Below are positions 1-64,000 of a DNA stretch of 64,000 nucleotides, one piece after another (the stretch's first letter is position 1; each line of letters starts with the position of its first letter). The notes under the pieces were generated by a model. It saw only the letters and a list, made by a program, of their open reading frames with translations. It did not search any database and was not told the DNA's origin. The stretch comes from Pyropia yezoensis (taxonomy: Eukaryota; Rhodophyta; Bangiophyceae; Bangiales; Bangiaceae): assembly GCA_009829735.1 (NCBI GenBank), contig CM020618.1:24909346-24973345 (forward strand). Direction: 5' to 3'. A program made the translations under genes and the position numbers.

Positions 1-1004
1 GGTCATGGTCGTGGCCGTGGCTTCCTTGACCGCTTCCGTGCCCATGAGCGCCAGCCTCGGCGCCGCAGGGGCCCGACTCTCCGCCATGCGGCATTGCAAC
101 GGCCAAGCAGGTGCTCGAAAAGAGTAGATAAGCACACGCAGAGGGGGGGGACAGGAGATGTGCTAGATAAGAGGTCGGTCGAAGAGGAAGTGCGCAGCCA
201 CCCGTGGGAAAACAACGCCCGAGAGTACACAGGTGTAGCGAAGGTGCACGCTGGCTGTCCACGGGCGCTCCGTGTGCCGGCTCCGCAATTTCGCTCACGA
301 TGACGAGCATGTGCCAACAAGAGAGGTATCGGATACCTAAATCGACATGAATCACGATCGGGCACGAGCAGAATTGTGCCAGAGTGAGCAACCAAAATTA
401 GTGGCTGCCGAAAGGTTCACTTTTTCTTTTTACGCGTGGGTCAAGACAACGTCATGACCATAGCGGCGGCTGCTGGCGGCGAGGGTGGTGGTGACAGCTG
501 CAGTGCTCGTGGCGGTGGTGGTGTTGTTGGTGGTGGTGGTGTTCGTGGTGGGGGTGGTAACGTGACCGACATGCTCCTAAAAAAAAAAAAAGAGATCGCA
601 AGTCTGGCACCTTCAGTCCTGGAACCGAGCCGCTTTCACCAAAGCTTTACAGCAAGGCGACCGCGGCAAAGAGCACTGGGATGACCTCGCCCTTGGTCCG
701 CCCCCTCTTCCCCCTTCATTCCACCATCCCCTGCGCCCCCCCGCCCCGGCGGCATCGGCGGCCAAGGCGGCAGCGGCAGCGGCCAACGCGGCACGGGCGG
801 TGGGCCGATCACCCACAGCACTACAGCGACCGAAAAGGCCCCAAACCAGAAGGAAGACCAAGCTCTTCACAGCCATACCACGCAGGAGCCTGGGCGCGCC
901 CCGCACCGCTCAGAGCCACATTGCACACCCGAGGTATGCGCGTTCTCCGGTCCTCCACATCCACGCTCCCCCCCGAACGCACCCGAGAGATGCCACGTGC
1001 CCTG
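1..1004. other. Left-edge region, no confident gene
   Basis: The plus-strand frame starting at base 1 stays open to about 303 and begins with an Arg/Gly/His-rich stretch (GHGRGRG), so it could be the tail of a gene lying outside the window. It has no recognisable domain. Positions 470-560 are a GGT/GGC-rich simple repeat, followed by a 12-base A tract near 580. Positions 690-1000 are C-rich and probably belong to the 3' flank of the minus-strand gene that ends at 1005. I see no RNA gene here. Confidence 0.3.
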
Positions 1005-1799
1005 TCAGAAAATTCGAAAGCGCGGCTGCCAGTCCCCACTCCACCGCTCATCCTCGTCGTCGTAGCTCAGGTGGGATCCCCGCCGGCACCCTGGCTCGTC
1101 CGCACGCTCCCCCCCACAGCACGACCACTGGCGCACCAGCACAGACCGGTAGCGGGTCTTTCGGCTGCTCTTTTGAGGGTCCCGCCCGGTGCCAACGCCC
1201 CACGGGTCCGCCCCACCGGGCTCGTCCTCCTCGTCTTCGTCCACGACCTCCCGCACCTCCCCCAACGCGGAGATACCCGCCACCACCCCCGTCCGCAACT
1301 GCGTGACAGCCAGGCGATACGCTCCCGCGACGCCAATGGCGCTGGCGTGGAAATGGCAGCTGCCATGAGCGTTGGCGTCGGGGTCGTACATCTGCCCGCA
1401 GCGGCGGCAGCGCGCCATGCGGGGTGGCGTAGGGGTGGCGGCGGACTTGGCGGGCGGCGCCCCAGCCGTCGTGCCATCACCGGGGCCACCAGAAGGGACG
1501 CCTGCCCCACTGGCACGGGGCGCCGAGCCAGGAGCGGGCGACGACGTGGCGGGGGGGGGGGAGTCATCGTTGCGTGGCGGTGGCGGCGCCGGCGGCGGAG
1601 GCAGCGGCGGCGTCTCGTCCGAGCCCGGACCAGCGACAGGGGTGCAAATGGCAGCATTGGAAAAGGACAAGGGGCGGGACCGCCGACGCGGTGGCCCCCT
1701 GCGGGTCACTGCCCCCGACCGTAAAGACCGCAACCGCAATAGGTGTGGGGGGAGCGCCGCAAAGGCGGGGTCACCAAGAGCAAAAGGTAGAGACGCCAT
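1005..1799 (-). CDS. CHORD-like zinc-binding protein
   Basis: This is a 264-codon ORF with an ATG at 1799. Residues 1-125 are basic and then Pro/Ala/Ser-rich, and could include a targeting or disordered segment. The C-terminal half has the spacing of a CHORD zinc module: C131-x2-C134-G, a Tyr/Asn stretch, C148-x2-H151, then WSCC at 225-228 and GC238...H243, giving eight possible Cys/His ligands. CHORD modules typically bind two zinc ions and act in HSP90/SGT1-linked co-chaperone complexes. Here the two halves are separated by about 75 residues including an acidic run (DEDEEDE), which is longer than the usual single CHORD. There is one module and no CS domain, so it is not a canonical CHP-1/RAR1. 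The cellular role is unknown. The gene is divergent from the aminopeptidase gene, with about 470 bp between the starts. Confidence 0.72.
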   Translation of the reverse strand: MASLPFALGDPAFAALPPHLLRLRSLRSGAVTRRGPPRRRSRPLSFSNAAICTPVAGPGSDETPPLPPPPAPPPPRNDDSPPPATSSPAPGSAPRASGAGVPSGGPGDGTTAGAPPAKSAATPTPPRMARCRRCGQMYDPDANAHGSCHFHASAIGVAGAYRLAVTQLRTGVVAGISALGEVREVVDEDEEDEPGGADPWGVGTGRDPQKSSRKTRYRSVLVRQWSCCGGERADEPGCRRGSHLSYDDEDERWSGDWQPRFRIF

Positions 1800-2269
1800 A
1801 GACGCGGCGCGACAAACTCAACTGAGGCGTACGGGAGAAGAGGAGGGTAGAAGGACTCGGGCACGAGAAAGGAACGTGGTGTCTTGGAGAGGTGAGAAGG
1901 TTGGGGGGCCGTCCCTGACAGGCGTGTGAGGCAGCTCAGTTTTGTGCTCTCGCAGACGCCGCCTCGCTCACCACGCGACCCTGGGCCGCGTTGAAAGCCT
2001 GGTCAGCCTCCACCACAGCTCGACATGTAGCACCCATAGAGTGCCCATTCCGTGGTTTTCGGCTTGACAATTTTACTCTTTGATCTGGCGAATATTGGCA
2101 TCCCCTGGCCCTTCCACACGCGCTCCCACGACTCGGCCCCTGCCAGCAGCTTGTCCAGCGAGGGGCGTGGTGTGTTGCTGTCGGGCGACCAGATCCTCAG
2201 TAGGCACAACGATCCGGGCCTCTGCTGTCAGGCCACACTGCCTTGTCGGGGTGCACCGCCTTGAAGAAG
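1800..2269. promoter_or_regulatory. Divergent intergenic region
   Basis: These 470 bp separate the ATG of the CHORD-like gene (minus, 1799) from the ATG of the aminopeptidase (plus, 2270), so the two genes probably share a bidirectional promoter. I see no clear TATA box. The 150 bp before 2270 are less GC-extreme. Nothing else was recognised. Confidence 0.4.
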
Positions 2270-5230
2270 ATGCAGGGGCTGCTTTTTGTCACGTCGACTG
2301 CCGCTTCTGTCCTTGCCCGCCGCGTGTTCAGCGCTGCGTCGATCCCCGCGGCCCGTTCCTTCCGCGGCACCCCGGTGTGGTCATCCGCCGCGGCCGCTAC
2401 ACGCGTTCCCTCGTCCCGTCGCTGCCGGCCGGCGCACACGATGGCCCCCCCACCAGCGGCGGCAGCCGCTGTGCCGTCCATGGCTGCGGAAGGGAAGTCT
2501 GGGACGGTGGCGGACGCGCCGGCCGCGGCGCCTGCACCGTCGGTGACCAAGCGTGGCGACTACACCCCGCCCGCCTACCTTGTGGAGACAGTGGACCTGC
2601 GCTTTGATCTGGATGACACTGGTGTGGCGACGCGCGTGTCTTCTCGGCTGGTGATGAACCGCAATGAGAAGGCGCCTGGCGGCACCGTGCCACTGGTGCT
2701 CAATGGGGATAAGGAAATGTCGCTGGTGGCGGGGTCGCTCAAGCTGGACGGTGTCGCTCTGCCAGCCGACGCCTATACTGTTGATTCGTCTGGTTTGAGT
2801 GTGGCGTCGGTGCCGACGGGAAAGGACTTTGTGATTGAGTCGACTGTGGAGATTGCACCGTCGTCCAACAAGGCCTTGGAAGGCCTCTACATGTCGGGTG
2901 GCAACTACTGCACCCAGTGCGAGGCGGAGGGCTTCCGCCGCATCACTTTCTACCCCGACCGTCCGGATGTCATGGCCGTCTACACCACCACGATTACGGC
3001 GGATAAGGAGCTGTTCCCTGTGCTGCTGAGCAATGGCAACTGCGTGGAGAACGGGGACCTCGACGGCGGTCGCCATTACGTCAAGTACGAGGACCCGTTC
3101 AAAAAGTCGAGCTACCTGTTTGCGGTCGTTGCGGGCCGACTGGTGTCTCTCGATGATGAGTTTGTGACCTGCTCTGGCAAGAAGGTAACGCTGCGGGTGT
3201 GGGTTCGGGATGGTGACGTGCCCAAGTGCACTCACGCCATGGCGGCGCTCAAGTCGGCCATGAAGTGGGATGAGGACCAGTACGGGCGCGAGTATGATCT
3301 GGACATTTACCAGATCCTGGTCGTGGACGACTTCAACATGGGGGCCATGGAGAACCGCAGCCTGAATGTCTTCAACAGCAAGTACGTGCTTGCGTCGCCC
3401 GAGACGGCCACCGACTCGGACTACAACGGTATTTCGGGGGTGATTGCCCACGAGTACTTCCACAACTATTCGGGCAACCGGGTGACGTGCCGCTCCTGGT
3501 TTGAGCTTACCCTCAAGGAGGGCCTGACCGTCTTCCGGGACCAGTGCGCTGCCGCCGAAGGCCCCGGCGCGTGGACGCCGCCGGTGGTCAAGCGCATTTC
3601 GGATGTGACCCGCCTGCGGTCGTCCCAGTTCCCGCAAGACGCGGGCCCGATGGCGCACCCCATCCGCCCCGAGTCGTACGTTGAGATCAATAATTTCTAT
3701 ACGGCAACCGTGTATGAAAAGGGTGCGGCCGTGGTGCGCATGTCGCGCACGCTTCTGGGCAAGGAGGGCTTCCGGCGTGGGGCGGAGCTTTACTTTGAGC
3801 GTCACGACGGCCAGGCCGTCACTTGCGACGACTGGATGAAGGCGCTGGTGGACGCCAACCCCGACGGCCCAGACATGACCCAGTTCATGCTGTGGTACTC
3901 TCAGGCGGGCACGCCAGTGCTGACGATTGGCACCGCGTATGATGCGGCCGCCCGCACGCTGACCCTCAACGTGGAGCAGACGGTGCCAGCGACGCCCGGC
4001 CAGCCTACGAAGGAGCCGATGCACATTCCGCTCGCGACGGGCCTCGTTGGGCCCGACGGCGCCCCTGTGCCGGTGGACGTCGAAGGCACGCCCGCGGCTT
4101 ACACTGTGGTGCTGTCCGTGCGCAAGGCCAAGGAGAGCTTTGTGCTGCGCGGTGTCCCCGAGGGCACTGTGCCGTCGCTGCTGCGGGACTTTTCGGCGCC
4201 AGTCAAGCTGGTGCGCGAGGGTGGAGTGGACCGCCAGGAGGTGGCCTTTTTGATGGCCAACGACACCGACGACTTTAACCGTTGGGAGGCGGCGCAAACT
4301 CTCGGCATGGACGTGATTCTCGAGTATGTGAACACGCGCGAGTCGGATTCGTCGGCGTCGTTTGAGCCCCTTTCCGATGCTGTCATTGAGGCGTTCCGCA
4401 AGACCCTGCGGGATGAAAAGACCGACCCGTCGCTGCGTGCGCGTGTGATGGTGTTGCCCGACGAGGGATACGTCGCCGAGCAGGTCACCGTTGCGGACCC
4501 GCTGCTGATTCATGAAGCTCGCGACAGCGTCAAGAAGCAGCTTGCCACCGCGCTTCGGGCAGACCTGGAGGCGGTGGCGGTCGCCAACGCAGCTGCCACG
4601 GCCGGTGAGTACAAGATTGACCCGGCGTCTCAGGGTGCCCGCGCACTCAAGAATGTCTGCTTGCAGTACCTCGCTGCTCTGGGCGAGACCGCCACCCTGG
4701 ACGCGTGCTTGGAGACAGTGCGCACTGGATCGAACATGACGGATGTGCTGGCTGCCCTGGGCGTGCTGTCCAACAGCCCCGACTGTCCGCAGCGGGAGGC
4801 GGCGCTTTCCGAGTTCTACGCCAAGTGGAAGAACGACTACCTGGTGATGGTGTCGTGGCTTCGCATTCAAGCGATGGCTTCCCGTCCAGATGCTCTGACG
4901 GCAGTCAAGGCGCTGATGAAGCACGAGGCGTTTGATATTACCAATCCGAACAACGTGTACTCTGTCGTAGGTGGCTACGCAATGGCCAACCCGGTGGGCT
5001 TTCACTCCCCGCCGTCGGGCGAGGGCTACATCTGGTTGGCCGACGTGGTGCTGCAGCTAGACAAGAACAACCCGCAGGTGGCTGCCCGCATGGTCAGCGC
5101 TTTCACCCGCTGGCGTAAGTACAATTCGTCCCGGCAGGAGACGATGAAGGCGCAGCTGGAGCGTATTCGTGGCACCAAGGGGCTCTCCAACGATGTGTTT
5201 GAGATTTGCGACAAGTCGCTGGCGGCCTAG
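2270..5230 (+). CDS. pepN: PepN-type M1 aminopeptidase, probably organellar
   Basis: This 986-aa zinc metallopeptidase removes N-terminal residues from peptides. Both M1 signatures are present: the exopeptidase motif GAMEN at 358-362 and the zinc site HEYFH at 394-398, with the third ligand E417 exactly 18 residues later. Length and order fit bacterial-type alanyl aminopeptidase: an N-terminal beta domain, the catalytic domain, an Ig-like domain at about 560-660 and a helical ARM-like C-terminal domain. The first ATG in frame is 2270; the frame is open a little further upstream but only with a TTG codon. The first ~70 residues are rich in Ser, Ala and Arg with almost no acid residues, typical of a plastid or mitochondrial transit peptide, and the mature enzyme probably begins near residue 95. 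The gene has no intron. The PepN type is usual in bacteria, plants and algae, which fits an endosymbiotic origin. Confidence 0.96.
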   Translation: MQGLLFVTSTAASVLARRVFSAASIPAARSFRGTPVWSSAAAATRVPSSRRCRPAHTMAPPPAAAAAVPSMAAEGKSGTVADAPAAAPAPSVTKRGDYTPPAYLVETVDLRFDLDDTGVATRVSSRLVMNRNEKAPGGTVPLVLNGDKEMSLVAGSLKLDGVALPADAYTVDSSGLSVASVPTGKDFVIESTVEIAPSSNKALEGLYMSGGNYCTQCEAEGFRRITFYPDRPDVMAVYTTTITADKELFPVLLSNGNCVENGDLDGGRHYVKYEDPFKKSSYLFAVVAGRLVSLDDEFVTCSGKKVTLRVWVRDGDVPKCTHAMAALKSAMKWDEDQYGREYDLDIYQILVVDDFNMGAMENRSLNVFNSKYVLASPETATDSDYNGISGVIAHEYFHNYSGNRVTCRSWFELTLKEGLTVFRDQCAAAEGPGAWTPPVVKRISDVTRLRSSQFPQDAGPMAHPIRPESYVEINNFYTATVYEKGAAVVRMSRTLLGKEGFRRGAELYFERHDGQAVTCDDWMKALVDANPDGPDMTQFMLWYSQAGTPVLTIGTAYDAAARTLTLNVEQTVPATPGQPTKEPMHIPLATGLVGPDGAPVPVDVEGTPAAYTVVLSVRKAKESFVLRGVPEGTVPSLLRDFSAPVKLVREGGVDRQEVAFLMANDTDDFNRWEAAQTLGMDVILEYVNTRESDSSASFEPLSDAVIEAFRKTLRDEKTDPSLRARVMVLPDEGYVAEQVTVADPLLIHEARDSVKKQLATALRADLEAVAVANAAATAGEYKIDPASQGARALKNVCLQYLAALGETATLDACLETVRTGSNMTDVLAALGVLSNSPDCPQREAALSEFYAKWKNDYLVMVSWLRIQAMASRPDALTAVKALMKHEAFDITNPNNVYSVVGGYAMANPVGFHSPPSGEGYIWLADVVLQLDKNNPQVAARMVSAFTRWRKYNSSRQETMKAQLERIRGTKGLSNDVFEICDKSLAA

Positions 5231-5549
5231 CGGCGTGTTTTGTTGAACTTGCTGGTGGCGGTAGCATCCCCTTTTGTGGGACCGTGCCTGTAGGTGGGGT
5301 GTGGTCGTTGCACACTTGAGAGTGGCCGTCACGTGTTGATTTTGGTTTTGATTTCCTGCGCACCGACATGAGCAATGGGGAGCCGCGGTGTTTCTCCCAA
5401 ATCCTTTGCAACTGACGAATGCATACCGCACGTCCGTTCACTGTTGCGGCTCGCCCATGAGTGCTATGTGAAGACAGATGTGCAGTGCCCTCCCATCGCC
5501 CCCCGAAAGAGAAGCATTTTCCAGCAGGACAACATTGGCGGCACGGCCG
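5231..5549. other. Convergent 3' flanks
   Basis: This 319-bp spacer separates the tails of the aminopeptidase gene (plus) and the histidine phosphatase gene (minus). It is less GC-rich than the genes and probably holds both 3' untranslated regions. No coding signal was seen. Confidence 0.4.
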
Positions 5550-6272
5550 TCATGCATCTCGGAACGATACGACTACCGGCCGTACCTCGCCCGTGGCAAA
5601 TCGCCGGCGGACTTCCGAGTGCCCCTCCTCCACCACTACGGCGTGCGTCAGCATCTCCCGCAGAAAGGCCGAGTGCGTGACCGCTACGACCACACGCTCT
5701 GGGCGGGCGCGCACGTGTAGTAGGAACCTGGTCGCCCGCGCGGCCGCTTCCTCCACTGTCTCCCGAACGTCTTCCTTGTGCCAGCTGTCCTCCTCGGTGC
5801 CCACCGCCGAGTAGTCAACGGCAGGCCACTCGGCGCGGGCGTCTGCTACGGGCCCCCGCCGGTCGCAGTGGTGCACGCCGAACACCTCCCGGATCCACTC
5901 ACACGCCACCAGGGGCAGGTCCAGGGATGGGCCCGTGCCGCCGGCACCGCCCAGCGCAATGGACGCAGTCTCGAGCGTCCGTCGCAGTGGCGACACGTAG
6001 GCAATGACGGGCGCGGGCGACAGCGACCGGAGGGTGCAACCGGCGGCCACGGCCTGACGGCGGCCCTTTTCAATCAACCGGGCGTCCACGTGGGCATCGT
6101 TGATGTACGCGCACGAGCCACCCGTTCTGCAGTTACACGGCGGCTGCGTCACTGACGCCGCGTAAGCGTTGTGGGAACCGTAGCCGTGGCGGACCAGGTA
6201 CAGTATGGTTTCGTCTGGGGCGGCCTTAATCGACTGGCCCGTGACTTCTCGGATGGTGATGGTCACTGCCAT
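5550..6272 (-). CDS. Histidine phosphatase (phosphoglycerate mutase-like) family protein
   Basis: This is a 240-aa member of the histidine phosphatase superfamily, which transfers phosphate through a phospho-histidine. The catalytic motif LVRHG lies at about residues 26-30. The second core Arg is in SPLRRTLETA, and the catalytic His near the C-terminus is in AVTHSAFLREML. An insert with CNCRTGGSC, plus CEW and HHC, adds several Cys residues soon after the RHG motif. The first ATG is 6272; the frame continues upstream without another ATG to a TTG at 6389, so a slightly longer N-terminus cannot be excluded. Substrate cannot be predicted. The pattern E/W-IREVFG with a downstream HHCDRR resembles eukaryotic PGM-like phosphatases of the SixA/PMU group. 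It is convergent with the aminopeptidase gene. Confidence 0.88.
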   Translation of the reverse strand: MAVTITIREVTGQSIKAAPDETILYLVRHGYGSHNAYAASVTQPPCNCRTGGSCAYINDAHVDARLIEKGRRQAVAAGCTLRSLSPAPVIAYVSPLRRTLETASIALGGAGGTGPSLDLPLVACEWIREVFGVHHCDRRGPVADARAEWPAVDYSAVGTEEDSWHKEDVRETVEEAAARATRFLLHVRARPERVVVAVTHSAFLREMLTHAVVVEEGHSEVRRRFATGEVRPVVVSFRDA

Positions 6273-6661
6273 GGTCGAAGACGGGTAGAGGGGGGGAAGG
6301 GACGGGCGGTACAGGGTGACGGACGCCGGCGTCGACGGACTCTTGGCAAAGTCGCGCTGGCATGGGATGGAGAGCACCGACAAGGACAAGGGCCTTCACT
6401 GGAACGCGCCCGGTGCGTGCCTGTCGGGGATTTGTCGGCTGGGAAAGATCACTGCACCCCATTAATTTATCCGACGGGTTAACAAATCATATGTGGAGTG
6501 AAAATACCATCTCTCGTCGACAAGACACTCTTCATGGATTGCTCTTTGACATGTTAAGCGCAAAGCTGGGCACATCTCGAGCACACAAAGACGTGACTGT
6601 CCATCCGCTGTACTGTTGAAAAGCATTGTACAGACACATTCATGCATGTGAGTGCAACATA
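6273..6661. other. Intergenic, promoter side of the phosphatase gene
   Basis: This 389-bp stretch is notably more AT-rich than its surroundings. It presumably carries the minus-strand promoter of the phosphatase gene. A CpA-rich segment runs into the MITE. No coding sequence was recognised. Confidence 0.35.
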
Positions 6662-6780
6662 TAGTGCGTCCCGTAAAAAGTGGACGTGCACGTGTCGTGA
6701 TCATGTCAAATATCGGCCACTGGACCAATCAAACCCACACTGCACGACCTGTGCACGTCCACTTTTTACGGGACGCACAA
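6662..6780. mobile_element. 119-bp hairpin MITE, Tc1/mariner-like
   Basis: The two ends are inverted copies over about 36 bp: 28 bases are perfect (starting GTGCGTCCCGTAAAAAGTGG at 6664) and the pairing then continues with small mismatches into GTCGTG. TA dinucleotides flank both ends (6660-6661 and 6781-6782), as expected for a TA target-site duplication. The loop is about 45 bp and holds no gene. Terminal inverted repeat length and TA target suggest a non-autonomous Tc1/mariner derivative. The element lies directly beside the Copia 5' LTR. Confidence 0.72.
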
Positions 6781-6798
6781 TACTATGTTGCTTGTAGA

Positions 6799-7119
6799 TG
6801 TTGGGCATCTCTGTGCCTGACAGAGCTAACGTCACCATTTTCTTCCGGTGCGGCCACGCCTTTCAGACGGTTCCGGATGTTGTGATTGTTGCTGACAGCA
6901 ATGCCACGTGAGCTCCAAATTGGCAATTTCGTGACGGCGCTCCATCGTTGTGATGTGATGGAACGTGATGGGCCCATCGCACGGCTCCATCACATTTCAT
7001 CAGCTCCGCTGGCACATGGCGGCCGCGCTGGTGAGTGATGCTGAGTCCTCGCGCTGCGTTGTGTGCTTGTTTTGTGATGTGTGTCTTGCTGTCCGTGTGG
7101 GGTGTGGAGTGCCGTGTGC
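6799..7119 (+). repeat. Copia 5' LTR, portion matched by the 3' copy
   Basis: It begins TGTTGGGCATC, a usual Copia LTR start, and aligns with 31622-31938. The LTR probably continues to about 7215, because a TATATATA box at 7146-7153 follows the matched part and would drive the element's transcription. An internal palindrome at about 6951-7002 (TGATGTGATGGA...TCCATCACATTTCATCA) is kept in both copies. Confidence 0.75.
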
Positions 7120-7868
7120 GTGCATCTGGCGAGCGGCTCCGCGCCTATATATACGCTCCCTCGCATCGAGTAGCGAGGATTGAGTCGGAAGGATAAGACA
7201 AGTGGGACTCTTTGGATACACTAGTGCTTAGGTGCGCTCGGACGACGGCCACCTTATGTGGGATTGCCCGGTCGGTTCGAAGGCCGTGGCTCCCGCTTCA
7301 TCTTCCTTACATTAGACTCTGTACCACTCGAACCACATTCGCGAATCACGCTCAATGTGACCCTGTATGACACGTGCGCCGGACGGCGACGGCGTGCGAG
7401 AACAAGACGTGTGCCTAACGGGGACGGCGTGCGTGAACAAGACGCCCGCGGTGACGTTCGGCGCTGTGCGGCTGTGTGCGGGCGGTGCATCTGTGCGCGG
7501 TGGGCGCGCGGCTGTTGATATCACGCTGCGTGGGAGCCCATGCGTGGTACACTGATAGGGCACTTGAGCCAACAGGAAGTCTGAGCGTGCGTGCGCCTGG
7601 TGCCTAACGACGGTCTTCGGGCCGGAGCCTGTCTAGAATCCTTGGCGCGCGTGCGCATCGACGTTCCATAAGGTCTACGTCCGACCCCCTCCGGATAACA
7701 CCGGTGCGCTGACAGGCTAGGGGAAGGGTGCCCGCAACCTGAAGGGGGTGTGTCAGCCTGTGTGCTGCGTCGTGGTACTTGCGTACGTGGTTTTAACTCC
7801 GTGTGCCTCTGCTGTCCATGTGTTCCGTCTCACCACCTGTGCTGCGCGCGATCTCTACATCTTCAACG
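7120..7868 (+). promoter_or_regulatory. Copia promoter and untranslated leader
   Basis: This stretch contains the TATATATA box at 7146-7153 and a roughly 650-bp leader before the first plausible start. A short duplicated phrase (GACGGCGTGCGNGAACAAGAC) occurs twice near 7387 and 7423. A primer-binding site was not identified with confidence. No ORF of note. Confidence 0.4.
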
Positions 7869-10039
7869 ATGGCGGACGCTTCTACCTCGACCCAAGGGGC
7901 GCTGCCAACCTTCGTGGCTGCTGCTGATGACAAGATGCTGACCGAGGAACAGAAGGGCGTCGTGACGTCCAATCGCATGCAGGAGGCCGAGATGGCCGCC
8001 ACGCCTATGTCGGGGGAGCAGGTCGAGGACGCTGTTGCGGAGCTGCTTCCTCCTGCTGTGCTGTTTGGTTCAAGCTTGGTGGCACTTCCTTATCTGCACC
8101 GGGACCTGCGCAACTGGCTGAACGCGCGTGGTGCCAACCTGGAGCAGCACGGCCCTCACCGAATCAGCCTGACGTTGGCGACGGCGCTGTATCCAGAGGC
8201 GGAGGAACGGACCGAGGCTACAGAGATGGCGAATCATGTCACGAAGTCGCGGCTTGAACGCGCGGTGCGAAGTCCTGTCCCAGCCGCTGCTGGCGCTGTT
8301 ATCCGTGCGGGTATGTCGCTATTTGTCTACCGCGAAAATCCGGTGGACCAATGGGTGGAGGCGCATGACGTTTTATCTACGGATTGCAAGCAGGTCTGGT
8401 TCCACGTCGGCAACTCCAAGAATCTCTTCTCCGTGGACAAGGTGAAGGAGTACGTGCCCGAGCATGCTCAAGAGACGCCGACTGAGGGAGATGGCGGTGC
8501 GACCATGGCACCTGATGCGGAGCGAGTCCGCGAAGTCGTCGAAGTGGCTGACGATGGACGAGTGGCATTGCCTCCAACGGACTCTGTGTCTCCTGGCGAC
8601 AAAGATGCCCTTCCGCGAGCAACGGAGGTGCTGGTGACGGAGGTACTCCAGCCTGGAGACGCACGAGTGTCATCCAAGCACATTCAAGACGCACGCCGGG
8701 ACGAAGCAGTCGGGCTCCTGAGACGGAAAGTCTGGGCTCGCGTCAAGCGCAAGGACCTCCCGCGTGGCGCCAACATCCTTGGCGGCCGCTTTGTCCACGC
8801 GATAAAGTACGCTGGCACACCGAAAGAGAACTGCAAGAGTCGCTTTGTCGTGCATAGCAACAGGGACAAGGCCAAGCCGTTTGTGGTGCACAACCTGTCG
8901 ACTCCGCGGCAGCGCTCGACCAAGATCATCGTGTCTACCAGTGCGGTTCTCGGCTTCAGGATCTTCTCCCACGATGACAACCAGTCCTACCTGCAAAGCA
9001 GGGACCAGCTGTCTCGACCGGTCTACCTGAACCCACGTCAGGAGGACCGTGCCATCTTGGGTGTTGCTTATGACGAGGTACTGCGAGTCCTCAAGCCACT
9101 GTATGATCTGTGCGACGCGTGTGACTACTGAAGCGCGACTATGACTGCAGACGTCAAGGATGATCTCTGCATGTCGCCTCTGACGGGAGACCCAGCTCTG
9201 TACTACAAGAACGGGGATGGCCACGCCGATGGCCTGCTTGGAGCGTACGTGGACGACATGCTGCTCGGTGGCAACGAGAACTTCCAAAGCTGGACGGAGT
9301 CGACGCTGACTCGCTTTGAGTCAAAGCCGCGTGAGTGCGACGATACTGAGTTCCTGGGCGTTTGCGTGCGCACCCTCTCCAAGCCTTCGCGACACTCCTC
9401 TTTGAGCCAGCCCGAGTACGTCAAGTTGGTGCAGACGATGCCGTTGGACGTCACCTACCTCAAGTCCATCTCTACCCGAGCTGGCTTTGCTTGGCTGGCG
9501 CACAGCCGCCGCGATCTCTGTGCGGCGATCAACCGCGCTGCCCAAGTGTCCGCCAAGACCATTGCCAAGCGTCACGTGCAAGAGCTGAACAATGCCATGA
9601 AGTACGCCCAGTGAACGGCGGACCTGTTGCTGCCTTACTTCCCTCTGGACCGGAGCACTCTCCGTCTTCGCGTGTACGCTGACGCTTCCTTTGCGTCGAA
9701 TGACGACCACTCTTCCAAGCTTGGCTTCATCATCCTGTTGTGTGACGCTGCGGATCGCTGTCACGTGCTGGCCTATTCAAGCAAGAAGTCTTGTCATGTC
9801 GTGCGCTCCATCATGGCGGGTGAAGTCTACGCCTTCGCCAACGCGTTCGACGAGGTATTCATCCCCAAGCACGACCTGGAGCGCTTGTACAAGCAGCAAG
9901 TGCCTCTTACTACGCTGACGGACTCCAAGCAGCTGTTTGATGTCATCACGCGGGCTTCGCACACGACTGAAAAGCGGCTGATGATCGACATCGCTGCTGC
10001 CGGGGAAGCCTACAACTGCAGCGAGATCACCAACTTCGG
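7869..10039 (+). pseudogene. Copia polyprotein, internally deleted and interrupted
   Basis: The single frame opens with an ATG at 7869 (another in-frame ATG at 7818). Residues 1-100 look gag- or spacer-like. At about 8280-8460 is a short SH3-like integrase-tail signature (FVYRENP...VWFHVGNSKNLFSVDKVKEYV). The frame then passes directly into reverse transcriptase (RRKVWARVKRKDLPRG... and YVDDM at about 9247-9258) and RNase H (RVYADASFAS at about 9670). Protease and the integrase core are missing, so this is an internally deleted copy. Two in-frame TGA codons (9129-9131 and 9612-9614) interrupt RT and the RT/RNase H boundary. The frame is cut at 10040 by a solo LTR and resumes at 10509. Confidence 0.85.
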
Positions 10040-10508
10040 TGTGGCAAGAACCACTGGCGCACCGAGCACTCAAGTTGGGGTGGTGCACATGGGCTGCCTC
10101 CCGTGACGTGGGAACCGGAAGAAGTGCAAGTCGTACACACGCTGTCTCTGTTGTGGGGTAATCCCCCCGCCAGTAAACATGATGATGGTGTGTGGGACAA
10201 CAGTTTCTTGGTCGGGACGGAGAAGCGAGTCCGAGCCCCGCTGTCCCTCCCGTTATCCCCTTAGGGTCCTCTCAGAATCTCGCCACTCAGAATCTCCCAC
10301 CCCAGGACCTGCCCTCTCGGCCACACGAAAATTCAAGACGATAAAATGCAGAAAGCCCTCAAGTCCATGTTGGATTCACTATCAAGCAAAGTATCCCTGA
10401 CTTAAGGAAATTCGGGATCAAATGCAACGGGAGGAACGGGTCGGACGAGTTGTCTCCCGCCCCGGTATGGCGCGCCCTGCCCCCCTGCGCGGGGCCAGTT
10501 CTGCCACA
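10040..10508 (-). repeat. Solo LTR of Gypsy family C, in the Copia RNase H
   Basis: This 469-bp copy is in inverse orientation to the LTRs of Gypsy-C at 43195 and 54356. It starts TGTGGCA and ends CTGCCACA, the family's terminal inverted repeat. The length equals that of 43195-43663. The flanking 5-mers are TTCGG and GTTGG, a decayed target duplication sharing three of five positions. Copia RNase H sequence continues on both sides, which proves it is an insertion. Confidence 0.85.
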
Positions 10509-10630
10509 GTTGGCCTGTTCAGGTCGGCGAACAACCTTGCGGACCGACTGACTAAGCAGGGCGTCTGCCAGAGTCTGGACGCGATGCTTCGGACCTCGGT
10601 GGTCCGGAACCCGGTGGAGCAGTGGAGCAT
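10509..10630 (+). pseudogene. Copia polyprotein C-terminus, first part
   Basis: This encodes the typical Copia RNase H tail motif (SANNLADRLTKQG), in the frame that was broken at 10040. It is interrupted at 10630 by Gypsy-A; the last ~20 codons resume at 31564 and end at a TGA at 31624-31626. Confidence 0.8.
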
Positions 10631-10997
10631 TGTAGCACGATAGGGTATCCGCTGCACGTCCACTCTCAGGGAACACTCGCCAGGGGGGATCGGCACCAAC
10701 GTCACCGGGAGGCCAAGGTTGCTGTCCTTGGAGCGCAAGCCACGGGACCAAGATGAGAGCCCAAATGGGAGGGGTTTGTTGTTCTACCTTGGCCGGCGGT
10801 GGATTCGCCGCCGGCCCTCTCGTTATAAACCCTCGGAGACACTACTTACTACCCTCCACCCCAAGATGTAAGTCCCGCTGGTCATACGTAACTTATAGAT
10901 ACCGTGACCAGTACGGACTCCCAAATTGAAAGTTAAGGGTTAGAAGTAGCCCCCCCGCTAGTATTAGGGTCACAATACGGACAACCATGTTGCTACA
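10631..10997 (-). repeat. Gypsy-A 3' LTR
   Basis: This 367-bp LTR is bounded by TGTAGCA and TGCTACA. On the plus strand it contains CGTTATAAACCC at about 10822, a TATA-like element pointing towards the antisense ORF. A purine tract on the minus strand (plus strand TATCCCCCCCTT at 10998-11009) adjoins it as the polypurine tract. Confidence 0.9.
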
Positions 10998-11580
10998 TAT
11001 CCCCCCCTTAGATTCGGCCCGTGGGTCGAGTTGCATTCGGGGTTCCGAATGTAAGTGGGTCGCGTGACCGTTTACCAGTCGGGTGGGGCTTTGCGCCCTG
11101 TCGCGACAGACACCCCTTTTCGAGGTTGTCTGAGGGGGGTGCCCCCCTTTGTGTGGTACACACTCGATCCGTTTTCCGGACCGTTAAATTCCCGATGCGG
11201 GTTTCTGTTCACGACCCCCCTTTCCGAGGGGTGGTGCAAGCGGATCCGCCACCAGGCGTCTGGTGGTAGGGGGGCCCCTCTCGTGAGACGATTGAGTGGG
11301 TGGCGGGGGTTGCCCGCGTTGCGTGGGGGCGGTTGGGGGAGACCCCCCTGGTTACCCCGTGTGGGGGGGGCGTGGCTCCGGTCCAGGTGCCTGGGTGGAG
11401 CGCCCTCGTAGCTCGGCTGGCGTGGGTCGTCCCGCGCTGCCGTATCGCTCGTGCTGAGCTGTGTGGTTATAAGAGCGGGTGCCCGCGCTTCCCTGGCTCG
11501 TCCGCGCGAGCGTTCCTTGTACCGGGTCGAGCCGGCCTCGGCTTTTCTGCACGGGGCGCCCCTGCTACCCCGGTTTCACC
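10998..11580 (+). promoter_or_regulatory. Leader and probable promoter of the Gypsy-A antisense ORF
   Basis: This 583-bp stretch between the 3' LTR and the antisense ORF has no gene. A TTATAAGAG motif at about 11466-11474 lies 107 bp before the ATG at 11581 and is a good candidate TATA box for a transcript opposite to gag-pol. The region is T/G-rich with runs of CCCCC and GGGG. Confidence 0.45.
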
Positions 11581-13935
11581 ATGTCGGACCCCCAGGTACC
11601 CGGGGGTGAGGACGACCTCCTGATTGAGGAGGAGGAAGAGGTGATGGTGGACGACGTTCCCGTCTCTGCCACCGCTGCCGAGTGCTTCTTGGCGAGCTCG
11701 TCCGAAGACGAGGGCGACCGGGTAACCGTCCGCGTGGCCCCGGAAGGTGCGCCGGGCGGTTTGTCGTCCGTGTGCAGCGGCACGACGGCTCCGTCGGGTG
11801 GCGGGCAACCGCGTGTAGCGGCTGCCTCTACCCCTACTCCTCCGGCGGCCCGGATGGCTTCTGTCGCCGGTGCCGGCGCGACTCTACCTCAAGACGGCGT
11901 CGCCGGCGTGGCGGATGGTCGTGGCCGCACCCCAGCCGAGCCGGCGGGTCAAGACGGCGCGGGTGCCCGCCCGGTTGGTGTGTCCGCGTCGGCGGGTAAC
12001 GGGTCTACCCCTGCCGCCCCCGTGGTGCCCACGGCGGGCCCGGGTGGCGGCGATGCTCTGCCCGCGGTGCCGCGGACGCTTGGTGGTCAAGAAATGTCTA
12101 CCCCGATGGCAGTGGATTCCGGGAGCTACTCCGGGCGGGCGCCCGCCCTTCTTCTTCCTCCTCGGCCCCGTTCACCTCCGGCACCGGCCCATCTGCCGGT
12201 GGGGCATCCCCCGGCGCCCCCTATTCTTCCTGGTCCTGCCCGGGTTGCCCCTTTGGGTGGCGGTGTCGCCTTGGCGGCGGGTCCACCCGCTATGTCGATG
12301 TCCGACTTGGTGGCTCGGGTCCGAGGCCTGACGGTGCAGGAGTCGATGGAGTCTGCTGGGCGGATGCGAGTGGACTTCCACCAGCCGCGTCCTCCTGGAG
12401 AGACCTCCCGGCGCGTCAAGGTGGACCCGAGTTGGGAGCGGGAGTTGGTGCGGCTGGTCAACCAGCCGAACGCGGTCCGGGTGGAACACCATGGGATCCT
12501 GAGTCAGCCGGACGACCGGCATGCGCAGCTCTGGCGCACCCGGGTGGGGCGGGGTGAGGTCTACCTCGACCCCGCCTTCGGGGTATGCGACTTGATTGCC
12601 CCCGCGTTGCCGCGGGAGGTTGACTACCCGGATAGTGCTCGGGGGGTTGCGGCGGCGGCGGAGCCGGTAGCGTTTGGGGAGACGGTGGGTGATACCGGCC
12701 GGTATCCCGGCTTTGAGTACTTCCCGGGGGTATCCCCGTACCTGACGTTGACGGCTCCGTACCAGCCTACGGCGGGTTTGAAGTCAGCGTCGAGCTGGCG
12801 ACGCAACCATGGTGTCATGGCGGATGCGTTCCGCACCGATATAACGTGTGCGTTGCAGACCGGTAACGGTCGCGCGCCGGTGTACACTGCCGTGCGCCCG
12901 CCTCTGTGGCAGGAGGGGTGGGAACCCGCCCCTGCTTTCCGGTTTGACACCGGCTTCCGCCTCCGATACTTCGGGAGTGTGCTGGCCTCCCGGCCGGTCC
13001 ACCCGTTGCAGGGTACCTTCACCCTTGAGGTTACCATCGGGCAGGCTTCCTCCTTCTTGCTGTCGGCCCGCCGGCAGGGGCGCCTGTTTCATCTTCCGAC
13101 GGGTGTCCGTCGGCACATCGCGCAGTTGGGCGTGGACATGATAGCCGCCAAGACCGGGTTGGCCTGGGAGTTCGAGGCCCTGCTGGCTGTTCACGATGCC
13201 GTGAACTGGGCTGGGCTGTTGGCCCTTCCCCCGTACCGGGACCCGCAGGCTGGGGCTTCCCCCTTGCCTCGTCACTCGTTGCGTATCCGGCGTACTCAGC
13301 CGGGTGAGCCCAATTGCCATGGGTGGGCGTCCACCGAGGCTGTTGCTGACCTGGGTATTCCCATGGTTATCCATGACCCTCTTCAGGTCCTTGCCCCGTG
13401 GTTCGGTAACCCGATACCGGCGGCGGTTGGCCGTCGTCCCCGAGAGTGGGGCTCTGCGGGTGGGGGGCGTAAGGTGTCCCGTCGCCGGGTTTACGTCGGA
13501 GCCCCTTCGGTGGGGTCCTACCGGGCCTCGTATCAGGCGCCACCGGCTCCGGTGGTGGCCGTGTCGGCTCCTGTGGCTCCTCTGGCTGCGACAGTGTCAC
13601 CTTCTGCCTCTGTCATGCCTGACGGGGGTCCTCGTCCATGGTATGAGGGCGTTGACGCCCTTATTGCCCGCGCGATGCGGGAGGGTCTCTCTGTTAGCTG
13701 GGGGGATATCCCCCCAGGTGCTGCGCTGGTTGGGTCAGCGCGTTGCTTCGGTGGCGTGCTTAACCGCCTCCAGACAGCTCTGGAGGACGTGGAGGCTGGC
13801 CGCAGCACCCTCGTTCAGCTATGCACCGAGGTAACTCGGGTGATTGACCGTCGTGAGATTGCCGACCGGTGGAGCATGGAGGTATACGCGCTTACGCGTG
13901 AGTGGCCTCCCTCGGGCAGTGGGTCTACCCACTGA
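11581..13935 (+). CDS. Antisense third ORF of Gypsy-A, unknown function
   Basis: This 784-aa protein is encoded opposite to gag-pol. It starts MSDPQVPGGEDD followed by a very acidic run (EEEEEVMVDD). Residues about 60-250 are Pro/Ala/Gly-rich and disordered. A folded-looking part runs from about 255 to 640 and contains FGSV at 464-467, then a block ending RRQGRLFHLP near 500 and a helix with AVHDAVNWAG. These line up with the antisense ORFs of Gypsy-B and Gypsy-C. Residues 640-784 are again Ala/Val/Pro-rich, ending in a short helical segment. I recognise no family; it is not gag, env or a known enzyme. It ends tail-to-tail with pol, 452 bp apart. The frame has no break although gag and pol do, which suggests it is under independent constraint or simply escaped damage. 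Confidence 0.7.
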   Translation: MSDPQVPGGEDDLLIEEEEEVMVDDVPVSATAAECFLASSSEDEGDRVTVRVAPEGAPGGLSSVCSGTTAPSGGGQPRVAAASTPTPPAARMASVAGAGATLPQDGVAGVADGRGRTPAEPAGQDGAGARPVGVSASAGNGSTPAAPVVPTAGPGGGDALPAVPRTLGGQEMSTPMAVDSGSYSGRAPALLLPPRPRSPPAPAHLPVGHPPAPPILPGPARVAPLGGGVALAAGPPAMSMSDLVARVRGLTVQESMESAGRMRVDFHQPRPPGETSRRVKVDPSWERELVRLVNQPNAVRVEHHGILSQPDDRHAQLWRTRVGRGEVYLDPAFGVCDLIAPALPREVDYPDSARGVAAAAEPVAFGETVGDTGRYPGFEYFPGVSPYLTLTAPYQPTAGLKSASSWRRNHGVMADAFRTDITCALQTGNGRAPVYTAVRPPLWQEGWEPAPAFRFDTGFRLRYFGSVLASRPVHPLQGTFTLEVTIGQASSFLLSARRQGRLFHLPTGVRRHIAQLGVDMIAAKTGLAWEFEALLAVHDAVNWAGLLALPPYRDPQAGASPLPRHSLRIRRTQPGEPNCHGWASTEAVADLGIPMVIHDPLQVLAPWFGNPIPAAVGRRPREWGSAGGGRKVSRRRVYVGAPSVGSYRASYQAPPAPVVAVSAPVAPLAATVSPSASVMPDGGPRPWYEGVDALIARAMREGLSVSWGDIPPGAALVGSARCFGGVLNRLQTALEDVEAGRSTLVQLCTEVTRVIDRREIADRWSMEVYALTREWPPSGSGSTH

Positions 13936-14386
13936 GGAGTGCTATTGTTTGTGAGGGAGAGGGCCCCGGTGACTCTTATGGTGGCCGGGTAGTAGTGAGT
14001 ATAAACTCATCCCCCGCTGGGGCGTTTGCATGATACCAATGCCTGCCATTGAGGAGTACCCCGTCTGACTTAGTCGTGGCTTGCCTCGGTTCTTTCCCGC
14101 CTCCCCCAACCCATCCTGGTTGGTTAATACTCATGAAGGTCAACCTTCCTTGGTCCGTCACTTGTCCCATGGATGAAGGTTTACATTGGTGTAAGCCTCA
14201 GGTTACTTTGAAATTATCGGAGTTAGTCTTCTCCTTCAAGTAAACTTGTAAAAGTCAGTAGCTTACTTAGTTTGCCTAAGTCCGCTCCAACTTAGTGAAC
14301 CGAAGTCTTGCCGAGTCCATGTGACACCCTACTTAGTAGGTATAAGCCTCACCCCCCAACAGCCAAAGTCGGTGTCGGTTGGGTTG
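13936..14386. other. Spacer between antisense ORF and pol of Gypsy-A
   Basis: This 451-bp stretch lies between the two convergent genes and is AT-richer than either. It contains several short repeats of a CTTAGT/ACTTAGT phrase (14200-14340). It presumably carries both 3' ends. No coding signal. Confidence 0.4.
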
Positions 14387-17300
14387 TTACAGTAAGCGGC
14401 GTCGCCTCATGTAAGGCATGAGGAGTTGGCGGGGTATATTCGCCGCCTGTTCCCAGGTGGGTGAGTCGTGTCGGACCCACATAACCTTGACGTACCAGGG
14501 TCCTGGTAGGTCCGGGTCGGTGTGTCCGACCACGCTCTCTACTTGGTATGGAATCCCATCCGGTCCCACCGGGTCATCTGACCGGTGGGTTGTAAGAGCT
14601 TCGTGTAGCAACCCAGCCGGTACCGGCTGAGGCTGTTCCGGCTTCGGAGCAGGTGTCACATCATTGAGGTTGATGCGTTGTATCTCCGTATCGGAGTGCA
14701 GGATGACAGAGTGATCATCTCTGTGTAAGATCTGGTACGGTCCCTTCACCGGTTGCATAAGCTTGTTCCCTCGGAACTTCTGGTGTCTGATGTAGACCCA
14801 GTCACCTGTTACCAGGGTTGCGTTGCGTACCCGTAACCGGGCGTCAAAGTTCTTCTTGTATCGAAGTTGTGTACGGTCAAGGGCACCCTTGAGCTTGGGT
14901 ATTATCCACGATAGCTTGGCCAACCAAGCTAAGTGGATCCGTTCGGCCGGTCGGCCCTTCGGTATATCATACCGAGTGCATCTGCCCGGTGGCACCGTCA
15001 GGTTACCGACGCCCATCGGCATGACCCATTCCAGGGGGGCAATGGTGGTACTCCGGTGGGGCCTGGCATTGTATGCCAGGGTCAAGACGGACAGAAGCCT
15101 GTCCCACGTCTTCGTGTGTTCCGCCACATAGCATTGGAGCATCTTGACGATGGTGCGGTGAACCGCTCCACCTGCCCGTTGGACTGCGGGTGGTAGTCGG
15201 ATGCCCGACGGGGTTCGATACCGAACATGCCCAGGACCTTAGTGCAGAATGCTGACGTAAGGTTTGCTCCGTTATCGGAGAGGAGTTGCTTCATTACTCC
15301 GTAAGCACTGATCCAGTGGTCAACCACTGCGTTCATGATGGTGTAGGCCGTATCGTCCGGGATTGCTACTGCCCGTGACAGCTTAGTAAAGCGGTCCGAC
15401 ATGACCAGGATGTACCTGTTCCCTTCTTCCGTTACCGGAAGCGGTCCGAGTATGTCGATAGCGGTTTGCTCGTTGGGTCCATCCGGGGGGAACAGTTTCA
15501 TAGCGGATGCCCGCCTATGAAGACTCATGCGATTCCGTGCGCACGGGTGGCATCCCCGCACGTGGTCGATTACGTCGACGGACATTGCTGGCCAGTAGAA
15601 GAACCTTCGCATTGCTGCGAACATGTGCGAACCCCCCGGGTGTCCGGCTGTGGGGTTCTCGTGTTCTCGTTCCATGACGGCCTGCCGCAAGGACACGGGA
15701 ACCACGACCTGATGCCGTCCATCGGCGGGTGCCCGCCGATATATGAGTCCGTCCTCGTTCTCGGAGAAGATGCCGGCCGTGCCGGCCAGGAGGTTAGCAC
15801 GATGGCGTTTACAGTCATCGTCATTGGCCTGTGCCTTGCGGAAGTCCGCGAGGGTCAACGGGCACGCAAGGTGTGCCATGGTATGGTCAACCATACCTTG
15901 GGTAGCATTACCCACCATGCACACCGGTACCACCGGGATGTCTTCGTCCACCTGTCGGGTATCCCCGCTTGGGGTATCGAGTCGCGACAGCGCGTCCCCC
16001 AGATGATGGGTGGAGCCGGCCTTGTATATGGTCCGGTAGTCGTGCTCGGCCATCTTCAGCCTCCACCGGGCTAGCCGACCGTGGCTGTCAGAATCCTTGT
16101 CACCAAAGTTGAGAAGCCATCGTAAAGGTTCGTGGTCGGACCTTACGATGAACCTGGAACCTTCCAGGTATGGCCGGAGCAGTTGCACTGCCCATATGAC
16201 TCCGAGGCACTCGCGCTCGGTGGCACTATAGTTACGCTCAGCCGGGTTGAGTGTCCGGCTGAAGTACCCTACCGGATGTAGGTCCGGGATAGCATTATCG
16301 GTACCGATGATGGTCTCTCCCTGTAGCAGGGTGCATCCCACTTGGGTGTCGCAGGCGTCGACGTCGATGACGAAGGTCCCGCGTCTATGCGGCAACGCAA
16401 GCACGGGTGGGGCTAGCAGAGCTTGCTTGAGCAGCTCGAATGCCTCTCCCTCGCTGGGCGAGGGAGGTTGGAGTACCTTTGGCAAGGCACTGCTCGTCAG
16501 AACCGTTAACGGTTTGGCTATACGAGCGAAGTCCTTGACGAACCGTCGGTATACGTTGCACATCCCCAGGAAGCTTTTCAGCTGTGTCTGGGTGGTTGGG
16601 TATTGCGCATCCCGGAGTGCCCGAGTATTAGCTTCGAGCACTCCCAGTTTACCTGGTGTGATCTGGTGACCCAGATACTCGACTGTCTGCTGGAAGAAGG
16701 CGCACTTCTTCAGGCGCAGGGTTACCCCGGCGTTCCGCAAGAGGGTGAGTACCTCGTCGACATGTTGCACATGGTCATCCATGTTACGCGAGAAGACAAT
16801 GACGTCGTCCAAGTACACCAGGCAGTTACGCCACTTGACTCCCGACAGTATGATGTCGATGGCCCGTTGGAATGTGGCGGGGGCGTTGGACAATCCGAAG
16901 GGCATCCTTAGGAACTCATACACGCCACTGTGACAGACGAACGCCGTCTTGGGGATATCCTCTTCCGCCACTGGGATCTGCCAGTACCCGGCATTGCAGT
17001 CGATAGTGGTAAACACTGTGGCTTCCCCCAGCGAGTCGATACACTCGTCCATCCTTGGTAAAGGGTATGAGTCTTTCTTGGTAACCAAGTTGAGGCGTCG
17101 ATAATCGATGCAAAACCGAGGGGTTTGATCCTTCTTCGGTACGATCACGACTGGGGCACCCCACTCCGACATCGAAGATCGGATCACCTTAGCTTCACTC
17201 ATCCTCTTCACTTCCCCATCAACGATCTCTCGTTGCATAGGTCCCGCACGATGCGGTTGCGACCGCGCTGGTCGAGCACCTGGTACCAGGTCTATACGGT

Positions 17301-18572
17301 GTTGGGTTGCCCCAATGGTACCCAGCGCCCCACCGGTCCATATGACGTCGTGCTTTCTTAACATCCGTCGTACCCATTCAGCTACCGAAGGGGGAAGGTG
17401 GTCGAGGTCAGCCTCGGCCAGTGCCTTCAAGGCTTCTTGGTCCTTTGGCGGCATGTCCGCCGGAGCCGCCGATGGGTTGGGCTTCCCGTCATCGGGTTGC
17501 TGTCGCTCGGTGGTCTCGGCGACCGCCAGCACCTCAAGTGGTTCCACTTGACCTTCCTTGTCAGGGGTAAGGATATCTCCTTCGTAGAGCTCGGCAATCC
17601 CGAGGATAGTTCCCTTCGGGAGGGTGACTGCCTTACGGCGATAGTTCGCCATCACCAGCAGTGATGACCCCCCTGCTGGGAGGTCTGCGATACCATTGGC
17701 CATGGTCAACCCATGGCGCTTGTAGGTTCGTAGGTTGGACTGAACTCTGTAGATGCCTGCGAGGTTACAATTAACCGGGAGGACGGTCTCCGATAGCGGC
17801 TCAAAGCGAGTCCGCTTGGCCAGCCGGAGTGTCTTCGGTTCTACGCTTGCGTATACCTCAGCCACGTTAGCGTGGCTCCCTTGTAGCGTCAGGTCCCTGA
17901 CGATAACTGTCTGTCCTCTCTTCGTCCCGTCGGCCTCTTGCAGCTCGACGGTCCTCCGGCCCGGCCGGATTGCATCAACGTGAACGTTGATGAAGGTGCA
18001 CCCCAATATGCAGGGCACAGATAGCGTCTCACATACCAGGAAGTCAACTTCCGTAGTAAGCTCCCCGATGGTGACCTGCAGCGACATCGCTGCGGTCGCA
18101 CGAATGAGACGACCATTCGCATCCTTGATCGTTGGTCCCCGAGCAACTCTGACTCGCGGGAGCCACTTGTCCGGGAGGGTATCCTTCCGGATCAAGTTAG
18201 GTCCAGCCCCTGTATCCAGTACGGGGTAGTACGACCGGGTCGACTGTGGGTCAACCCCAGTGTGGCTGATACCTTGAAGTTCTCCAAGGTGAACAGTACG
18301 TGGCCTACACCGATATCCGGTGTAGCTCGGGCATCCTGAACAGGGCCCTTGTCTGGTTCCATGTGACGGGGCTTCCCGTCCTCTCCTCCCAACCTTGGAG
18401 GTTGGTCATCAATCCCCTGACGCCGTGTCGTCGGGGCCGGAAGGTGTACCCGGGGGTTGATGCGGCGTCGGCTCAACCGCGCTCTCCGTGGGGCTTTCCC
18501 CGCGGCAGTCCGGGGTGGCTTGCTAAGGTTACCCCAGCGACCCCGTGTCGTCCTTCCTCTTACTCGTTTCCC
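14387..18572 (-). pseudogene. Gypsy-A pol: protease, RT, RNase H, integrase, chromodomain
   Basis: Reading starts in the -1 frame at the slippery site (18572). The protease active site LDTGAG is at about 18219-18202. RT has FCIDYRRLN and YLDD (near 16815-16800). RNase H follows (FVIDVDA... and HHLGDALSR). Integrase has an HHCC finger (ending CHPCARNR), then DILGPLP and DNGAN. A chromodomain-like tail (WYVKVMWVRHDSPTWEQ) at about 14480-14420 places it among chromoviruses. The protein is broken by two single-base frameshifts: one just before the protease motif (about 18230) and one in the integrase core (about 15150). Otherwise it has no internal stop. Confidence 0.92.
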
Positions 18573-19449
18573 GTGCTCGGCCGGGTACTGTCCTCCGGGG
18601 CATCCGAGGGAGGGGGTGCCTCCTCGACTGCCAGTACTCCTCCTGGAGCTTGCTGCCTACCCGGTGCCGGGTCTCGGGCGGGATACCCACCCATGGATGC
18701 CTTGCGTTGCGCCGCTGCCCGTCGGGACTCCTCCGGGATGAGTGGGCATGCGGACACCCAGTGTTGGGGGTCTCCGCACAACATACATCCGGACGTGCCG
18801 GCCGTCCCGGGCGTCCGCGTCGGGTCGGCTCCATAGGTCCGGTTGCCTGCCTCGGGCGCCCGAGTGCCCGCCCCTCGGTAGGCCTTGGGTCCCGGTGCCA
18901 GCCGAAACATGGACTCCCCCAACCGGTTGGCTTTACCAGCGATGTGCGGAGGTGCCTCCGTACGTACTGCCCATGTCGGCAGTGGCTGGTGGGGGTTACC
19001 CGTAACCGGGGCATACCCCGTAGTCCGCACATACGGGACGCGCCGACCCGCTCCCTCGTTAACCTGGAACTGGGTCCCAGCCGGGGCGATGTACGCTACC
19101 GTACCATGCTCATCAATCACCGGCGTCGCCGGTAGCAACAGGTTGCCCTGTTGGTCGACTAGAGGTTCATCCTCACCGGTAGGGGTGTGTTCGGTCGCCA
19201 CCAGTACTGGTGCGGCCTTACGTTCCACCTTCTCTTGCCTCGGTACCGGGGTAAGACTGGGCTTGCCTCCCTCGCCCTTGGGCTTTGGGGCCAAGGCGCA
19301 TTCCGGGTGTAGCACCCGGTAGGCGTCCCCTAGGGACTTTCACATATGCATCAGTCGACTGAAGTTCGTCCGGGCCGTATTGGCTCCCCGTGCGGATATC
19401 CGCACGTAGTTGGGTACTCCTGCGAACAGGATGGCCCGTAGTTCCCCTT
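18560..19449 (-). pseudogene. Gypsy-A gag, C-terminal part
   Basis: This is the part of gag downstream of the Gypsy-B insertion. It contains one CCHC zinc knuckle (CMLCGDPQHWVSAC), the nucleocapsid RNA-binding motif, in a Pro/Arg-rich context. One in-frame TGA at 19342-19340 breaks it. The frame ends with the codons for Gly-Asn-Glu and TAA at 18562-18560, overlapping the frameshift site. Confidence 0.85.
18566..18572 (-). promoter_or_regulatory. Predicted -1 ribosomal frameshift site, Gypsy-A
   Basis: The minus strand reads G GGA AAC in the gag frame, a classic X XXY YYZ slippery heptamer, followed by GAG and the gag stop TAA. The -1 frame is open from here into pol. The same heptamer occupies the same position in Gypsy-B and Gypsy-C. 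A downstream structure was not evaluated. Confidence 0.8.
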
Positions 19450-19988
19450 TGTAGCAGTACTCCCAAGCACCAACCCCGAGTCAGGGAAGGAAGAGGAGTA
19501 TTGCCGATATCCCAACTTGGGACACCGGAAGCAAGCACCTCCACACAGCCGAACACGGAACTTGCGTGTGGTGAGCGGGTCCACTCACCAAGGCACGAAC
19601 AAGATGTGTCGGAGCCAGACGGTGTTTTCTTGCTTGGCCAGCCAAGGTGGGCCCTCCCCGCCTTGCTGTCCCTCCTTATCAACCCTCCTCACACCCTCAC
19701 GCAACCCCTCAAAACACTCAGAAAATGAACCCTCAAACAAACCAATCATATCACTCCACATGCAAAGAACTCAAAGCGTAGAAATCCGTCTGGCTCCCGT
19801 GCAAAAATCCCAAGAAACAAATACCAGCAGCATTACCCTGCTCTAGTATGTCGGAAGTCCTAGTCGAATTTCCGTCCAGAAGTCAGAAGTTTCACCATCG
19901 TGAGTCGGGTGAATTTCGACTTCCGGTCAGGTCCACTTGACCCGAATCTTCAAAGTATTGGTACCGAATTCCGGCCCAATCTCCCACA
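19450..19988 (-). repeat. Gypsy-B 3' LTR
   Basis: 539 bp, TGTAGCAG on the plus-strand left edge and CTCCCACA on the right edge. The adjoining plus-strand TTTCCCCCTTCTC (19989-20001) is the polypurine tract on the minus strand, which fixes this as the 3' LTR. Confidence 0.95.
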
Positions 19989-20993
19989 TTTCCCCCTTCT
20001 CAAAAGTCCAGCCGTCCCGGTGGACGTCCAATCAGCGCGAGTCGCAGTGACCGGGAGAGGAGGATGCAATTCCCGAGTTGAGATGCAAAGTACGGTGCAT
20101 CGCTGGCGTCTAGCGTGCACCAGGGTTACGCCGGGGTTGCACTCGCGTCCGGCGGGGCCCTCCGGGAGAGGCAGTCCCTCTCCGTGGGGTGCGCTCTCTG
20201 CCCTGACACTGGGTAGAGGAGCCCCCTCCACGCGAAACAGGTGTGGGGGAAAGTCGTCCCCCACCTGGTCAGGGTGCTCCACGGGTGGACTCACGTGTGG
20301 GTGAGCCCCCCTAATCTGGGTGTCGGCGTACCTCCGCCACACCCCCTGCCCCTCAACTGGAGGAGTAGGGCGTCGACGTTCTCACTCGGAACGTCGACCT
20401 GCACCTGCCCCTTCAGTTGGGGTACGGTTGCTCTCGGGGGGTCGGGTTGTGTCCCCCCCTTCAGCTCGATCCACCCCCAGCTGGCTCTCTGCGGGGTGTT
20501 CCTCACTCCTTCCCCCCCCTTTCTAGTCAGGGTTGAGGGGTGTGCGCACCCCGAGTTGGGGGTGTTGCACTCGGTCGCCGGCGGTGGGACTCGGCCGCCG
20601 GTGCGGGGTCTTCTCTCCCCTTCGTGTGTGCGGGCGGGTGTGTGCCTTCCCGCCGCTGCTCCCTCGCGTCGGCGGGTCTGTCTCTTCCCGCCGTGCGGTT
20701 GGTGTCGTTGGTTGGGGTGGTGTCTTCCCCCTTCCGCCCCTGTGTCGGGCGTCTTCGTTGTCGGTGGGGGCGTGGGTTGTGTTCCCCCCCCTTTGTCCTC
20801 GTTGGCGGGGTTGTGTCTTCCCCGCGCTGCCCCTTGTGTCGGGCTTCTTCGTTGTCGGTGGGGGGTGTGGGTCGTGTCCCCCCCCCTTGCTCTACCTCAC
20901 CGAGTCGGTCAAGGTTGGTTGTCGTCGGAGGGGGAGCGGGTCGTGTCCCCCCCCGTGCTCAACCTCACCGAGTCGGTCAAGGTTGGTCGCGTG
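19989..20993 (+). promoter_or_regulatory. Leader of the Gypsy-B antisense ORF, with imperfect tandem repeats
   Basis: About 1 kb without a start codon in good context. From about 20560 it is made of T/C/G-rich imperfect repeats. A ~93-bp unit containing TCTTCGTTGTCGGTGGGG recurs at about 20750 and 20843. A ~66-bp unit containing CTCACCGAGTCGGTCAAGG recurs at about 20896 and 20962, just before the ATG. The frame of the ORF stays open upstream to about 20241 without an ATG that I would choose. No clear TATA box was seen. Confidence 0.5.
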
Positions 20994-22910
20994 ATGGCGG
21001 GTGAGCCGAGTCGGCCTTTGTCCCCGTCTCCGACGTCCCTGTCGGACAAGCGACGGACGGGAGAGGAGGCCCTTGGGACTGAGGAGTCTCTCAGCCGGGG
21101 GTCGGCCATGGAGACGACTCGTCCCGGGCGAGGGTCGGAGGCGGCCGCCTCAGCCGTCCCCGCCCCATCACCTCCTACTGCCCCCTCGGCCGTGGTCCCA
21201 CCGGGGGATGGGTCTTCCAACCCGGTGGCGGAAGGGGATGTGACTCCCATCCCCCGCCTTCCTGAGTCACGGCTGCTACTCCCGCCGCGGCCCCGTCCTC
21301 CTATGGGGCCCCGAGCCTGGGCGCCTCCCAAGTCAGTCGGGGAGCTTCCCGACTGCAAGCTCAAGGATGTCTACTTGATCATCCCCGAGCCACGGCGGAC
21401 CGACGTATGGTACCGCCGGACTCGTCGGTACCCCAACCAGGTGACTCTACCTGATGGGGTGGTCTGCGACCTACCAGCGCTACTCTGCCTGGCGGACGCG
21501 CCTGAAGTCCAGGCGTTGTCAACCTCCCTCGCCTTGGGGTCGGGCGACAAGGAGATCGACGACACCCACGCGGTTGTGTCTACCGAGTGGTGTGCCCTTC
21601 CCCGTCCCTACCTGGGCGGAGAGGACGCCCACGCCCAACACGGCGTGGTGCGAGAGGAGTTCCGACTCCGGGGCTCCTCGGGCTTCCTCATCCACGGGTC
21701 GCGGGTGGAGTTCACCCACGTACCTCTGGAGGAGCGTGAGCACCAGTACCCTTTTCTCCCAGGGTGGTGGGAGACAGTGGAGGTACCTTGTGGGTTTCCG
21801 GCTCGGATCCCCCTCCTCGTTGCCTACTTTGGCTCCGTGCTACGCTCCAGCTCGGAGGGTGGCCGGGTCTTCGCCTACCTCGCCACGCACTGGGTGGTCG
21901 TGGTGGCTCGGGGCTGGTACTCCGATGTAGTCCATCGGGGTTACCTGTGGCACCTCCCACCGGCTCTGGTGGAGGGTATGGAAACCCTTGGCTTCCACTG
22001 GTTAGCCTTGGGCGCGGGGGACCTGGCTCCGTTCCTCCTTAAGGGTATGGTCACCCTGCACAATCGACTCGATTGGGCGCAGCTGGAACCCTTCCTCCGC
22101 CGCAACAAGCGTCCAGAGCCGGGGTTGGAGAGTGAGCCACCCCGGGAGTTCGTCCATGTCACCCATACTCTGGTGCAGGGACAGCTGTTCTTGCGTGAGG
22201 GGTTGGGGGACTCTTCCCTTCCCTACGCAGAGGGGGTTACTCCCTCTACGTCGCCCCCTGGCTCTGGGTGGGCGACATCATCGGCGACGACTCGTCGTGG
22301 TGCTCATCGAGGAGCCCCTCGAAGCCGCGGGCGAGCTGTGCCGACGACTTCCCCGCGGGTCGCGACTCCGACCTCGGGGGGTGTGGAGCCGACTCAGGCT
22401 CCACCCTTCCAGTTCCTCGAGCCCTTCCCCGACGTGGCGTTGGGTTCGCTACGGGTCCGAACTCCGGTACCCATGCCGATTGCGCGTGGCGTTGGCGAGA
22501 TGCTTCCCAACTTGGGAGCCATCATGTATGACGCCACGGTGGAGGCCTCACTCGTGGCCTCCCTTGACACGTTGGCTTGGGTCACCCGGCGTGTCAGTCA
22601 CTTCCTCGCGTCGGGCGACTCAGCCACGGCGCGACAGTCATTGGCAGCTGAGGTCACTAGCCTCGCGGTTGGACACGAGTTTGTCCAACGGCTGCTGTCG
22701 ACTCAGCAGCAGCTTCCGCGTCACGGAGGGAGTACCTCCGGACATCTATCTTACGACGGGGATGGGTCCGCGAGTCGGCGGGCCCCTCCCAGTGCTTCCA
22801 CTCCGGGGCCCTCCCGAGTGGGTTACGCCCCTCCGCTACCGGCCTACGACCCTGGGGGTTCGTGGTCGGGCGGTCCCTATAGTGGTGGGGGTGGCCATAT
22901 GGAACGCTAG
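20994..22910 (+). CDS. Antisense third ORF of Gypsy-B, unknown function
   Basis: This 638-aa protein is encoded opposite to gag-pol. It starts MAGEPSRPLS. Residues 1-120 are Ser/Pro/Arg-rich, and the core is about 125-385. The core contains an RPYLGGEDAHAQH stretch, WWETVEVPCGFPA, FGSV at 279-282, LATHW, then a GYLWHLPPALVEGME segment and a helix with LHNRLDW. The same order occurs in the Gypsy-C protein with high similarity and, more weakly, in the Gypsy-A protein. A second conserved helical block around LPNLGA (about 505-570) is also kept in C. The tail is Gly/Ser/Pro-rich. There is no signal peptide or membrane segment, so it is unlikely to be an envelope protein. It ends 128 bp from the end of pol, tail-to-tail. 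Function is unknown. Confidence 0.75.
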   Translation: MAGEPSRPLSPSPTSLSDKRRTGEEALGTEESLSRGSAMETTRPGRGSEAAASAVPAPSPPTAPSAVVPPGDGSSNPVAEGDVTPIPRLPESRLLLPPRPRPPMGPRAWAPPKSVGELPDCKLKDVYLIIPEPRRTDVWYRRTRRYPNQVTLPDGVVCDLPALLCLADAPEVQALSTSLALGSGDKEIDDTHAVVSTEWCALPRPYLGGEDAHAQHGVVREEFRLRGSSGFLIHGSRVEFTHVPLEEREHQYPFLPGWWETVEVPCGFPARIPLLVAYFGSVLRSSSEGGRVFAYLATHWVVVVARGWYSDVVHRGYLWHLPPALVEGMETLGFHWLALGAGDLAPFLLKGMVTLHNRLDWAQLEPFLRRNKRPEPGLESEPPREFVHVTHTLVQGQLFLREGLGDSSLPYAEGVTPSTSPPGSGWATSSATTRRGAHRGAPRSRGRAVPTTSPRVATPTSGGVEPTQAPPFQFLEPFPDVALGSLRVRTPVPMPIARGVGEMLPNLGAIMYDATVEASLVASLDTLAWVTRRVSHFLASGDSATARQSLAAEVTSLAVGHEFVQRLLSTQQQLPRHGGSTSGHLSYDGDGSASRRAPPSASTPGPSRVGYAPPLPAYDPGGSWSGGPYSGGGGHMER

Positions 22911-23038
22911 AGTCAGCGGTCGAACGACTTGTTCTTTCCTTGGTGAGAAGAGTGGTGGGTATTCTTCTCGTTTTGTATTGTGCCATAGTCGGCTTTGTTA
23001 GTAGAGAATCTTTGAAGAACCATGGTATGTGTTTGTAC

Positions 23039-26000
23039 TCATGGTTGGCTTGCCGCTCTGCTCTGACTTGGAGCAGGGACTTCATCCCCCGACGTACGAG
23101 TGCTACGTCGGCGTATAGATATGCCCACAGTCTGGCAGTATCTACGGACCTTCTCTACTGGTAGGTCCTCTACAAACTCCCATGTGTCGGAAGTTGGTCC
23201 ATACCCGAACCACCTGACTCGGAGCATGAGTCGCCCCGACTCATCATATCCGTGCCCGACAAACTTGTCGAACACCGCCTCCAATGGCTTATTGGAAGAG
23301 GTCGGCAAGGATGGGACTTTCCATGCTTGCAAAGCCCTTTCCCAAGCGGGATCTCCCTCTGGGGGTTCGGGTGCGCGAGTCGCGTGATTCCCATTTATTG
23401 TCCGGATACCATCATCACTCTCGATGGTTAACCGACGTCCATCCGTTTTAAGGATGTGATATGGTCCCAGAGTCTTGAAGACCAATTTCCCTCCCTTATT
23501 GTCGTGGGAGTTAACATAAATCCAATCTCCAACTCGGAGCGGATCGCGACGATGTCTGACTCGGACATCGAAGTACCTCTTGTAACGGGCTTGGGCCTTC
23601 TCCATAGTAGCCCGGACAAGGGGTATCATCTCCTCCAGTCTCTGGAGTAGGGAGGCTTTCGCCTGACTCGGTGTTTGAGTCGAAGTCTCACCCTCAGTCT
23701 GGGTGAGACGCTCCACAGCTACTGACGGAAGTCGTCGGGGGCAGACGAAGGCAAACGGTGCCTCTCCCGTACTACTGTGTACCTGGGAGTTGTATGCTGT
23801 CACGAGTAGTGACGCATAACGAGCCCATGTGACTACATGGTCATGGACATAGTGACGCAACTGGCGCACTAGAGTCCTGTTGAATCGTTCCACCTGTCCA
23901 TTAGTCTGGGGATGGTAAGGGGTGGCGAAGTTCGTCTGCACCCCCAACATCTTCATGACTCCCTGATACAGGACGGACGCAAACTGTGGTCCGTTATCCG
24001 AAAGGATAGAGTCGGGGATGCCATAACTGGCAACCCAGACGTCGAGTAACTCACTCAGAACGTCCACGGCTGTGATATCCTTGAGTGGGGATACCCGTGT
24101 GAGCTTAGTGAAGCGATCACACATCACCAGAAGGTACTCATATCCTTCAGGTGTTCGTGGTAGTGGACCGAGTAAGTCCACTGCTATCGCTGCAAACGGC
24201 TCTGTTGCAGGAAAGAGTCTCATGGAAGAAGTCTGCCGGGACTCCATGAGTCTATTCTTTGCGCAAGTCGCGCATGCGGCTACATATCCGTACACATCAG
24301 CCACGAGTGATGGCCAATAGTACTTCTTACGTAGGGTCTGATACATCCTCGTAGACCCTGGGTGTCCACCCAACGGTGAGGAGTGCTCCCGTTGGAGGAT
24401 ACTCTTGCGTAACTCCTTGGGGACGACGACTTGCTTGTCCCCCTGGGTATATCCCTTACGGCAGAGTATGCCGTTGTCATTCAGGAAGAACCGAGTCGGT
24501 TGAGCCTGGTCGAGCTCCTTCCTGAGTCGTCGACAAAGTTTGTCGCTCTCCTGTGCCTGGACAAACTCATCCAAAGACACGGGTAATAATTTGGCCATGC
24601 CAGGCATCCTCGGGTCGAGGACAGTTCCGGAGCGAGTGGTCACTGCCACATGAGGGAGTTCCTCAGGGATAGGGGAAGTGTCTTTCCCATCCGTCGGTAT
24701 GCGAGACAACGCGTCCGCAACCGCATGCTTCGGGCCTGGCCGATATTCAACATCATAATCGAACTCAGCGAGGCAGAGTCGCCATCGATTGAGTCGGTTA
24801 TTCGTACAGGCTGTAGTGGTGAGTATCCACTTCAAAGCCTTGTGGTCACATCGAATGAGGAACTTCCTTCCTTCGATGTATGGCCGTAGCATGGAGACTG
24901 CCCATACCACGCCAAGACCCTCTACCTCCGTCACAGAATAGTTCTTCTGGGCGGGTGAGAGTCCCTTACTGAAATAGCCAACGGGTAAATACTCCCCCGA
25001 AGGCTGTTGTTGGAGTAAGCAACAACCGAGTTGGTCGTAACTTGCGTCCACATCAACGATGTAGTGAGCCCCCGGTCTCGGGATCGCTAACACCGGTGGG
25101 TTGCAGAGGAGCTCTCGCAACCTATCAAACGCTTCTTGCTCCGGGGGTTTGGGAGCATCCAAGCGCTTGGGCATCTTGGAACTTACCAAGTGGTTCAACG
25201 GTGCAGACACTTTGGCATAGTTCGCCACAAAGCGTCTGTATACGTTACACATACCCAGGAAGCTCCTGAGTTGTGTCTGCGTCTGGGGGAACTTCGCCCG
25301 ACGGATGGCCATGAGGTTCTTCTCATTGACCAGAATGCGACCTGGCCGGACTATATGGCCGAGGTACTCCACCTCATTACTAAAGAGGTGACACTTCGTA
25401 GGTTTGAGTGTTACTCCTGCTTCACCCAACAGGGTAAACACTCTGTCCAAGTGGGACAAGTGTTCTTCGGCAGTCCCGGAGAACACAATGATATCGTCCA
25501 GATACACCAGGGCGATCTGCCACTTGACTCCGGCAAGTATCAAGTCAATAGCACGCTGGAAAGTCGCAGGTGCATTGCAAAGCCCAAAAGGGAGCCGTGT
25601 ACACTGATAAACTCCACAGTGACACGTGAAGGTGGTCAAGTGTCTGTCCTCCTTGCGGATGGGTATCTGCCAGTACCCCGCGTTGCAGTCCAACGTGGAA
25701 AAGTACTGTGCCTCACCGAGTGAGTCAAGGCAATCGTCCATACGGGGTAAGGGGTAACTATCCCTTACCGTCCGCTCGTTTAGCTTACGATAATCGATGC
25801 AGAACCGCATCGTGCCGTCTGACTTGGGCACCAAGACTATGGGACTGGCCCACTCACTTGAGCAAGGCTCAATGACACCCATGTCTTGCATCCGTTGGAC
25901 CTGCTCTCGGGTGAGTTCCCGTGAGTCTGGTCCCATACGGTAGGGACTCAGGCGAACTGGCCTAGCCCCTGGCTTCAACACGATTCTGTGTTCGGTGGCC

Positions 26001-27079
26001 TTGATGAGCCCAAGGTCACCATTCCACAACTTGTGATGCTTCTGGATTAACTCATCCAGTCGTCCATGTAAACACTCCGGGATGTTCTCCCGATGTACCG
26101 TCGGCGACTTAGCCGTCGATGAACTCGATTGGTCGGCAGAGCCTGCCATTCCAATATCCTCCCATTGCTGTTGAGTCACAGCAACGACATTCCCCTCAAA
26201 GGTAGAGATCGACGCAATCTTCATGCCTCCGGGGAGTCGTCGAGGTTCCTCCGACGTGTTGAGGACCTCCACCCACCAGGTTTGGTCATCCCCACAAGTC
26301 ATGGGGCCCCAAGCAACTTGCACTTGGTGAGTATAATAGACTCGGTCCACGGGGGAAACAAGTCCATTCCCTCGAAACCGTGTGCGTACTCGCACAAAGG
26401 TCCTTGATCGGGGCGGGACTACCGTACCCTTACATACTCGTACATGGGTCGTAGAGCCTCCACCCTTGGGAGAGTTTTCCCTAGGTTGATGAGTCGTAGG
26501 GGAAACAGTCCTCCCTTTACGCAATATGGGGACAGTCTCTCCATTACGCATTCGGATTATCCCTTCCGGTCCACAGACGGCCGGGACATGGAGGTCCAGA
26601 TAGTCAGTTCCCAGGAGTACGGGGACTGACATATTGGAGACTACTCCAAAGTTCACCTGCGTCTGGTAGAACCCAATGCAAACAGTCAATGCAATAGACC
26701 CAACAATGGGGAGGAGTCCCCCATTGACATCAAACATACGCCACTCGGGTGAGCCGGCGGGGCTCACATCTGTCCCCTCTGGCAATAAGTCTTGCCTAAT
26801 GAGAGAGGCAGCAGAGCCTGTGTCGACTATGACACGAGAGGTAAACTCATATCCATCCTGCAGCCAGAGTCGAGCTGCGACCTGGTAGTTACTCCCTACC
26901 AGCACTGACACAATCCGACTCGGGTCGTGCTTCTGAGGAGGGGCCTTGTCCCTAGGTCTCACCCCTCGAGGTCGAGTCAGGACCTTCACTCTCCCATGGG
27001 TCGGTGAGCGTGAAGCAACCCGCTTCATTACCGCTGGAGCCTTTGGGTCAGTCTTAGTCCCAGCGGCTAGGCGTTTCCC
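23039..27079 (-). CDS. Gypsy-B pol: protease, RT, RNase H, integrase, chromodomain
   Basis: Pol has no stop from the slippery site (27079) to 23039, about 1346 codons. An internal ATG lies at 27028. Counting from that ATG: the protease motif is VDTGSA (D69), RT has FCIDYRKLN and YLDD with the catalytic pair D511-D512, and RNase H runs from about 630 to 760 (IVDVDAS...). The integrase HHCC finger starts at H882 and is followed by the DDE core (DLLGPLP, DNGPQF, HPQTNGQVERFN). The C-terminal chromodomain lies at about 1250-1310 (LRVRWFGYGPTSDTWE). Chromodomains guide integration towards heterochromatin in chromoviruses. It is probably made as a Gag-Pol fusion by -1 frameshifting. Confidence 0.96.
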   Translation of the reverse strand, partial: GKRLAAGTKTDPKAPAVMKRVASRSPTHGRVKVLTRPRGVRPRDKAPPQKHDPSRIVSVLVGSNYQVAARLWLQDGYEFTSRVIVDTGSAASLIRQDLLPEGTDVSPAGSPEWRMFDVNGGLLPIVGSIALTVCIGFYQTQVNFGVVSNMSVPVLLGTDYLDLHVPAVCGPEGIIRMRNGETVPILRKGRTVSPTTHQPRENSPKGGGSTTHVRVCKGTVVPPRSRTFVRVRTRFRGNGLVSPVDRVYYTHQVQVAWGPMTCGDDQTWWVEVLNTSEEPRRLPGGMKIASISTFEGNVVAVTQQQWEDIGMAGSADQSSSSTAKSPTVHRENIPECLHGRLDELIQKHHKLWNGDLGLIKATEHRIVLKPGARPVRLSPYRMGPDSRELTREQVQRMQDMGVIEPCSSEWASPIVLVPKSDGTMRFCIDYRKLNERTVRDSYPLPRMDDCLDSLGEAQYFSTLDCNAGYWQIPIRKEDRHLTTFTCHCGVYQCTRLPFGLCNAPATFQRAIDLILAGVKWQIALVYLDDIIVFSGTAEEHLSHLDRVFTLLGEAGVTLKPTKCHLFSNEVEYLGHIVRPGRILVNEKNLMAIRRAKFPQTQTQLRSFLGMCNVYRRFVANYAKVSAPLNHLVSSKMPKRLDAPKPPEQEAFDRLRELLCNPPVLAIPRPGAHYIVDVDASYDQLGCCLLQQQPSGEYLPVGYFSKGLSPAQKNYSVTEVEGLGVVWAVSMLRPYIEGRKFLIRCDHKALKWILTTTACTNNRLNRWRLCLAEFDYDVEYRPGPKHAVADALSRIPTDGKDTSPIPEELPHVAVTTRSGTVLDPRMPGMAKLLPVSLDEFVQAQESDKLCRRLRKELDQAQPTRFFLNDNGILCRKGYTQGDKQVVVPKELRKSILQREHSSPLGGHPGSTRMYQTLRKKYYWPSLVADVYGYVAACATCAKNRLMESRQTSSMRLFPATEPFAAIAVDLLGPLPRTPEGYEYLLVMCDRFTKLTRVSPLKDITAVDVLSELLDVWVASYGIPDSILSDNGPQFASVLYQGVMKMLGVQTNFATPYHPQTNGQVERFNRTLVRQLRHYVHDHVVTWARYASLLVTAYNSQVHSSTGEAPFAFVCPRRLPSVAVERLTQTEGETSTQTPSQAKASLLQRLEEMIPLVRATMEKAQARYKRYFDVRVRHRRDPLRVGDWIYVNSHDNKGGKLVFKTLGPYHILKTDGRRLTIESDDGIRTINGNHATRAPEPPEGDPAWERALQAWKVPSLPTSSNKPLEAVFDKFVGHGYDESGRLMLRVRWFGYGPTSDTWEFVEDLPVEKVRRYCQTVGISIRRRSTRTSGDEVPAPSQSRAASQP

Positions 27080-28830
27080 TCATCCGACTCGGATGATGGA
27101 GTATCCTTGCCACTTGAGCTGGGGGAAGAGGTTTCCCCCTTCTCAAGCGTGGACTCATCCTCTGACTTAGGTTGAGTCATGGCCGTCACACGTGTGGTGT
27201 GTGGCCGGGTATCCGAATCAGTCCTCGGAATACCGAGCTTCCCAATACGAGCCAACAGGGCTCTCAAACGAACGTCCAGAGTGGGGCATTGGGCTGCCCA
27301 GTGTCCCGACTTGGAACACTGCCAACACGGCCGATCACTCATCGACGCCGATGGCCCCGCTTTTCCCTGTGACTTATCAGGGATGGCGGCCACCATACCT
27401 TCCGTCTCTCGAGTTGAGGACGAAGGTACTGCAGGGTACGTCCGCGTGTAGGAAGGCATCCTTGCAGTTCTGCGGAAGCGACTTGCTTCCATTCCCTTAA
27501 CTTCTTTCTCTCGTTCCTTCCGCTGCTCAGACACGAGCCAGCGGTACTCATCACCCTTAGTCTGGGCGATGCGTGCCAACTCCGCCAGAGTCATGGTCGG
27601 AGTATTACGCTCTCGCACAGTCGCTCGAGCTGCTCGGTGGACACCCTCCACAAAGCGTCCCTTAATGACTCCTTGGGGATATAGGAATCCACAGAGGACG
27701 TTCAGCTGACGGAGTCGTTCAGCGAACTCCCGTTCCTCTTCACCCTTACTCTGGGTGGCGCGGTTGAACTCTTCAACCTGCACAGCCAAGGAAGCCTCGT
27801 CTGCGTGAAGACGAAGGATCCAATTAACCAACTCCAGGTAGGAGGTCACCTCACCCGGATTCCCACCATGCCGACTTGGCATGACGTTCATCACCTCGGA
27901 GCGGAGTGGCTCCTTGGTGAAGTCCTGAAGCATGAAAAACGCTTCAGCTTCAGAGACATCATTGTCATCGCAGGCTTTTGCGAACTTCCGCAAAAACTGG
28001 AAGACCTTCAGGGGTGGAGTCCCGTCCCATTCTGAACGGACCCCGAAGGATTGCGCAACGTGTTTCTTGCGCCGGCCCAGGGTACGGGCCTGGCTATTTG
28101 AGTAGGTCAACGACTTGTTGACCAACCCATATGTCTCACAGTCGAAGACATCCTTGAACAATGGATTATTCACCACGATCTTTCCTGGGACGACTCTAGT
28201 CCCAAGACGGTCCGTGTGAGTCACACGACCATGTCGAGTAAGATCTTCTTCACCCGACTTGCCACTTGCAGAGGACTCAGACTCCGAGTCCACCTCACGA
28301 CGGAGAGTACGTCGAATCTCCCGTCGCTTCTGACGCCTCGAGGCCTGCTCAGGCGGAGGGGTGCTCCCCTTCAACGCCTTCCCCACCTCCTCTCGCACGA
28401 CTTGTGCGATGGCAGTCATCACCGAGTTATCCACGATACCGGATGATCCAGGTGGAGCTTGACTCGAGCTCCCACCCGGTCCTTCCGGCACCAGTCGTGG
28501 CGCGGACCCACCAACCCGGGGTACAGAACTCCCTGTCCCGTCACCTCTGCCGGTCGGCGGTCCCATGCCGAAGTGAGTGTCGTCACTCCCCGAAGAGGTT
28601 GCCGGAGCCTGACGCTGGCTCGGCGCTCCCACCGGAGAAGGGCGAACTCCGCCCGTCTCTTCCGGTGACGGCCTGGGAAGGAACCTGGCCGATCGCCGTC
28701 GGGGTCCAACCTCTGGACCCACCACATCCGCACTGCCCGGCCTGGGTGGTACTCCGCCCGTCGGGGGAGGACTACGCTCCCCCTCCCCAGGTACACTCGG
28801 CGCAATGGGGGGGTCTCCCTCACCAGCCAT
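27067..28830 (-). CDS. Gypsy-B gag
   Basis: This 587-aa capsid polyprotein has its first ATG at 28830 (the frame is open to a GTG at 28845). Residues 1-190 are Pro/Gly/Ser-rich. A capsid-like helical region with GRFVEGVHRAAR spans about 200-440. A single CCHC zinc knuckle with the pattern C502-x2-C505-x4-H510-x4-C515 follows. The C-terminus is acidic and Ser-rich and ends Glu-Gly-Asn-Ala. It packages the RNA and forms the virus-like particle. Its last codons contain the slippery heptamer that leads into pol. Confidence 0.93.
   Translation of the reverse strand: MAGEGDPPIAPSVPGEGERSPPPTGGVPPRPGSADVVGPEVGPRRRSARFLPRPSPEETGGVRPSPVGAPSQRQAPATSSGSDDTHFGMGPPTGRGDGTGSSVPRVGGSAPRLVPEGPGGSSSQAPPGSSGIVDNSVMTAIAQVVREEVGKALKGSTPPPEQASRRQKRREIRRTLRREVDSESESSASGKSGEEDLTRHGRVTHTDRLGTRVVPGKIVVNNPLFKDVFDCETYGLVNKSLTYSNSQARTLGRRKKHVAQSFGVRSEWDGTPPLKVFQFLRKFAKACDDNDVSEAEAFFMLQDFTKEPLRSEVMNVMPSRHGGNPGEVTSYLELVNWILRLHADEASLAVQVEEFNRATQSKGEEEREFAERLRQLNVLCGFLYPQGVIKGRFVEGVHRAARATVRERNTPTMTLAELARIAQTKGDEYRWLVSEQRKEREKEVKGMEASRFRRTARMPSYTRTYPAVPSSSTRETEGMVAAIPDKSQGKAGPSASMSDRPCWQCSKSGHWAAQCPTLDVRLRALLARIGKLGIPRTDSDTRPHTTRVTAMTQPKSEDESTLEKGETSSPSSSGKDTPSSESDEGNA
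27073..27079 (-). promoter_or_regulatory. Predicted -1 ribosomal frameshift site, Gypsy-B
   Basis: In the gag frame the minus strand reads ...gaG GGA AAC GCC TAG. The heptamer G GGA AAC is a canonical -1 slippery site, and the -1 frame continues as pol without a stop. Pol has a stop just upstream of the site in its own frame, so slippage here is the simplest way to translate it. Confidence 0.85.
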
Positions 28831-29126
28831 CTCCACAAGAGTCACGTGGAGTCAACCAAAACGACCAAACGGTGTCCAGAGTCGGGGATCGTCAGCTAGG
28901 GAGTTCCTAGAGCACGTTCCACCCCTCCACCTGCCTCAAGGAAGGCGGTGAGGTTTCCCGAAACTCCGGGTCTCCCACCAAGACTCACGGTGGCCAACCT
29001 CGTCGCCCAGCGAACGCTCGGAACGTAGGCGAGTCGATCGTGTCACCGGAAGTCTCGGTGCCGAAGGGGGAGAGGGGCCAACTTGGTCCCGTCTCCGGTC
29101 AAGGGAGGTACCAAAGTCGATATCCT

Positions 29127-29147
29127 CTCCCCCGCTGATCCACCAAC
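29127..29147 (-). other. Gypsy-B primer-binding site
   Basis: Directly inside the 5' LTR the minus strand reads TTGGTGGATCAGCGGGGG. The TGG complements a tRNA CCA end; the implied acceptor 5' strand is GGATCAG. The tRNA is not identified. Confidence 0.6.
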
Positions 29148-29686
29148 TGTAGCAGTACTCCCAAGCACCAACCCCGAGTCAGGGAAGGAAGAGGAGTATT
29201 GCCGATATCCCAACTTGGGACACCGGAAGCAAGCACCTCCACACAGCCGAACACGGAACTTGCGTGTGGTGAGCGGGTCCACTCACCAAGGCACGAACAA
29301 GATGTGTCGGAGCCAGACGGTGTTTTCTTGCTTGGCCAGCCAAGGTGGGCCCTCCCCGCCTTGCTGTCCCTCCTTATCAACCCTCCTCACACCCTCACGC
29401 AACCCCTCAAAACACTCAGAAAATGAACCCTCAAACAAACCAATCATATCACTCCACATGCAAAGAACTCAAAGCGTAGAAATCCGTCTGGCTCCCGTGC
29501 AAAAATCCCAAGAAACAAATACCAGCAGCATTACCCTGCTCTAGTATGTCGGAAGTCCTAGTCGAATTTCCGTCCAGAAGTCAGAAGTTTCACCATCGTG
29601 AGTCGGGTGAATTTCGACTTCCGGTCAGGTCCACTTGACCCGAATCTTCAAAGTATTGGTACCGAATTCCGGCCCAATCTCCCACA
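29148..29686 (-). repeat. Gypsy-B 5' LTR
   Basis: 539 bp, read as identical to 19450-19988. It is followed by the target duplication CCCTT at 29687-29691. Minus-strand orientation is set by the adjacent primer-binding site and gag. Confidence 0.95.
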
Positions 29687-29691
29687 CCCTT

Positions 29692-30973
29692 CACCGAGGA
29701 GCTTCCCCAGCTCGTAGTCGAGCTCTTGGATCCGGCGTCCAAACATCTCCTCATCCTCCCAGGACTGGGCGGTGGCAGTGCGAAGGGCCCGATAGTGGTC
29801 TTCGCACTTGTCCTCACTGAGGTAGCTGCTAAGCAACTCCTTCAATATACCACGGTAATCCATGGGGGTGGCGGCAACCCTCATTCCCGGCATCGGGGAT
29901 GCCTGGCGGAGGATGCCTCGAACCCGCTCGTCAACAAAGAACGGGAGGATCTCCAGCGCCAGCCCCTCGTTGACGAGTGCCTTGTCTGCGGCTGCCTTAA
30001 AGCTAATCAAGAAGCCGATGACTGCCAACGGGCGTCCGTTGGGGCCCCCGAACATAGGGACTCCCTTCATAAGGGTCTGCATAGAGCGAATCGCTCGGTG
30101 CGAGGTCGTACGCATCGATCCGATATGGCAGTGGATCGGTCCTCCAAACGATAACGTTCGGGAGTCAATACGGACCTGAAGACTTCGTTGACAATCTCCA
30201 TGTCCGCGTCCTGGATATCCAGTCGCTTCGCCAGTTGATGAGTGAACTCATCGGACTCTAGCCGCTTCAGTAAGCTCGCAGTAACCTGCGCTGTCATCGC
30301 CTGCATCAGTGACGCTGGAACTTCCGGCGTCGGCGCCTCGGGTACCCGAGTTGCCTGGCTTCCGTCGTCGAGGGGGTAATGGGGTACCGTCTCCCCCCAT
30401 CGCCGACTCTGTTCCGGCGTAAGTGTCCGCCGGACCATGTCCGCGGAGCCCGCTCTGGGTGCTCCGAGCGTAGCGCTCCGTATGGCTACGTTCCAACTCA
30501 CCCGACGAGTCGGATCCATAACCCACCGTGTCCGGGGGTTGTCCAGGAGTAGCAACACCGGGGTTGACCCTGGTGGCCTCCGAAAGTAGTCCGGCCGGTT
30601 CGAACCGTACCGGTGTGGGGGGGACCCGACGGGGTACCGTCGTATGGCGTGCTGACATCAGCACCGCCATTGCGTCCTCCGTACGCTCTTGACGGGCGTC
30701 GAGCCCGGTGAACCGGGCCTCGATGCGAGCCAATGATGCCATCAGGGAGTCTCCTGGTGAAGGTGGCGGCGGCGTGAGGTCGGCAGAGGACAGTTGCGGC
30801 GGTCCGCCGCCCCCGGCCGTCCGTGCCGTACCAAACGTCGATCCGGCACCGGAGAGCATCGGCGTCTCAATGTTGTCGATCGGGTTACCGATCCCGGTTC
30901 CCGGGTTCAGCTCCGGGGTCGGCGTCGACGCCGATCCGTCACCTTGAACGTTCCCCGTCTCTTGGGTACACAT
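29692..30973 (-). pseudogene. Gypsy-A gag, N-terminal part
   Basis: Starts at an ATG at 30973. The N-terminal 200 residues are Gly/Pro/Thr-rich. A later segment (MQAMTAQVTASLLKRLESDE and MFGGPNGRPLAVIGFLISFK) looks like capsid. At least two frameshifts (near 30350-30550 and near 30120) break the frame. It is cut at 29691 by Gypsy-B and continues at 19449. Confidence 0.8.
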
Positions 30974-31174
30974 AGTCACAATCGGTCAACCGACGTAACA
31001 GTCACCACGAATAAGAGAGCGAGGGGGTAGTTGGGGGAGAGTAACCGTAGATCGCAGTCAAACGCAACTACTCAAAACAATCAACAGATCTCAGCACCAC
31101 GAGTACAAGAAAAGGACTGGATCCCTATCAGTGTGCCAGGGCCGAAAACGGCGTCACCACAAGGGTGACGGAAA

Positions 31175-31197
31175 CCCGTCCCCTGCTGCTCCACCAA
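31175..31197 (-). other. Gypsy-A primer-binding site
   Basis: On the minus strand the 5' LTR is followed by TTGGTGGAGCAGCAGGGGAC. The same sequence follows the 5' LTR of Gypsy-C, so both use the same tRNA primer. The implied tRNA acceptor 5' strand is GGAGCAG; the tRNA is not identified. Confidence 0.65.
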
Positions 31198-31563
31198 TGT
31201 AGCACAATAGGGTATCCGCTGCACGTCCACTCTCAGGGAGCACTCGCCAGGGGGGATCGGCACCAACGTCACCGGGAGGCCAAGGTTGCTGTCCTTGGAG
31301 CGCAAGCCACGGGACCAAGATGAGAGCTTAAATGGGAGGGTTTTGTTGTTCTACCTTGGCCGGCGGTGGATTCGCCGCCGGCCCCCTCGTTATAAACCCT
31401 CGGAGACATTACTAACTACCCTCCACCCCAAGATGCAAGTCCCGCTGGTCATACGTAACTTAAAGATACCGTGACCACTACGAACTCCCAAATTGAAAGT
31501 TAAGGGTTAGAAGTAGCCCCCCCCTAATATTAGGGTCACAATACGGACAACCATAATGCTACA
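31198..31563 (-). repeat. Gypsy-A 5' LTR
   Basis: 366 bp bounded by TGTAGCA and TGCTACA, about 96 percent identical to 10631-10997. The target duplication AGCAT follows at 31564-31568. Confidence 0.92.
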
Positions 31564-31938
31564 AGCATCCGGACGCCGAAAGCAGCGGAAGCTCAGCGCT
31601 CGGATAAGGAAAACGTGGGAGTGTGAATCCGTGCCTGACGGGGCGAACGTCACCATTTTCATCCGATGCGGCCACGCCTTTCCAGACGGTTCCGGATGTT
31701 GTGATTGCTGCTGACAGCAATGCCACGTGGGCTCCATATTGGCAATTTCTTGACGGCGCTCCATCGTTGTGATGTGATGGAGCGTGATGGGCCCATCGCA
31801 CGGCCCCATCACATTTCATCAGGTCCGCTGGCACATGCCGGCTGCGCTGGTGAGTGATGCTCAATCCTCGCGCTGCGTTGTGTGCTCGTTTTGTGACGTG
31901 TGTCTTGCTGTCCGTGTGGGGTGTGGAGTGCGGTGTGC
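31564..31938 (+). repeat. End of Copia polyprotein and truncated Copia 3' LTR
   Basis: The Copia frame resumes after the Gypsy-A target duplication and stops at TGA 31624-31626. The LTR copy starts at about 31622 and matches 6799-7119, then stops matching abruptly after 31938, before the TATA box, so the 3' LTR is truncated. Confidence 0.8.
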
Positions 31939-33029
31939 TGCAGCAAGCAGACATGAGGTAGAAACGACAGTACTGCGAGGACCCACCCACAACCGGGGAG
32001 CCCTCAACGTACTCGTGGGGGCGTCAGCGGGCCCTGCCAGCCAATAGGGCGGCAGGTTACGGGGAAGAGGACGGTGGTTTTGACGGGGGTGGGTCTGGGG
32101 AGGAAGATGGTCGCGACGTCGGTGAGGATCGAGGGTACAAAGAGTAAATGGGGTTCTTCGTCTGCGTCTGGGGTTCCCCCCCTTCTCTCCCCCGGTGGCG
32201 CCGACACCCACGCACTATATACTCGCGTCGGGGCACCCGAGGAGTCCCAAAGCATGCGTTTCCCCGTCGCGCCGCAGGGAGGCACAGAACGGCCCAAAAT
32301 CAAAGAATGACTCTCAGAACAAAGCATGGGCGGGCGTGCGCACTAAAGGAGTGCAGCCCCAGTTTGCCAGAAACGAAGGGGGTCCCGTGGATGGCGCCCA
32401 GCGCGCCCCACCAGCCGGCTCCAATCGCCGGTCGGCCGGGAGGTCCGACCTGTTGTAAGGGCCAGCAGGGCCAAATTCAATCAATCCCTTGGCCGGCCAG
32501 CCCGTCACCAGCCAGCTGGCCGAATTCAGTCTACCCAAAAGCCGGCGAGCCAGTCATATCACACTCTGCCGCCGGCGAGGATATGTGGTGTCCTCGGTGT
32601 TGGTTAATCATGTGACTCGTCCTTGATTGCCAATTTTCGGTCAGCGCAGAGAATAAAGTTCTGGCAGTCACAGACAGGGATTTCCTCCCGTGGTTGGTCG
32701 ACGATGTCACTCGCTCCTCGTTGTCGAGTTTCGACACCCACGACCAGGTTCCGACAGTGAGTTGACCACGGTTTTCGTGCGGCCAGCCGACGTTTGCAGA
32801 ATGTCAAGAGTACCGCGTGGTGTCGCCCAGGGTAATGGGGAGTTAATCTGTCTCGGGAGGAGTTAGCGGGGCAGGACATGTAAGGAGAGGTCCCAGTCCA
32901 TATCCCCTGGGTTCCAGGCGTGGATTTAATGAGCAAATCCTTACAAAGTACAAAGCCACAACCGAGAGGAGCGACAGTGGCGTCCTCAGCAAGTACGCCG
33001 AACCGAGCCCCCCCAACCAAAGCGCAACA
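31939..33029. other. Unassigned 1.1-kb region
   Basis: No ORF with recognisable domains. Positions 32390-32590 are a run of short CCGGC/GGCCGGC-containing phrases (GGCCGG, CCAGCC). What truncated the Copia LTR at 31938 was not identified. Confidence 0.3.
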
Positions 33030-33440
33030 ACCCACATGGCACCATGTTGCCCGTACCATCGGAGTGGTTGATAGACCCGGCCGGTAGGACACCAGGTGGC
33101 TCATCTCAAGTCATGTGGACGAGAGGAGAGTGGTAGCACGCCGTCGAAATGTCGGCAGGCTCACCCCGAATGGACCCAACTCGACCGTATCGTCGAAAAG
33201 GTCGCGCCAGAAACCAGCGAACTTCGGGGGGGTCACCGCTGGTCTGGAGGACGCAGTGGGAGGGGTAGTACGCCGGCCGCAAGTCGGCGGGCTCACTTCT
33301 CATGGCACCATATTGTCCGTACCGTTGGAGAAGCAAGAAAGAAACGGTCGGACTTTGGGGGGGTCACCGCTCGTCGGGTGGACGCGATGGGAGGCGTAGA
33401 ACACCGGCGACAAGTCGGTAGGCTGGCGGTTTTAGGTCGT
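33030..33440. repeat. ~132-bp tandem repeat, about three copies
   Basis: The phrase GGTCACCGCT recurs at 33231 and 33362 (131 bp). The phrase CATGGCACCAT-TTG-CCGTACC recurs at about 33035 and 33299 (two periods). The copies are diverged. The plus frames are open but low-information. Confidence 0.6.
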
Positions 33441-34720
33441 TGCAGCGCGCCTTGTCGCTGCACACCTCGCTACGCATTCGAAAGTCCAGTGCTGGACGCG
33501 TTCTCTCACGCGTGTGCATTCGGCATCCGCTACGTAAATAATGAAGAAGTGTTGCAATAGAGGAGAACTAATCATTCCGACACCCTGCTTCAAGTATATA
33601 CTCATGGGCGCCGCCTCGGAAACGACCTCACGGCGGGCTGCGTGGCACGCGAGACGTAGTGAAGGTGTCGGGGGTGCAGTTGTCCTTCACTTATCGACGA
33701 CGCGTCGACCGCGCAATCCCATAGGAATATCGACTGCAGTGCACGTGGCCGCTCGGCGCTCGGCTCTGCGATGGTGGCCATTCGACTGCTTCACGTAACG
33801 TCAAGAGGCCTCAAGATGACTTGCGTCGCCGTCTGCCCTTCCTGCGTTGTCCACCCCGTTCGGGTCTCTCTTCTTTTGTGAAGCCCCTCTGTTTGCGCAG
33901 TGCCTCTGAGTATCACCACCTTGCGGGGACCCCCACCTGGTCCGTCTGCGCTCTTCGCCTGCCTGGTGCTGTGTCCGTCACGAGCCATCGACCTGGCCAC
34001 ATCTGTGGTGGCGCGCCCGGCCGTGCGTGCTTACTCCAACCCTCTGTCCACTTCGGCGGCTGCCCCTCTCACGATTTTGTCTGGTGCCGCGCCCTCGAGG
34101 TGGGACCATCTGTCGTGGAGCGCTCTCCAGTGTTGCCCCATGCGACACTTTGAGGGTTACGGGGGCCCCTGCACGGCGGCGCAGACAGTGTTTCTTCCGT
34201 CTCTTAGGCGCCATCGACGTTCTTCCGTCTCTTCAGCGCCATCGACGTCGCCCCAACACTCTGTGGCGGCGCTCTCGGCAGTGCGTACATCTCCTAACCT
34301 CCGTCCACTACGGCGGCCGCCGCCCTCATTCCTCGGTCGGGTTCCGCGCCTCTACGTGGGACTACCTCTCACGGCGCGGTCTCGCGTGCGCGCCCCATCC
34401 AGTACTCTGTCAACCACGGCGGCCACTGCACGGCCGCGCAGAGCGTGCGTCTGCCGTCCCTGCCGCGCCATCGACGGGCTCAACCCTGGTGTGCCGCACC
34501 ATAGTCGTTTCCCACCCTATTGCGCCGCGCCATCGACTGGCGACAGCTATCGCGGCACTCCATATTGCTGGGCACTCCGCGTAGTGCAGCGTGCGCACCC
34601 GGTCTGGGGCATCCATCTCATGCGTCCTGTTGGTTGCAGCGCATTGCGCTGAGTGCAGCGACGCTGGCCAGGTGTGGACAAGCCATGTAGGAAACGCGTG
34701 CACCTGATCTCGAAGCCATC
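33441..34720. other. Degenerate repeat region
   Basis: Between 33980 and 34600 short phrases recur at irregular intervals (GCGCCATCGAC near 34208, 34234, 34464 and 34526; TCCACTACGGCGGCC-like phrases). This gives long but unconvincing open frames on both strands. I see no gene that I can support. Confidence 0.35.
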
Positions 34721-35029
34721 GTCTTGCGTCGCAAACAGGTGCTGGAAGAACAGGTGCCACGACCGGACGACCTTGAGACAAGGCTGGAGAGTATGCCGAA
34801 GGAGCTGATGCTGGCGAGGTGTCCAGTTTCCGGCCTGAAGTTGCTTCAAGAACTTGTGAAGGCAAGAGAGCATGCGGACGGCTCATTTCTCCAGGCATGC
34901 CTGCGCTTGATGGTCAAGAAGAAGATCGACTCCTGTCCCGAGCTGGTCACGTCCAGGCGGAAGTGTCGCGCCTCTTCTTTGACTATCGACCATGTTTTCA
35001 CTTGACAAGCTGTTGATCAGAAGCTTTCG

Positions 35030-35659
35030 ATGGCGTCTGTCGTTGCGGTTTGCCCTCGAGAAGTTGAAGGGCGTGCTTCGGGCCGGTTTGTTAGGTTCAA
35101 GCGACATCGTGATGCTCTACACACAATGGGGCTCTCTGCCAGCGAAGCAGCCAACGATATGCACAAGAATTTTACGCGGGTAAATGGACCCGTCTCCACC
35201 CGACTGCTCGTTGAGCACCACGTTGATAGCGATGGTCAGGTGTTATACTTAATGGGACGGAACGCGGAGGAGATGACGTTCAACATTGTGCAACGGCCAG
35301 ACCAGGTGTTGAGCGGCTCGCAAACGCACACCGTCGAGCAGCTGAGACGCTCCACTGTCATGCTGCAATCTGTTCCCGGTCTCACTGAGGAGCACCCTGC
35401 TTTTCTGCGTTGGGTTGCACTAGGGAGTGCTGTGTGTAGGGCGGGCTCCACTGATGATGACGCTGTAGGGAGGTTGACGGTTTCTCTACCGGTGTGCGTC
35501 ATTGATGATGACGCATCGGACGTGCTGTGTCTGCTTGGAACAAATCTATTTGGTATCGGCACGACAAAAAGACACCGTTACCTGCTTCTCCACTGTTCTT
35601 CAGTGTGCGCTGTGCTTGCCTGTGATCCTCCAGACATATCAACACACAACGGACTTTAA
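35030..35659 (+). CDS. Hypothetical protein or transposon relic, 209 aa
   Basis: ATG-initiated frame with ordinary amino-acid composition (QVLYLMGRNAEEMTFNIVQRP). A related-looking open frame upstream (34724-35005, EEQVPRPDDLETRLESMPKEL) is in a different frame, so this may be one older gene broken by a frameshift. No domain recognised. It faces the minus-strand relic at 35814-37376, so the pair could be the two genes of one decayed DNA transposon. That is inference only. Confidence 0.25.
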   Translation: MASVVAVCPREVEGRASGRFVRFKRHRDALHTMGLSASEAANDMHKNFTRVNGPVSTRLLVEHHVDSDGQVLYLMGRNAEEMTFNIVQRPDQVLSGSQTHTVEQLRRSTVMLQSVPGLTEEHPAFLRWVALGSAVCRAGSTDDDAVGRLTVSLPVCVIDDDASDVLCLLGTNLFGIGTTKRHRYLLLHCSSVCAVLACDPPDISTHNGL

Positions 35660-35813
35660 TAGCCAGCAACCCACGCGGAAGCCAGCTCCCGTAAGACATT
35701 CACCATCCAGAAAGGAACCACAATCCTCACACGACATACATCACCCTGGCATGCGCACCCTCGCCTGCACTGGCCCCTCAGATGTTCACCAAAAGTGCTC
35801 ATTGAGCATCCGT

Positions 35814-37376
35814 TCAGACATCAAGCTGCATGCCGCCGCCATCACCCACAGCCATGTCTTCCTCGTTAGCGAAAATATCTTCCTCATAATCCACTGCCAC
35901 CTCTGTGTCAAGAGCGGCGCCACCGGCTGCAACTGCTACCTGACCGTTGCCGTACGTGATTTCACGCTGCTCTTTACGTGTGAGAGGCTGGATGCTGGTG
36001 TCCAGAGTAGACTGCATGCTGAGACGAGGCACGAGGAGCCACCAGTTGCACAGGTCGATGACATAGACATGACTCTTGGGCCCCCCGTCCGCTTTTGTCC
36101 ATGCAATGCCCGGACCCGACACCATTTGACGAAAGCTCTTGGCGATGGCGAAGTTCACACGTGGCTGCGGCTGGGTGCCACCCATGAGAAGCTGCTGCGT
36201 CAGACCCCGCGCCATCCGTATTAGGCAATCCTCTCACTTGATGAGGTGCTCGCCGGGTACTTGCGGGTAGAACAGCACTGCCTCAGTAAAAAAAGACGAG
36301 TCCGTTCTTACGTCTCGCTCTATAAACGTGTTCCAGCCCAGCAGTCCTGCCCCCGTAATCGCGCTTCGAACGGTCCAGAATGAGCCACCGGATGGCCCAG
36401 GGCTGGCCGGTGCCGTCACCCTTGTTGGCTGCAGCGGGCTTATGACTCCCTTAGCACTTCCGACATGACACGTCTCGATGGCAAAGTATGTCGACCTTTC
36501 AGCCTCGAGAGGGTCCGGCATGTCTGCCGTGGGGTGTACAAGCCGGATGTGCACCTTGGGAGATGGGTTCTTTAGGGAGAAACAGATGAAACGGTCAAAG
36601 AATGCACGCGCAGAGGCTCGTCCATTGTTGAAGTATGGCCGCAGCTGGGACAAGCACGCCTCGTGGACAGCATCCAGCATGGTACTGAGAACGGGGCCTT
36701 TTCCTCGTAGCACCGAGGGACCGCGTCCTGTAGCTTTGATCGCCAAGTAGAGCCCTTGCAGCACGTCAGGCAGATCTTAAAAAAGTTGTGGACAACAAAC
36801 GGGTCCGAGGACTGCGACTTGCATGCGGGAGGAAAGAAAGGCGTGATCACGTCCCCGCGGGCGGACACAAGTGACGCCAAAGCAAAGCCGCGGGCAACCA
36901 TGATATGGGTGCAGACCTTTCGAGCAACCTTGGTGGGGAATACGCAGGAAAGCGCCGCCTCGATCTCTACCACGGTCGGTTGGCCTATTCGGCGACCGAC
37001 TCCTGGCCACAAGCCTCAATCTTAGCTTCAATGCTCGGCAGTAGGCTCTCAGACACTTTCTTGGCGATGTCGGAGACGTCGGCATGCCGGCGCATGTCTT
37101 GCGCCGGGTACGAGCGCGCTGCATGATGTAGTTCCGGAGCGTCGACAGGAACGGGACGGAGGGCAGCCACGAAGTCCACGCGGTACCAAAATCTTCATGC
37201 ACAGGAGCCACGCCGGCACCGGCGCCGCTTGCGGGGGATCCCGGCGCCGCTCCAGCAGCAGCTCCTTCACCAATAGCCGCAGGTGACGCGGCGGTATTCA
37301 CTGACCGGCGCACTGCCATGATGACATCGTCTTTCTCGTCAAAGGGGGGCATAGCGGCGGGTGGAGAGGCTCCCAC
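35814..37376 (-). pseudogene. Decayed unknown protein gene, several frameshifts
   Basis: On the minus strand, protein-like segments follow one another in changing frames: an N-terminus with MPPFDEKDDVIMAVRRS (near 37350), KKVSESLLPSIEAKIEACG (about 37060-37010), VVEIEAALSCVFPTKVARK (about 36970), DAVHEACLSQLRPYFNNGR (about 36670) and VNFAIAKSFRQMVSGPGIAW (about 36160). The changes of frame look like single-base indels. I do not recognise the family. The neighbourhood suggests a transposon-encoded protein. Confidence 0.4.
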
Positions 37377-39332
37377 CGCCGGCAGTACAATCCGCGGCGC
37401 CTGAAGGGCTGGTGCTTACTGTGCAGACGGAGCGGCCTCTGTCGCAGCAGACGCAGCTGCAGCGCGACGCATGCGGCCGCGGTGTTTGGTCGGCATGGTG
37501 CGTGGCCGTGTGATGGCTCAGCAGCAGGATGGTGTTGGGAGGCACGGTGCGGAGGGGCAGGTGCACGGCGGACGAAGAGGAGCCCTGCTACGGACGAGCT
37601 GGTCTGGAACCAGAGAGAGATCGTCTGGTAGGGAGATTGTGCCCGCTCGTGAACAGCCGCGAGGCCGTTGCCTTACATAGTGACCTAAGACGGACGAAGG
37701 GCAACGGGAGACAACAGAGTCGTTGCATCAAGCGCAATGACTCGCAGTCCCACAGCGCAACCGAAAAGTAGCCTCAGGGGCCGCGCAGCAGGCACCTTCA
37801 GCAGCGCATCGAAGGAGTGCACAACGCTCGGGAAAGTGGGTAGACCACTCCAAACGGCGTCATGCGGCCCCCTCTCAATGCACAACTTCCATGAAGCAGT
37901 AGGCCCCCTCCACACAAGCCCTCTCCACACAGCCCCGCCTCTTCGAGGCCCTCACCTCCTGGCCCTCTCCTCGGAGGTCCTCTCCTCGGAGGCCCCCTTC
38001 TCGGAGTCCCCAACCCGGGAACCTTCTCCCCTCCCCGAACGTGCCGCGCAAAGCTCGGTGCAGCTTCGGAACTGGCGTCCACCACCCGGGCTCTATGGGG
38101 CGCCTCACATACCGGCAGAAAAAGGTTGGCCCTGGGCGGCTGGTGAGCGCTTGGGAAACGGCATGCGGTGCCATGGGTGTCGAGCTCGACGACACGCACA
38201 GACGTCGTCGCTGAGACGGCACCGCACGAAAGTCAAATAAACGAACAGTCAAAATTAAGAACAAATGCAACATGAACCCAGCAGACGCAAGCCAGTTGGA
38301 CTCGGAGGTGCAGCTGAGGCACACGCCTGCTGCAGCTTTTGCACCCGCTGCTGCAGCCCTGTGCCTGCCTTCTGGGATCGCAGTGGCTCGATCCAGTCCG
38401 CAGAGATGCGCTTGTCTAACCCCCCTCCCTTGCAAGCAGGGGAGGGCCGGCGGGGCCCCCTTTCCCTTGGCGCGGTCGCCAACCTGCGCCCGCTGCAAGG
38501 CACCGTGGCACCCTCCCGCCGGCTCCAAGGCGGTGTGGCGCCCTCTCGACGCCTGCAAGGCACCGTGGCGCCTTTGCAGCGACTGAGCCGCAGCGTGGCG
38601 CCTCCCTGGACATTTCTTCCATACTGCTCTGTGGTTGTTGGCACCACTCACTGACGGCCTTCAGCTGTTGGCGCCGCTTCTCTCGCATCACTGCGTGCGA
38701 CCGCAATGCCCCTGGCTCTCTCTCCCCAGCATGTACGGCTTTGGGCAGGAGACGCCACTTCCCTGCTTCGCGATGCCTGCTGCTGTGGCGAGGCGTCAAC
38801 CCCCGTTACGCTCCCTCGACAATCAATTCACGGGCCGTGCATCTCCAGGCTGGCCGCAAGGGATGCGCGCCGGACAGACGGCGGCCGCAGTCCCTCCCCT
38901 GCCGCTGGAATCACTATGATTCTCGTCAGGTTGCTTCGCGGTCGGCCACGGCCGGAACAGCTGAGCGCTGGCTTCTGAAGTGTGCCGGGCCGTGTTTGCT
39001 GTACCTGTTGCACACCTGTTCATCTCCTGTGCGCTCTGTACCCCCCCCCCCCCCCACCCGCCGGTGACGTGCCGGTTAAGACGCGGCCAGGCCTTCTGCC
39101 AGAAGTTGATAGTGCCTCTCGTTTACACAACCCACGTCCTCCTCGAGCACCTTACCTACTTTTGTCACGGACGCTGTACGCGCCTCCTGCGAATGAAGCA
39201 GTACTGGAGCCGTTACTGGTCCTGGTCTCACCATCCACTTCGCGAGCAGGCCGTCGACGTGCTGCCGGGCTTTCCTGAGGACAATCGTGGCGTTTACCGT
39301 GAGGAGCATCCCGGCATCCATCGCCCTGCGTT
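37377..39332. other. Low-complexity region with short tandem repeats
   Basis: A ~16-bp CCTCTCCTCGGAGGYC-type repeat lies at about 37940-38020, and a ~35-bp CTGCAAGGCACCGTGGCGCC-type repeat at about 38480-38610. A 13-base C tract sits near 39043. Open frames on both strands reflect the repeats. No supported gene. Confidence 0.4.
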
Positions 39333-40091
39333 GTGGCGACGGATCTGCTCGTCGTCACTCACCCGTGGGCAGTCGTGGCGTCAAGTTCTTCAAGGGCAAT
39401 CCCCGCAAACGCTCGGACCTGCCCTGGTGGAAATGTGTTCCCTCTCTACATTAACACACAAGCCCTAAGAGATCAGAACGGAGCTGTCGCCATCATCCCG
39501 CCGGCCGGCTACGTGGCATGTGCCATGTCACAGTCTGTACTGCCTAGCGGTACCGTTTTCATAAACTTGCACATATTCCCCGCGGATGGAGAGTTTCGTA
39601 CCAACATGCTCTGGGTAACCTTGCCGGTTACAGCCGCACCTTTGCTGCGGCGCGAGCGCGTCGACCTCCAGACAACATGCCAAGACAACTGGTGCTCGGT
39701 CGGTGGCATCGTCATATTCGATGTGCAGTGCGACGATGACGCCCCTGGAGGCCCCTTTCAGCTCACTAGGAGTGGCAAGCGTGTCCTCTACCGCCTGGGC
39801 GCCAGTGGAGCGGCCTCTCGCGTCGCTGCGCAGAATCCATTGGGACCACCTGGTTGGGCTTGCCGTGTTGGCGAAGGCTATTGTGCCTCTGAGGTTGCAA
39901 CTGGACCTGCGGTCTCTTTTGGCAACTGGCCAGTGTCTGTGTGCAGTAAAATGGTCGTGTCGCGCCGCGGGCACCGGACCACTTCTTTCGGCCGCGCTGT
40001 CGACGCAGTGACCGCGTCTGTTGCGCGATCTCTTGCAGCCCAGCCCGCCCCTGGGAAGAGAAGGGAGTGCTCGGATACTATGCGTCTGTAA
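39333..40091 (+). other. Open frame without ATG, doubtful
   Basis: The frame is open for 252 codons but starts with GTG; the first ATG is about 190 bp in. Part of it (TVFINLHIFPADGEFRTNM) looks protein-like, but an overlapping frame just upstream also has protein-like text, so this is best taken as a decayed transposon fragment. No family recognised. Confidence 0.2.
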
Positions 40092-40260
40092 TGGAGTGGA
40101 GTGGGTTGTAACAAGCGCGGTCACGACAAGGATTGGCGCTTGACGAATGGCGTGTCGTGCGGTGCAATGGAGTGGGTTGTAACAAAAGTCAAGCGCGGTC
40201 TTCGACAAAGATTGGCCTTTGACGCATGGTGTATCTATGAACTGTGAAAGAACAGTCTCT
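40092..40260. repeat. Two-copy tandem repeat, ~75 bp
   Basis: The phrase GGAGTGGGTTGTAACA followed by AGCGCGGTC and GACAARGATTGGC occurs near 40099 and 40170. Short and diverged. Confidence 0.55.
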
Positions 40261-40601
40261 TTTCGCAATTCAGCCGTTGATCCACCCACTTCTGGCCCGA
40301 TTAGTTGAAAGAGTGAGCGGCTCATCACTCAGATCTGTCGCGCGCGCAAGGTCCTCGACGAACGGCGCTGTAGCACATTGGCCTCACGCGTACTTCCTCC
40401 TCAGCGGGAGTGCTGCCAGCGGCCGTGCATCTGGTCCCTGTGCGCACGATCTTTCGCTGAGGGACAGGAGGCGACCGCGGCATGCCTCATAGGCACTCCC
40501 GAGGCACCGGGGCGTGCAGCGAGGACGACGTCGATTGGCCGCTCTTGCGACATCCGGCGACCACGGCGCAGAGCAAACCAGAGCGCGACTCTGCGCAAGC
40601 T

Positions 40602-43194
40602 ATGGCTGCCCGTCGAGCGGGCTCCCTGAACGTCTATCGCATTACGAACGCAGTCAACGCGGTTGCGGAGATGCATGAAAGCAGCAGTGGCAGCGGCAGC
40701 GAACACAGCAGTACCAGAAACTCTTCATCTCTCGTCTCTGGCATCCCATGCTCATCTTCCGGTGCATCACCGGGATCGCCATCTTCGACGACCTCGTCAG
40801 GCTCGTCCGCTGGGGACAATCTCCCGTAAGCTTCTTCATTTACTGCTGGAGCCCCTGATGGTGAGCCTGATGGCGAGCCTGAAGCTGGACTCCCGACTCC
40901 TCGCCTACCTGTCGATGGTGCGGAGCACCTGTTTGCTTTCGTGCTACTCCGATGCCAAGCTGCTGTCACTGAAGTGGCGTATGAGTGCGTCAGACTGTTC
41001 TACAACTCCCATCTGGTGCTGCACTTCGGAAAACTACCACGCAGCGCTCGAGTGCCATCCTTGGAAATGGTGCGGAAGACTATCGGACGTCACGTCCGAG
41101 AGGCTTGGGCAATGCGGATTCGAACTGCCAAGCTTTACTCAAGCTTATCTAGTAAACCCAGCCACTGTCAGTGTTTTGTTCCCCAGCGATCACGTGCGTC
41201 GGAACTTCTCCTTTACTGATACGTAAAATCTGTTCTTCTTCGCTGGTAATCGCGGGGCGGAGGAGCGACGCTAGCACCCTGAGTTTTGCGCCGCTCCATT
41301 CAGTGTTGAACGCGCGGCTGTGCTTAAGGCGGGAAACTCGTTCCGGGCATTCGGAGTGGAGGGCTTCTGCCTTCGATGCGGTGACGTCCTGAATATCGAG
41401 GTCGAGCGCGCATCCAGTATTGCCAATGTCACGGTTGAGGAAGGATCGTTCGCCGGTCGGGGAGCGGGCGTGCAACCGGACGAGTCGATCCACGCGGGGG
41501 ACTTCATTATTGCTTGTCACCGTGATGGGGTAGCAGTCGGCGTACTCAACGCCCGTCATTGGCTTCCTTTGAAGCACGGACTGACGACTTGGCACACGGA
41601 CGGAGGCCAACTCTACAAAGTGATCAGCCTGGACCCGGTACACAGTCCGTGGATGCCTCCCGGAAAGGACACCAGTCTTGAGGCCATCCCTGAACGATGT
41701 GGTGTGGGACCCGGTGAAGTGCGAACGTTTGTAATCAGCCTGGTGTGGCCAAAACCACTTGCACACGCGACACCCAATTTGGGGCGGTACGCAAGGGCTG
41801 CCTCTCGTGTCGAAGGAACCGAGAGAAGTGCAAATCGCACACACTCTGTCCCTGTTGTGGGGCAATCACCCCACTGACAAACAAGAAGATGGTGTGTGGG
41901 CCAACAGTTTCTTGGTCGGGACGGGGAAGCAGGGCCAAGCCCCGCTGTCCCTCCCCTTATCCCCCCAGGGTCCCCTCAGAATCTCGCCACTCAGAATCTC
42001 CCACCCCAGCACCTGCCCACCGGGCCGCACGAAAATTCAAGACGATAAATGCAGAAAACCCTGAAATCCACGTTGGATTTACTACTAAGCTAACTATCCC
42101 AAACTTAGGGAATATGGACCGAAATGCAGGGGGAGGAACGGATCAGGCTAGTGGCCTGCCGCCCCTTGCATGGCACGTGTTGCCCCCCTACCTGGGGGTC
42201 AAGACTGACACACCTGGCTTTCTTCCTGGATGACTTCGTTGTCCGCTCTGGTCGATCCGCTTCCGCCGGGGGCGTGTAAATGCTTTTTTTGTCATGGCTC
42301 TTCCATCATCGTACCAGCAGCCATGCGGTGCGGCCAATATCGCTGGCCCCACCAGGCGTGAATTCTGACGATGTTCTCGATACCATCACAGAAGACTTGG
42401 TAGAGGGCGCGACGACGGGCTGGATGGTCCAGGACCCTGAAGGAGCCACTATTCGCGTGTTTGCTGATGTGGCATTGTTCGTCGGCGACTACAAGCAAGT
42501 GTCACAAACTTGAGGTCTCATGGGACACAATGCCAGTGCGCCCTGCTCTCTGCGCAGCTTCACGAAGCCGCTGGGGGAGGGCGCTCGCTATGCTTTCTTG
42601 GGAAGCTCAACGTGTGCTTCTCTGGTGTGGACGACGGCAAGGATTATGTCTGTGGTTAGGGCGGTGAAGTATCTATTGGCTCGCGAGGAGGATAACAGCG
42701 CAGCCTCACGCGCAGCCGTCGCGCGGGGCAATGATACAGATGGCGCTGAGGATGATCGCAGCACTTCGGTATCACCTCCCTTCGTTAGTGAGTAAGCCGA
42801 GTAGTCGTTTGGTGAAAAAACTGCATGATCTACTCTCAAAAGTAGAGCACAAGAACAGCAGTGGACCACCGGCAAGGGTGCGTGGACAGGCGCGAATTGC
42901 GGCAGCGCGCTCAGGCGCTCCTTCACGGATATCCGTCACGGCGACCAAGAACGTGCCACCTGTTTAGTGTTCCACGTCAGAGCCCTCTCTTCGCTCAAAT
43001 AGAGTATGAAGAGTGACAGGCGTGGAGAGCAACAGCCCGACGAACTCCAACCTGCATGTGGAGTACGAAGAAGACAATCTTCTTCACATCACGCCCTGGT
43101 CGCTCGGAGGAGCCAGTGAAGGACTGAACGACAGCAGCAGCTTGGGGACAAGGAAAATTCATGAAGGCACATGCTTCGAAGTGCGAGACAGCTG
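40602..43194 (+). pseudogene. DNA-transposon transposase relic, interrupted by a solo LTR
   Basis: The N-terminal part begins MAARRAGSLNVYRI at 40602 with a Ser-rich linker. After a TAA at 40827-40829, the same frame continues (AAVTEVAYECVRLFYNSHL) to about 41222. Further frames follow from 41320 (VEGFCLRCGDVLNIEVERA) up to the solo LTR at 41744. Past it the frame shows FLDDFVVRSGRSASAGG, PPGVNSDDVL, FADVALFVGDYKQ, GLMGHNASAPCSL. The order of acidic motif, D.-FVGDY and a G-HN-PC-L segment resembles large DDE transposases of the CACTA/Plavaka-KDZ type, in which a Cys follows PC-L. That family call is inference from motif feel, not a proven match. Multiple stops and shifts make it dead. Confidence 0.5.
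41744..42212 (-). repeat. Solo LTR of Gypsy family C, perfect target duplication
   Basis: 469 bp, starting TGTGGCC and ending CTGACACA, in inverse orientation to the Gypsy-C LTRs. It is flanked by the perfect 5-bp target duplication CCTGG (41739-41743 and 42213-42217). It sits inside the transposase relic, whose coding text continues on the other side. Confidence 0.92.
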
Positions 43195-43663
43195 TGTGGC
43201 AGTAATGACCTCCAGGTAGGGGGGCAACACGTGCCATGCAAGGGGCGGCAGGCCACTAGCCTGATCCGTTCCTCCCCCTGCATTTCGGTCCATATTCCCT
43301 AAGTTTGGGATAGTTAGCTTAGTAGTAAATCCAACGTGGATTTCAGGGTTTTCTGCATTTATCGTCTTGAATTTTCGTGTGGCCCGGTGGGCAGGTGCTG
43401 GGGTGGGAGATTCTGAGTGGCGAGATTCTGAGGGGACCCTGGGGGGATAAGGGGAGGGACAGCGGGGCTTGGCCCTGCTTCCCCGTCCCGACCAAGAAAC
43501 TGTTGGCCCACACACCATCTTCTTGTTTGTCAGTGGGGTGATTGCCCCACAACAGGGATAGCGTGAATGCGACTTGCACTTCTTCCGGTTCCCCCGACAC
43601 GGGAGGCAGCCCTTGTACACCGCCCCAACTTGGGTGTCGCGTGTGCGAGAAGTTTTTGCCACA
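43195..43663 (+). repeat. Gypsy-C 5' LTR
   Basis: 469 bp. Very close to the 3' LTR at 54356-54823 and to the solo LTRs at 10040 and 41744. A purine/pyrimidine-strand run GGGGTGGGAGATTCTGAGTGG lies in the middle of all copies. Confidence 0.92.
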
Positions 43664-43686
43664 TTTGGTGGAGCAGCAGGGGACAG
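43664..43686 (+). other. Gypsy-C primer-binding site
   Basis: TTTGGTGGAGCAGCAGGGGAC directly follows the 5' LTR. It is the same site as in Gypsy-A and differs by a base change from the GGTGGATCAGC of Gypsy-B. Confidence 0.65.
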
Positions 43687-43782
43687 AGGTAAGCTTTACC
43701 TCCGGGTGCATCCGGGTGTAGGGGGCCCTCTGTCTCAGAGGAGCGGTGGACTTGGACCGTGTCATACGGATCGTTAGCCAAC

Positions 43783-45715
43783 ATGGCTAGCTCGGACCCC
43801 CCGTCGTCCGGGGAGTACACGGGTGACCCACGTACTTCAGTGCCTTCGAATACTGGTGAGACACAGGTGGGTTTACCTGGGGTCGCAGAGGGACTAGAGG
43901 TCCCTCAAGCCAGCAGGACTGGAAGTGCGGGCGGGCAACAGGCCACCCCGACTCAGTCGGGAGTTCACTCGGGTGACACTTCTGATGTGGGTGGGCCGAA
44001 GTCTGGCCACCGTGTGGTACACTCAACGGGAACGTCCCAAGGTGAGAGGACTGTCCCCGCGAGTTCCACTCGGGTTGGAGCCAAGTTTGGCTTGGAGCTG
44101 TCGCCAACTAGGCTTTCGGAGGACGGCGGACCTCCGTTAGTCGGCGATGGGCTCGCGCCCATGCCCCCGGTTGAGACCCCTGATGATCGTGGTTACCCCT
44201 CAGGTGGACTCCCGGAGGCGGACCGAGACTCAACTGGAGTCGACAATCCACTCCTCGCGGAAACTGTCCGTCGGGAGGCGACCAATGTGTTACGGCAGAC
44301 TTTGCCGGACCTGGTGGTCACGATGACGAATACTTTTTTGAATCAGATTGTGGCGAGTTCGCCAGATGGCCTCAATGTCCAGACCGGAGTGGGGCTTTCG
44401 AGCCCACAGACGAAGGGGGAATCCCTGCCTACGCCTGTCTCGGGTCGCCCCGAACCGGAGGCGACCCCTGTGACTCCCAACGAGGGAGCCGCACCATTCT
44501 CGGTGGGGCGCACGCCCTTCACGGGGGAGTTCCCCTCGGAAATGCCGATGGCTACACCGAGCTCGCCGCGGCAGACGACAGGCACTGCGGGTCAACTCAC
44601 CCCATTGCCTCAGCGGCTTTTCCCTCAACGTGAGGTGCCGCCTAAGATCCAGGTAGCCAACCCAGTCTACCAGAGGATCTTTGACTGTGAGACCTACGCC
44701 CTCCACAACAAGTCGGTGGCGTACGGTCCTATTCAGACCCGAGCTATGGGACGGGCCAAGAAGAATGCACTTCACTCTTTTGAGCACAAAGAGGAGTGGG
44801 ATGGAACTCCCCCCCTCCGTGTCTTTGAGCTTCTACGTCGTTTCACAAACGCCTGTGACGACAATGCCGTAAGTGAAGGCATGGCTTTCTACATGCTACA
44901 GGAGTTTGCCAAGGGCGACGCACGGACAGAGCTCATGTCCGTCATGCCCAGTTCCTCAAGTGGAGGCGCTGGTGAGGTGACGTCCTACTTGGAGCTCGTC
45001 AACTGGTCGTTGAGATCCATGGTGTTGGCTTCTCAAGTCGAGGAGTTTACGCCAGCTCATCAGGAAGAGACTGAGGACGAGTCGTCCTTTGCGGAGCGGG
45101 TCCGTAAGCTCAACAGTCTTTGTGAGTTCCTTCATCCCCAAGCTGTAGTGAGTGTCGGTTTGTGGAGGGACTCCATTGGTCAGTCCGTATGGAGACCCGG
45201 GAGCATAATACTGCCCGGGCGACCCTGGCTGAGTTGGCTAGGTTCGCCTACCGCAGAGGTGAGGCCTACCGCAAGTTGCTGGAGGAACAACGCCAGGAGC
45301 GTCAGGCCGAGTTGGCCAAGGAACGAGAGGAGGCGCGCCAGGCCAGAGAGCTACGAGAGGCACGCCGTATCCGCAAGAATAGAGTAGTAGCTGCGTGGGA
45401 GCTTCCTAGGGTAACTCATCTACTTCCCAAGTCGGGAAGACTCCTCCGGGAACTGACCATCGGTGTTGGAACTGCAACTCCGATGGACACTGGGCATATG
45501 ATTGCCCTATGTTGAGTAAACGCATTCAACACCTCGTGAAGAATGCGAATAGGAAGACGGATACAAACGAACTACCTTCGCGCCGCGAGGGTGGACCTCG
45601 ACCGGTAGTGGCGGTCGCCACACCCTCGGCGGAGGGGGCGGACACGTCGTCCTCGGACTCGTCCTCTTCCCCTTCGCCCTCGGATTCCGACGCCAAGGCG
45701 GCGGGAAACGAATGA
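43783..45715 (+). pseudogene. Gypsy-C gag, two frameshifts
   Basis: ATG at 43783 (MASSDPPSSGEYTG). A Pro/Ser/Thr-rich N-terminus is followed by a capsid region similar to Gypsy-B gag (DCETYALHNKSVAYGP against DCETYGLVNKSLTYSN). Frame changes occur near 45150 and between about 45390 and 45470. The CCHC knuckle (CWNCNSDGHWAYDC) lies at about 45470-45510. An Arg/Glu-rich helix (about 45280-45370) precedes it. The last codons are Gly-Asn-Glu, TGA at 45713-45715. Confidence 0.88.
45703..45709 (+). promoter_or_regulatory. Predicted -1 ribosomal frameshift site, Gypsy-C
   Basis: In the gag frame the sequence reads gcG GGA AAC GAA TGA. Slippage at G GGA AAC leads directly into the pol frame, which passes the ATG at 45712. 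Identical heptamer and spacing to Gypsy-A and Gypsy-B. Confidence 0.82.
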
Positions 45716-47881
45716 CCGTTGAAGCTGGCCGTCCTAAGCTCACAACGGCAGCCTCCGCCAAGTGGGTCAAGAGGACGAACCGACCGTGCCGGATACTGCG
45801 GCGACCTAAGGGAGTCCGCCCACCTCGGGTAGGACTCCCCAAGAACGTAAACCCACGTCGGGTCATCGCGGTGCTGACGGGTGAGAACTTCCAGGTGGCA
45901 GGACGGGTGCAACTTGCCCCCGGCCGCGCCTGTTGTGCCCGTATCGTACTTGATACCGGGTCAGGAGCCTCCTTGATACGCAAGTCGCTATTACCAAAGG
46001 AGATGAAGCTCCAACGCTGGAGGTCTAAAGCCGACCATATGATCGACTTCAATGGTGGGGTACTTCCCATTGTTGGTGCCGTGACCCTTCCAACTAGGTT
46101 GGGAACCCATGAGGTCGACGTGACCTATGGAGTAGTCGAGCATATATCCGTACCCCTGCTTCTGGGTACCCCGTATGTTGTAACACAAGTGCCTCTGATT
46201 TGTGGCCCGGAGTATTCGGTCAAGTTGATGAATGGGGAGACCATCCCCATCCTTGGTAAGGGAAAGTCTGTGGCTCCTGTGACAGTTTCACAGTCGAAGC
46301 CTGTTTGCTTCGTGAGAGAAGGGTTTACTGTTACCCTGCGTTTAGCCCGTAAGGTCAGGTTGCTCCCCAACTCGGTGGCGCACGTTGACGTTGTAACTGA
46401 TTATACGGGGAACGGGTTGGTGCACCCTCACCCCCGTCTTGCTCGTAAGCACCAAGTGCATGTTGCCCTTGGCACGATGGACTCCAAAGCTGGAGTCCTG
46501 TGGATTGTTCACGTGATGAACCTGAGCTCTTCGCCTAAGTACTTCAAGTCGGGAGCCAAGTTGGGCTATATCGACCAACATGAGGGACTAGTAGTAGCGG
46601 CCACCCTCAACGCGGGCGCGAGTAGCGACCCGAAGTCCGGAAAAGAGAAGAACCAAGCCAAGCTGGCCGCCTCCCCTCGGCGCCACGTGAATATGGAGAA
46701 TGTTCCACCCAGGTTGAGGGTTCAAGTTGAACGCCTCTTGGACCAATATTACAAGTTGTGGGATGGTCAGTTGGGACTCATGAGAGCCACCGAACACCGG
46801 ATCGAGTTGAAACTCGGTGCCCCCCCTATACGTCAACAACCATACAGGGGAGGGCCCCGTTCAAGGGCCCTCGTCAAGTAGCAAGTCGCTCGCATGGAGG
46901 CCCTCGATGTGATTGAGCCCAGCAACGCCGGGTGGGCGAGTCCGGTGGTCAATGTCCCCATAGTTGACGGGACCCCCCGGTTCTTTATCGACTACCGTAA
47001 GCTCAACGAGAGCACGGTAAAGGACAGTTATCCCCTACCTAGGATGGACGACTGTCTGGACTCTCTGGGGGAGGCTAACTTGTCCTCTACCCTACACTGT
47101 AACGCGGGGTATTGGCAAATTCCCATTGCCCCGGAAGACAGGCATAAAACTACCTTTACCTGTCACTGTGGTACCTACCAGTGCAAGCGACTACCGTTTG
47201 GACTATGCAATGCGCCGGCCAACTTTCCAGCGCGCCATGGACATGATTCTGGCCGGAGTACGGTGGCAGATCTGTCTTGTGTACCTAGACGACATTATTG
47301 TGTTCTCCCGAAGTCCGGAGGAACATAGTGGCCATCTTGGCCAGGTGTTCAAGCTACTTGCTGACGCCGGTGTGTCAATGAAGGCAAGCAAGTGCCACAT
47401 CTTTACTCAGGAGGTGGAGTACTTGGGACACGTTGTCCGTCCGGGGCGCCTCAGTGTCAACGAGTAGAACTTGAGAGCCATCCGTAAGGCTCAGTGCCCC
47501 CGGACCCAGACCCAGATGAGGAGCTTCCTCGGGATGTGTAATGTGTACCGACGTTTAACCAAGGGCTTCGCCAAGGTGGCGAAGCCGATGAATGAGCTAG
47601 TTAGCTCGACGCAACCGAAGAACCTGCCTCCCCCAAGTCGGGTGGAGCAGGAATCCTTTGAGACTCTTCGGGACCTACTACTGAAGCCCCCTATCCGCTG
47701 TGACCACCGCGCGTTGCAGTTCATCTTTAAGAAGGATTGCACGAAAACACGCCTCAACAGGTGGAGGGTGCGACTGGCCCCCTTCAAGTTTGATATTGAG
47801 TACCGTCCCGGCAGGCAGCGTGCCCTTGCCGACGTCCTTTCTCGGGTACCTACCGAGGGGCTGGACACTAACTCAGTGGTT
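45709..47881 (+). pseudogene. Gypsy-C pol, first part: protease, RT, remnant RNase H
   Basis: Protease VLDTGSGASLIRK near 45950. RT with FFIDYRKLNES (about 46980) and YLDD (about 47283). An in-frame TAG interrupts at 46879-46881, a frameshift lies near 47215, and a second TAG at 47465-47467. RNase H is mostly deleted: after LLKPP (near 47695) the text jumps to IRCDHRALQF, skipping about 75 codons present in Gypsy-B, without loss of frame. The end of the RNase H/linker (ALADVLSRVPTEG) runs into the insertion at 47882. Confidence 0.88.
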
Positions 47882-50376
47882 GATCGTCGGCGACCGGAAC
47901 CACGCGCGATGCGTTGCATCTCCGATTTTTGCCGCTGCAACGGGTTGCAATCGTTGCAAACCCCTGTGGCTCGCAATCGTGCGCCAGCTACTACTCGACA
48001 GACTCCTGTGCTGCAATGCACGTCTTCCGTTGAACTGCATTGTCTTTGCATGCATGTCAGTGCAATACAACCTTAATAAACTGCCTAGTAGCCACGCCTC
48101 TGAACGAGCTGCTGATGAATGGAGGTGGACAGCCTGCGGCCTCCGGCTCTGTGAAAACGGACTCCCCCACAACGAGCATTGAGCGGCGCAATCGTAGAAA
48201 TGACACTCCCAGCCTGTCCGATAAATTGTTCTGGGGCTGCCAGATCTCGTCGTCGGGGAGGTTTGCGCTTGAGCGACGTCCCCACACCTCATCCTGAGCC
48301 CAATAGGCAAGGGCTACCTGGAGGCATCCCGTCACGGCCACGCAGTTCCCCACGCCCGCGCTCACCACCGAGCTGATTCACCACAAAGGGCGTCTCCCTC
48401 GGCTCTGATTCTGTCCTGTTGCCATCAGAAAAGCGGATCCTGCCTTAAGATCTCACTCGACACACGCTGAGATCCATCGAACCCCCCCAGAGATCCCATA
48501 CTACCCAGTCCGGACGATTCTGCGACCAAGTCAGAGCATAATCGACTTGGTGCCGCAAACGCACACTAACGGCCCAGGCGTTCATAGCGGGGGGGGTGAC
48601 AACGCGGCGGGAGGGCCGTGGGGTTGTGAAGGGCGCGACGACGGCGCCGCTCCCTCTGCCGCTGCTGCTGCTGCAGCCGCTGCGGCTGAAGCCGCTGGGG
48701 GAATAACGGGAGGGGTTGTAGGCACCCGGCGGAGTTGGGGCGGCGGCGGCGGTGGCGGCGGCGGCGGCGGCGGTGGCGTCGGCGGCAGCGTTGCCGGCCT
48801 TGCCAGCGGCGGCGGGGGGGGGGCGGCCGAGCTGGGGGGGTGGGGCGCCGATACGAGCGCCGGCGGCGGCGGCAGCGGTGTGCGCCGCGGCATTGGCGGC
48901 AGCTTGGGCGGCGGCAAGTGCCGCGGCCTGAGCAGCCACGCCTTGGGCGGCGCCGTTGGCATGGGCGGCGGCCTCGGCGGCGGGTATGGGCATGTGGTGC
49001 ACCTCCGCACAAACCGCCCCCCCCCCCGCCCCCCTCGCACCACCAAGACCCCCCCCACCCTGCCGGCATCATGCCTGTGGTGGCGGTGGTGGCGGACACT
49101 GTGGCTGACGCGATTGCGGCCACGGTGGGCGAGGCGGGGGCGGTCGCGACCACGGTGGGCGAGGCGGTGGCGGCCATGGTGGCGGAAAAGGTCGCGGCCA
49201 CGGTGGGTGAGGCGGTGGCGGCCAAGGCGGCGGAGGCGGTCGCGGCCACGGTAAGGGGGGCTGTGGTGGTGGCGGTCACGGTGGGGGAGGCGGTGACGGT
49301 GGCGGCCATGGTCGCAAAGGCGGCGGCGGCCATTTGGCGGAGGTGGTGGCGGTCACGGTCGCTGAGGCGTTGGTTATCGCGGCTGCGGTGGGCAAAGAAG
49401 TGGCGACCACGGTGGCCAAGGCGGTCCCGGCCGCAGTGAGGGAGGCGGTGGCGGTGGCGACCACGGTGGCGGAGGCCATCGCGGTCGCGGCTACGGTGGG
49501 CGAGGGTGTAGCGGCCACGGTGGCGGGGGCGGCGGCGGCCACAGTGGCGGAGGCGGTGGCGGTCACGGTGGGCGACGCGGTTGCGGTCGCGGCTGTCGTG
49601 CGCGTGACGGTGGCGGCCACGGCGGCGGAGGTGGTCGCGGCCACGTTCGGGGAGGCAGCGGCCGTGGCGGCCACGGTGGCGCAGGCGGCGGCGGCTACAG
49701 AGGTGGAAGCGGTGGCGGTCATGGTGAGGGAGGCGGTGGCGGTGGCGGTCACAGTGGCTGTGGCTGACGGCGACGGTGGTGGGGGCTGTGGGCAGCGGCG
49801 GCGGTGGCGGTGGTGACCACGGTGGCGGAGGCGGCGGCCAGAGGCGAAAATGGGAGTGGGGGTGCGGGGGCTGGGGACGGCCGTGGTCGCAGTTGTCTGG
49901 GGCATACCTGCGTCTGCCCCCTCTGTCTGGCGCACGCCAGACACCGGCACTGTGCCCTGACACGAACACCGCATGTGGCCGTGTCTGTGTCGGTGTCTGT
50001 GCCGAGTATCTCGGTGATCGAGGTGCCCCGCCGCGGTGCACTATTGGCACTCGCCGGCGTGCGACGTGCTGGCAACTACCATTTCAATAAACATCAAGGA
50101 AAGTGCATAAAAATCGAACGACAATTCCACATGGACCGGAAGCGAACAGGCCGGCATCCGGCTGCGGCCGGATACTCCTTGCGATGCCTATTCAACTCAC
50201 TGCATGTTTTCTGTGCATTTCGCTCTGCATCGCGTTGTATGCGCGGATGCATAATCCCTGTACCGCGTGACTTTCACGGCTCTTGAGTACTGCTGAAATG
50301 GAGACACTTTACTGCAATTTTTGTATTTCAAAAGGGGTTGAAATGCGTGAAAAACATGCAGCGAACAGCAGTGGTT
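47882..50376. mobile_element. 2.5-kb GGC-rich insertion in Gypsy-C pol
   Basis: The insertion interrupts the pol linker between RNase H and integrase. The 8-mer CAGTGGTT is present on both sides (47874-47881 and 50369-50376), consistent with an 8-bp target duplication (hAT-like) or a chance overlap. The left end starts with an inverted copy, 21 bp, of the target sequence that follows the right end (47883-47903 against 50371-50391). No transposase ORF is present. Positions 48590-49830 are GGC/GGT-rich imperfect repeats, the rest is ordinary. It is probably non-autonomous; the class is uncertain. Confidence 0.6.
48590..49830. repeat. GGC/GGT-rich degenerate minisatellite
   Basis: Imperfect repeats of phrases such as GCGGTCGCGGCCACGGTGGGCGAGGCGGTG with 9-, 15- and 30-bp spacing. 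They give long open frames in all directions (for example Val-Gly-Glu-Ala-Val-Ala runs on plus, Pro/His/Arg-rich text on minus). I treat these frames as repeat by-products. Confidence 0.7.
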
Positions 50377-51966
50377 CCGGTCGCCGACGATGACATCCCC
50401 ATCGTGGGGGTAGTCACGCGCTCGGGTCAGGCGTTGAACCCCGAGGCGCCAGGGAACAAGAAGTACCTGCCCCTGTCCCTGGACGAGGTGGTGAAGGCCC
50501 AGGCCGAAGAATCCCTCTGCAAGTCGCACAGGGATACGCTAGATACGGTGGCAGAGACGCGGTTCTTTTTCGGAGACGATGGACTCCTCTTGAGGAGGGG
50601 GGTAATCCAGGGGACTGAAGAACTTGTCGTCCCCGCATCCCTCAAGGACAGTATCCTTGAAAGGGAGCATATCGCTCCCACAGGTGGACACCTGGGGTCC
50701 AGTAAACTGTACCAGACCCTGAGGACCAGGGACTACTGGCCGTCCATGGTGGTGGACAGTTACAGTTAGGTGGCTCCCTGCACAAGTTGTGCGCAGAACC
50801 GTCTGATGGAACGGCGGCCCACTACGGCTATGTTACTGTTCCCGGCCAAGGAGCCCTTTCCCGCGTTGGCAATGGACATCCTTGGGCCCCTGCCAGTGAC
50901 CGAGGATGGTAACCAGTACCTCCTGGTCATCTGCGATTGCTTCACGAAACTTACGCGAGCGATCCCCCTGGCAGAGGTCACGGCCATGTCGGTCGTGTCA
51001 GCCTTCTTAGATCACTGGATTGCCGCGTACGGCATCCCGGACAGTACACTGTCAGACAATGGAGCGCAATTTGCGTCCGTACTGTTTCAGGGAGTGCTGG
51101 ATATGTTCGGGGTTAAGGCACACTATGCCACCCCCTACCACCCACAAACTAATGGGCAGGTGGAGCGCTTCGACAAAACTATTGTTCGGCAGCTGCGCCA
51201 CTATGTGAGTGAGCACGTGAAAACGTGGGACCAATACATTTCTATTCTTACAACCGCCTACAATTCGCAGGTTCACTCATCTACCGGGACAGTACCCCTC
51301 GCTTTTGTGACCCCCCGTCGCGTGCGGTCTATTGCCGTACGGCGGCCGCTCCCAACTAGGGAGGCCGATGGCAGTACACCTACTCCCACTGAGAGTAAGG
51401 CGGAGTTCGCTGCTAGGCTCGAAAAACTCATCGCTCAAGTCAGGGCTGAGATGGACAAAGCGCAAAAGCGCTACAAGCGTACTTTTGACAAAAAGGTGCG
51501 TAACGCCAAGCACGTCCCCGAGCAGGGTGACTGGGTACTGGCTCACTCACACACCCCAACTGGGGGTAAGTTGGTGTTCCAGACGAAGGGGCCGTACCAG
51601 GTCCTTCGTACAGATGGACGGCGGTTCATCATCGAAAGTGACGATGGGGTCCGCATAGTAAACGGACAGGACGTGATAAAAGTTGCACCACCTCCTGCAG
51701 GCGAGCCGGCTTAGGCGCGTGCGCTGAAAGCGTGGCGCCTGCCTTCGCTACCTGCGGCCAAACAGGGCCCGCAGGAGTACGTGTTCGATAAGTTCATCGA
51801 CCACGGGTGGGATGAGGACACTAACCACCCCATGTTGAGGGTGCGTTGGTTCGGCTATAAGGCTACGGATGATACGTGGGAATGCGTGGAGGGTCTTCCT
51901 GCTGAGAAGGTCCGGGCATACTGCGCCCGGAATAATATCGACCCTAACTGCCTTCCCTCAACGTGA
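50377..51966 (+). pseudogene. Gypsy-C pol, second part: integrase and chromodomain
   Basis: The linker resumes directly after the insertion. Integrase HHCC finger (REHIAPTGGHLGS ... CTSCAQNRLMERR), catalytic core (DILGPLPVTED, LSDNGAQFAS, HPQTNGQVERFD) and the C-terminal domain follow. The chromodomain lies at about 51781-51930 (LRVRWFGYKATDDTWE). Two further in-frame TAG codons interrupt, at 50767-50769 and 51712-51714. The frame ends at TGA 51964-51966. Confidence 0.92.
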
Positions 51967-52077
51967 GGGAAGGCTACGTGGCAGTGCCAAGAGAGTGCTT
52001 CAAGTCGCAGTGGTACGCAGAGTGGCTTTTAACTACAGCCCTAACCCATACACTCTCACAACAAAGGCAGCGGCCAG

Positions 52078-54020
52078 CTAGGCACTCATGCTAGACTCTC
52101 CAACACCACGGCCCTCGCCCTCACGTGGAGGCGAGCGGCGCGACCCACGCCGATATCGTTCCCCACCCGTCAACGGGGGCGGCGGCTCCAAGTCGGAACC
52201 GTCGCGCCCCTCACGGTCGCGCAAGTGGCGTCGACCGCTGCTACTCGTCTGCTTGGTCTTGCACGCAATTTGGCGACGCAGACGCCGGGCCGACTCCGTC
52301 TCCGACGGGGTAGAGGACTCCGAGACGGAACAAGACAACTCGTCTTCCGACACGGAGGGAGTTCGCCGCGAGTGACGGCGACGACGGCGAGGAGGCGAGT
52401 ATGCCCGGCTCGCCCGACGCTTGCCGCGCCCAAGTGGGGCCGGCTGGGGCACAATCGACCCAATACGAGCTGACTCGGTTGTCATGAACCCCGCGACCGA
52501 CTCGAAACTCGCGGTCGCCACAACAGTACGAACGCGCTCCTCAAAATGAGGAGTCTCGGAAGCTTGAAGGGTTGCAGCCGACGCGGCCAACCAAGAAATG
52601 GTGCGCACCAACGTGGTGATCATTATCTCGGAGGTCAAGGGCGTGGCCGGCAGTATCAACTTGAGATAGACCATGAGGAGGGTGGCCCCCAAGTTGGGGG
52701 ACACCGGGTTGGATGTCTCAACAGCAACGCTTATCGGGATGTCTCCGTGCGGCTGGAATGGGACAGGAGGAAGCGGAGGGGCTCGCCGAGTAGGCGGAGC
52801 CCGAGAGTAACTGCGACCCCTATTCGGGGCCCCCGCAGTGGGTTTAGTCACGTAGCCATCGTGGGAGGGCGCGGCCACCACGATTGCCTTGTCCGGGGGA
52901 GGCGCAATGTAGCGTTCCCACCCGGTGCATACGGGTAGTCCCCGATGCCCAGCCCCTTATTGAGTACCACACGGCCGTCGTGAAGTTCTTGACCGACCCA
53001 GACGAACTGGCGAAGTGTGCCATCGTCCTCGGGCCCGCGGGAGGATCGGCGCAGCTTGTTCTCGATGCTCTCCCACTCGATGAGCTTATGGAGGCGCAGC
53101 ATCTCCTCAAGTAGAGTGACGTGTCCCGATGAGTACCCCTCAGCAACTAGCTGAGGGGTGAGCTGCTCCAAACCTTGGATAAGCCGGGGGGATAGATGCC
53201 AGAGCATCCCCCGCCGCTGGACACAAGACACCCAGGTCGACATGACCTCGAGGAGCCACTGGGTTGCCAACATGGCAAACACCAGATGGTCCGGGCTAGC
53301 CGACAACATGACGGAGCCGAAGTGGTCGAGCAACCGTGGTAGTAACGCCGGAAGCCCGTAGGGGACCTCGACTTGAGGCCACCACTTGGGCTTCTTGGGA
53401 GAGTACTGCTCCTTGCTAGCAGGTGACTGCTGCGGAAACTCGAGTTGAGCCGAGGTCACCAAGAAGGGACCTCGCCGGAAGTCCTTCTCCATCCGCACAT
53501 TAAAGTGATGAGTGTGCGGATCGACGTCGCGAAGGTACGGGGGGCGAGTTGCCACCGCGTCCCAAGTGAAGGTTGGCACGTCGCCAGTACCCCGGATAGA
53601 ACCCCCGCGGTCCACCATGGCCTTGGCCCGCTGCACGTCTTCGACCTCTTCCTCATCCAGGAAGGCAAGCTGGTCCGTCCTGAGGTCGGGAGGAAACCCG
53701 ACCCTACGGGGATACTTCTCCCGGAGGCGGTCCCAGACGCGACTCATCGCTGTGCCAAGTCGGCCACAGCGGAGAACCGTCAACTTCTCCTCATACGGAG
53801 GCCAAGCGGGGTAAAACCACCGCCCCAAGGCCTCTCGTGGAACAACGTGGCCCGCCTCCGGGGGAGATCCCGCCGCTAACCCAAAGCCGGGTGACGCGGA
53901 CGTCCCATCCCCCGGAGCGACGGCGGAGCCTCCGCCGGAAGTCCCGGCGGGCGCTGCATCGTAGGACATGTCCTCCATACGTTCATCCAAGGAGCCAGTC
54001 TCCACCCCCGGGGTCACCAT
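52078..54020 (-). pseudogene. Antisense third ORF of Gypsy-C, one frameshift
   Basis: Encoded opposite to gag-pol. The first ATG is 54020 (MVTPGVETGSLDERMEDM), giving 390 codons to 52848; a second frame (52881 to 52078) carries the rest, so one frameshift lies at about 52850-52880. The core has RPPYLRDVDPHTHH, WWPQVEVPYGLPALL, FGSV (F234), LATQW, RRGMLWHLSPRLIQGLEQL and LHKLIEWES, closely parallel to the Gypsy-B protein. The second frame has the SPNLGA block seen in Gypsy-B and ends in an Arg/Ser-rich tail (SPPRRRRRHSRRTPS). It ends 111 bp from the end of pol, tail-to-tail. Function unknown. Confidence 0.78.
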
Positions 54021-54300
54021 GGCTCTCCCAAAGTTAGGGAGAGACGACCTGGTTGCAGTTGAACGAGACCCGCCTCGAGTTGAGTGGGGCTCGGATCGCG
54101 GGTAGATGGGTGGCCTCCCCAGCGTGGGGCGGCCCAGGGTAAGGTGAAGAGGATGTGTTGGTGGTCGTAAGGTGTGTACCGATAAGAGCAAGCTGCCAAG
54201 TGGGCAACCTTGAGGAGAGGGGCGGTCAACGTGACCGCCTCCACGTCCACGTGACGTACCGGGGGGACAGCAAGTCGCGCCCCCAACGCCGAGATGTGCG

Positions 54301-54306
54301 TTTATA
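54301..54306 (-). promoter_or_regulatory. TATA box for the Gypsy-C antisense transcript
   Basis: The minus strand reads GCGTATAAACGC, 50 bp inside the 3' LTR boundary and about 280 bp before the antisense ATG at 54020. It points opposite to gag-pol. It lies outside the LTR, so it would be an internal promoter. Confidence 0.5.
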
Positions 54307-54341
54307 CGCCCCCTCGCATGGCCGACCGGGTCGGTCGGAAC

Positions 54342-54355
54342 TGAGGAGAGGGGAG
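54342..54355 (+). other. Gypsy-C polypurine tract
   Basis: GAGGAGAGGGGAG directly abuts the 3' LTR, as expected for the primer of plus-strand DNA synthesis. It confirms that Gypsy-C is in plus orientation. Confidence 0.75.
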
Positions 54356-54823
54356 TGTGGCAGTACTAACCCCCAGGTCCGGGGGCAACACGTGCCATGC
54401 AAGGGGCGGCAGGCCACTAGCCTGACCCGTTCCTCCCCCTGCATTTCGGTCCATATTCCCTAAGTTAGGGATAGTTAGCTTAGTAGTAAATCGAACGTGG
54501 ATGTGAGGGTTTTCTGCACTTATCGTCTTGAATTTTCGTGTGGCCCGGTGGGCAGGTGCTGGGGTGTGAGATTCTGAGTGGCAAGATTCTGAGGGGACCC
54601 TGGGAGGATAAGGGGAGGGACAGCGGGGCTTGGCCCTGCTTCCCCGTCCCGACCAAGAAACTGTTGGCCCACACACCATCTTCTTGTTTGTCAGTTGGGG
54701 GATTGCCCCACAACAGGGACAGAGTGTGTGCGACTTGCACCTCTCTCGGTTCCCCCAACACGGGAGGCAGCCCTTGCGCACCGCCCCAACTAGGGTGTCG
54801 CGTGCGCGAGTGGTTCTGCCACA
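54356..54823 (+). repeat. Gypsy-C 3' LTR
   Basis: 468 bp, ends TGTGGCA and TGCCACA. Slightly more diverged from 43195-43663 than the solo copies appear to be. No matching target duplication with the left flank of the element. Confidence 0.92.
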
Positions 54824-55416
54824 CTGACGGCCATCAGGAAGCGCTCCGAGAGCAGAGACAAACCGCCATGTTTGTACCGCTGCCGACGTATACGACCACT
54901 ATCGAGTTCGACACGTGGATAAAAGTACGCCGCAGACGCAAATGCCGAGAGAGAGTCAACGACATCCAATACCGCGCCAACGGGAGAGACGCTCAAAGGG
55001 CGGCCGCACCACTCAGCAGGATGACTACGCCGACAAGCTACGGATGCCACAGCAAGAGCCGCAGCCCACTCACTGATCATAAGCCTTTTGACTTTGTCCC
55101 GCGTCGAGTCGTAGACCCGCGTGCGCCGCAGGCCACAAGCCGCCAACGCGTCCGACAGAGATGCAGCCACAACAGACGATTGTGTCTTGGGAAGCGCCCT
55201 GAACAGGGTCTTGAGAGAGCATCGCTCCAGACCATGGAGTATGACATGATCCGGGGCCGGAAGGACACTGCCATGGCCGTCGAACATGCCATATGGCAAT
55301 CTTGTAGACCAGTCGTGCAGTACGCTGGCATCAGAGTCAATTCTAAGACCGAGAAGCTGTAGACCTATCAAGGCGTTGGTAACAGCAGGGCTATGCAGGG
55401 CTCGGCGAGGAGGCAT
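54824..55416 (-). pseudogene. Transposase-like relic, minus strand
   Basis: Uninterrupted minus frame starting MPPRRALHSPAVTNAL at 55416 and running into the LTR at 54823, where it is truncated. It contains APDHVILHGLERCSLKTLF, which resembles the D-x-H-x-x-x-x-G-x-x-x motif downstream of the PC-L-C region in CACTA/KDZ-type transposases. It may therefore be a C-terminal piece of the same family as the relic at 40602-43194, but it is in the opposite orientation. Family call is inference. Confidence 0.4.
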
Positions 55417-55499
55417 GGCACAGAGGACAAGGCCCAGGCAGCGCGTGCAAAACATAACAACCCGGGCCACGGGCGCGCGCCACACAAATATAGGCACAC

Positions 55500-56229
55500 G
55501 ATGTGGCGTGGAATCAGTAGGTGAGGCACATGCAGTTGCAGCACCACCTAGGCAGCAAGAATAGAGCTCTTGGCACGCTAGGGGGAAGTACGGCACCGGC
55601 TTTGGGTGCACAGGAGTGCAGCGTGCCGCGCGGAAGACGCGGGCCGCCCAACAGCCGCGGCACGACGCGGCGTGGAGCTGCAGCTGCAGGAGCACAAAAA
55701 CGACCGAAGAGCGTCTGGCGCGCGCAGGGGCGGGAATCGAACTGGTATCGATCGGACGGCGTGCCACACGAGCAGGAAAGAAGGCGCGCGCCGGCCAATG
55801 GCCACCGCACAATATGGCGAGCAGGTACAGGTGCAGGAGAACAGCGGCGACCAAATAGAACTTGGAGCGCGCAGGCTCAGTTAGGCGCCTGCGTCGGGTG
55901 AGTGGCAATCACGCCAAGAGGTGGAGAACGCGTCCACCGGCCAATGGCCTCCGCAACTTGCGGCGTAGCGCCTCCAGACCCACAACGACGTCAAAAGGGC
56001 ACTGCCCTTGAGGAAACTGGCGCGCGAGGGCGCGGTTGAGCGCGGATGAGCACTGGCTTCAATCAGATGGCAGAGGATCACGAGCAGAGTAGAATGCCAC
56101 GGCCGCGCCACAATGCGGCGGGAAGTCTGCAGCACCACAGCGACATCCGAGAAGGCCTCAGGGCGCACGGGTAAGGAAGATCGACGACGTCAAGCAGACG
56201 GTACGGAAGAGAAGTCGAGGGCCGACCGC
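55500..56229. other. Diverged flank of the 210-bp repeat
   Basis: Phrases such as GGAGCACAAAAACGACCGAAGAGCGTCTGGCGCGCG recur at irregular spacing near 55690, 55830 and 56250, so this is probably decayed copies of the tandem unit that follows. No gene. Confidence 0.4.
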
Positions 56230-56860
56230 CGCACTGCTCGGCGGGCAACTGCTGCTCCAAGAGCACAGCGGCGACCAAAAAGCACTTGTAGCGCGCGGCC
56301 TGTAGAAGGATGCCGACGTCGACCGGATAGTAGTAAAGGGCCGACGGCGCGGGAGACAGGGGCCGTCCGTAGTGCGGCGTCACTGACCAGATTACCGCAG
56401 GCACACAAAACGGTGGGAACGTCGCCCGGCCGACGGCCGCCGCACTGCTCGGCGGGCAGCTGCTGCTCCAGGAGCACAGCGGCGACCAAAGAGCACTTAA
56501 GCGCGCGGCCTGTCGTAGGATGCCGACGTCGACCAGATAGTAGTGAAGGGCCGACAGCGCGGGTGACAGGGGCCGTCCATAGGGCGGCGTCGCTGACCAG
56601 ATTACCGCAGGCACGCAAAACGGTGTGAACGTCGACCGGCCGACGGCCGCCGCACAGCTCGGCGGGCAGGTGCTGCTCTAGGAGCACAGCGGCGACCAAA
56701 GGGCACTGGGAGCGCGCGGCAGGTCTGGGGTGCCGGCGACGGCGGGACAGCAGTGAAGGGCAGACAGTGCGGATGACAGGGGCCGTCCGACCCGTGTAGC
56801 GCAATGCAGCGTGTTTCCAGGAGCAGCAGGAGCACAGAGGTGTGTAAAGAGCAGTCGGAA
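56230..56860. repeat. ~210-bp tandem repeat, three copies
   Basis: The phrase CGCACTGCTCGGCGGGC occurs at 56230 and 56441 and, with one change, at 56651, a spacing of 211 and 210 bp. Each unit continues with GAGCACAGCGGCGACC, a GATGCCGACGTCGACC phrase and GACAGGGGCCGTCC. As 210 is divisible by three, the minus strand stays open through the array with a repeated peptide (AAVLLEQ...PAEQCGG); it has no other sign of being a gene. Confidence 0.8.
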
Positions 56861-57599
56861 GGCGCTGGGTGGGTGGTGCTGCAGCGAGTAGACGGCCGCA
56901 GACACGAACAGCGGTGGGGGCAAGGGACGGCCAACCGCCACGAAACACGGGCGGAAAGCTGCAGAACCGCCGTGGCGCCCAAAGAGCGCCTGTCGCGCGC
57001 GCGGCCGAGGGGGCGCTGGCACCGATGGACGGATGCGAAGCGCAGACACCAGAACCACGGGAGCCGGCGAAGGGCTAGGCCACAGGGAAAGAGGGGCTTC
57101 CTGCTGCGTGCTCTCGAAGCTTCGTGGCAGGCAGGATGGCCCTCTAGAGGCAAGGTGCGGAGGGGGCGGGGGGGCCGCGTGTCGTGTCACATCGGCGGTC
57201 TGAGGATCGGTGCGATCCCTCCCCAGTTGCTCTGGTGCAGGGCGAAGTGCCTCACATGCGGACTGACCCACACCTGTGATTCGTTGCTGGGCATTGGCGT
57301 CGATTTTGCGTGCAAGACAGCGGCAATTAGCCTGGCAGGTGTCAACTGCTACATTATTCGCTGCAGCTCGCCTCGGCCGGTCGTCCGCCAACTCGGAGCT
57401 CACAAGCTTCAGACGAGGGGAGCGGAATCTGTCGACGGAAGAGGAAATTATATCCCAAAGCGACCGCTGAGAGGTCTTTTCCATGAACATATGTAATAGT
57501 TTACCCCGCGGATTTCGAAACGGGGTGCTGTGATCGTGTGCTGGCCAGACGTGACTTGAGCGATTTGACCTCGTCAAAGATTTATTTTCATCGGCGCGG
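56861..57599. other. Unassigned region with a possible minus-strand coding remnant
   Basis: On the minus strand at about 57490-57190 the text is protein-like (MFMEKTSQRSLWDIISSSVD, then RLKLVSSELADDRP) and could be an exon of a decayed transposon protein. No family recognised. Positions 56861-57100 contain further decayed copies of the neighbouring repeat. Confidence 0.3.
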
Positions 57600-58220
57600 G
57601 CTCGGCCGCACGGCCCCGCTCTCCGCCTCTCCCCCACCTGCCACAACCTGCACGGCGGCGGGCGGCCGGCGGGGGGCCGGTGCACACCTCTCCCCCCCCC
57701 TGCCCCCCCCCCGCCACGCAGAGCCCTCCGCAACCTCTGCCTGCTCGGTGGTGGGTGCCGGTGGCGACCGGCGGTGCCGGTGGCAAGCGACGGTGCCGGT
57801 GGCGAGCCGCAGGGGCTCACCTCTCCCCCACCTGCCACAACCTGCACGGCGGCGGGCGGCCGGCGGGGGGCCGGTGCACACCTCTCCCCCCCCCCGCCCC
57901 CCCCCCGCCCCTCCCTCGCACTTGCCTTGCCCCCCCCCCGCAGCGGCAGACTGCAGGAGGTGGCTGGCGAGCCGCCACTTGCCTTGCCCCCCCAACATGC
58001 ACGGTGGCGGGCGGCGGGCGGCGTCCGGGAGGCGGCTCGCCTCTCCCACCCTGCACTTGCCTTGCCCCCCCCCCGCAACCTCTACCTGCACGGTGGCGGG
58101 CGGCCGGCGGGGGGCCGGTGCTCACCTCTCCCCCCCCTCACCCTTCCGCCCTGCTCTGGCGGTGGCGGGCGGCGGGCGGCGTCGGCGGTGACGAGTGGCA
58201 GGTGTCGCCGGAGGTGACGA
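57600..58220. repeat. C/G-rich minisatellite with ~195-bp units
   Basis: The phrase CACCTGCCACAACCTGCACGG with GGCGGGCGGCCGGCGGGGGGCC following occurs near 57636 and 57827, with partial copies to 58120. Interspersed long C tracts (CCCCCCCC) and CTTGCCTTGCCCCCC phrases. Long open frames here are by-products. Confidence 0.65.
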
Positions 58221-58334
58221 GTGGCGGGAGGCGGCCGGCAGAGGGCTTGCCACCACGCAGACCACGGTCAAGGATCTCGCCGGCTGTGGTGGTGGCGGCG
58301 GGGAACCAAGCCCACCGGCCTGCCCCCGTCGGTA

Positions 58335-58946
58335 ATGGCGATGGTAACGGCGGACGCGGCGGCGGACGCGGCTGCGAACGCGGCGGCGGACGGGTCGACG
58401 GTCGGGGCGACGGACGGGGCGACGGACGGGGCGGCGGCCGGGGAGGCCGTGCTGGCGCCTGTCGCGGTGGCAGCTACGGTGATGACAACGGCGGTGGGGG
58501 TGGGGACCCGCCCGCCCCGCCCCCCCCCTGCCCAGCTCTGTGTTCTCATGGAAGCCTTTCTTGAGCGGGAACGCGAGCTGTACGAGGTCTACGTTGTGGA
58601 GGAGACGCGTCGGCGTCTGATGGGCGTGTCGGTCGAGGTGCCACAAGTGGCAGGCACCGCCTCGGGCGTTGACGGCGGTGCCAGGGGCGGCGACGGGGGT
58701 GCCAGCTCGGCTTTCCCCAGCTCGGGCAAGGCTAGCACTGGTCGGCGCCGCCGCCCTTCCCGGAAGATTGTGGCGCCCACCACTGACGACCCACGCGCAG
58801 CGCGGCTGTGGTCGCGGATCCAGCGCAATCGCGCTTCTGCTGCGCGCTCCAATATGAGGCGGGCTGAACGGCGCAGGCGGGCAGCAGCCGCAGCTGCGGG
58901 CGCTGCGGGCTCTGAGGGCTCTGGGGATGGGCAGCCCGCAGAGTGA
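58335..58946 (+). CDS. Basic-region (bZIP-like) protein without a clear zipper
   Basis: 203-aa frame from the first ATG at 58335. Residues 1-70 are Ala/Gly/Asp-rich low complexity. A helix-forming stretch (MEAFLERERELYEVYVVEETRRRL, about 73-96) follows. Near the C-terminus is RNRASAARSNMRRAERRRR (N165), which matches the bZIP DNA-contact pattern N-x2-(S/A)A-x except that Asn replaces the final conserved Arg. The sequence then ends in Ala/Gly without a heptad leucine pattern. It is probably a nuclear DNA-binding protein. The second gene downstream has the same altered basic region (see 60626-63799). Confidence in the gene is moderate because of low-complexity surroundings. Confidence 0.55.
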   Translation: MAMVTADAAADAAANAAADGSTVGATDGATDGAAAGEAVLAPVAVAATVMTTAVGVGTRPPRPPPAQLCVLMEAFLERERELYEVYVVEETRRRLMGVSVEVPQVAGTASGVDGGARGGDGGASSAFPSSGKASTGRRRRPSRKIVAPTTDDPRAARLWSRIQRNRASAARSNMRRAERRRRAAAAAAGAAGSEGSGDGQPAE

Positions 58947-59050
58947 GGCCAGGGGTGGTGGGTGGCCGGGGTGCGGGGTGGGGCGGCGTGCCGGGCGGGT
59001 GGGGCGGGGCGCGGGGCGGGGGGGGGGGGGGGGTAGGGGGGGGGGGCGTG

Positions 59051-59450
59051 TGGCGGTAGCACTCCCGGCGGGGTGAGCACTGCCTATGTGGCGGTTGCAC
59101 TCCCGCCGGGGTGAGCACTGCCCATGTGGCGGTAGCACTCCCGGCGGGGTGAGCACTGCCTATGTGGCGGTTGCACTCCCGGCGGGGTGAGCACTGCCTA
59201 TGTGGCGGTTGCACTCCCGGCGGGGTGAGCACTGCCTATGTGGCGGTAGCACTCCCGGCGGGGTGAGCACTGCCTATGTGGCGGTAGCACTCCCGGCGGG
59301 GTGAGCACTGCCTATGTGGCGGTAGCACTCCCGGCGGGGTGAGCACTGCCTATGTGGCGGTAGCACTCCCGGCGGGGTGAGCACTGCCTATGTGGCGGTA
59401 GCACTCCCGGCGGGGTGAGCACTGCCTGGGTGGCGGTAGCACTCCCGGGG
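59051..59450. repeat. 38-bp minisatellite, ~10.5 copies
   Basis: Unit CACTCCCGGCGGGGTGAGCA followed by CTGCCTATGTGGCGGTWG, 38 bp, repeated head-to-tail from 59051 to about 59450. Copies differ at the GTTG/GTAG position, CCTATG/CCCATG and one CCGCCGGGG variant, so the array is young. It is preceded by G tracts at 58990-59047. The last unit is truncated (CTGCCTGGGTGG). Confidence 0.95.
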
Positions 59451-60625
59451 CACGGTGCTGGACGAGGCGGCCGACACGACGGACGCACCGGGCTGAGTGG
59501 GTGGGGGCTGGGTGCCGTCGGGTAGCAGAGGGCAGGGTGGTGCGTAGGGAGGTAGTCGTTTCAATATTCGCATCGGCACCGCTCCCATAAGGTGGCCACT
59601 TTTGTTGGCATACAAAAGAAGCGGACTTTTAACGCGCCCCCCCATGGCGAGCATGACGGGCACAACACAACGTTGGGGGCGCAACCATCCTGGGGAGGGG
59701 GCGGTCAAGGCCCCCCCCACCGCCACCCTCCTCCGCTGCCGCCGCCGGCCCACTCCCCGACCTCCCCCCCCCCCCCCCCCCCTGGCCCCCCTCCCCCCCC
59801 CTCCCGCCCCGGCGCGGTCCGTCGCGCCCCCCGCGGGCGCACGGTCCACCTTTGCCCGCACCCGCGGCGCCTTGGCGCCGCCCCGCCCGCCGGCGGCGCC
59901 GCCCGCCCGCCGTGCCGCGGCGGTGGTGGCGCCGCCGGCCGGGTGCGCGCCGGCCGCGGCGGTGGCAGCAGCAGCGGCAGCGGCAGCGACGGCGGCGACG
60001 GCGGCGACGGCGGCGAGGGCGGGGGCGGCGGCCCTGGTGGTGCTTATGTGCATGGCGGTGGTGGGCCCCCCCCGCCACCCCCCCCCGCGTCTGCTCAACT
60101 GCAACAGTTTCTTGCTGCCATTGCTGAACCGACCGGGCGTGGGGGCGTCACGCTGGCGGCCGCGGCACTCGCCCGACGCCCCGAACTCGCCCTTCTGCAC
60201 CGGTCGTCGCTGGCCGCCGCGTGGCTGGCGCCCATCTCCCCGCTGACGGCCGCCCCTGCGGTCGCGCGCGCTGGCTCTGCGTCTACAGCTGCCGACGCTG
60301 GTGCGCCCTGCGCGGCAGCCGCGGTGCTTGTGACGGCGGCGATGCTCGCGGCGGCCGTCATCCACACCCGCCGCATGTACTTTGCGTGTGTGCTGTCGCC
60401 GGGCGGCGCGCACCCACCGGACGGGGACGTTGAACCTCCGCTGCCGCCCCCGCCGCCATTGCCAGTGCCGACGCCGCCGGCCCCGCTGGCATCGGCGGCC
60501 GAGCCGGGGCTGTCAGGCATCCCCCCCCCCCCTGCCCACCAAGGTCATCCCCCCCTCGGCCCGCCGCCGCCCCCCCCACCAAGAGTGACGCGGCGGCCGC
60601 CGGGTACGGGCCCCAGATTGTCAAT
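59451..60625 (+). other. Upstream region of the CXXC protein gene, open frame without an ATG
   Basis: A Pro/Gly/Ala-rich plus frame is open from about 59592 to TGA 60627-60629, which overlaps the next ATG as ATGA. It lacks a good start codon (GTG first). A segment near 60090-60390 (QLQQFLAAIAE, AALARRPELALLHRSSLAA, ending HTRRMYFACVLS) is protein-like. It may be an upstream exon of the next gene joined by splicing or a one-base error. No proof. Confidence 0.3.
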
Positions 60626-63600
60626 ATGACGGAAATGCTCATCCCCGTCGCTGCCGACGCTGCCGCGGGGGTGATGTGCTGCTTGGCCATGCGCGACCCG
60701 GCGTCGCACGCCAGCCGGGGCCACACGCCAGGCACGTTTTCGCCAACGCTGTTGCGAGTGGTGGTCGACACGGCCACTCGCGAGACGCTATGGGTGGGCC
60801 CATCTTCTGACGGCGGGAAGGTGGTGGTCGAGTGGATGGCCGACGCGGGCGGTGGCGGCGGTGGTGGTGGTGGCGGTGGCTGTGGGGGCAACAACCCCAG
60901 CGGACGGGACGTGACGGTCTCGGAGTTTTGGGTGGTCCGCGCGCGGGTGCCTGGCGGGGACGTGACGGTGTTTGAGCCCGCCACCGCGTATGGGGGGTAC
61001 GTGCGGGAGGCGCCCAACTTGGGCGGCGGCGGCAGCGGTGGTGGAGGCGACGACAGTGGCCGTGGCGGCACCGTGTCTGTGCGCGCACGGACGCCGTCAC
61101 CGCCGTCGCTGGCGGCGCTCGTCGCCCACCGCGGGGGAGTCTTTGGCGCGAGCACCGCCGTGCCAACGGGGGAGCTGGTGGTGGGGGCGGGTGCACGCGA
61201 GGCGGAAGGTCGGTGGCCTGCGCCGCCAATTCCTCCCACGCCCATTGTGTCTATGATGGTGGTTGCCGGCTGGGGCACTCCCGCCGACGGCCGCCGGCTC
61301 GGCGCGGCCGTGGCTGTGACGGCCGCCACCGCCCTAGTGACAGGCGTCGGCACGGGCGGTCCGCTGGCGCGGCGCCCGATGGCGCTGCTGCCGCCGCCCC
61401 CCGTTGGCGTCGACGGCGACGACGCAGCCGCCGCCGCTGCCGCCTGGCAGGGCCGACACGCGCGGCGGCGGCGGCGGCGGGTGGACCTATCGGCCGTTGC
61501 CGATGATGCCGCGCGGGAGCGTATCCTCCGCAATCGCGAGGCGGCGGCACGCGCCAATGAGCGGCGGGCGCGCGCCAAGCGCGCGCTCACGCCGCGGGGG
61601 GCTGTACCCGCGCCAGCGCGAGCGCGTGCGCCGGCGCGTGCGCCAACGCCAGCACCAGCAGCCTGGAACAGCAGCCTGGAACAGCAGCCTGGAACAGCAG
61701 CCTGGAACAGCGCAGCAGCGCCACCCCGTCACTGCCACCACCGCTGGCATGGTCGCCACCGCCGCCGCCGCCGCCACCGCCATCCCTGCGTCCCCGTGTG
61801 GGGCGGGGGGTGGATGACGGGGGTGGTGCCGGCATGCCACCACCCGCATGGCTGGGGGGGGGAGCGGGGGTGGGGAGACAAGGTCGGAGGGGGGGGCGGG
61901 GGACACCAAACTCTGCCCTCTCCGCGCCCGCCTGCTGACCTTGTGCAGATGGGCGGTGTGAGGGGGGGCGGGGGGGGCGGAGGGGGCGGGGGGGGAAGGT
62001 TGCGGCCCCGCCGCATCCCCCTCTACCCGCCGTCCACACCGGTGCCGTCGCCGCCGCGCCGCCGCCAGCGCCAGCTCCATCCCCGCCACCGCCCCCTTGC
62101 ACCGTCACTACGCGAGGCAATGTTGACGCCGCCGCCCACATCGACCCCCGCGTCCCCCCGATGGGGTGTCGACCAGATGACGGAGTGGTGGCGGCACGCC
62201 GCCGCCGTGGCTGCCACTGCGCCACCAACGATGTATGTCCTGTACATGCACGCTCCTCACCGCACGCAACGGGACTCTGAGAGAGCCTGCATGGTCGCCC
62301 CGCCCGCACTGCCGTCGACTGCTCCCGCCGTCGCCGGCGCCCTTAACCCCCCCAACCCCTCGCCCACTGCCGCCCGACCGCCACTCCCGCGTCGCCCCCT
62401 TCCCGTCCACCCCGCCACTCAAGCCGGCGGCCGGCGTGCAGACGCCATGGCCATGGCCACCACCGCCGCCGCCACCTCCACTGCGGGGCGAACCGCCTTC
62501 TCCCTTCTCCCTGCTCCCCCCGCGGCGGCCGCCGCTGACGATGCTCTTTCGGCCGGCGACGCGATCAGCGACGCGTGGACGCGGCTATTACACGAGACGC
62601 TGCTCGCCCCCCCCGGCGGCGGTGGCGGCATCGGCCCCGCCACCTCGGCGGCGGTGCGCGCGCCCGCGGTGGGGCTGCTGTCGCCGCTGACGTCGGGCCC
62701 GGTCGGCGGCGCCGACGGGCGTACGTCGCCGCTGCTGCTGTCGTCGTCTGCGGTCGCCACCGCCGCGGCCGCGGCGCCCACCCCGTCACTGCTGTCACTG
62801 CTATCTGACCCGGGGGACCTGCCCGAGATGGCCGCCGCCGCCGAGGCGGCCGTTGCCGCCGTGGCCGCGTCGCCGGCAGTGGCGGCGTCGACGGGCGGCG
62901 CGGCGGCGGCGTGGCCATTACCCCCTACCCCCGCGCCGGTGGTGCCGTCGTCGCCGGGGATGACGACCAGCCCTTGTGTGAGCGCCTGCTCAACCACCAC
63001 GGGAGCAGCGTGGCCGCCGCCTGCCGCGGCGTCCGTGCCCGCCGCGTCTGCTGCCGTCACCGCCCTGGACGGCGACACGTCGGCAGCGCGACGTCCGGAT
63101 GGCAACGGTGGCCGCCCAATCAAGCGCCCCCGCTACGCGGCGGGGGCTTCAGATGTGCCCTCCCCCTCTGTCGCCGCCGCCTCCCCTGCTGCTGACGCAC
63201 CTGCCGATGCTGCTGCTGCCGCGCCCGCAGCGCCCGCCTCGGCCACCACGCCTGCCGCCGCGCCCACTCCCGGGCCAGCGGTCGTCAACGTCGACGACGA
63301 CGTGGCGGCGGCGGTGGCACCCAAGATCCGGCAGCACAAGAACGCCGCGCCCAGCCGCTACTGCCATGTGTGTGCGCGGTCCACGTCGTCGGCGGCGGCG
63401 GTGGCGGCGGCGGCGACGGCGGCGGCGGCGGCGGGCGGGCGGGCGGCTCCCGGTGTGGCCGAGGCGGTCACGGCGGTGACGTGCAAAAACATTGCGTACG
63501 GGGTGTGCCGCAAAACCACCTGCGCCGCGTGCTTTGCCACCCACGGGTGGGACTGGGCGGCGGCCACTGGCGCCGGCGGGGGCGCTGCCGCCGGCCGCGG

Positions 63601-63799
63601 TGGCTACGTGTGCAGCCACTGCCGCAAGGCGTGCCCGCCAGGCGCCAGCTGTGCCACGTACGCACGCACTAACCGGCGGCGGCGGGCGGTGGGGGTGGAG
63701 CGGCGGCGGGCCATCCAGGCGGCGCTCGCCGTGGGGGGTGACGTGACCGCCCTTCTCGGTGGGGGGGGGGGGGCACCATCGTCCCCGCCGTCCAGTTGA
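60626..63799 (+). CDS. Bipartite ORF: bZIP-like basic region plus CXXC zinc module
   Basis: 1057-codon uninterrupted frame, ATG at 60626. Residues 1-110 are ordinary protein (LRVVVDTATRETLWVG, VSEFWVVRARVPGGDVTVFE). At N303 is RNREAAARANERRARAKR, a bZIP-like basic region nearly identical in pattern to the one at 58827. A long Pro/Ala/Gly/Ser-rich stretch follows (about 330-900), with a 13-bp tandem repeat at 61657-61708. The C-terminus has a Cys-rich module: C913-x2-C916, C953, C961, C966-x2-C969, C996-x2-C999-x3-C1003-x5-C1009, followed by a basic TNRRRR. This fits the four-CXXC zinc finger of the CDCA7/R1 type, known to recognise methylated or hemimethylated DNA in CDCA7. Two genes, one ending near 61650 and one starting later, could be fused in this reading, since no intron or stop separates them. 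Confidence 0.55.
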   Translation: MTEMLIPVAADAAAGVMCCLAMRDPASHASRGHTPGTFSPTLLRVVVDTATRETLWVGPSSDGGKVVVEWMADAGGGGGGGGGGGCGGNNPSGRDVTVSEFWVVRARVPGGDVTVFEPATAYGGYVREAPNLGGGGSGGGGDDSGRGGTVSVRARTPSPPSLAALVAHRGGVFGASTAVPTGELVVGAGAREAEGRWPAPPIPPTPIVSMMVVAGWGTPADGRRLGAAVAVTAATALVTGVGTGGPLARRPMALLPPPPVGVDGDDAAAAAAAWQGRHARRRRRRVDLSAVADDAARERILRNREAAARANERRARAKRALTPRGAVPAPARARAPARAPTPAPAAWNSSLEQQPGTAAWNSAAAPPRHCHHRWHGRHRRRRRHRHPCVPVWGGGWMTGVVPACHHPHGWGGERGWGDKVGGGGGGHQTLPSPRPPADLVQMGGVRGGGGGGGGGGGRLRPRRIPLYPPSTPVPSPPRRRQRQLHPRHRPLAPSLREAMLTPPPTSTPASPRWGVDQMTEWWRHAAAVAATAPPTMYVLYMHAPHRTQRDSERACMVAPPALPSTAPAVAGALNPPNPSPTAARPPLPRRPLPVHPATQAGGRRADAMAMATTAAATSTAGRTAFSLLPAPPAAAAADDALSAGDAISDAWTRLLHETLLAPPGGGGGIGPATSAAVRAPAVGLLSPLTSGPVGGADGRTSPLLLSSSAVATAAAAAPTPSLLSLLSDPGDLPEMAAAAEAAVAAVAASPAVAASTGGAAAAWPLPPTPAPVVPSSPGMTTSPCVSACSTTTGAAWPPPAAASVPAASAAVTALDGDTSAARRPDGNGGRPIKRPRYAAGASDVPSPSVAAASPAADAPADAAAAAPAAPASATTPAAAPTPGPAVVNVDDDVAAAVAPKIRQHKNAAPSRYCHVCARSTSSAAAVAAAATAAAAAGGRAAPGVAEAVTAVTCKNIAYGVCRKTTCAACFATHGWDWAAATGAGGGAAAGRGGYVCSHCRKACPPGASCATYARTNRRRRAVGVERRRAIQAALAVGGDVTALLGGGGGAPSSPPSS

Positions 63800-64000
63800 G
63801 CCGCGCGGCGCCGTGCGCAATCGACGGGGGGGTCCGGCGGCTGCGTGGGCCGTCGGGGCCGGCGGTGAGGGGGTGGGGGGGCATGTGGGGATTGGGGGTT
63901 GGTGGGGCGGCAGGATGGCCGGCGCCGCGGAGAAGGAGAAGAGGAAACAAGTGAACGACTCTTTTCTCTCAGCGGGTGCGTCGTACCCCCTCCTCGCCGT
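63800..64000. other. Right-edge flank
   Basis: 200 bp of G-rich sequence after the last stop. Nothing recognised. Confidence 0.4.

Follow-up and report, generated by a model that had tools for sequence, protein, structure and literature searches.

Antisense open reading frames in three Ty3/Gypsy element families of the red alga Pyropia yezoensis form one protein family under purifying selection

The 64,000-nucleotide stretch of Pyropia yezoensis DNA that we analyzed (the window) contains three Ty3/Gypsy elements, A, B and C, each with a long open reading frame (ORF) that runs antisense to gag-pol, lies between pol and the 3' LTR and is placed tail-to-tail with pol. The ORF of element A (11581–13935, plus strand, 784 aa) is a single open frame from an ATG at 11581 to a stop at 13935, and the frame extends open upstream to 11479. 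That of element B (20994–22910, plus strand, 638 aa) is likewise a single frame, from an ATG at 20994 to a stop at 22910, and is open upstream to 20241. The window copy of ORF C is split into two overlapping frames on the minus strand: a first part that is open from an ATG at 54020 (52848–54020, 390 aa; whole frame 52848–54191) and a second part in another frame (52078–52881), which contains a PNLGA block and an Arg/Ser-rich tail. Elsewhere, ORF C occurs in one frame, with 724 aa open in 76 of 106 match rows among the matches listed and an unbroken 773-aa ORF in locus L013. The distance from LTR to ATG is 583 nt in A (10998–11580), 1005 nt in B (19989–20993) and 335 nt in C (54021–54355). All 49 fetched loci with both genes showed the tail-to-tail layout; this set contains overlapping duplicates and represents about 40 distinct places, three of which are the window's own elements. 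One further locus, L033, brings the fetched total to 50 and falls outside the layout count because its sequence ends before pol. The original prediction, which put a long opposite-strand ORF in each element between pol and its 3' LTR, was therefore right about place, strand and layout, but its description of C as one ORF does not fit the copy in the window. The window also holds numerous long low-complexity ORFs, which probably arose by chance.

The host elements were delimited by their LTRs and coding domains. Element A lies on the minus strand between a 3' LTR (10631–10997) and a 5' LTR (31198–31563) that are 95.4% identical and both flanked by AGCAT. Its pol (14387–18195; RT, RNase H, integrase) occupies two overlapping frames, 14387–15142 and 15082–18195; in all six other A copies that reach the break, the frame stays open beyond it to the ends of their loci. 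A part of gag (18560–19315) gave a weak zinc-knuckle match. Element B, also on the minus strand, has LTRs (3', 19450–19988; 5', 29148–29686) that are 100% identical over 539 bp and flanked by CCCTT, a pol with RT, RNase H, integrase and a sub-threshold chromodomain (23039–27028), and a gag whose zinc knuckle scored slightly under the curated cut-off (27067–28845). Element C is on the plus strand, and its LTRs (5', 43195–43663; 3', 54356–54823) are 93.2% identical and differ in their flanks. Its gag (43759–45387) is 57% identical to that of B over 178 aa and had no match in Pfam, while pol is represented by a part with a weak aspartyl-protease match (45712–46881) and an open frame recognized as integrase by Pfam (50770–51714). 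The label of A, B and C as chromoviruses should be considered provisional, as its sole basis is a chromodomain-like integrase C-terminus: the chromodomain of B reached 20.1 bits against a curated cut-off of 25.1, the corresponding region of A had no Pfam chromodomain match yet is homologous to B, and that of C looks chromodomain-like by eye and is located beyond a stop. In the brown alga Ectocarpus, chromodomain-bearing Gypsy lineages have been placed outside the chromoviruses (PMC12477816).

Homology of the three ORFs, which had been proposed from shared motifs, was confirmed by several comparisons. In BLASTP, the proteins of B and C were 37% identical over 280 aa (E 3e-44) and those of B and A 26% (E 6e-8), and A and C showed 21% identity (E 2e-6). 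The bit scores of 151 (B–C), 41.2 (B–A) and 36.2 (A–C) compare with maxima of 26.2, 29.3 and 27.7 in a chance control of 1000 shuffles per pair. A profile comparison, one of the two tests on which the proposal had been staked, was significant (E 1.7e-7), and the predicted C-terminal PNLGA block was seen in both B and C. Judged by sequence, ORFs A, B and C are a single protein family. Its order of relationship, B with C and then A, is the same as that of pol. Separate A-type and B-type relatives are both present in Pyropia vietnamensis, with cross-species protein identities of 33–51% and 44–60%, respectively.

Genome searches yielded at least 84 matches for A, at least 70 for B (two of the 70 rows being one place) and at least 106 for C. 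Among the matches listed, 68 of 84 (A), 59 of 70 (B) and 95 of 106 (C) rows had no in-frame stop. Because the lists consist of best-scored candidates and young copies are intact anyway, this count by itself gives no evidence for selection. Selection was assessed by pN/pS, which was 0.329 for A (8 copies), 0.317 for B (21 copies), and 0.359 and 0.457 for the first and second parts of C (8 copies each). These pooled values of 0.32–0.46 in the ORF frame compare with 0.69–0.98 for a context-matched null and 0.18–0.20 for pol. In all four ORF regions, the ORF frame had the lowest value among the six frames, and null values as low as those observed occurred in 0 of 500 cases for 11 of 12 pairs and in 1 of 500 for the other. 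Since pN/pS is lowest in the ORF frame and falls below the null, each ORF is a gene under purifying selection rather than an open frame that GC-rich DNA produced by chance. This agrees with the selection originally predicted; a dN/dS near 1, named as the result that would speak against it, was not found, pN/pS being well below 1. Constraint is looser on the ORFs than on pol, as their pN/pS is higher. In element A, the inter-gene spacer is more diverged than the ORF, and in element B indels end at the ATG; the same comparison of spacer and ORF in element C revealed no contrast.

The proteins consist of a Pro/Ser/Ala-rich N-terminus, a conserved core (residues 104–400 in B) that is predicted, at low confidence, to be helical, a net-positive linker and a helical C-terminus, to which C adds the Arg/Ser-rich tail (40 K/R among 205 residues in locus L013). 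The absence of a known domain, as first suggested, holds in Pfam, where no nucleic-acid-binding domain was recognized either; a search for PDB relatives found none, and structure prediction gave no confident fold. The linker is net positive in all seven proteins examined. However, it is a weak argument, because its Arg/Lys density (8–14%) does not clearly exceed that of the N-terminus (7–12%) and in B and C is the lower of the two; the whole proteins of A and B are slightly acidic (net −4). Membrane segments are commonly called at a mean hydropathy of 1.6 per 19-residue window. None of the seven proteins had such a window at or above 1.6 (maxima 1.22–1.57), and none had a signal-like N-terminus, the highest value being 0.94 for A.

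Zhao et al. (2011) reportedly worked on brtn, and Steinbauerova et al. are said to have dealt with extra ORFs. HBZ of HTLV is a protein with a bZIP domain. Antisense accessory genes of LTR retrotransposons were described long ago, and their function is given as not known in PMC7264820. Plant Tat/Retand Ty3/Gypsy elements carry an antisense ORF, aORF-3R, between pol and the 3' LTR (PMC7264820), which is reported from most copies and as conserved across species (PMC7264820; PMC11963269). The Pyropia ORFs resemble the plant examples (Retand TRP28, that is PF04195, Grande GENE23 and RIRE2) in being coding ORFs antisense to gag-pol at this place, multi-copy (at the minimum counts given above) and conserved at the protein level across species. 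They differ in that their host is a red alga and their 24–52% relatives occur only in the algal set; Retand, moreover, belongs to a non-chromovirus lineage, whereas the elements here have a chromodomain-like integrase end. A search of 22 family members for the TRP28 (Transposase_28) profile gave no hit at E values as high as 10; a distant kinship may still exist. The original prediction was correct in naming the plant Tat-type elements as a precedent (PMC7264820) but incomplete, since the fungus Botrytis cinerea offers another: brtn, carried by the Gypsy element Boty (BcGypsy1), is likewise described as an additional antisense gene with pol on one side and the 3' LTR on the other (PMC7264820; PMC8365987); brtn is fungal, and the likeness lies in the described arrangement, not in sequence. 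HBZ of HTLV-1 and APH-2 of HTLV-2 are antisense genes toward the 3' end as well (PMC11963269), but they are retroviral and serve as an analogy only; neither bZIP nor any other Pfam domain matched the ORF proteins. In the open-access literature, which leaves out most subscription papers, we found no red-algal LTR element described as carrying an antisense ORF. The family is new as a protein, while the antisense arrangement is already known.

As a working model, this one family of accessory antisense genes, which purifying selection preserves in three related Ty3/Gypsy families, likely encodes a nuclear protein that regulates expression of the element carrying it; we favor this reading tentatively, at somewhat under even chances. 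Transcription of the ORF toward pol would start from a promoter inside the 3' LTR or next to it; the product would enter the nucleus, bind nucleic acid or chromatin and adjust the sense transcription of its element family or the fate of the family's RNA. The proposed role is based on the analogy with Grande GENE23, which is nuclear and has a promoter of its own that drives its transcription (PMC7264820), and with HBZ, which is also nuclear (PMC11963269); the antisense promoter of HTLV sits in the 3' LTR (PMC7264820). A regulatory role of this kind has been proposed for plant aORF-3R proteins and reported for HBZ (PMC11963269).

The same layout is open to other readings. Convergent genes predict overlapping complementary RNAs, and siRNA arising from antisense transcripts has been discussed (PMC7264820); the double-stranded RNA formed by the antisense transcript could provoke silencing, and the protein might counter chromatin or small-RNA silencing of its family by the host. 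Faster protein evolution of the ORF than of pol is what such an arms race would give, but no positive selection was seen, the pooled pN/pS is well under 1 and Pfam contains no known suppressor domain matching the proteins; we consider this anti-silencing role unlikely. Rather improbable in our view is a late-cycle cofactor that helps to assemble particles, to bring the pre-integration complex into the nucleus or, beside the chromodomain-like end of integrase, to choose targets. The ORF does accompany pol, with an identical order of relationship, and nuclear import is among the roles suggested for antisense additional-ORF proteins (PMC7264820); however, a protein needed together with Gag-Pol would most simply be encoded on the sense transcript, and domain and fold searches lend no support.

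The remaining readings conflict with the data more directly. That only an antisense RNA works and the protein is incidental has a parallel in the non-coding antisense RNAs of other retroelements (PMC7264820), but selection targets the protein reading frame and the protein is conserved between the two species; this codon-level signal contradicts the idea and leaves it very improbable. A membrane protein or one of env type, like those of Athila or gypsy-type elements, would fit the location between pol and the 3' LTR, but the antisense strand and the lack of a transmembrane-grade window or signal-like N-terminus in all seven proteins largely refute it and make it extremely improbable. A chance ORF of GC-rich DNA could be suspected in a window rich in long low-complexity ORFs; the frame-specific purifying selection and the conservation across species and element families contradict this, and its probability is practically negligible.

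It is possible, though doubtful, that the Ty3/Gypsy elements of red algae acquired a regulatory gene on the antisense strand by independent evolution, before both the split of A from B/C and that of the two Pyropia species, and that its protein, which resembles no recognized one, steers the chromatin state or RNA of its element family. Such an origin would be a further invention of the backward-regulator layout beside those of plant Tat elements, fungal Boty and the deltaretroviruses. The family provides a cross-species case, outside plants, of a selected antisense gene shared by three diverged families of elements, and its three diverged protein versions make the function of antisense accessory genes directly testable. 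Repeats make up 48% of the nori seaweed genome, with LTR elements predominating, according to the genome paper, which also employed PacBio cDNA (PMC7423979), and within the repeats of such a sequenced crop alga a conserved protein family can go nameless.

In each of the three Ty3/Gypsy elements A, B and C, the accessory ORF, located between pol and the 3' LTR, lies on the strand opposite to gag-pol, and the stop-to-stop distance to pol is 451 nt in A and 128 nt in B, in agreement with the tail-to-tail arrangement of the original prediction. Element A (10631-31563, gag-pol on the minus strand; LTRs 95.4% identical, AGCAT flanking both ends) carries the ORF at 11581-13935 (+). It is split at 19450-29686 by element B (gag-pol on the minus strand; CCCTT flanking both ends, 100% LTR identity across 539 bp), whose ORF spans 20994-22910 (+). 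Element C (43195-54823, gag-pol on the plus strand) has LTRs that are 93.2% identical and flanks that differ; its ORF consists of two parts in two frames, 52848-54020 (-) and 52078-52881 (-). Directly inside the 5' LTR, all three share TTGGTGGA(G/T)CAGC(A/G)GGGGA, which looks like a common primer-binding site. The pol frame of element C ends at stop 51714, with chromodomain-like residues beyond it; this pol is also interrupted within 46881-50770, where 24-base tandem repeats occur (~49079-49764).

The three ORFs belong to one protein family, as had been proposed. Pairwise identity was 37% over 280 aa between B and C (E 3e-44), 26% between A and B (E 6e-8) and 21% between A and C (E 2e-6), and the real scores exceeded all shuffled ones (1000 shuffles per pair). 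The suggested profile-profile comparison was also significant for B+C versus A (236 columns, probability 93.8, E 1.7e-7). Integrase pieces of pol gave 61% for B-C, 52% and 37% for A-C, and, over longer pieces, 42% and 31% for A-B; judged by these alignments, the order of relationship in pol is that in the accessory ORF.

The dN/dS analysis called for at the outset was performed as pooled pairwise pN/pS, using the window copy plus 20 loci for B (overlapping duplicates left out) and plus 7 loci each for A and C. Values in the ORF frame were far below 1 (B 0.317, A 0.329, C 0.359 and 0.457 for its two parts), compared with 0.199 for pol parts of B (19 sequences) and 0.181 for those of A (7 sequences). 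The coding frame had the lowest pN/pS of six frames in every region; the next-lowest in the ORFs (0.43-0.57) was the opposite-strand frame with a common wobble position, which contains 9-17 stops per sequence. When substitutions were redistributed within trinucleotide context (500 per pair), 12 ORF pairs, not independent owing to common ancestry, showed observed values of 0.24-0.52 against null means of 0.69-0.98, and the null was as low as observed in 0/500 for 11 of them and in 1/500 for C part 2, window versus locus L011. The 6 pol pairs, likewise not independent, gave 0.14-0.27 against 0.72-0.77 (0/500 in each). Among 7 aligned A copies, identity was 80-93% in the intergenic spacer, where indel cells made up as much as 23%, and 90-99% in the ORF, where one bin had 13%; in 12 B copies, indel cells reached 33% ahead of the ATG and were zero in bins 21000-22899. 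This spacer/ORF contrast in divergence was absent from the alignment of 7 C copies.

The accessory proteins comprise a low-complexity N-terminus, a core, a linker and a C-terminus. The B-type core contains D.H..H, WW..VEVP.GFPA, FGS, LAT.W and G.LWHL, the A-type core retains FGSVL, G.L.HL and the H...W pair, and the C-terminus of B and C contains PNLGA, with an Arg/Ser-rich tail in C. With segment borders set at fixed offsets, linker net charge was positive (+1 to +10) in all seven proteins examined, but linker Arg/Lys density (8-14%) was not clearly higher than that of the N-terminus (7-12%), being lower in B and C. No transmembrane segment, Pfam domain or PDB relative was found, the Pfam result being as anticipated, and structure prediction gave no confident fold. 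LARKTKQKSS in the C-terminal tail of the C-type protein of locus L013 resembles the histone H3 N-terminus, probably by chance, since the pattern occurs in only one of eight C loci.

In protein searches, B had 13 relatives and A had 6, including four Pyropia vietnamensis hypothetical proteins each (three of the four B-type ones near-copies of one another), so that, horizontal transfer aside, both types predate the species split. Two relatives, P0001 and P0015, derive from short ENA contigs (2,658 and 2,873 bases), possibly transcripts.

Given its place and strand, the accessory ORF would be transcribed separately, toward pol. According to PMC7264820, plant antisense accessory ORFs have a promoter of their own that drives transcription, and the Grande antisense product is nuclear. 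Among candidate roles, we tentatively place a nuclear regulator first; an anti-silencing factor, ranked second, would be less likely, and a late-cycle cofactor less likely still. Plant aORF-3R and fungal brtn have the same arrangement, which is thus already known, while neither this protein family nor its host group was met in the open-access literature searched on such ORFs; the novelty would accordingly lie in protein and host, not layout.

The host genome comprises 107.5 Mb in 11 contigs; for Pyropia yezoensis, PMC7423979 gives a repeat share of 48%, with LTR retrotransposons predominant. Among the matches listed, many C copies are near-identical to one another (86% to the window copy, equal score, a 724-aa open frame), a uniformity suggesting that a single subfamily multiplied in a recent burst. 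An inverted C-type LTR (93% identical) immediately ahead of element C, at 41743-42213, is probably a solo LTR, and a more distant relative (82%) lies at 10036-10508. Element A in turn lies between two further direct repeats, 6810-7124 and 31628-31942 (93% identical), which suggests a nest of B within A within a third, outer element. Judging from motifs, the ORF at 7803-9131 looks Copia-like, and the long ORF at 2243-5230 (995 aa) resembles an M1-type aminopeptidase.
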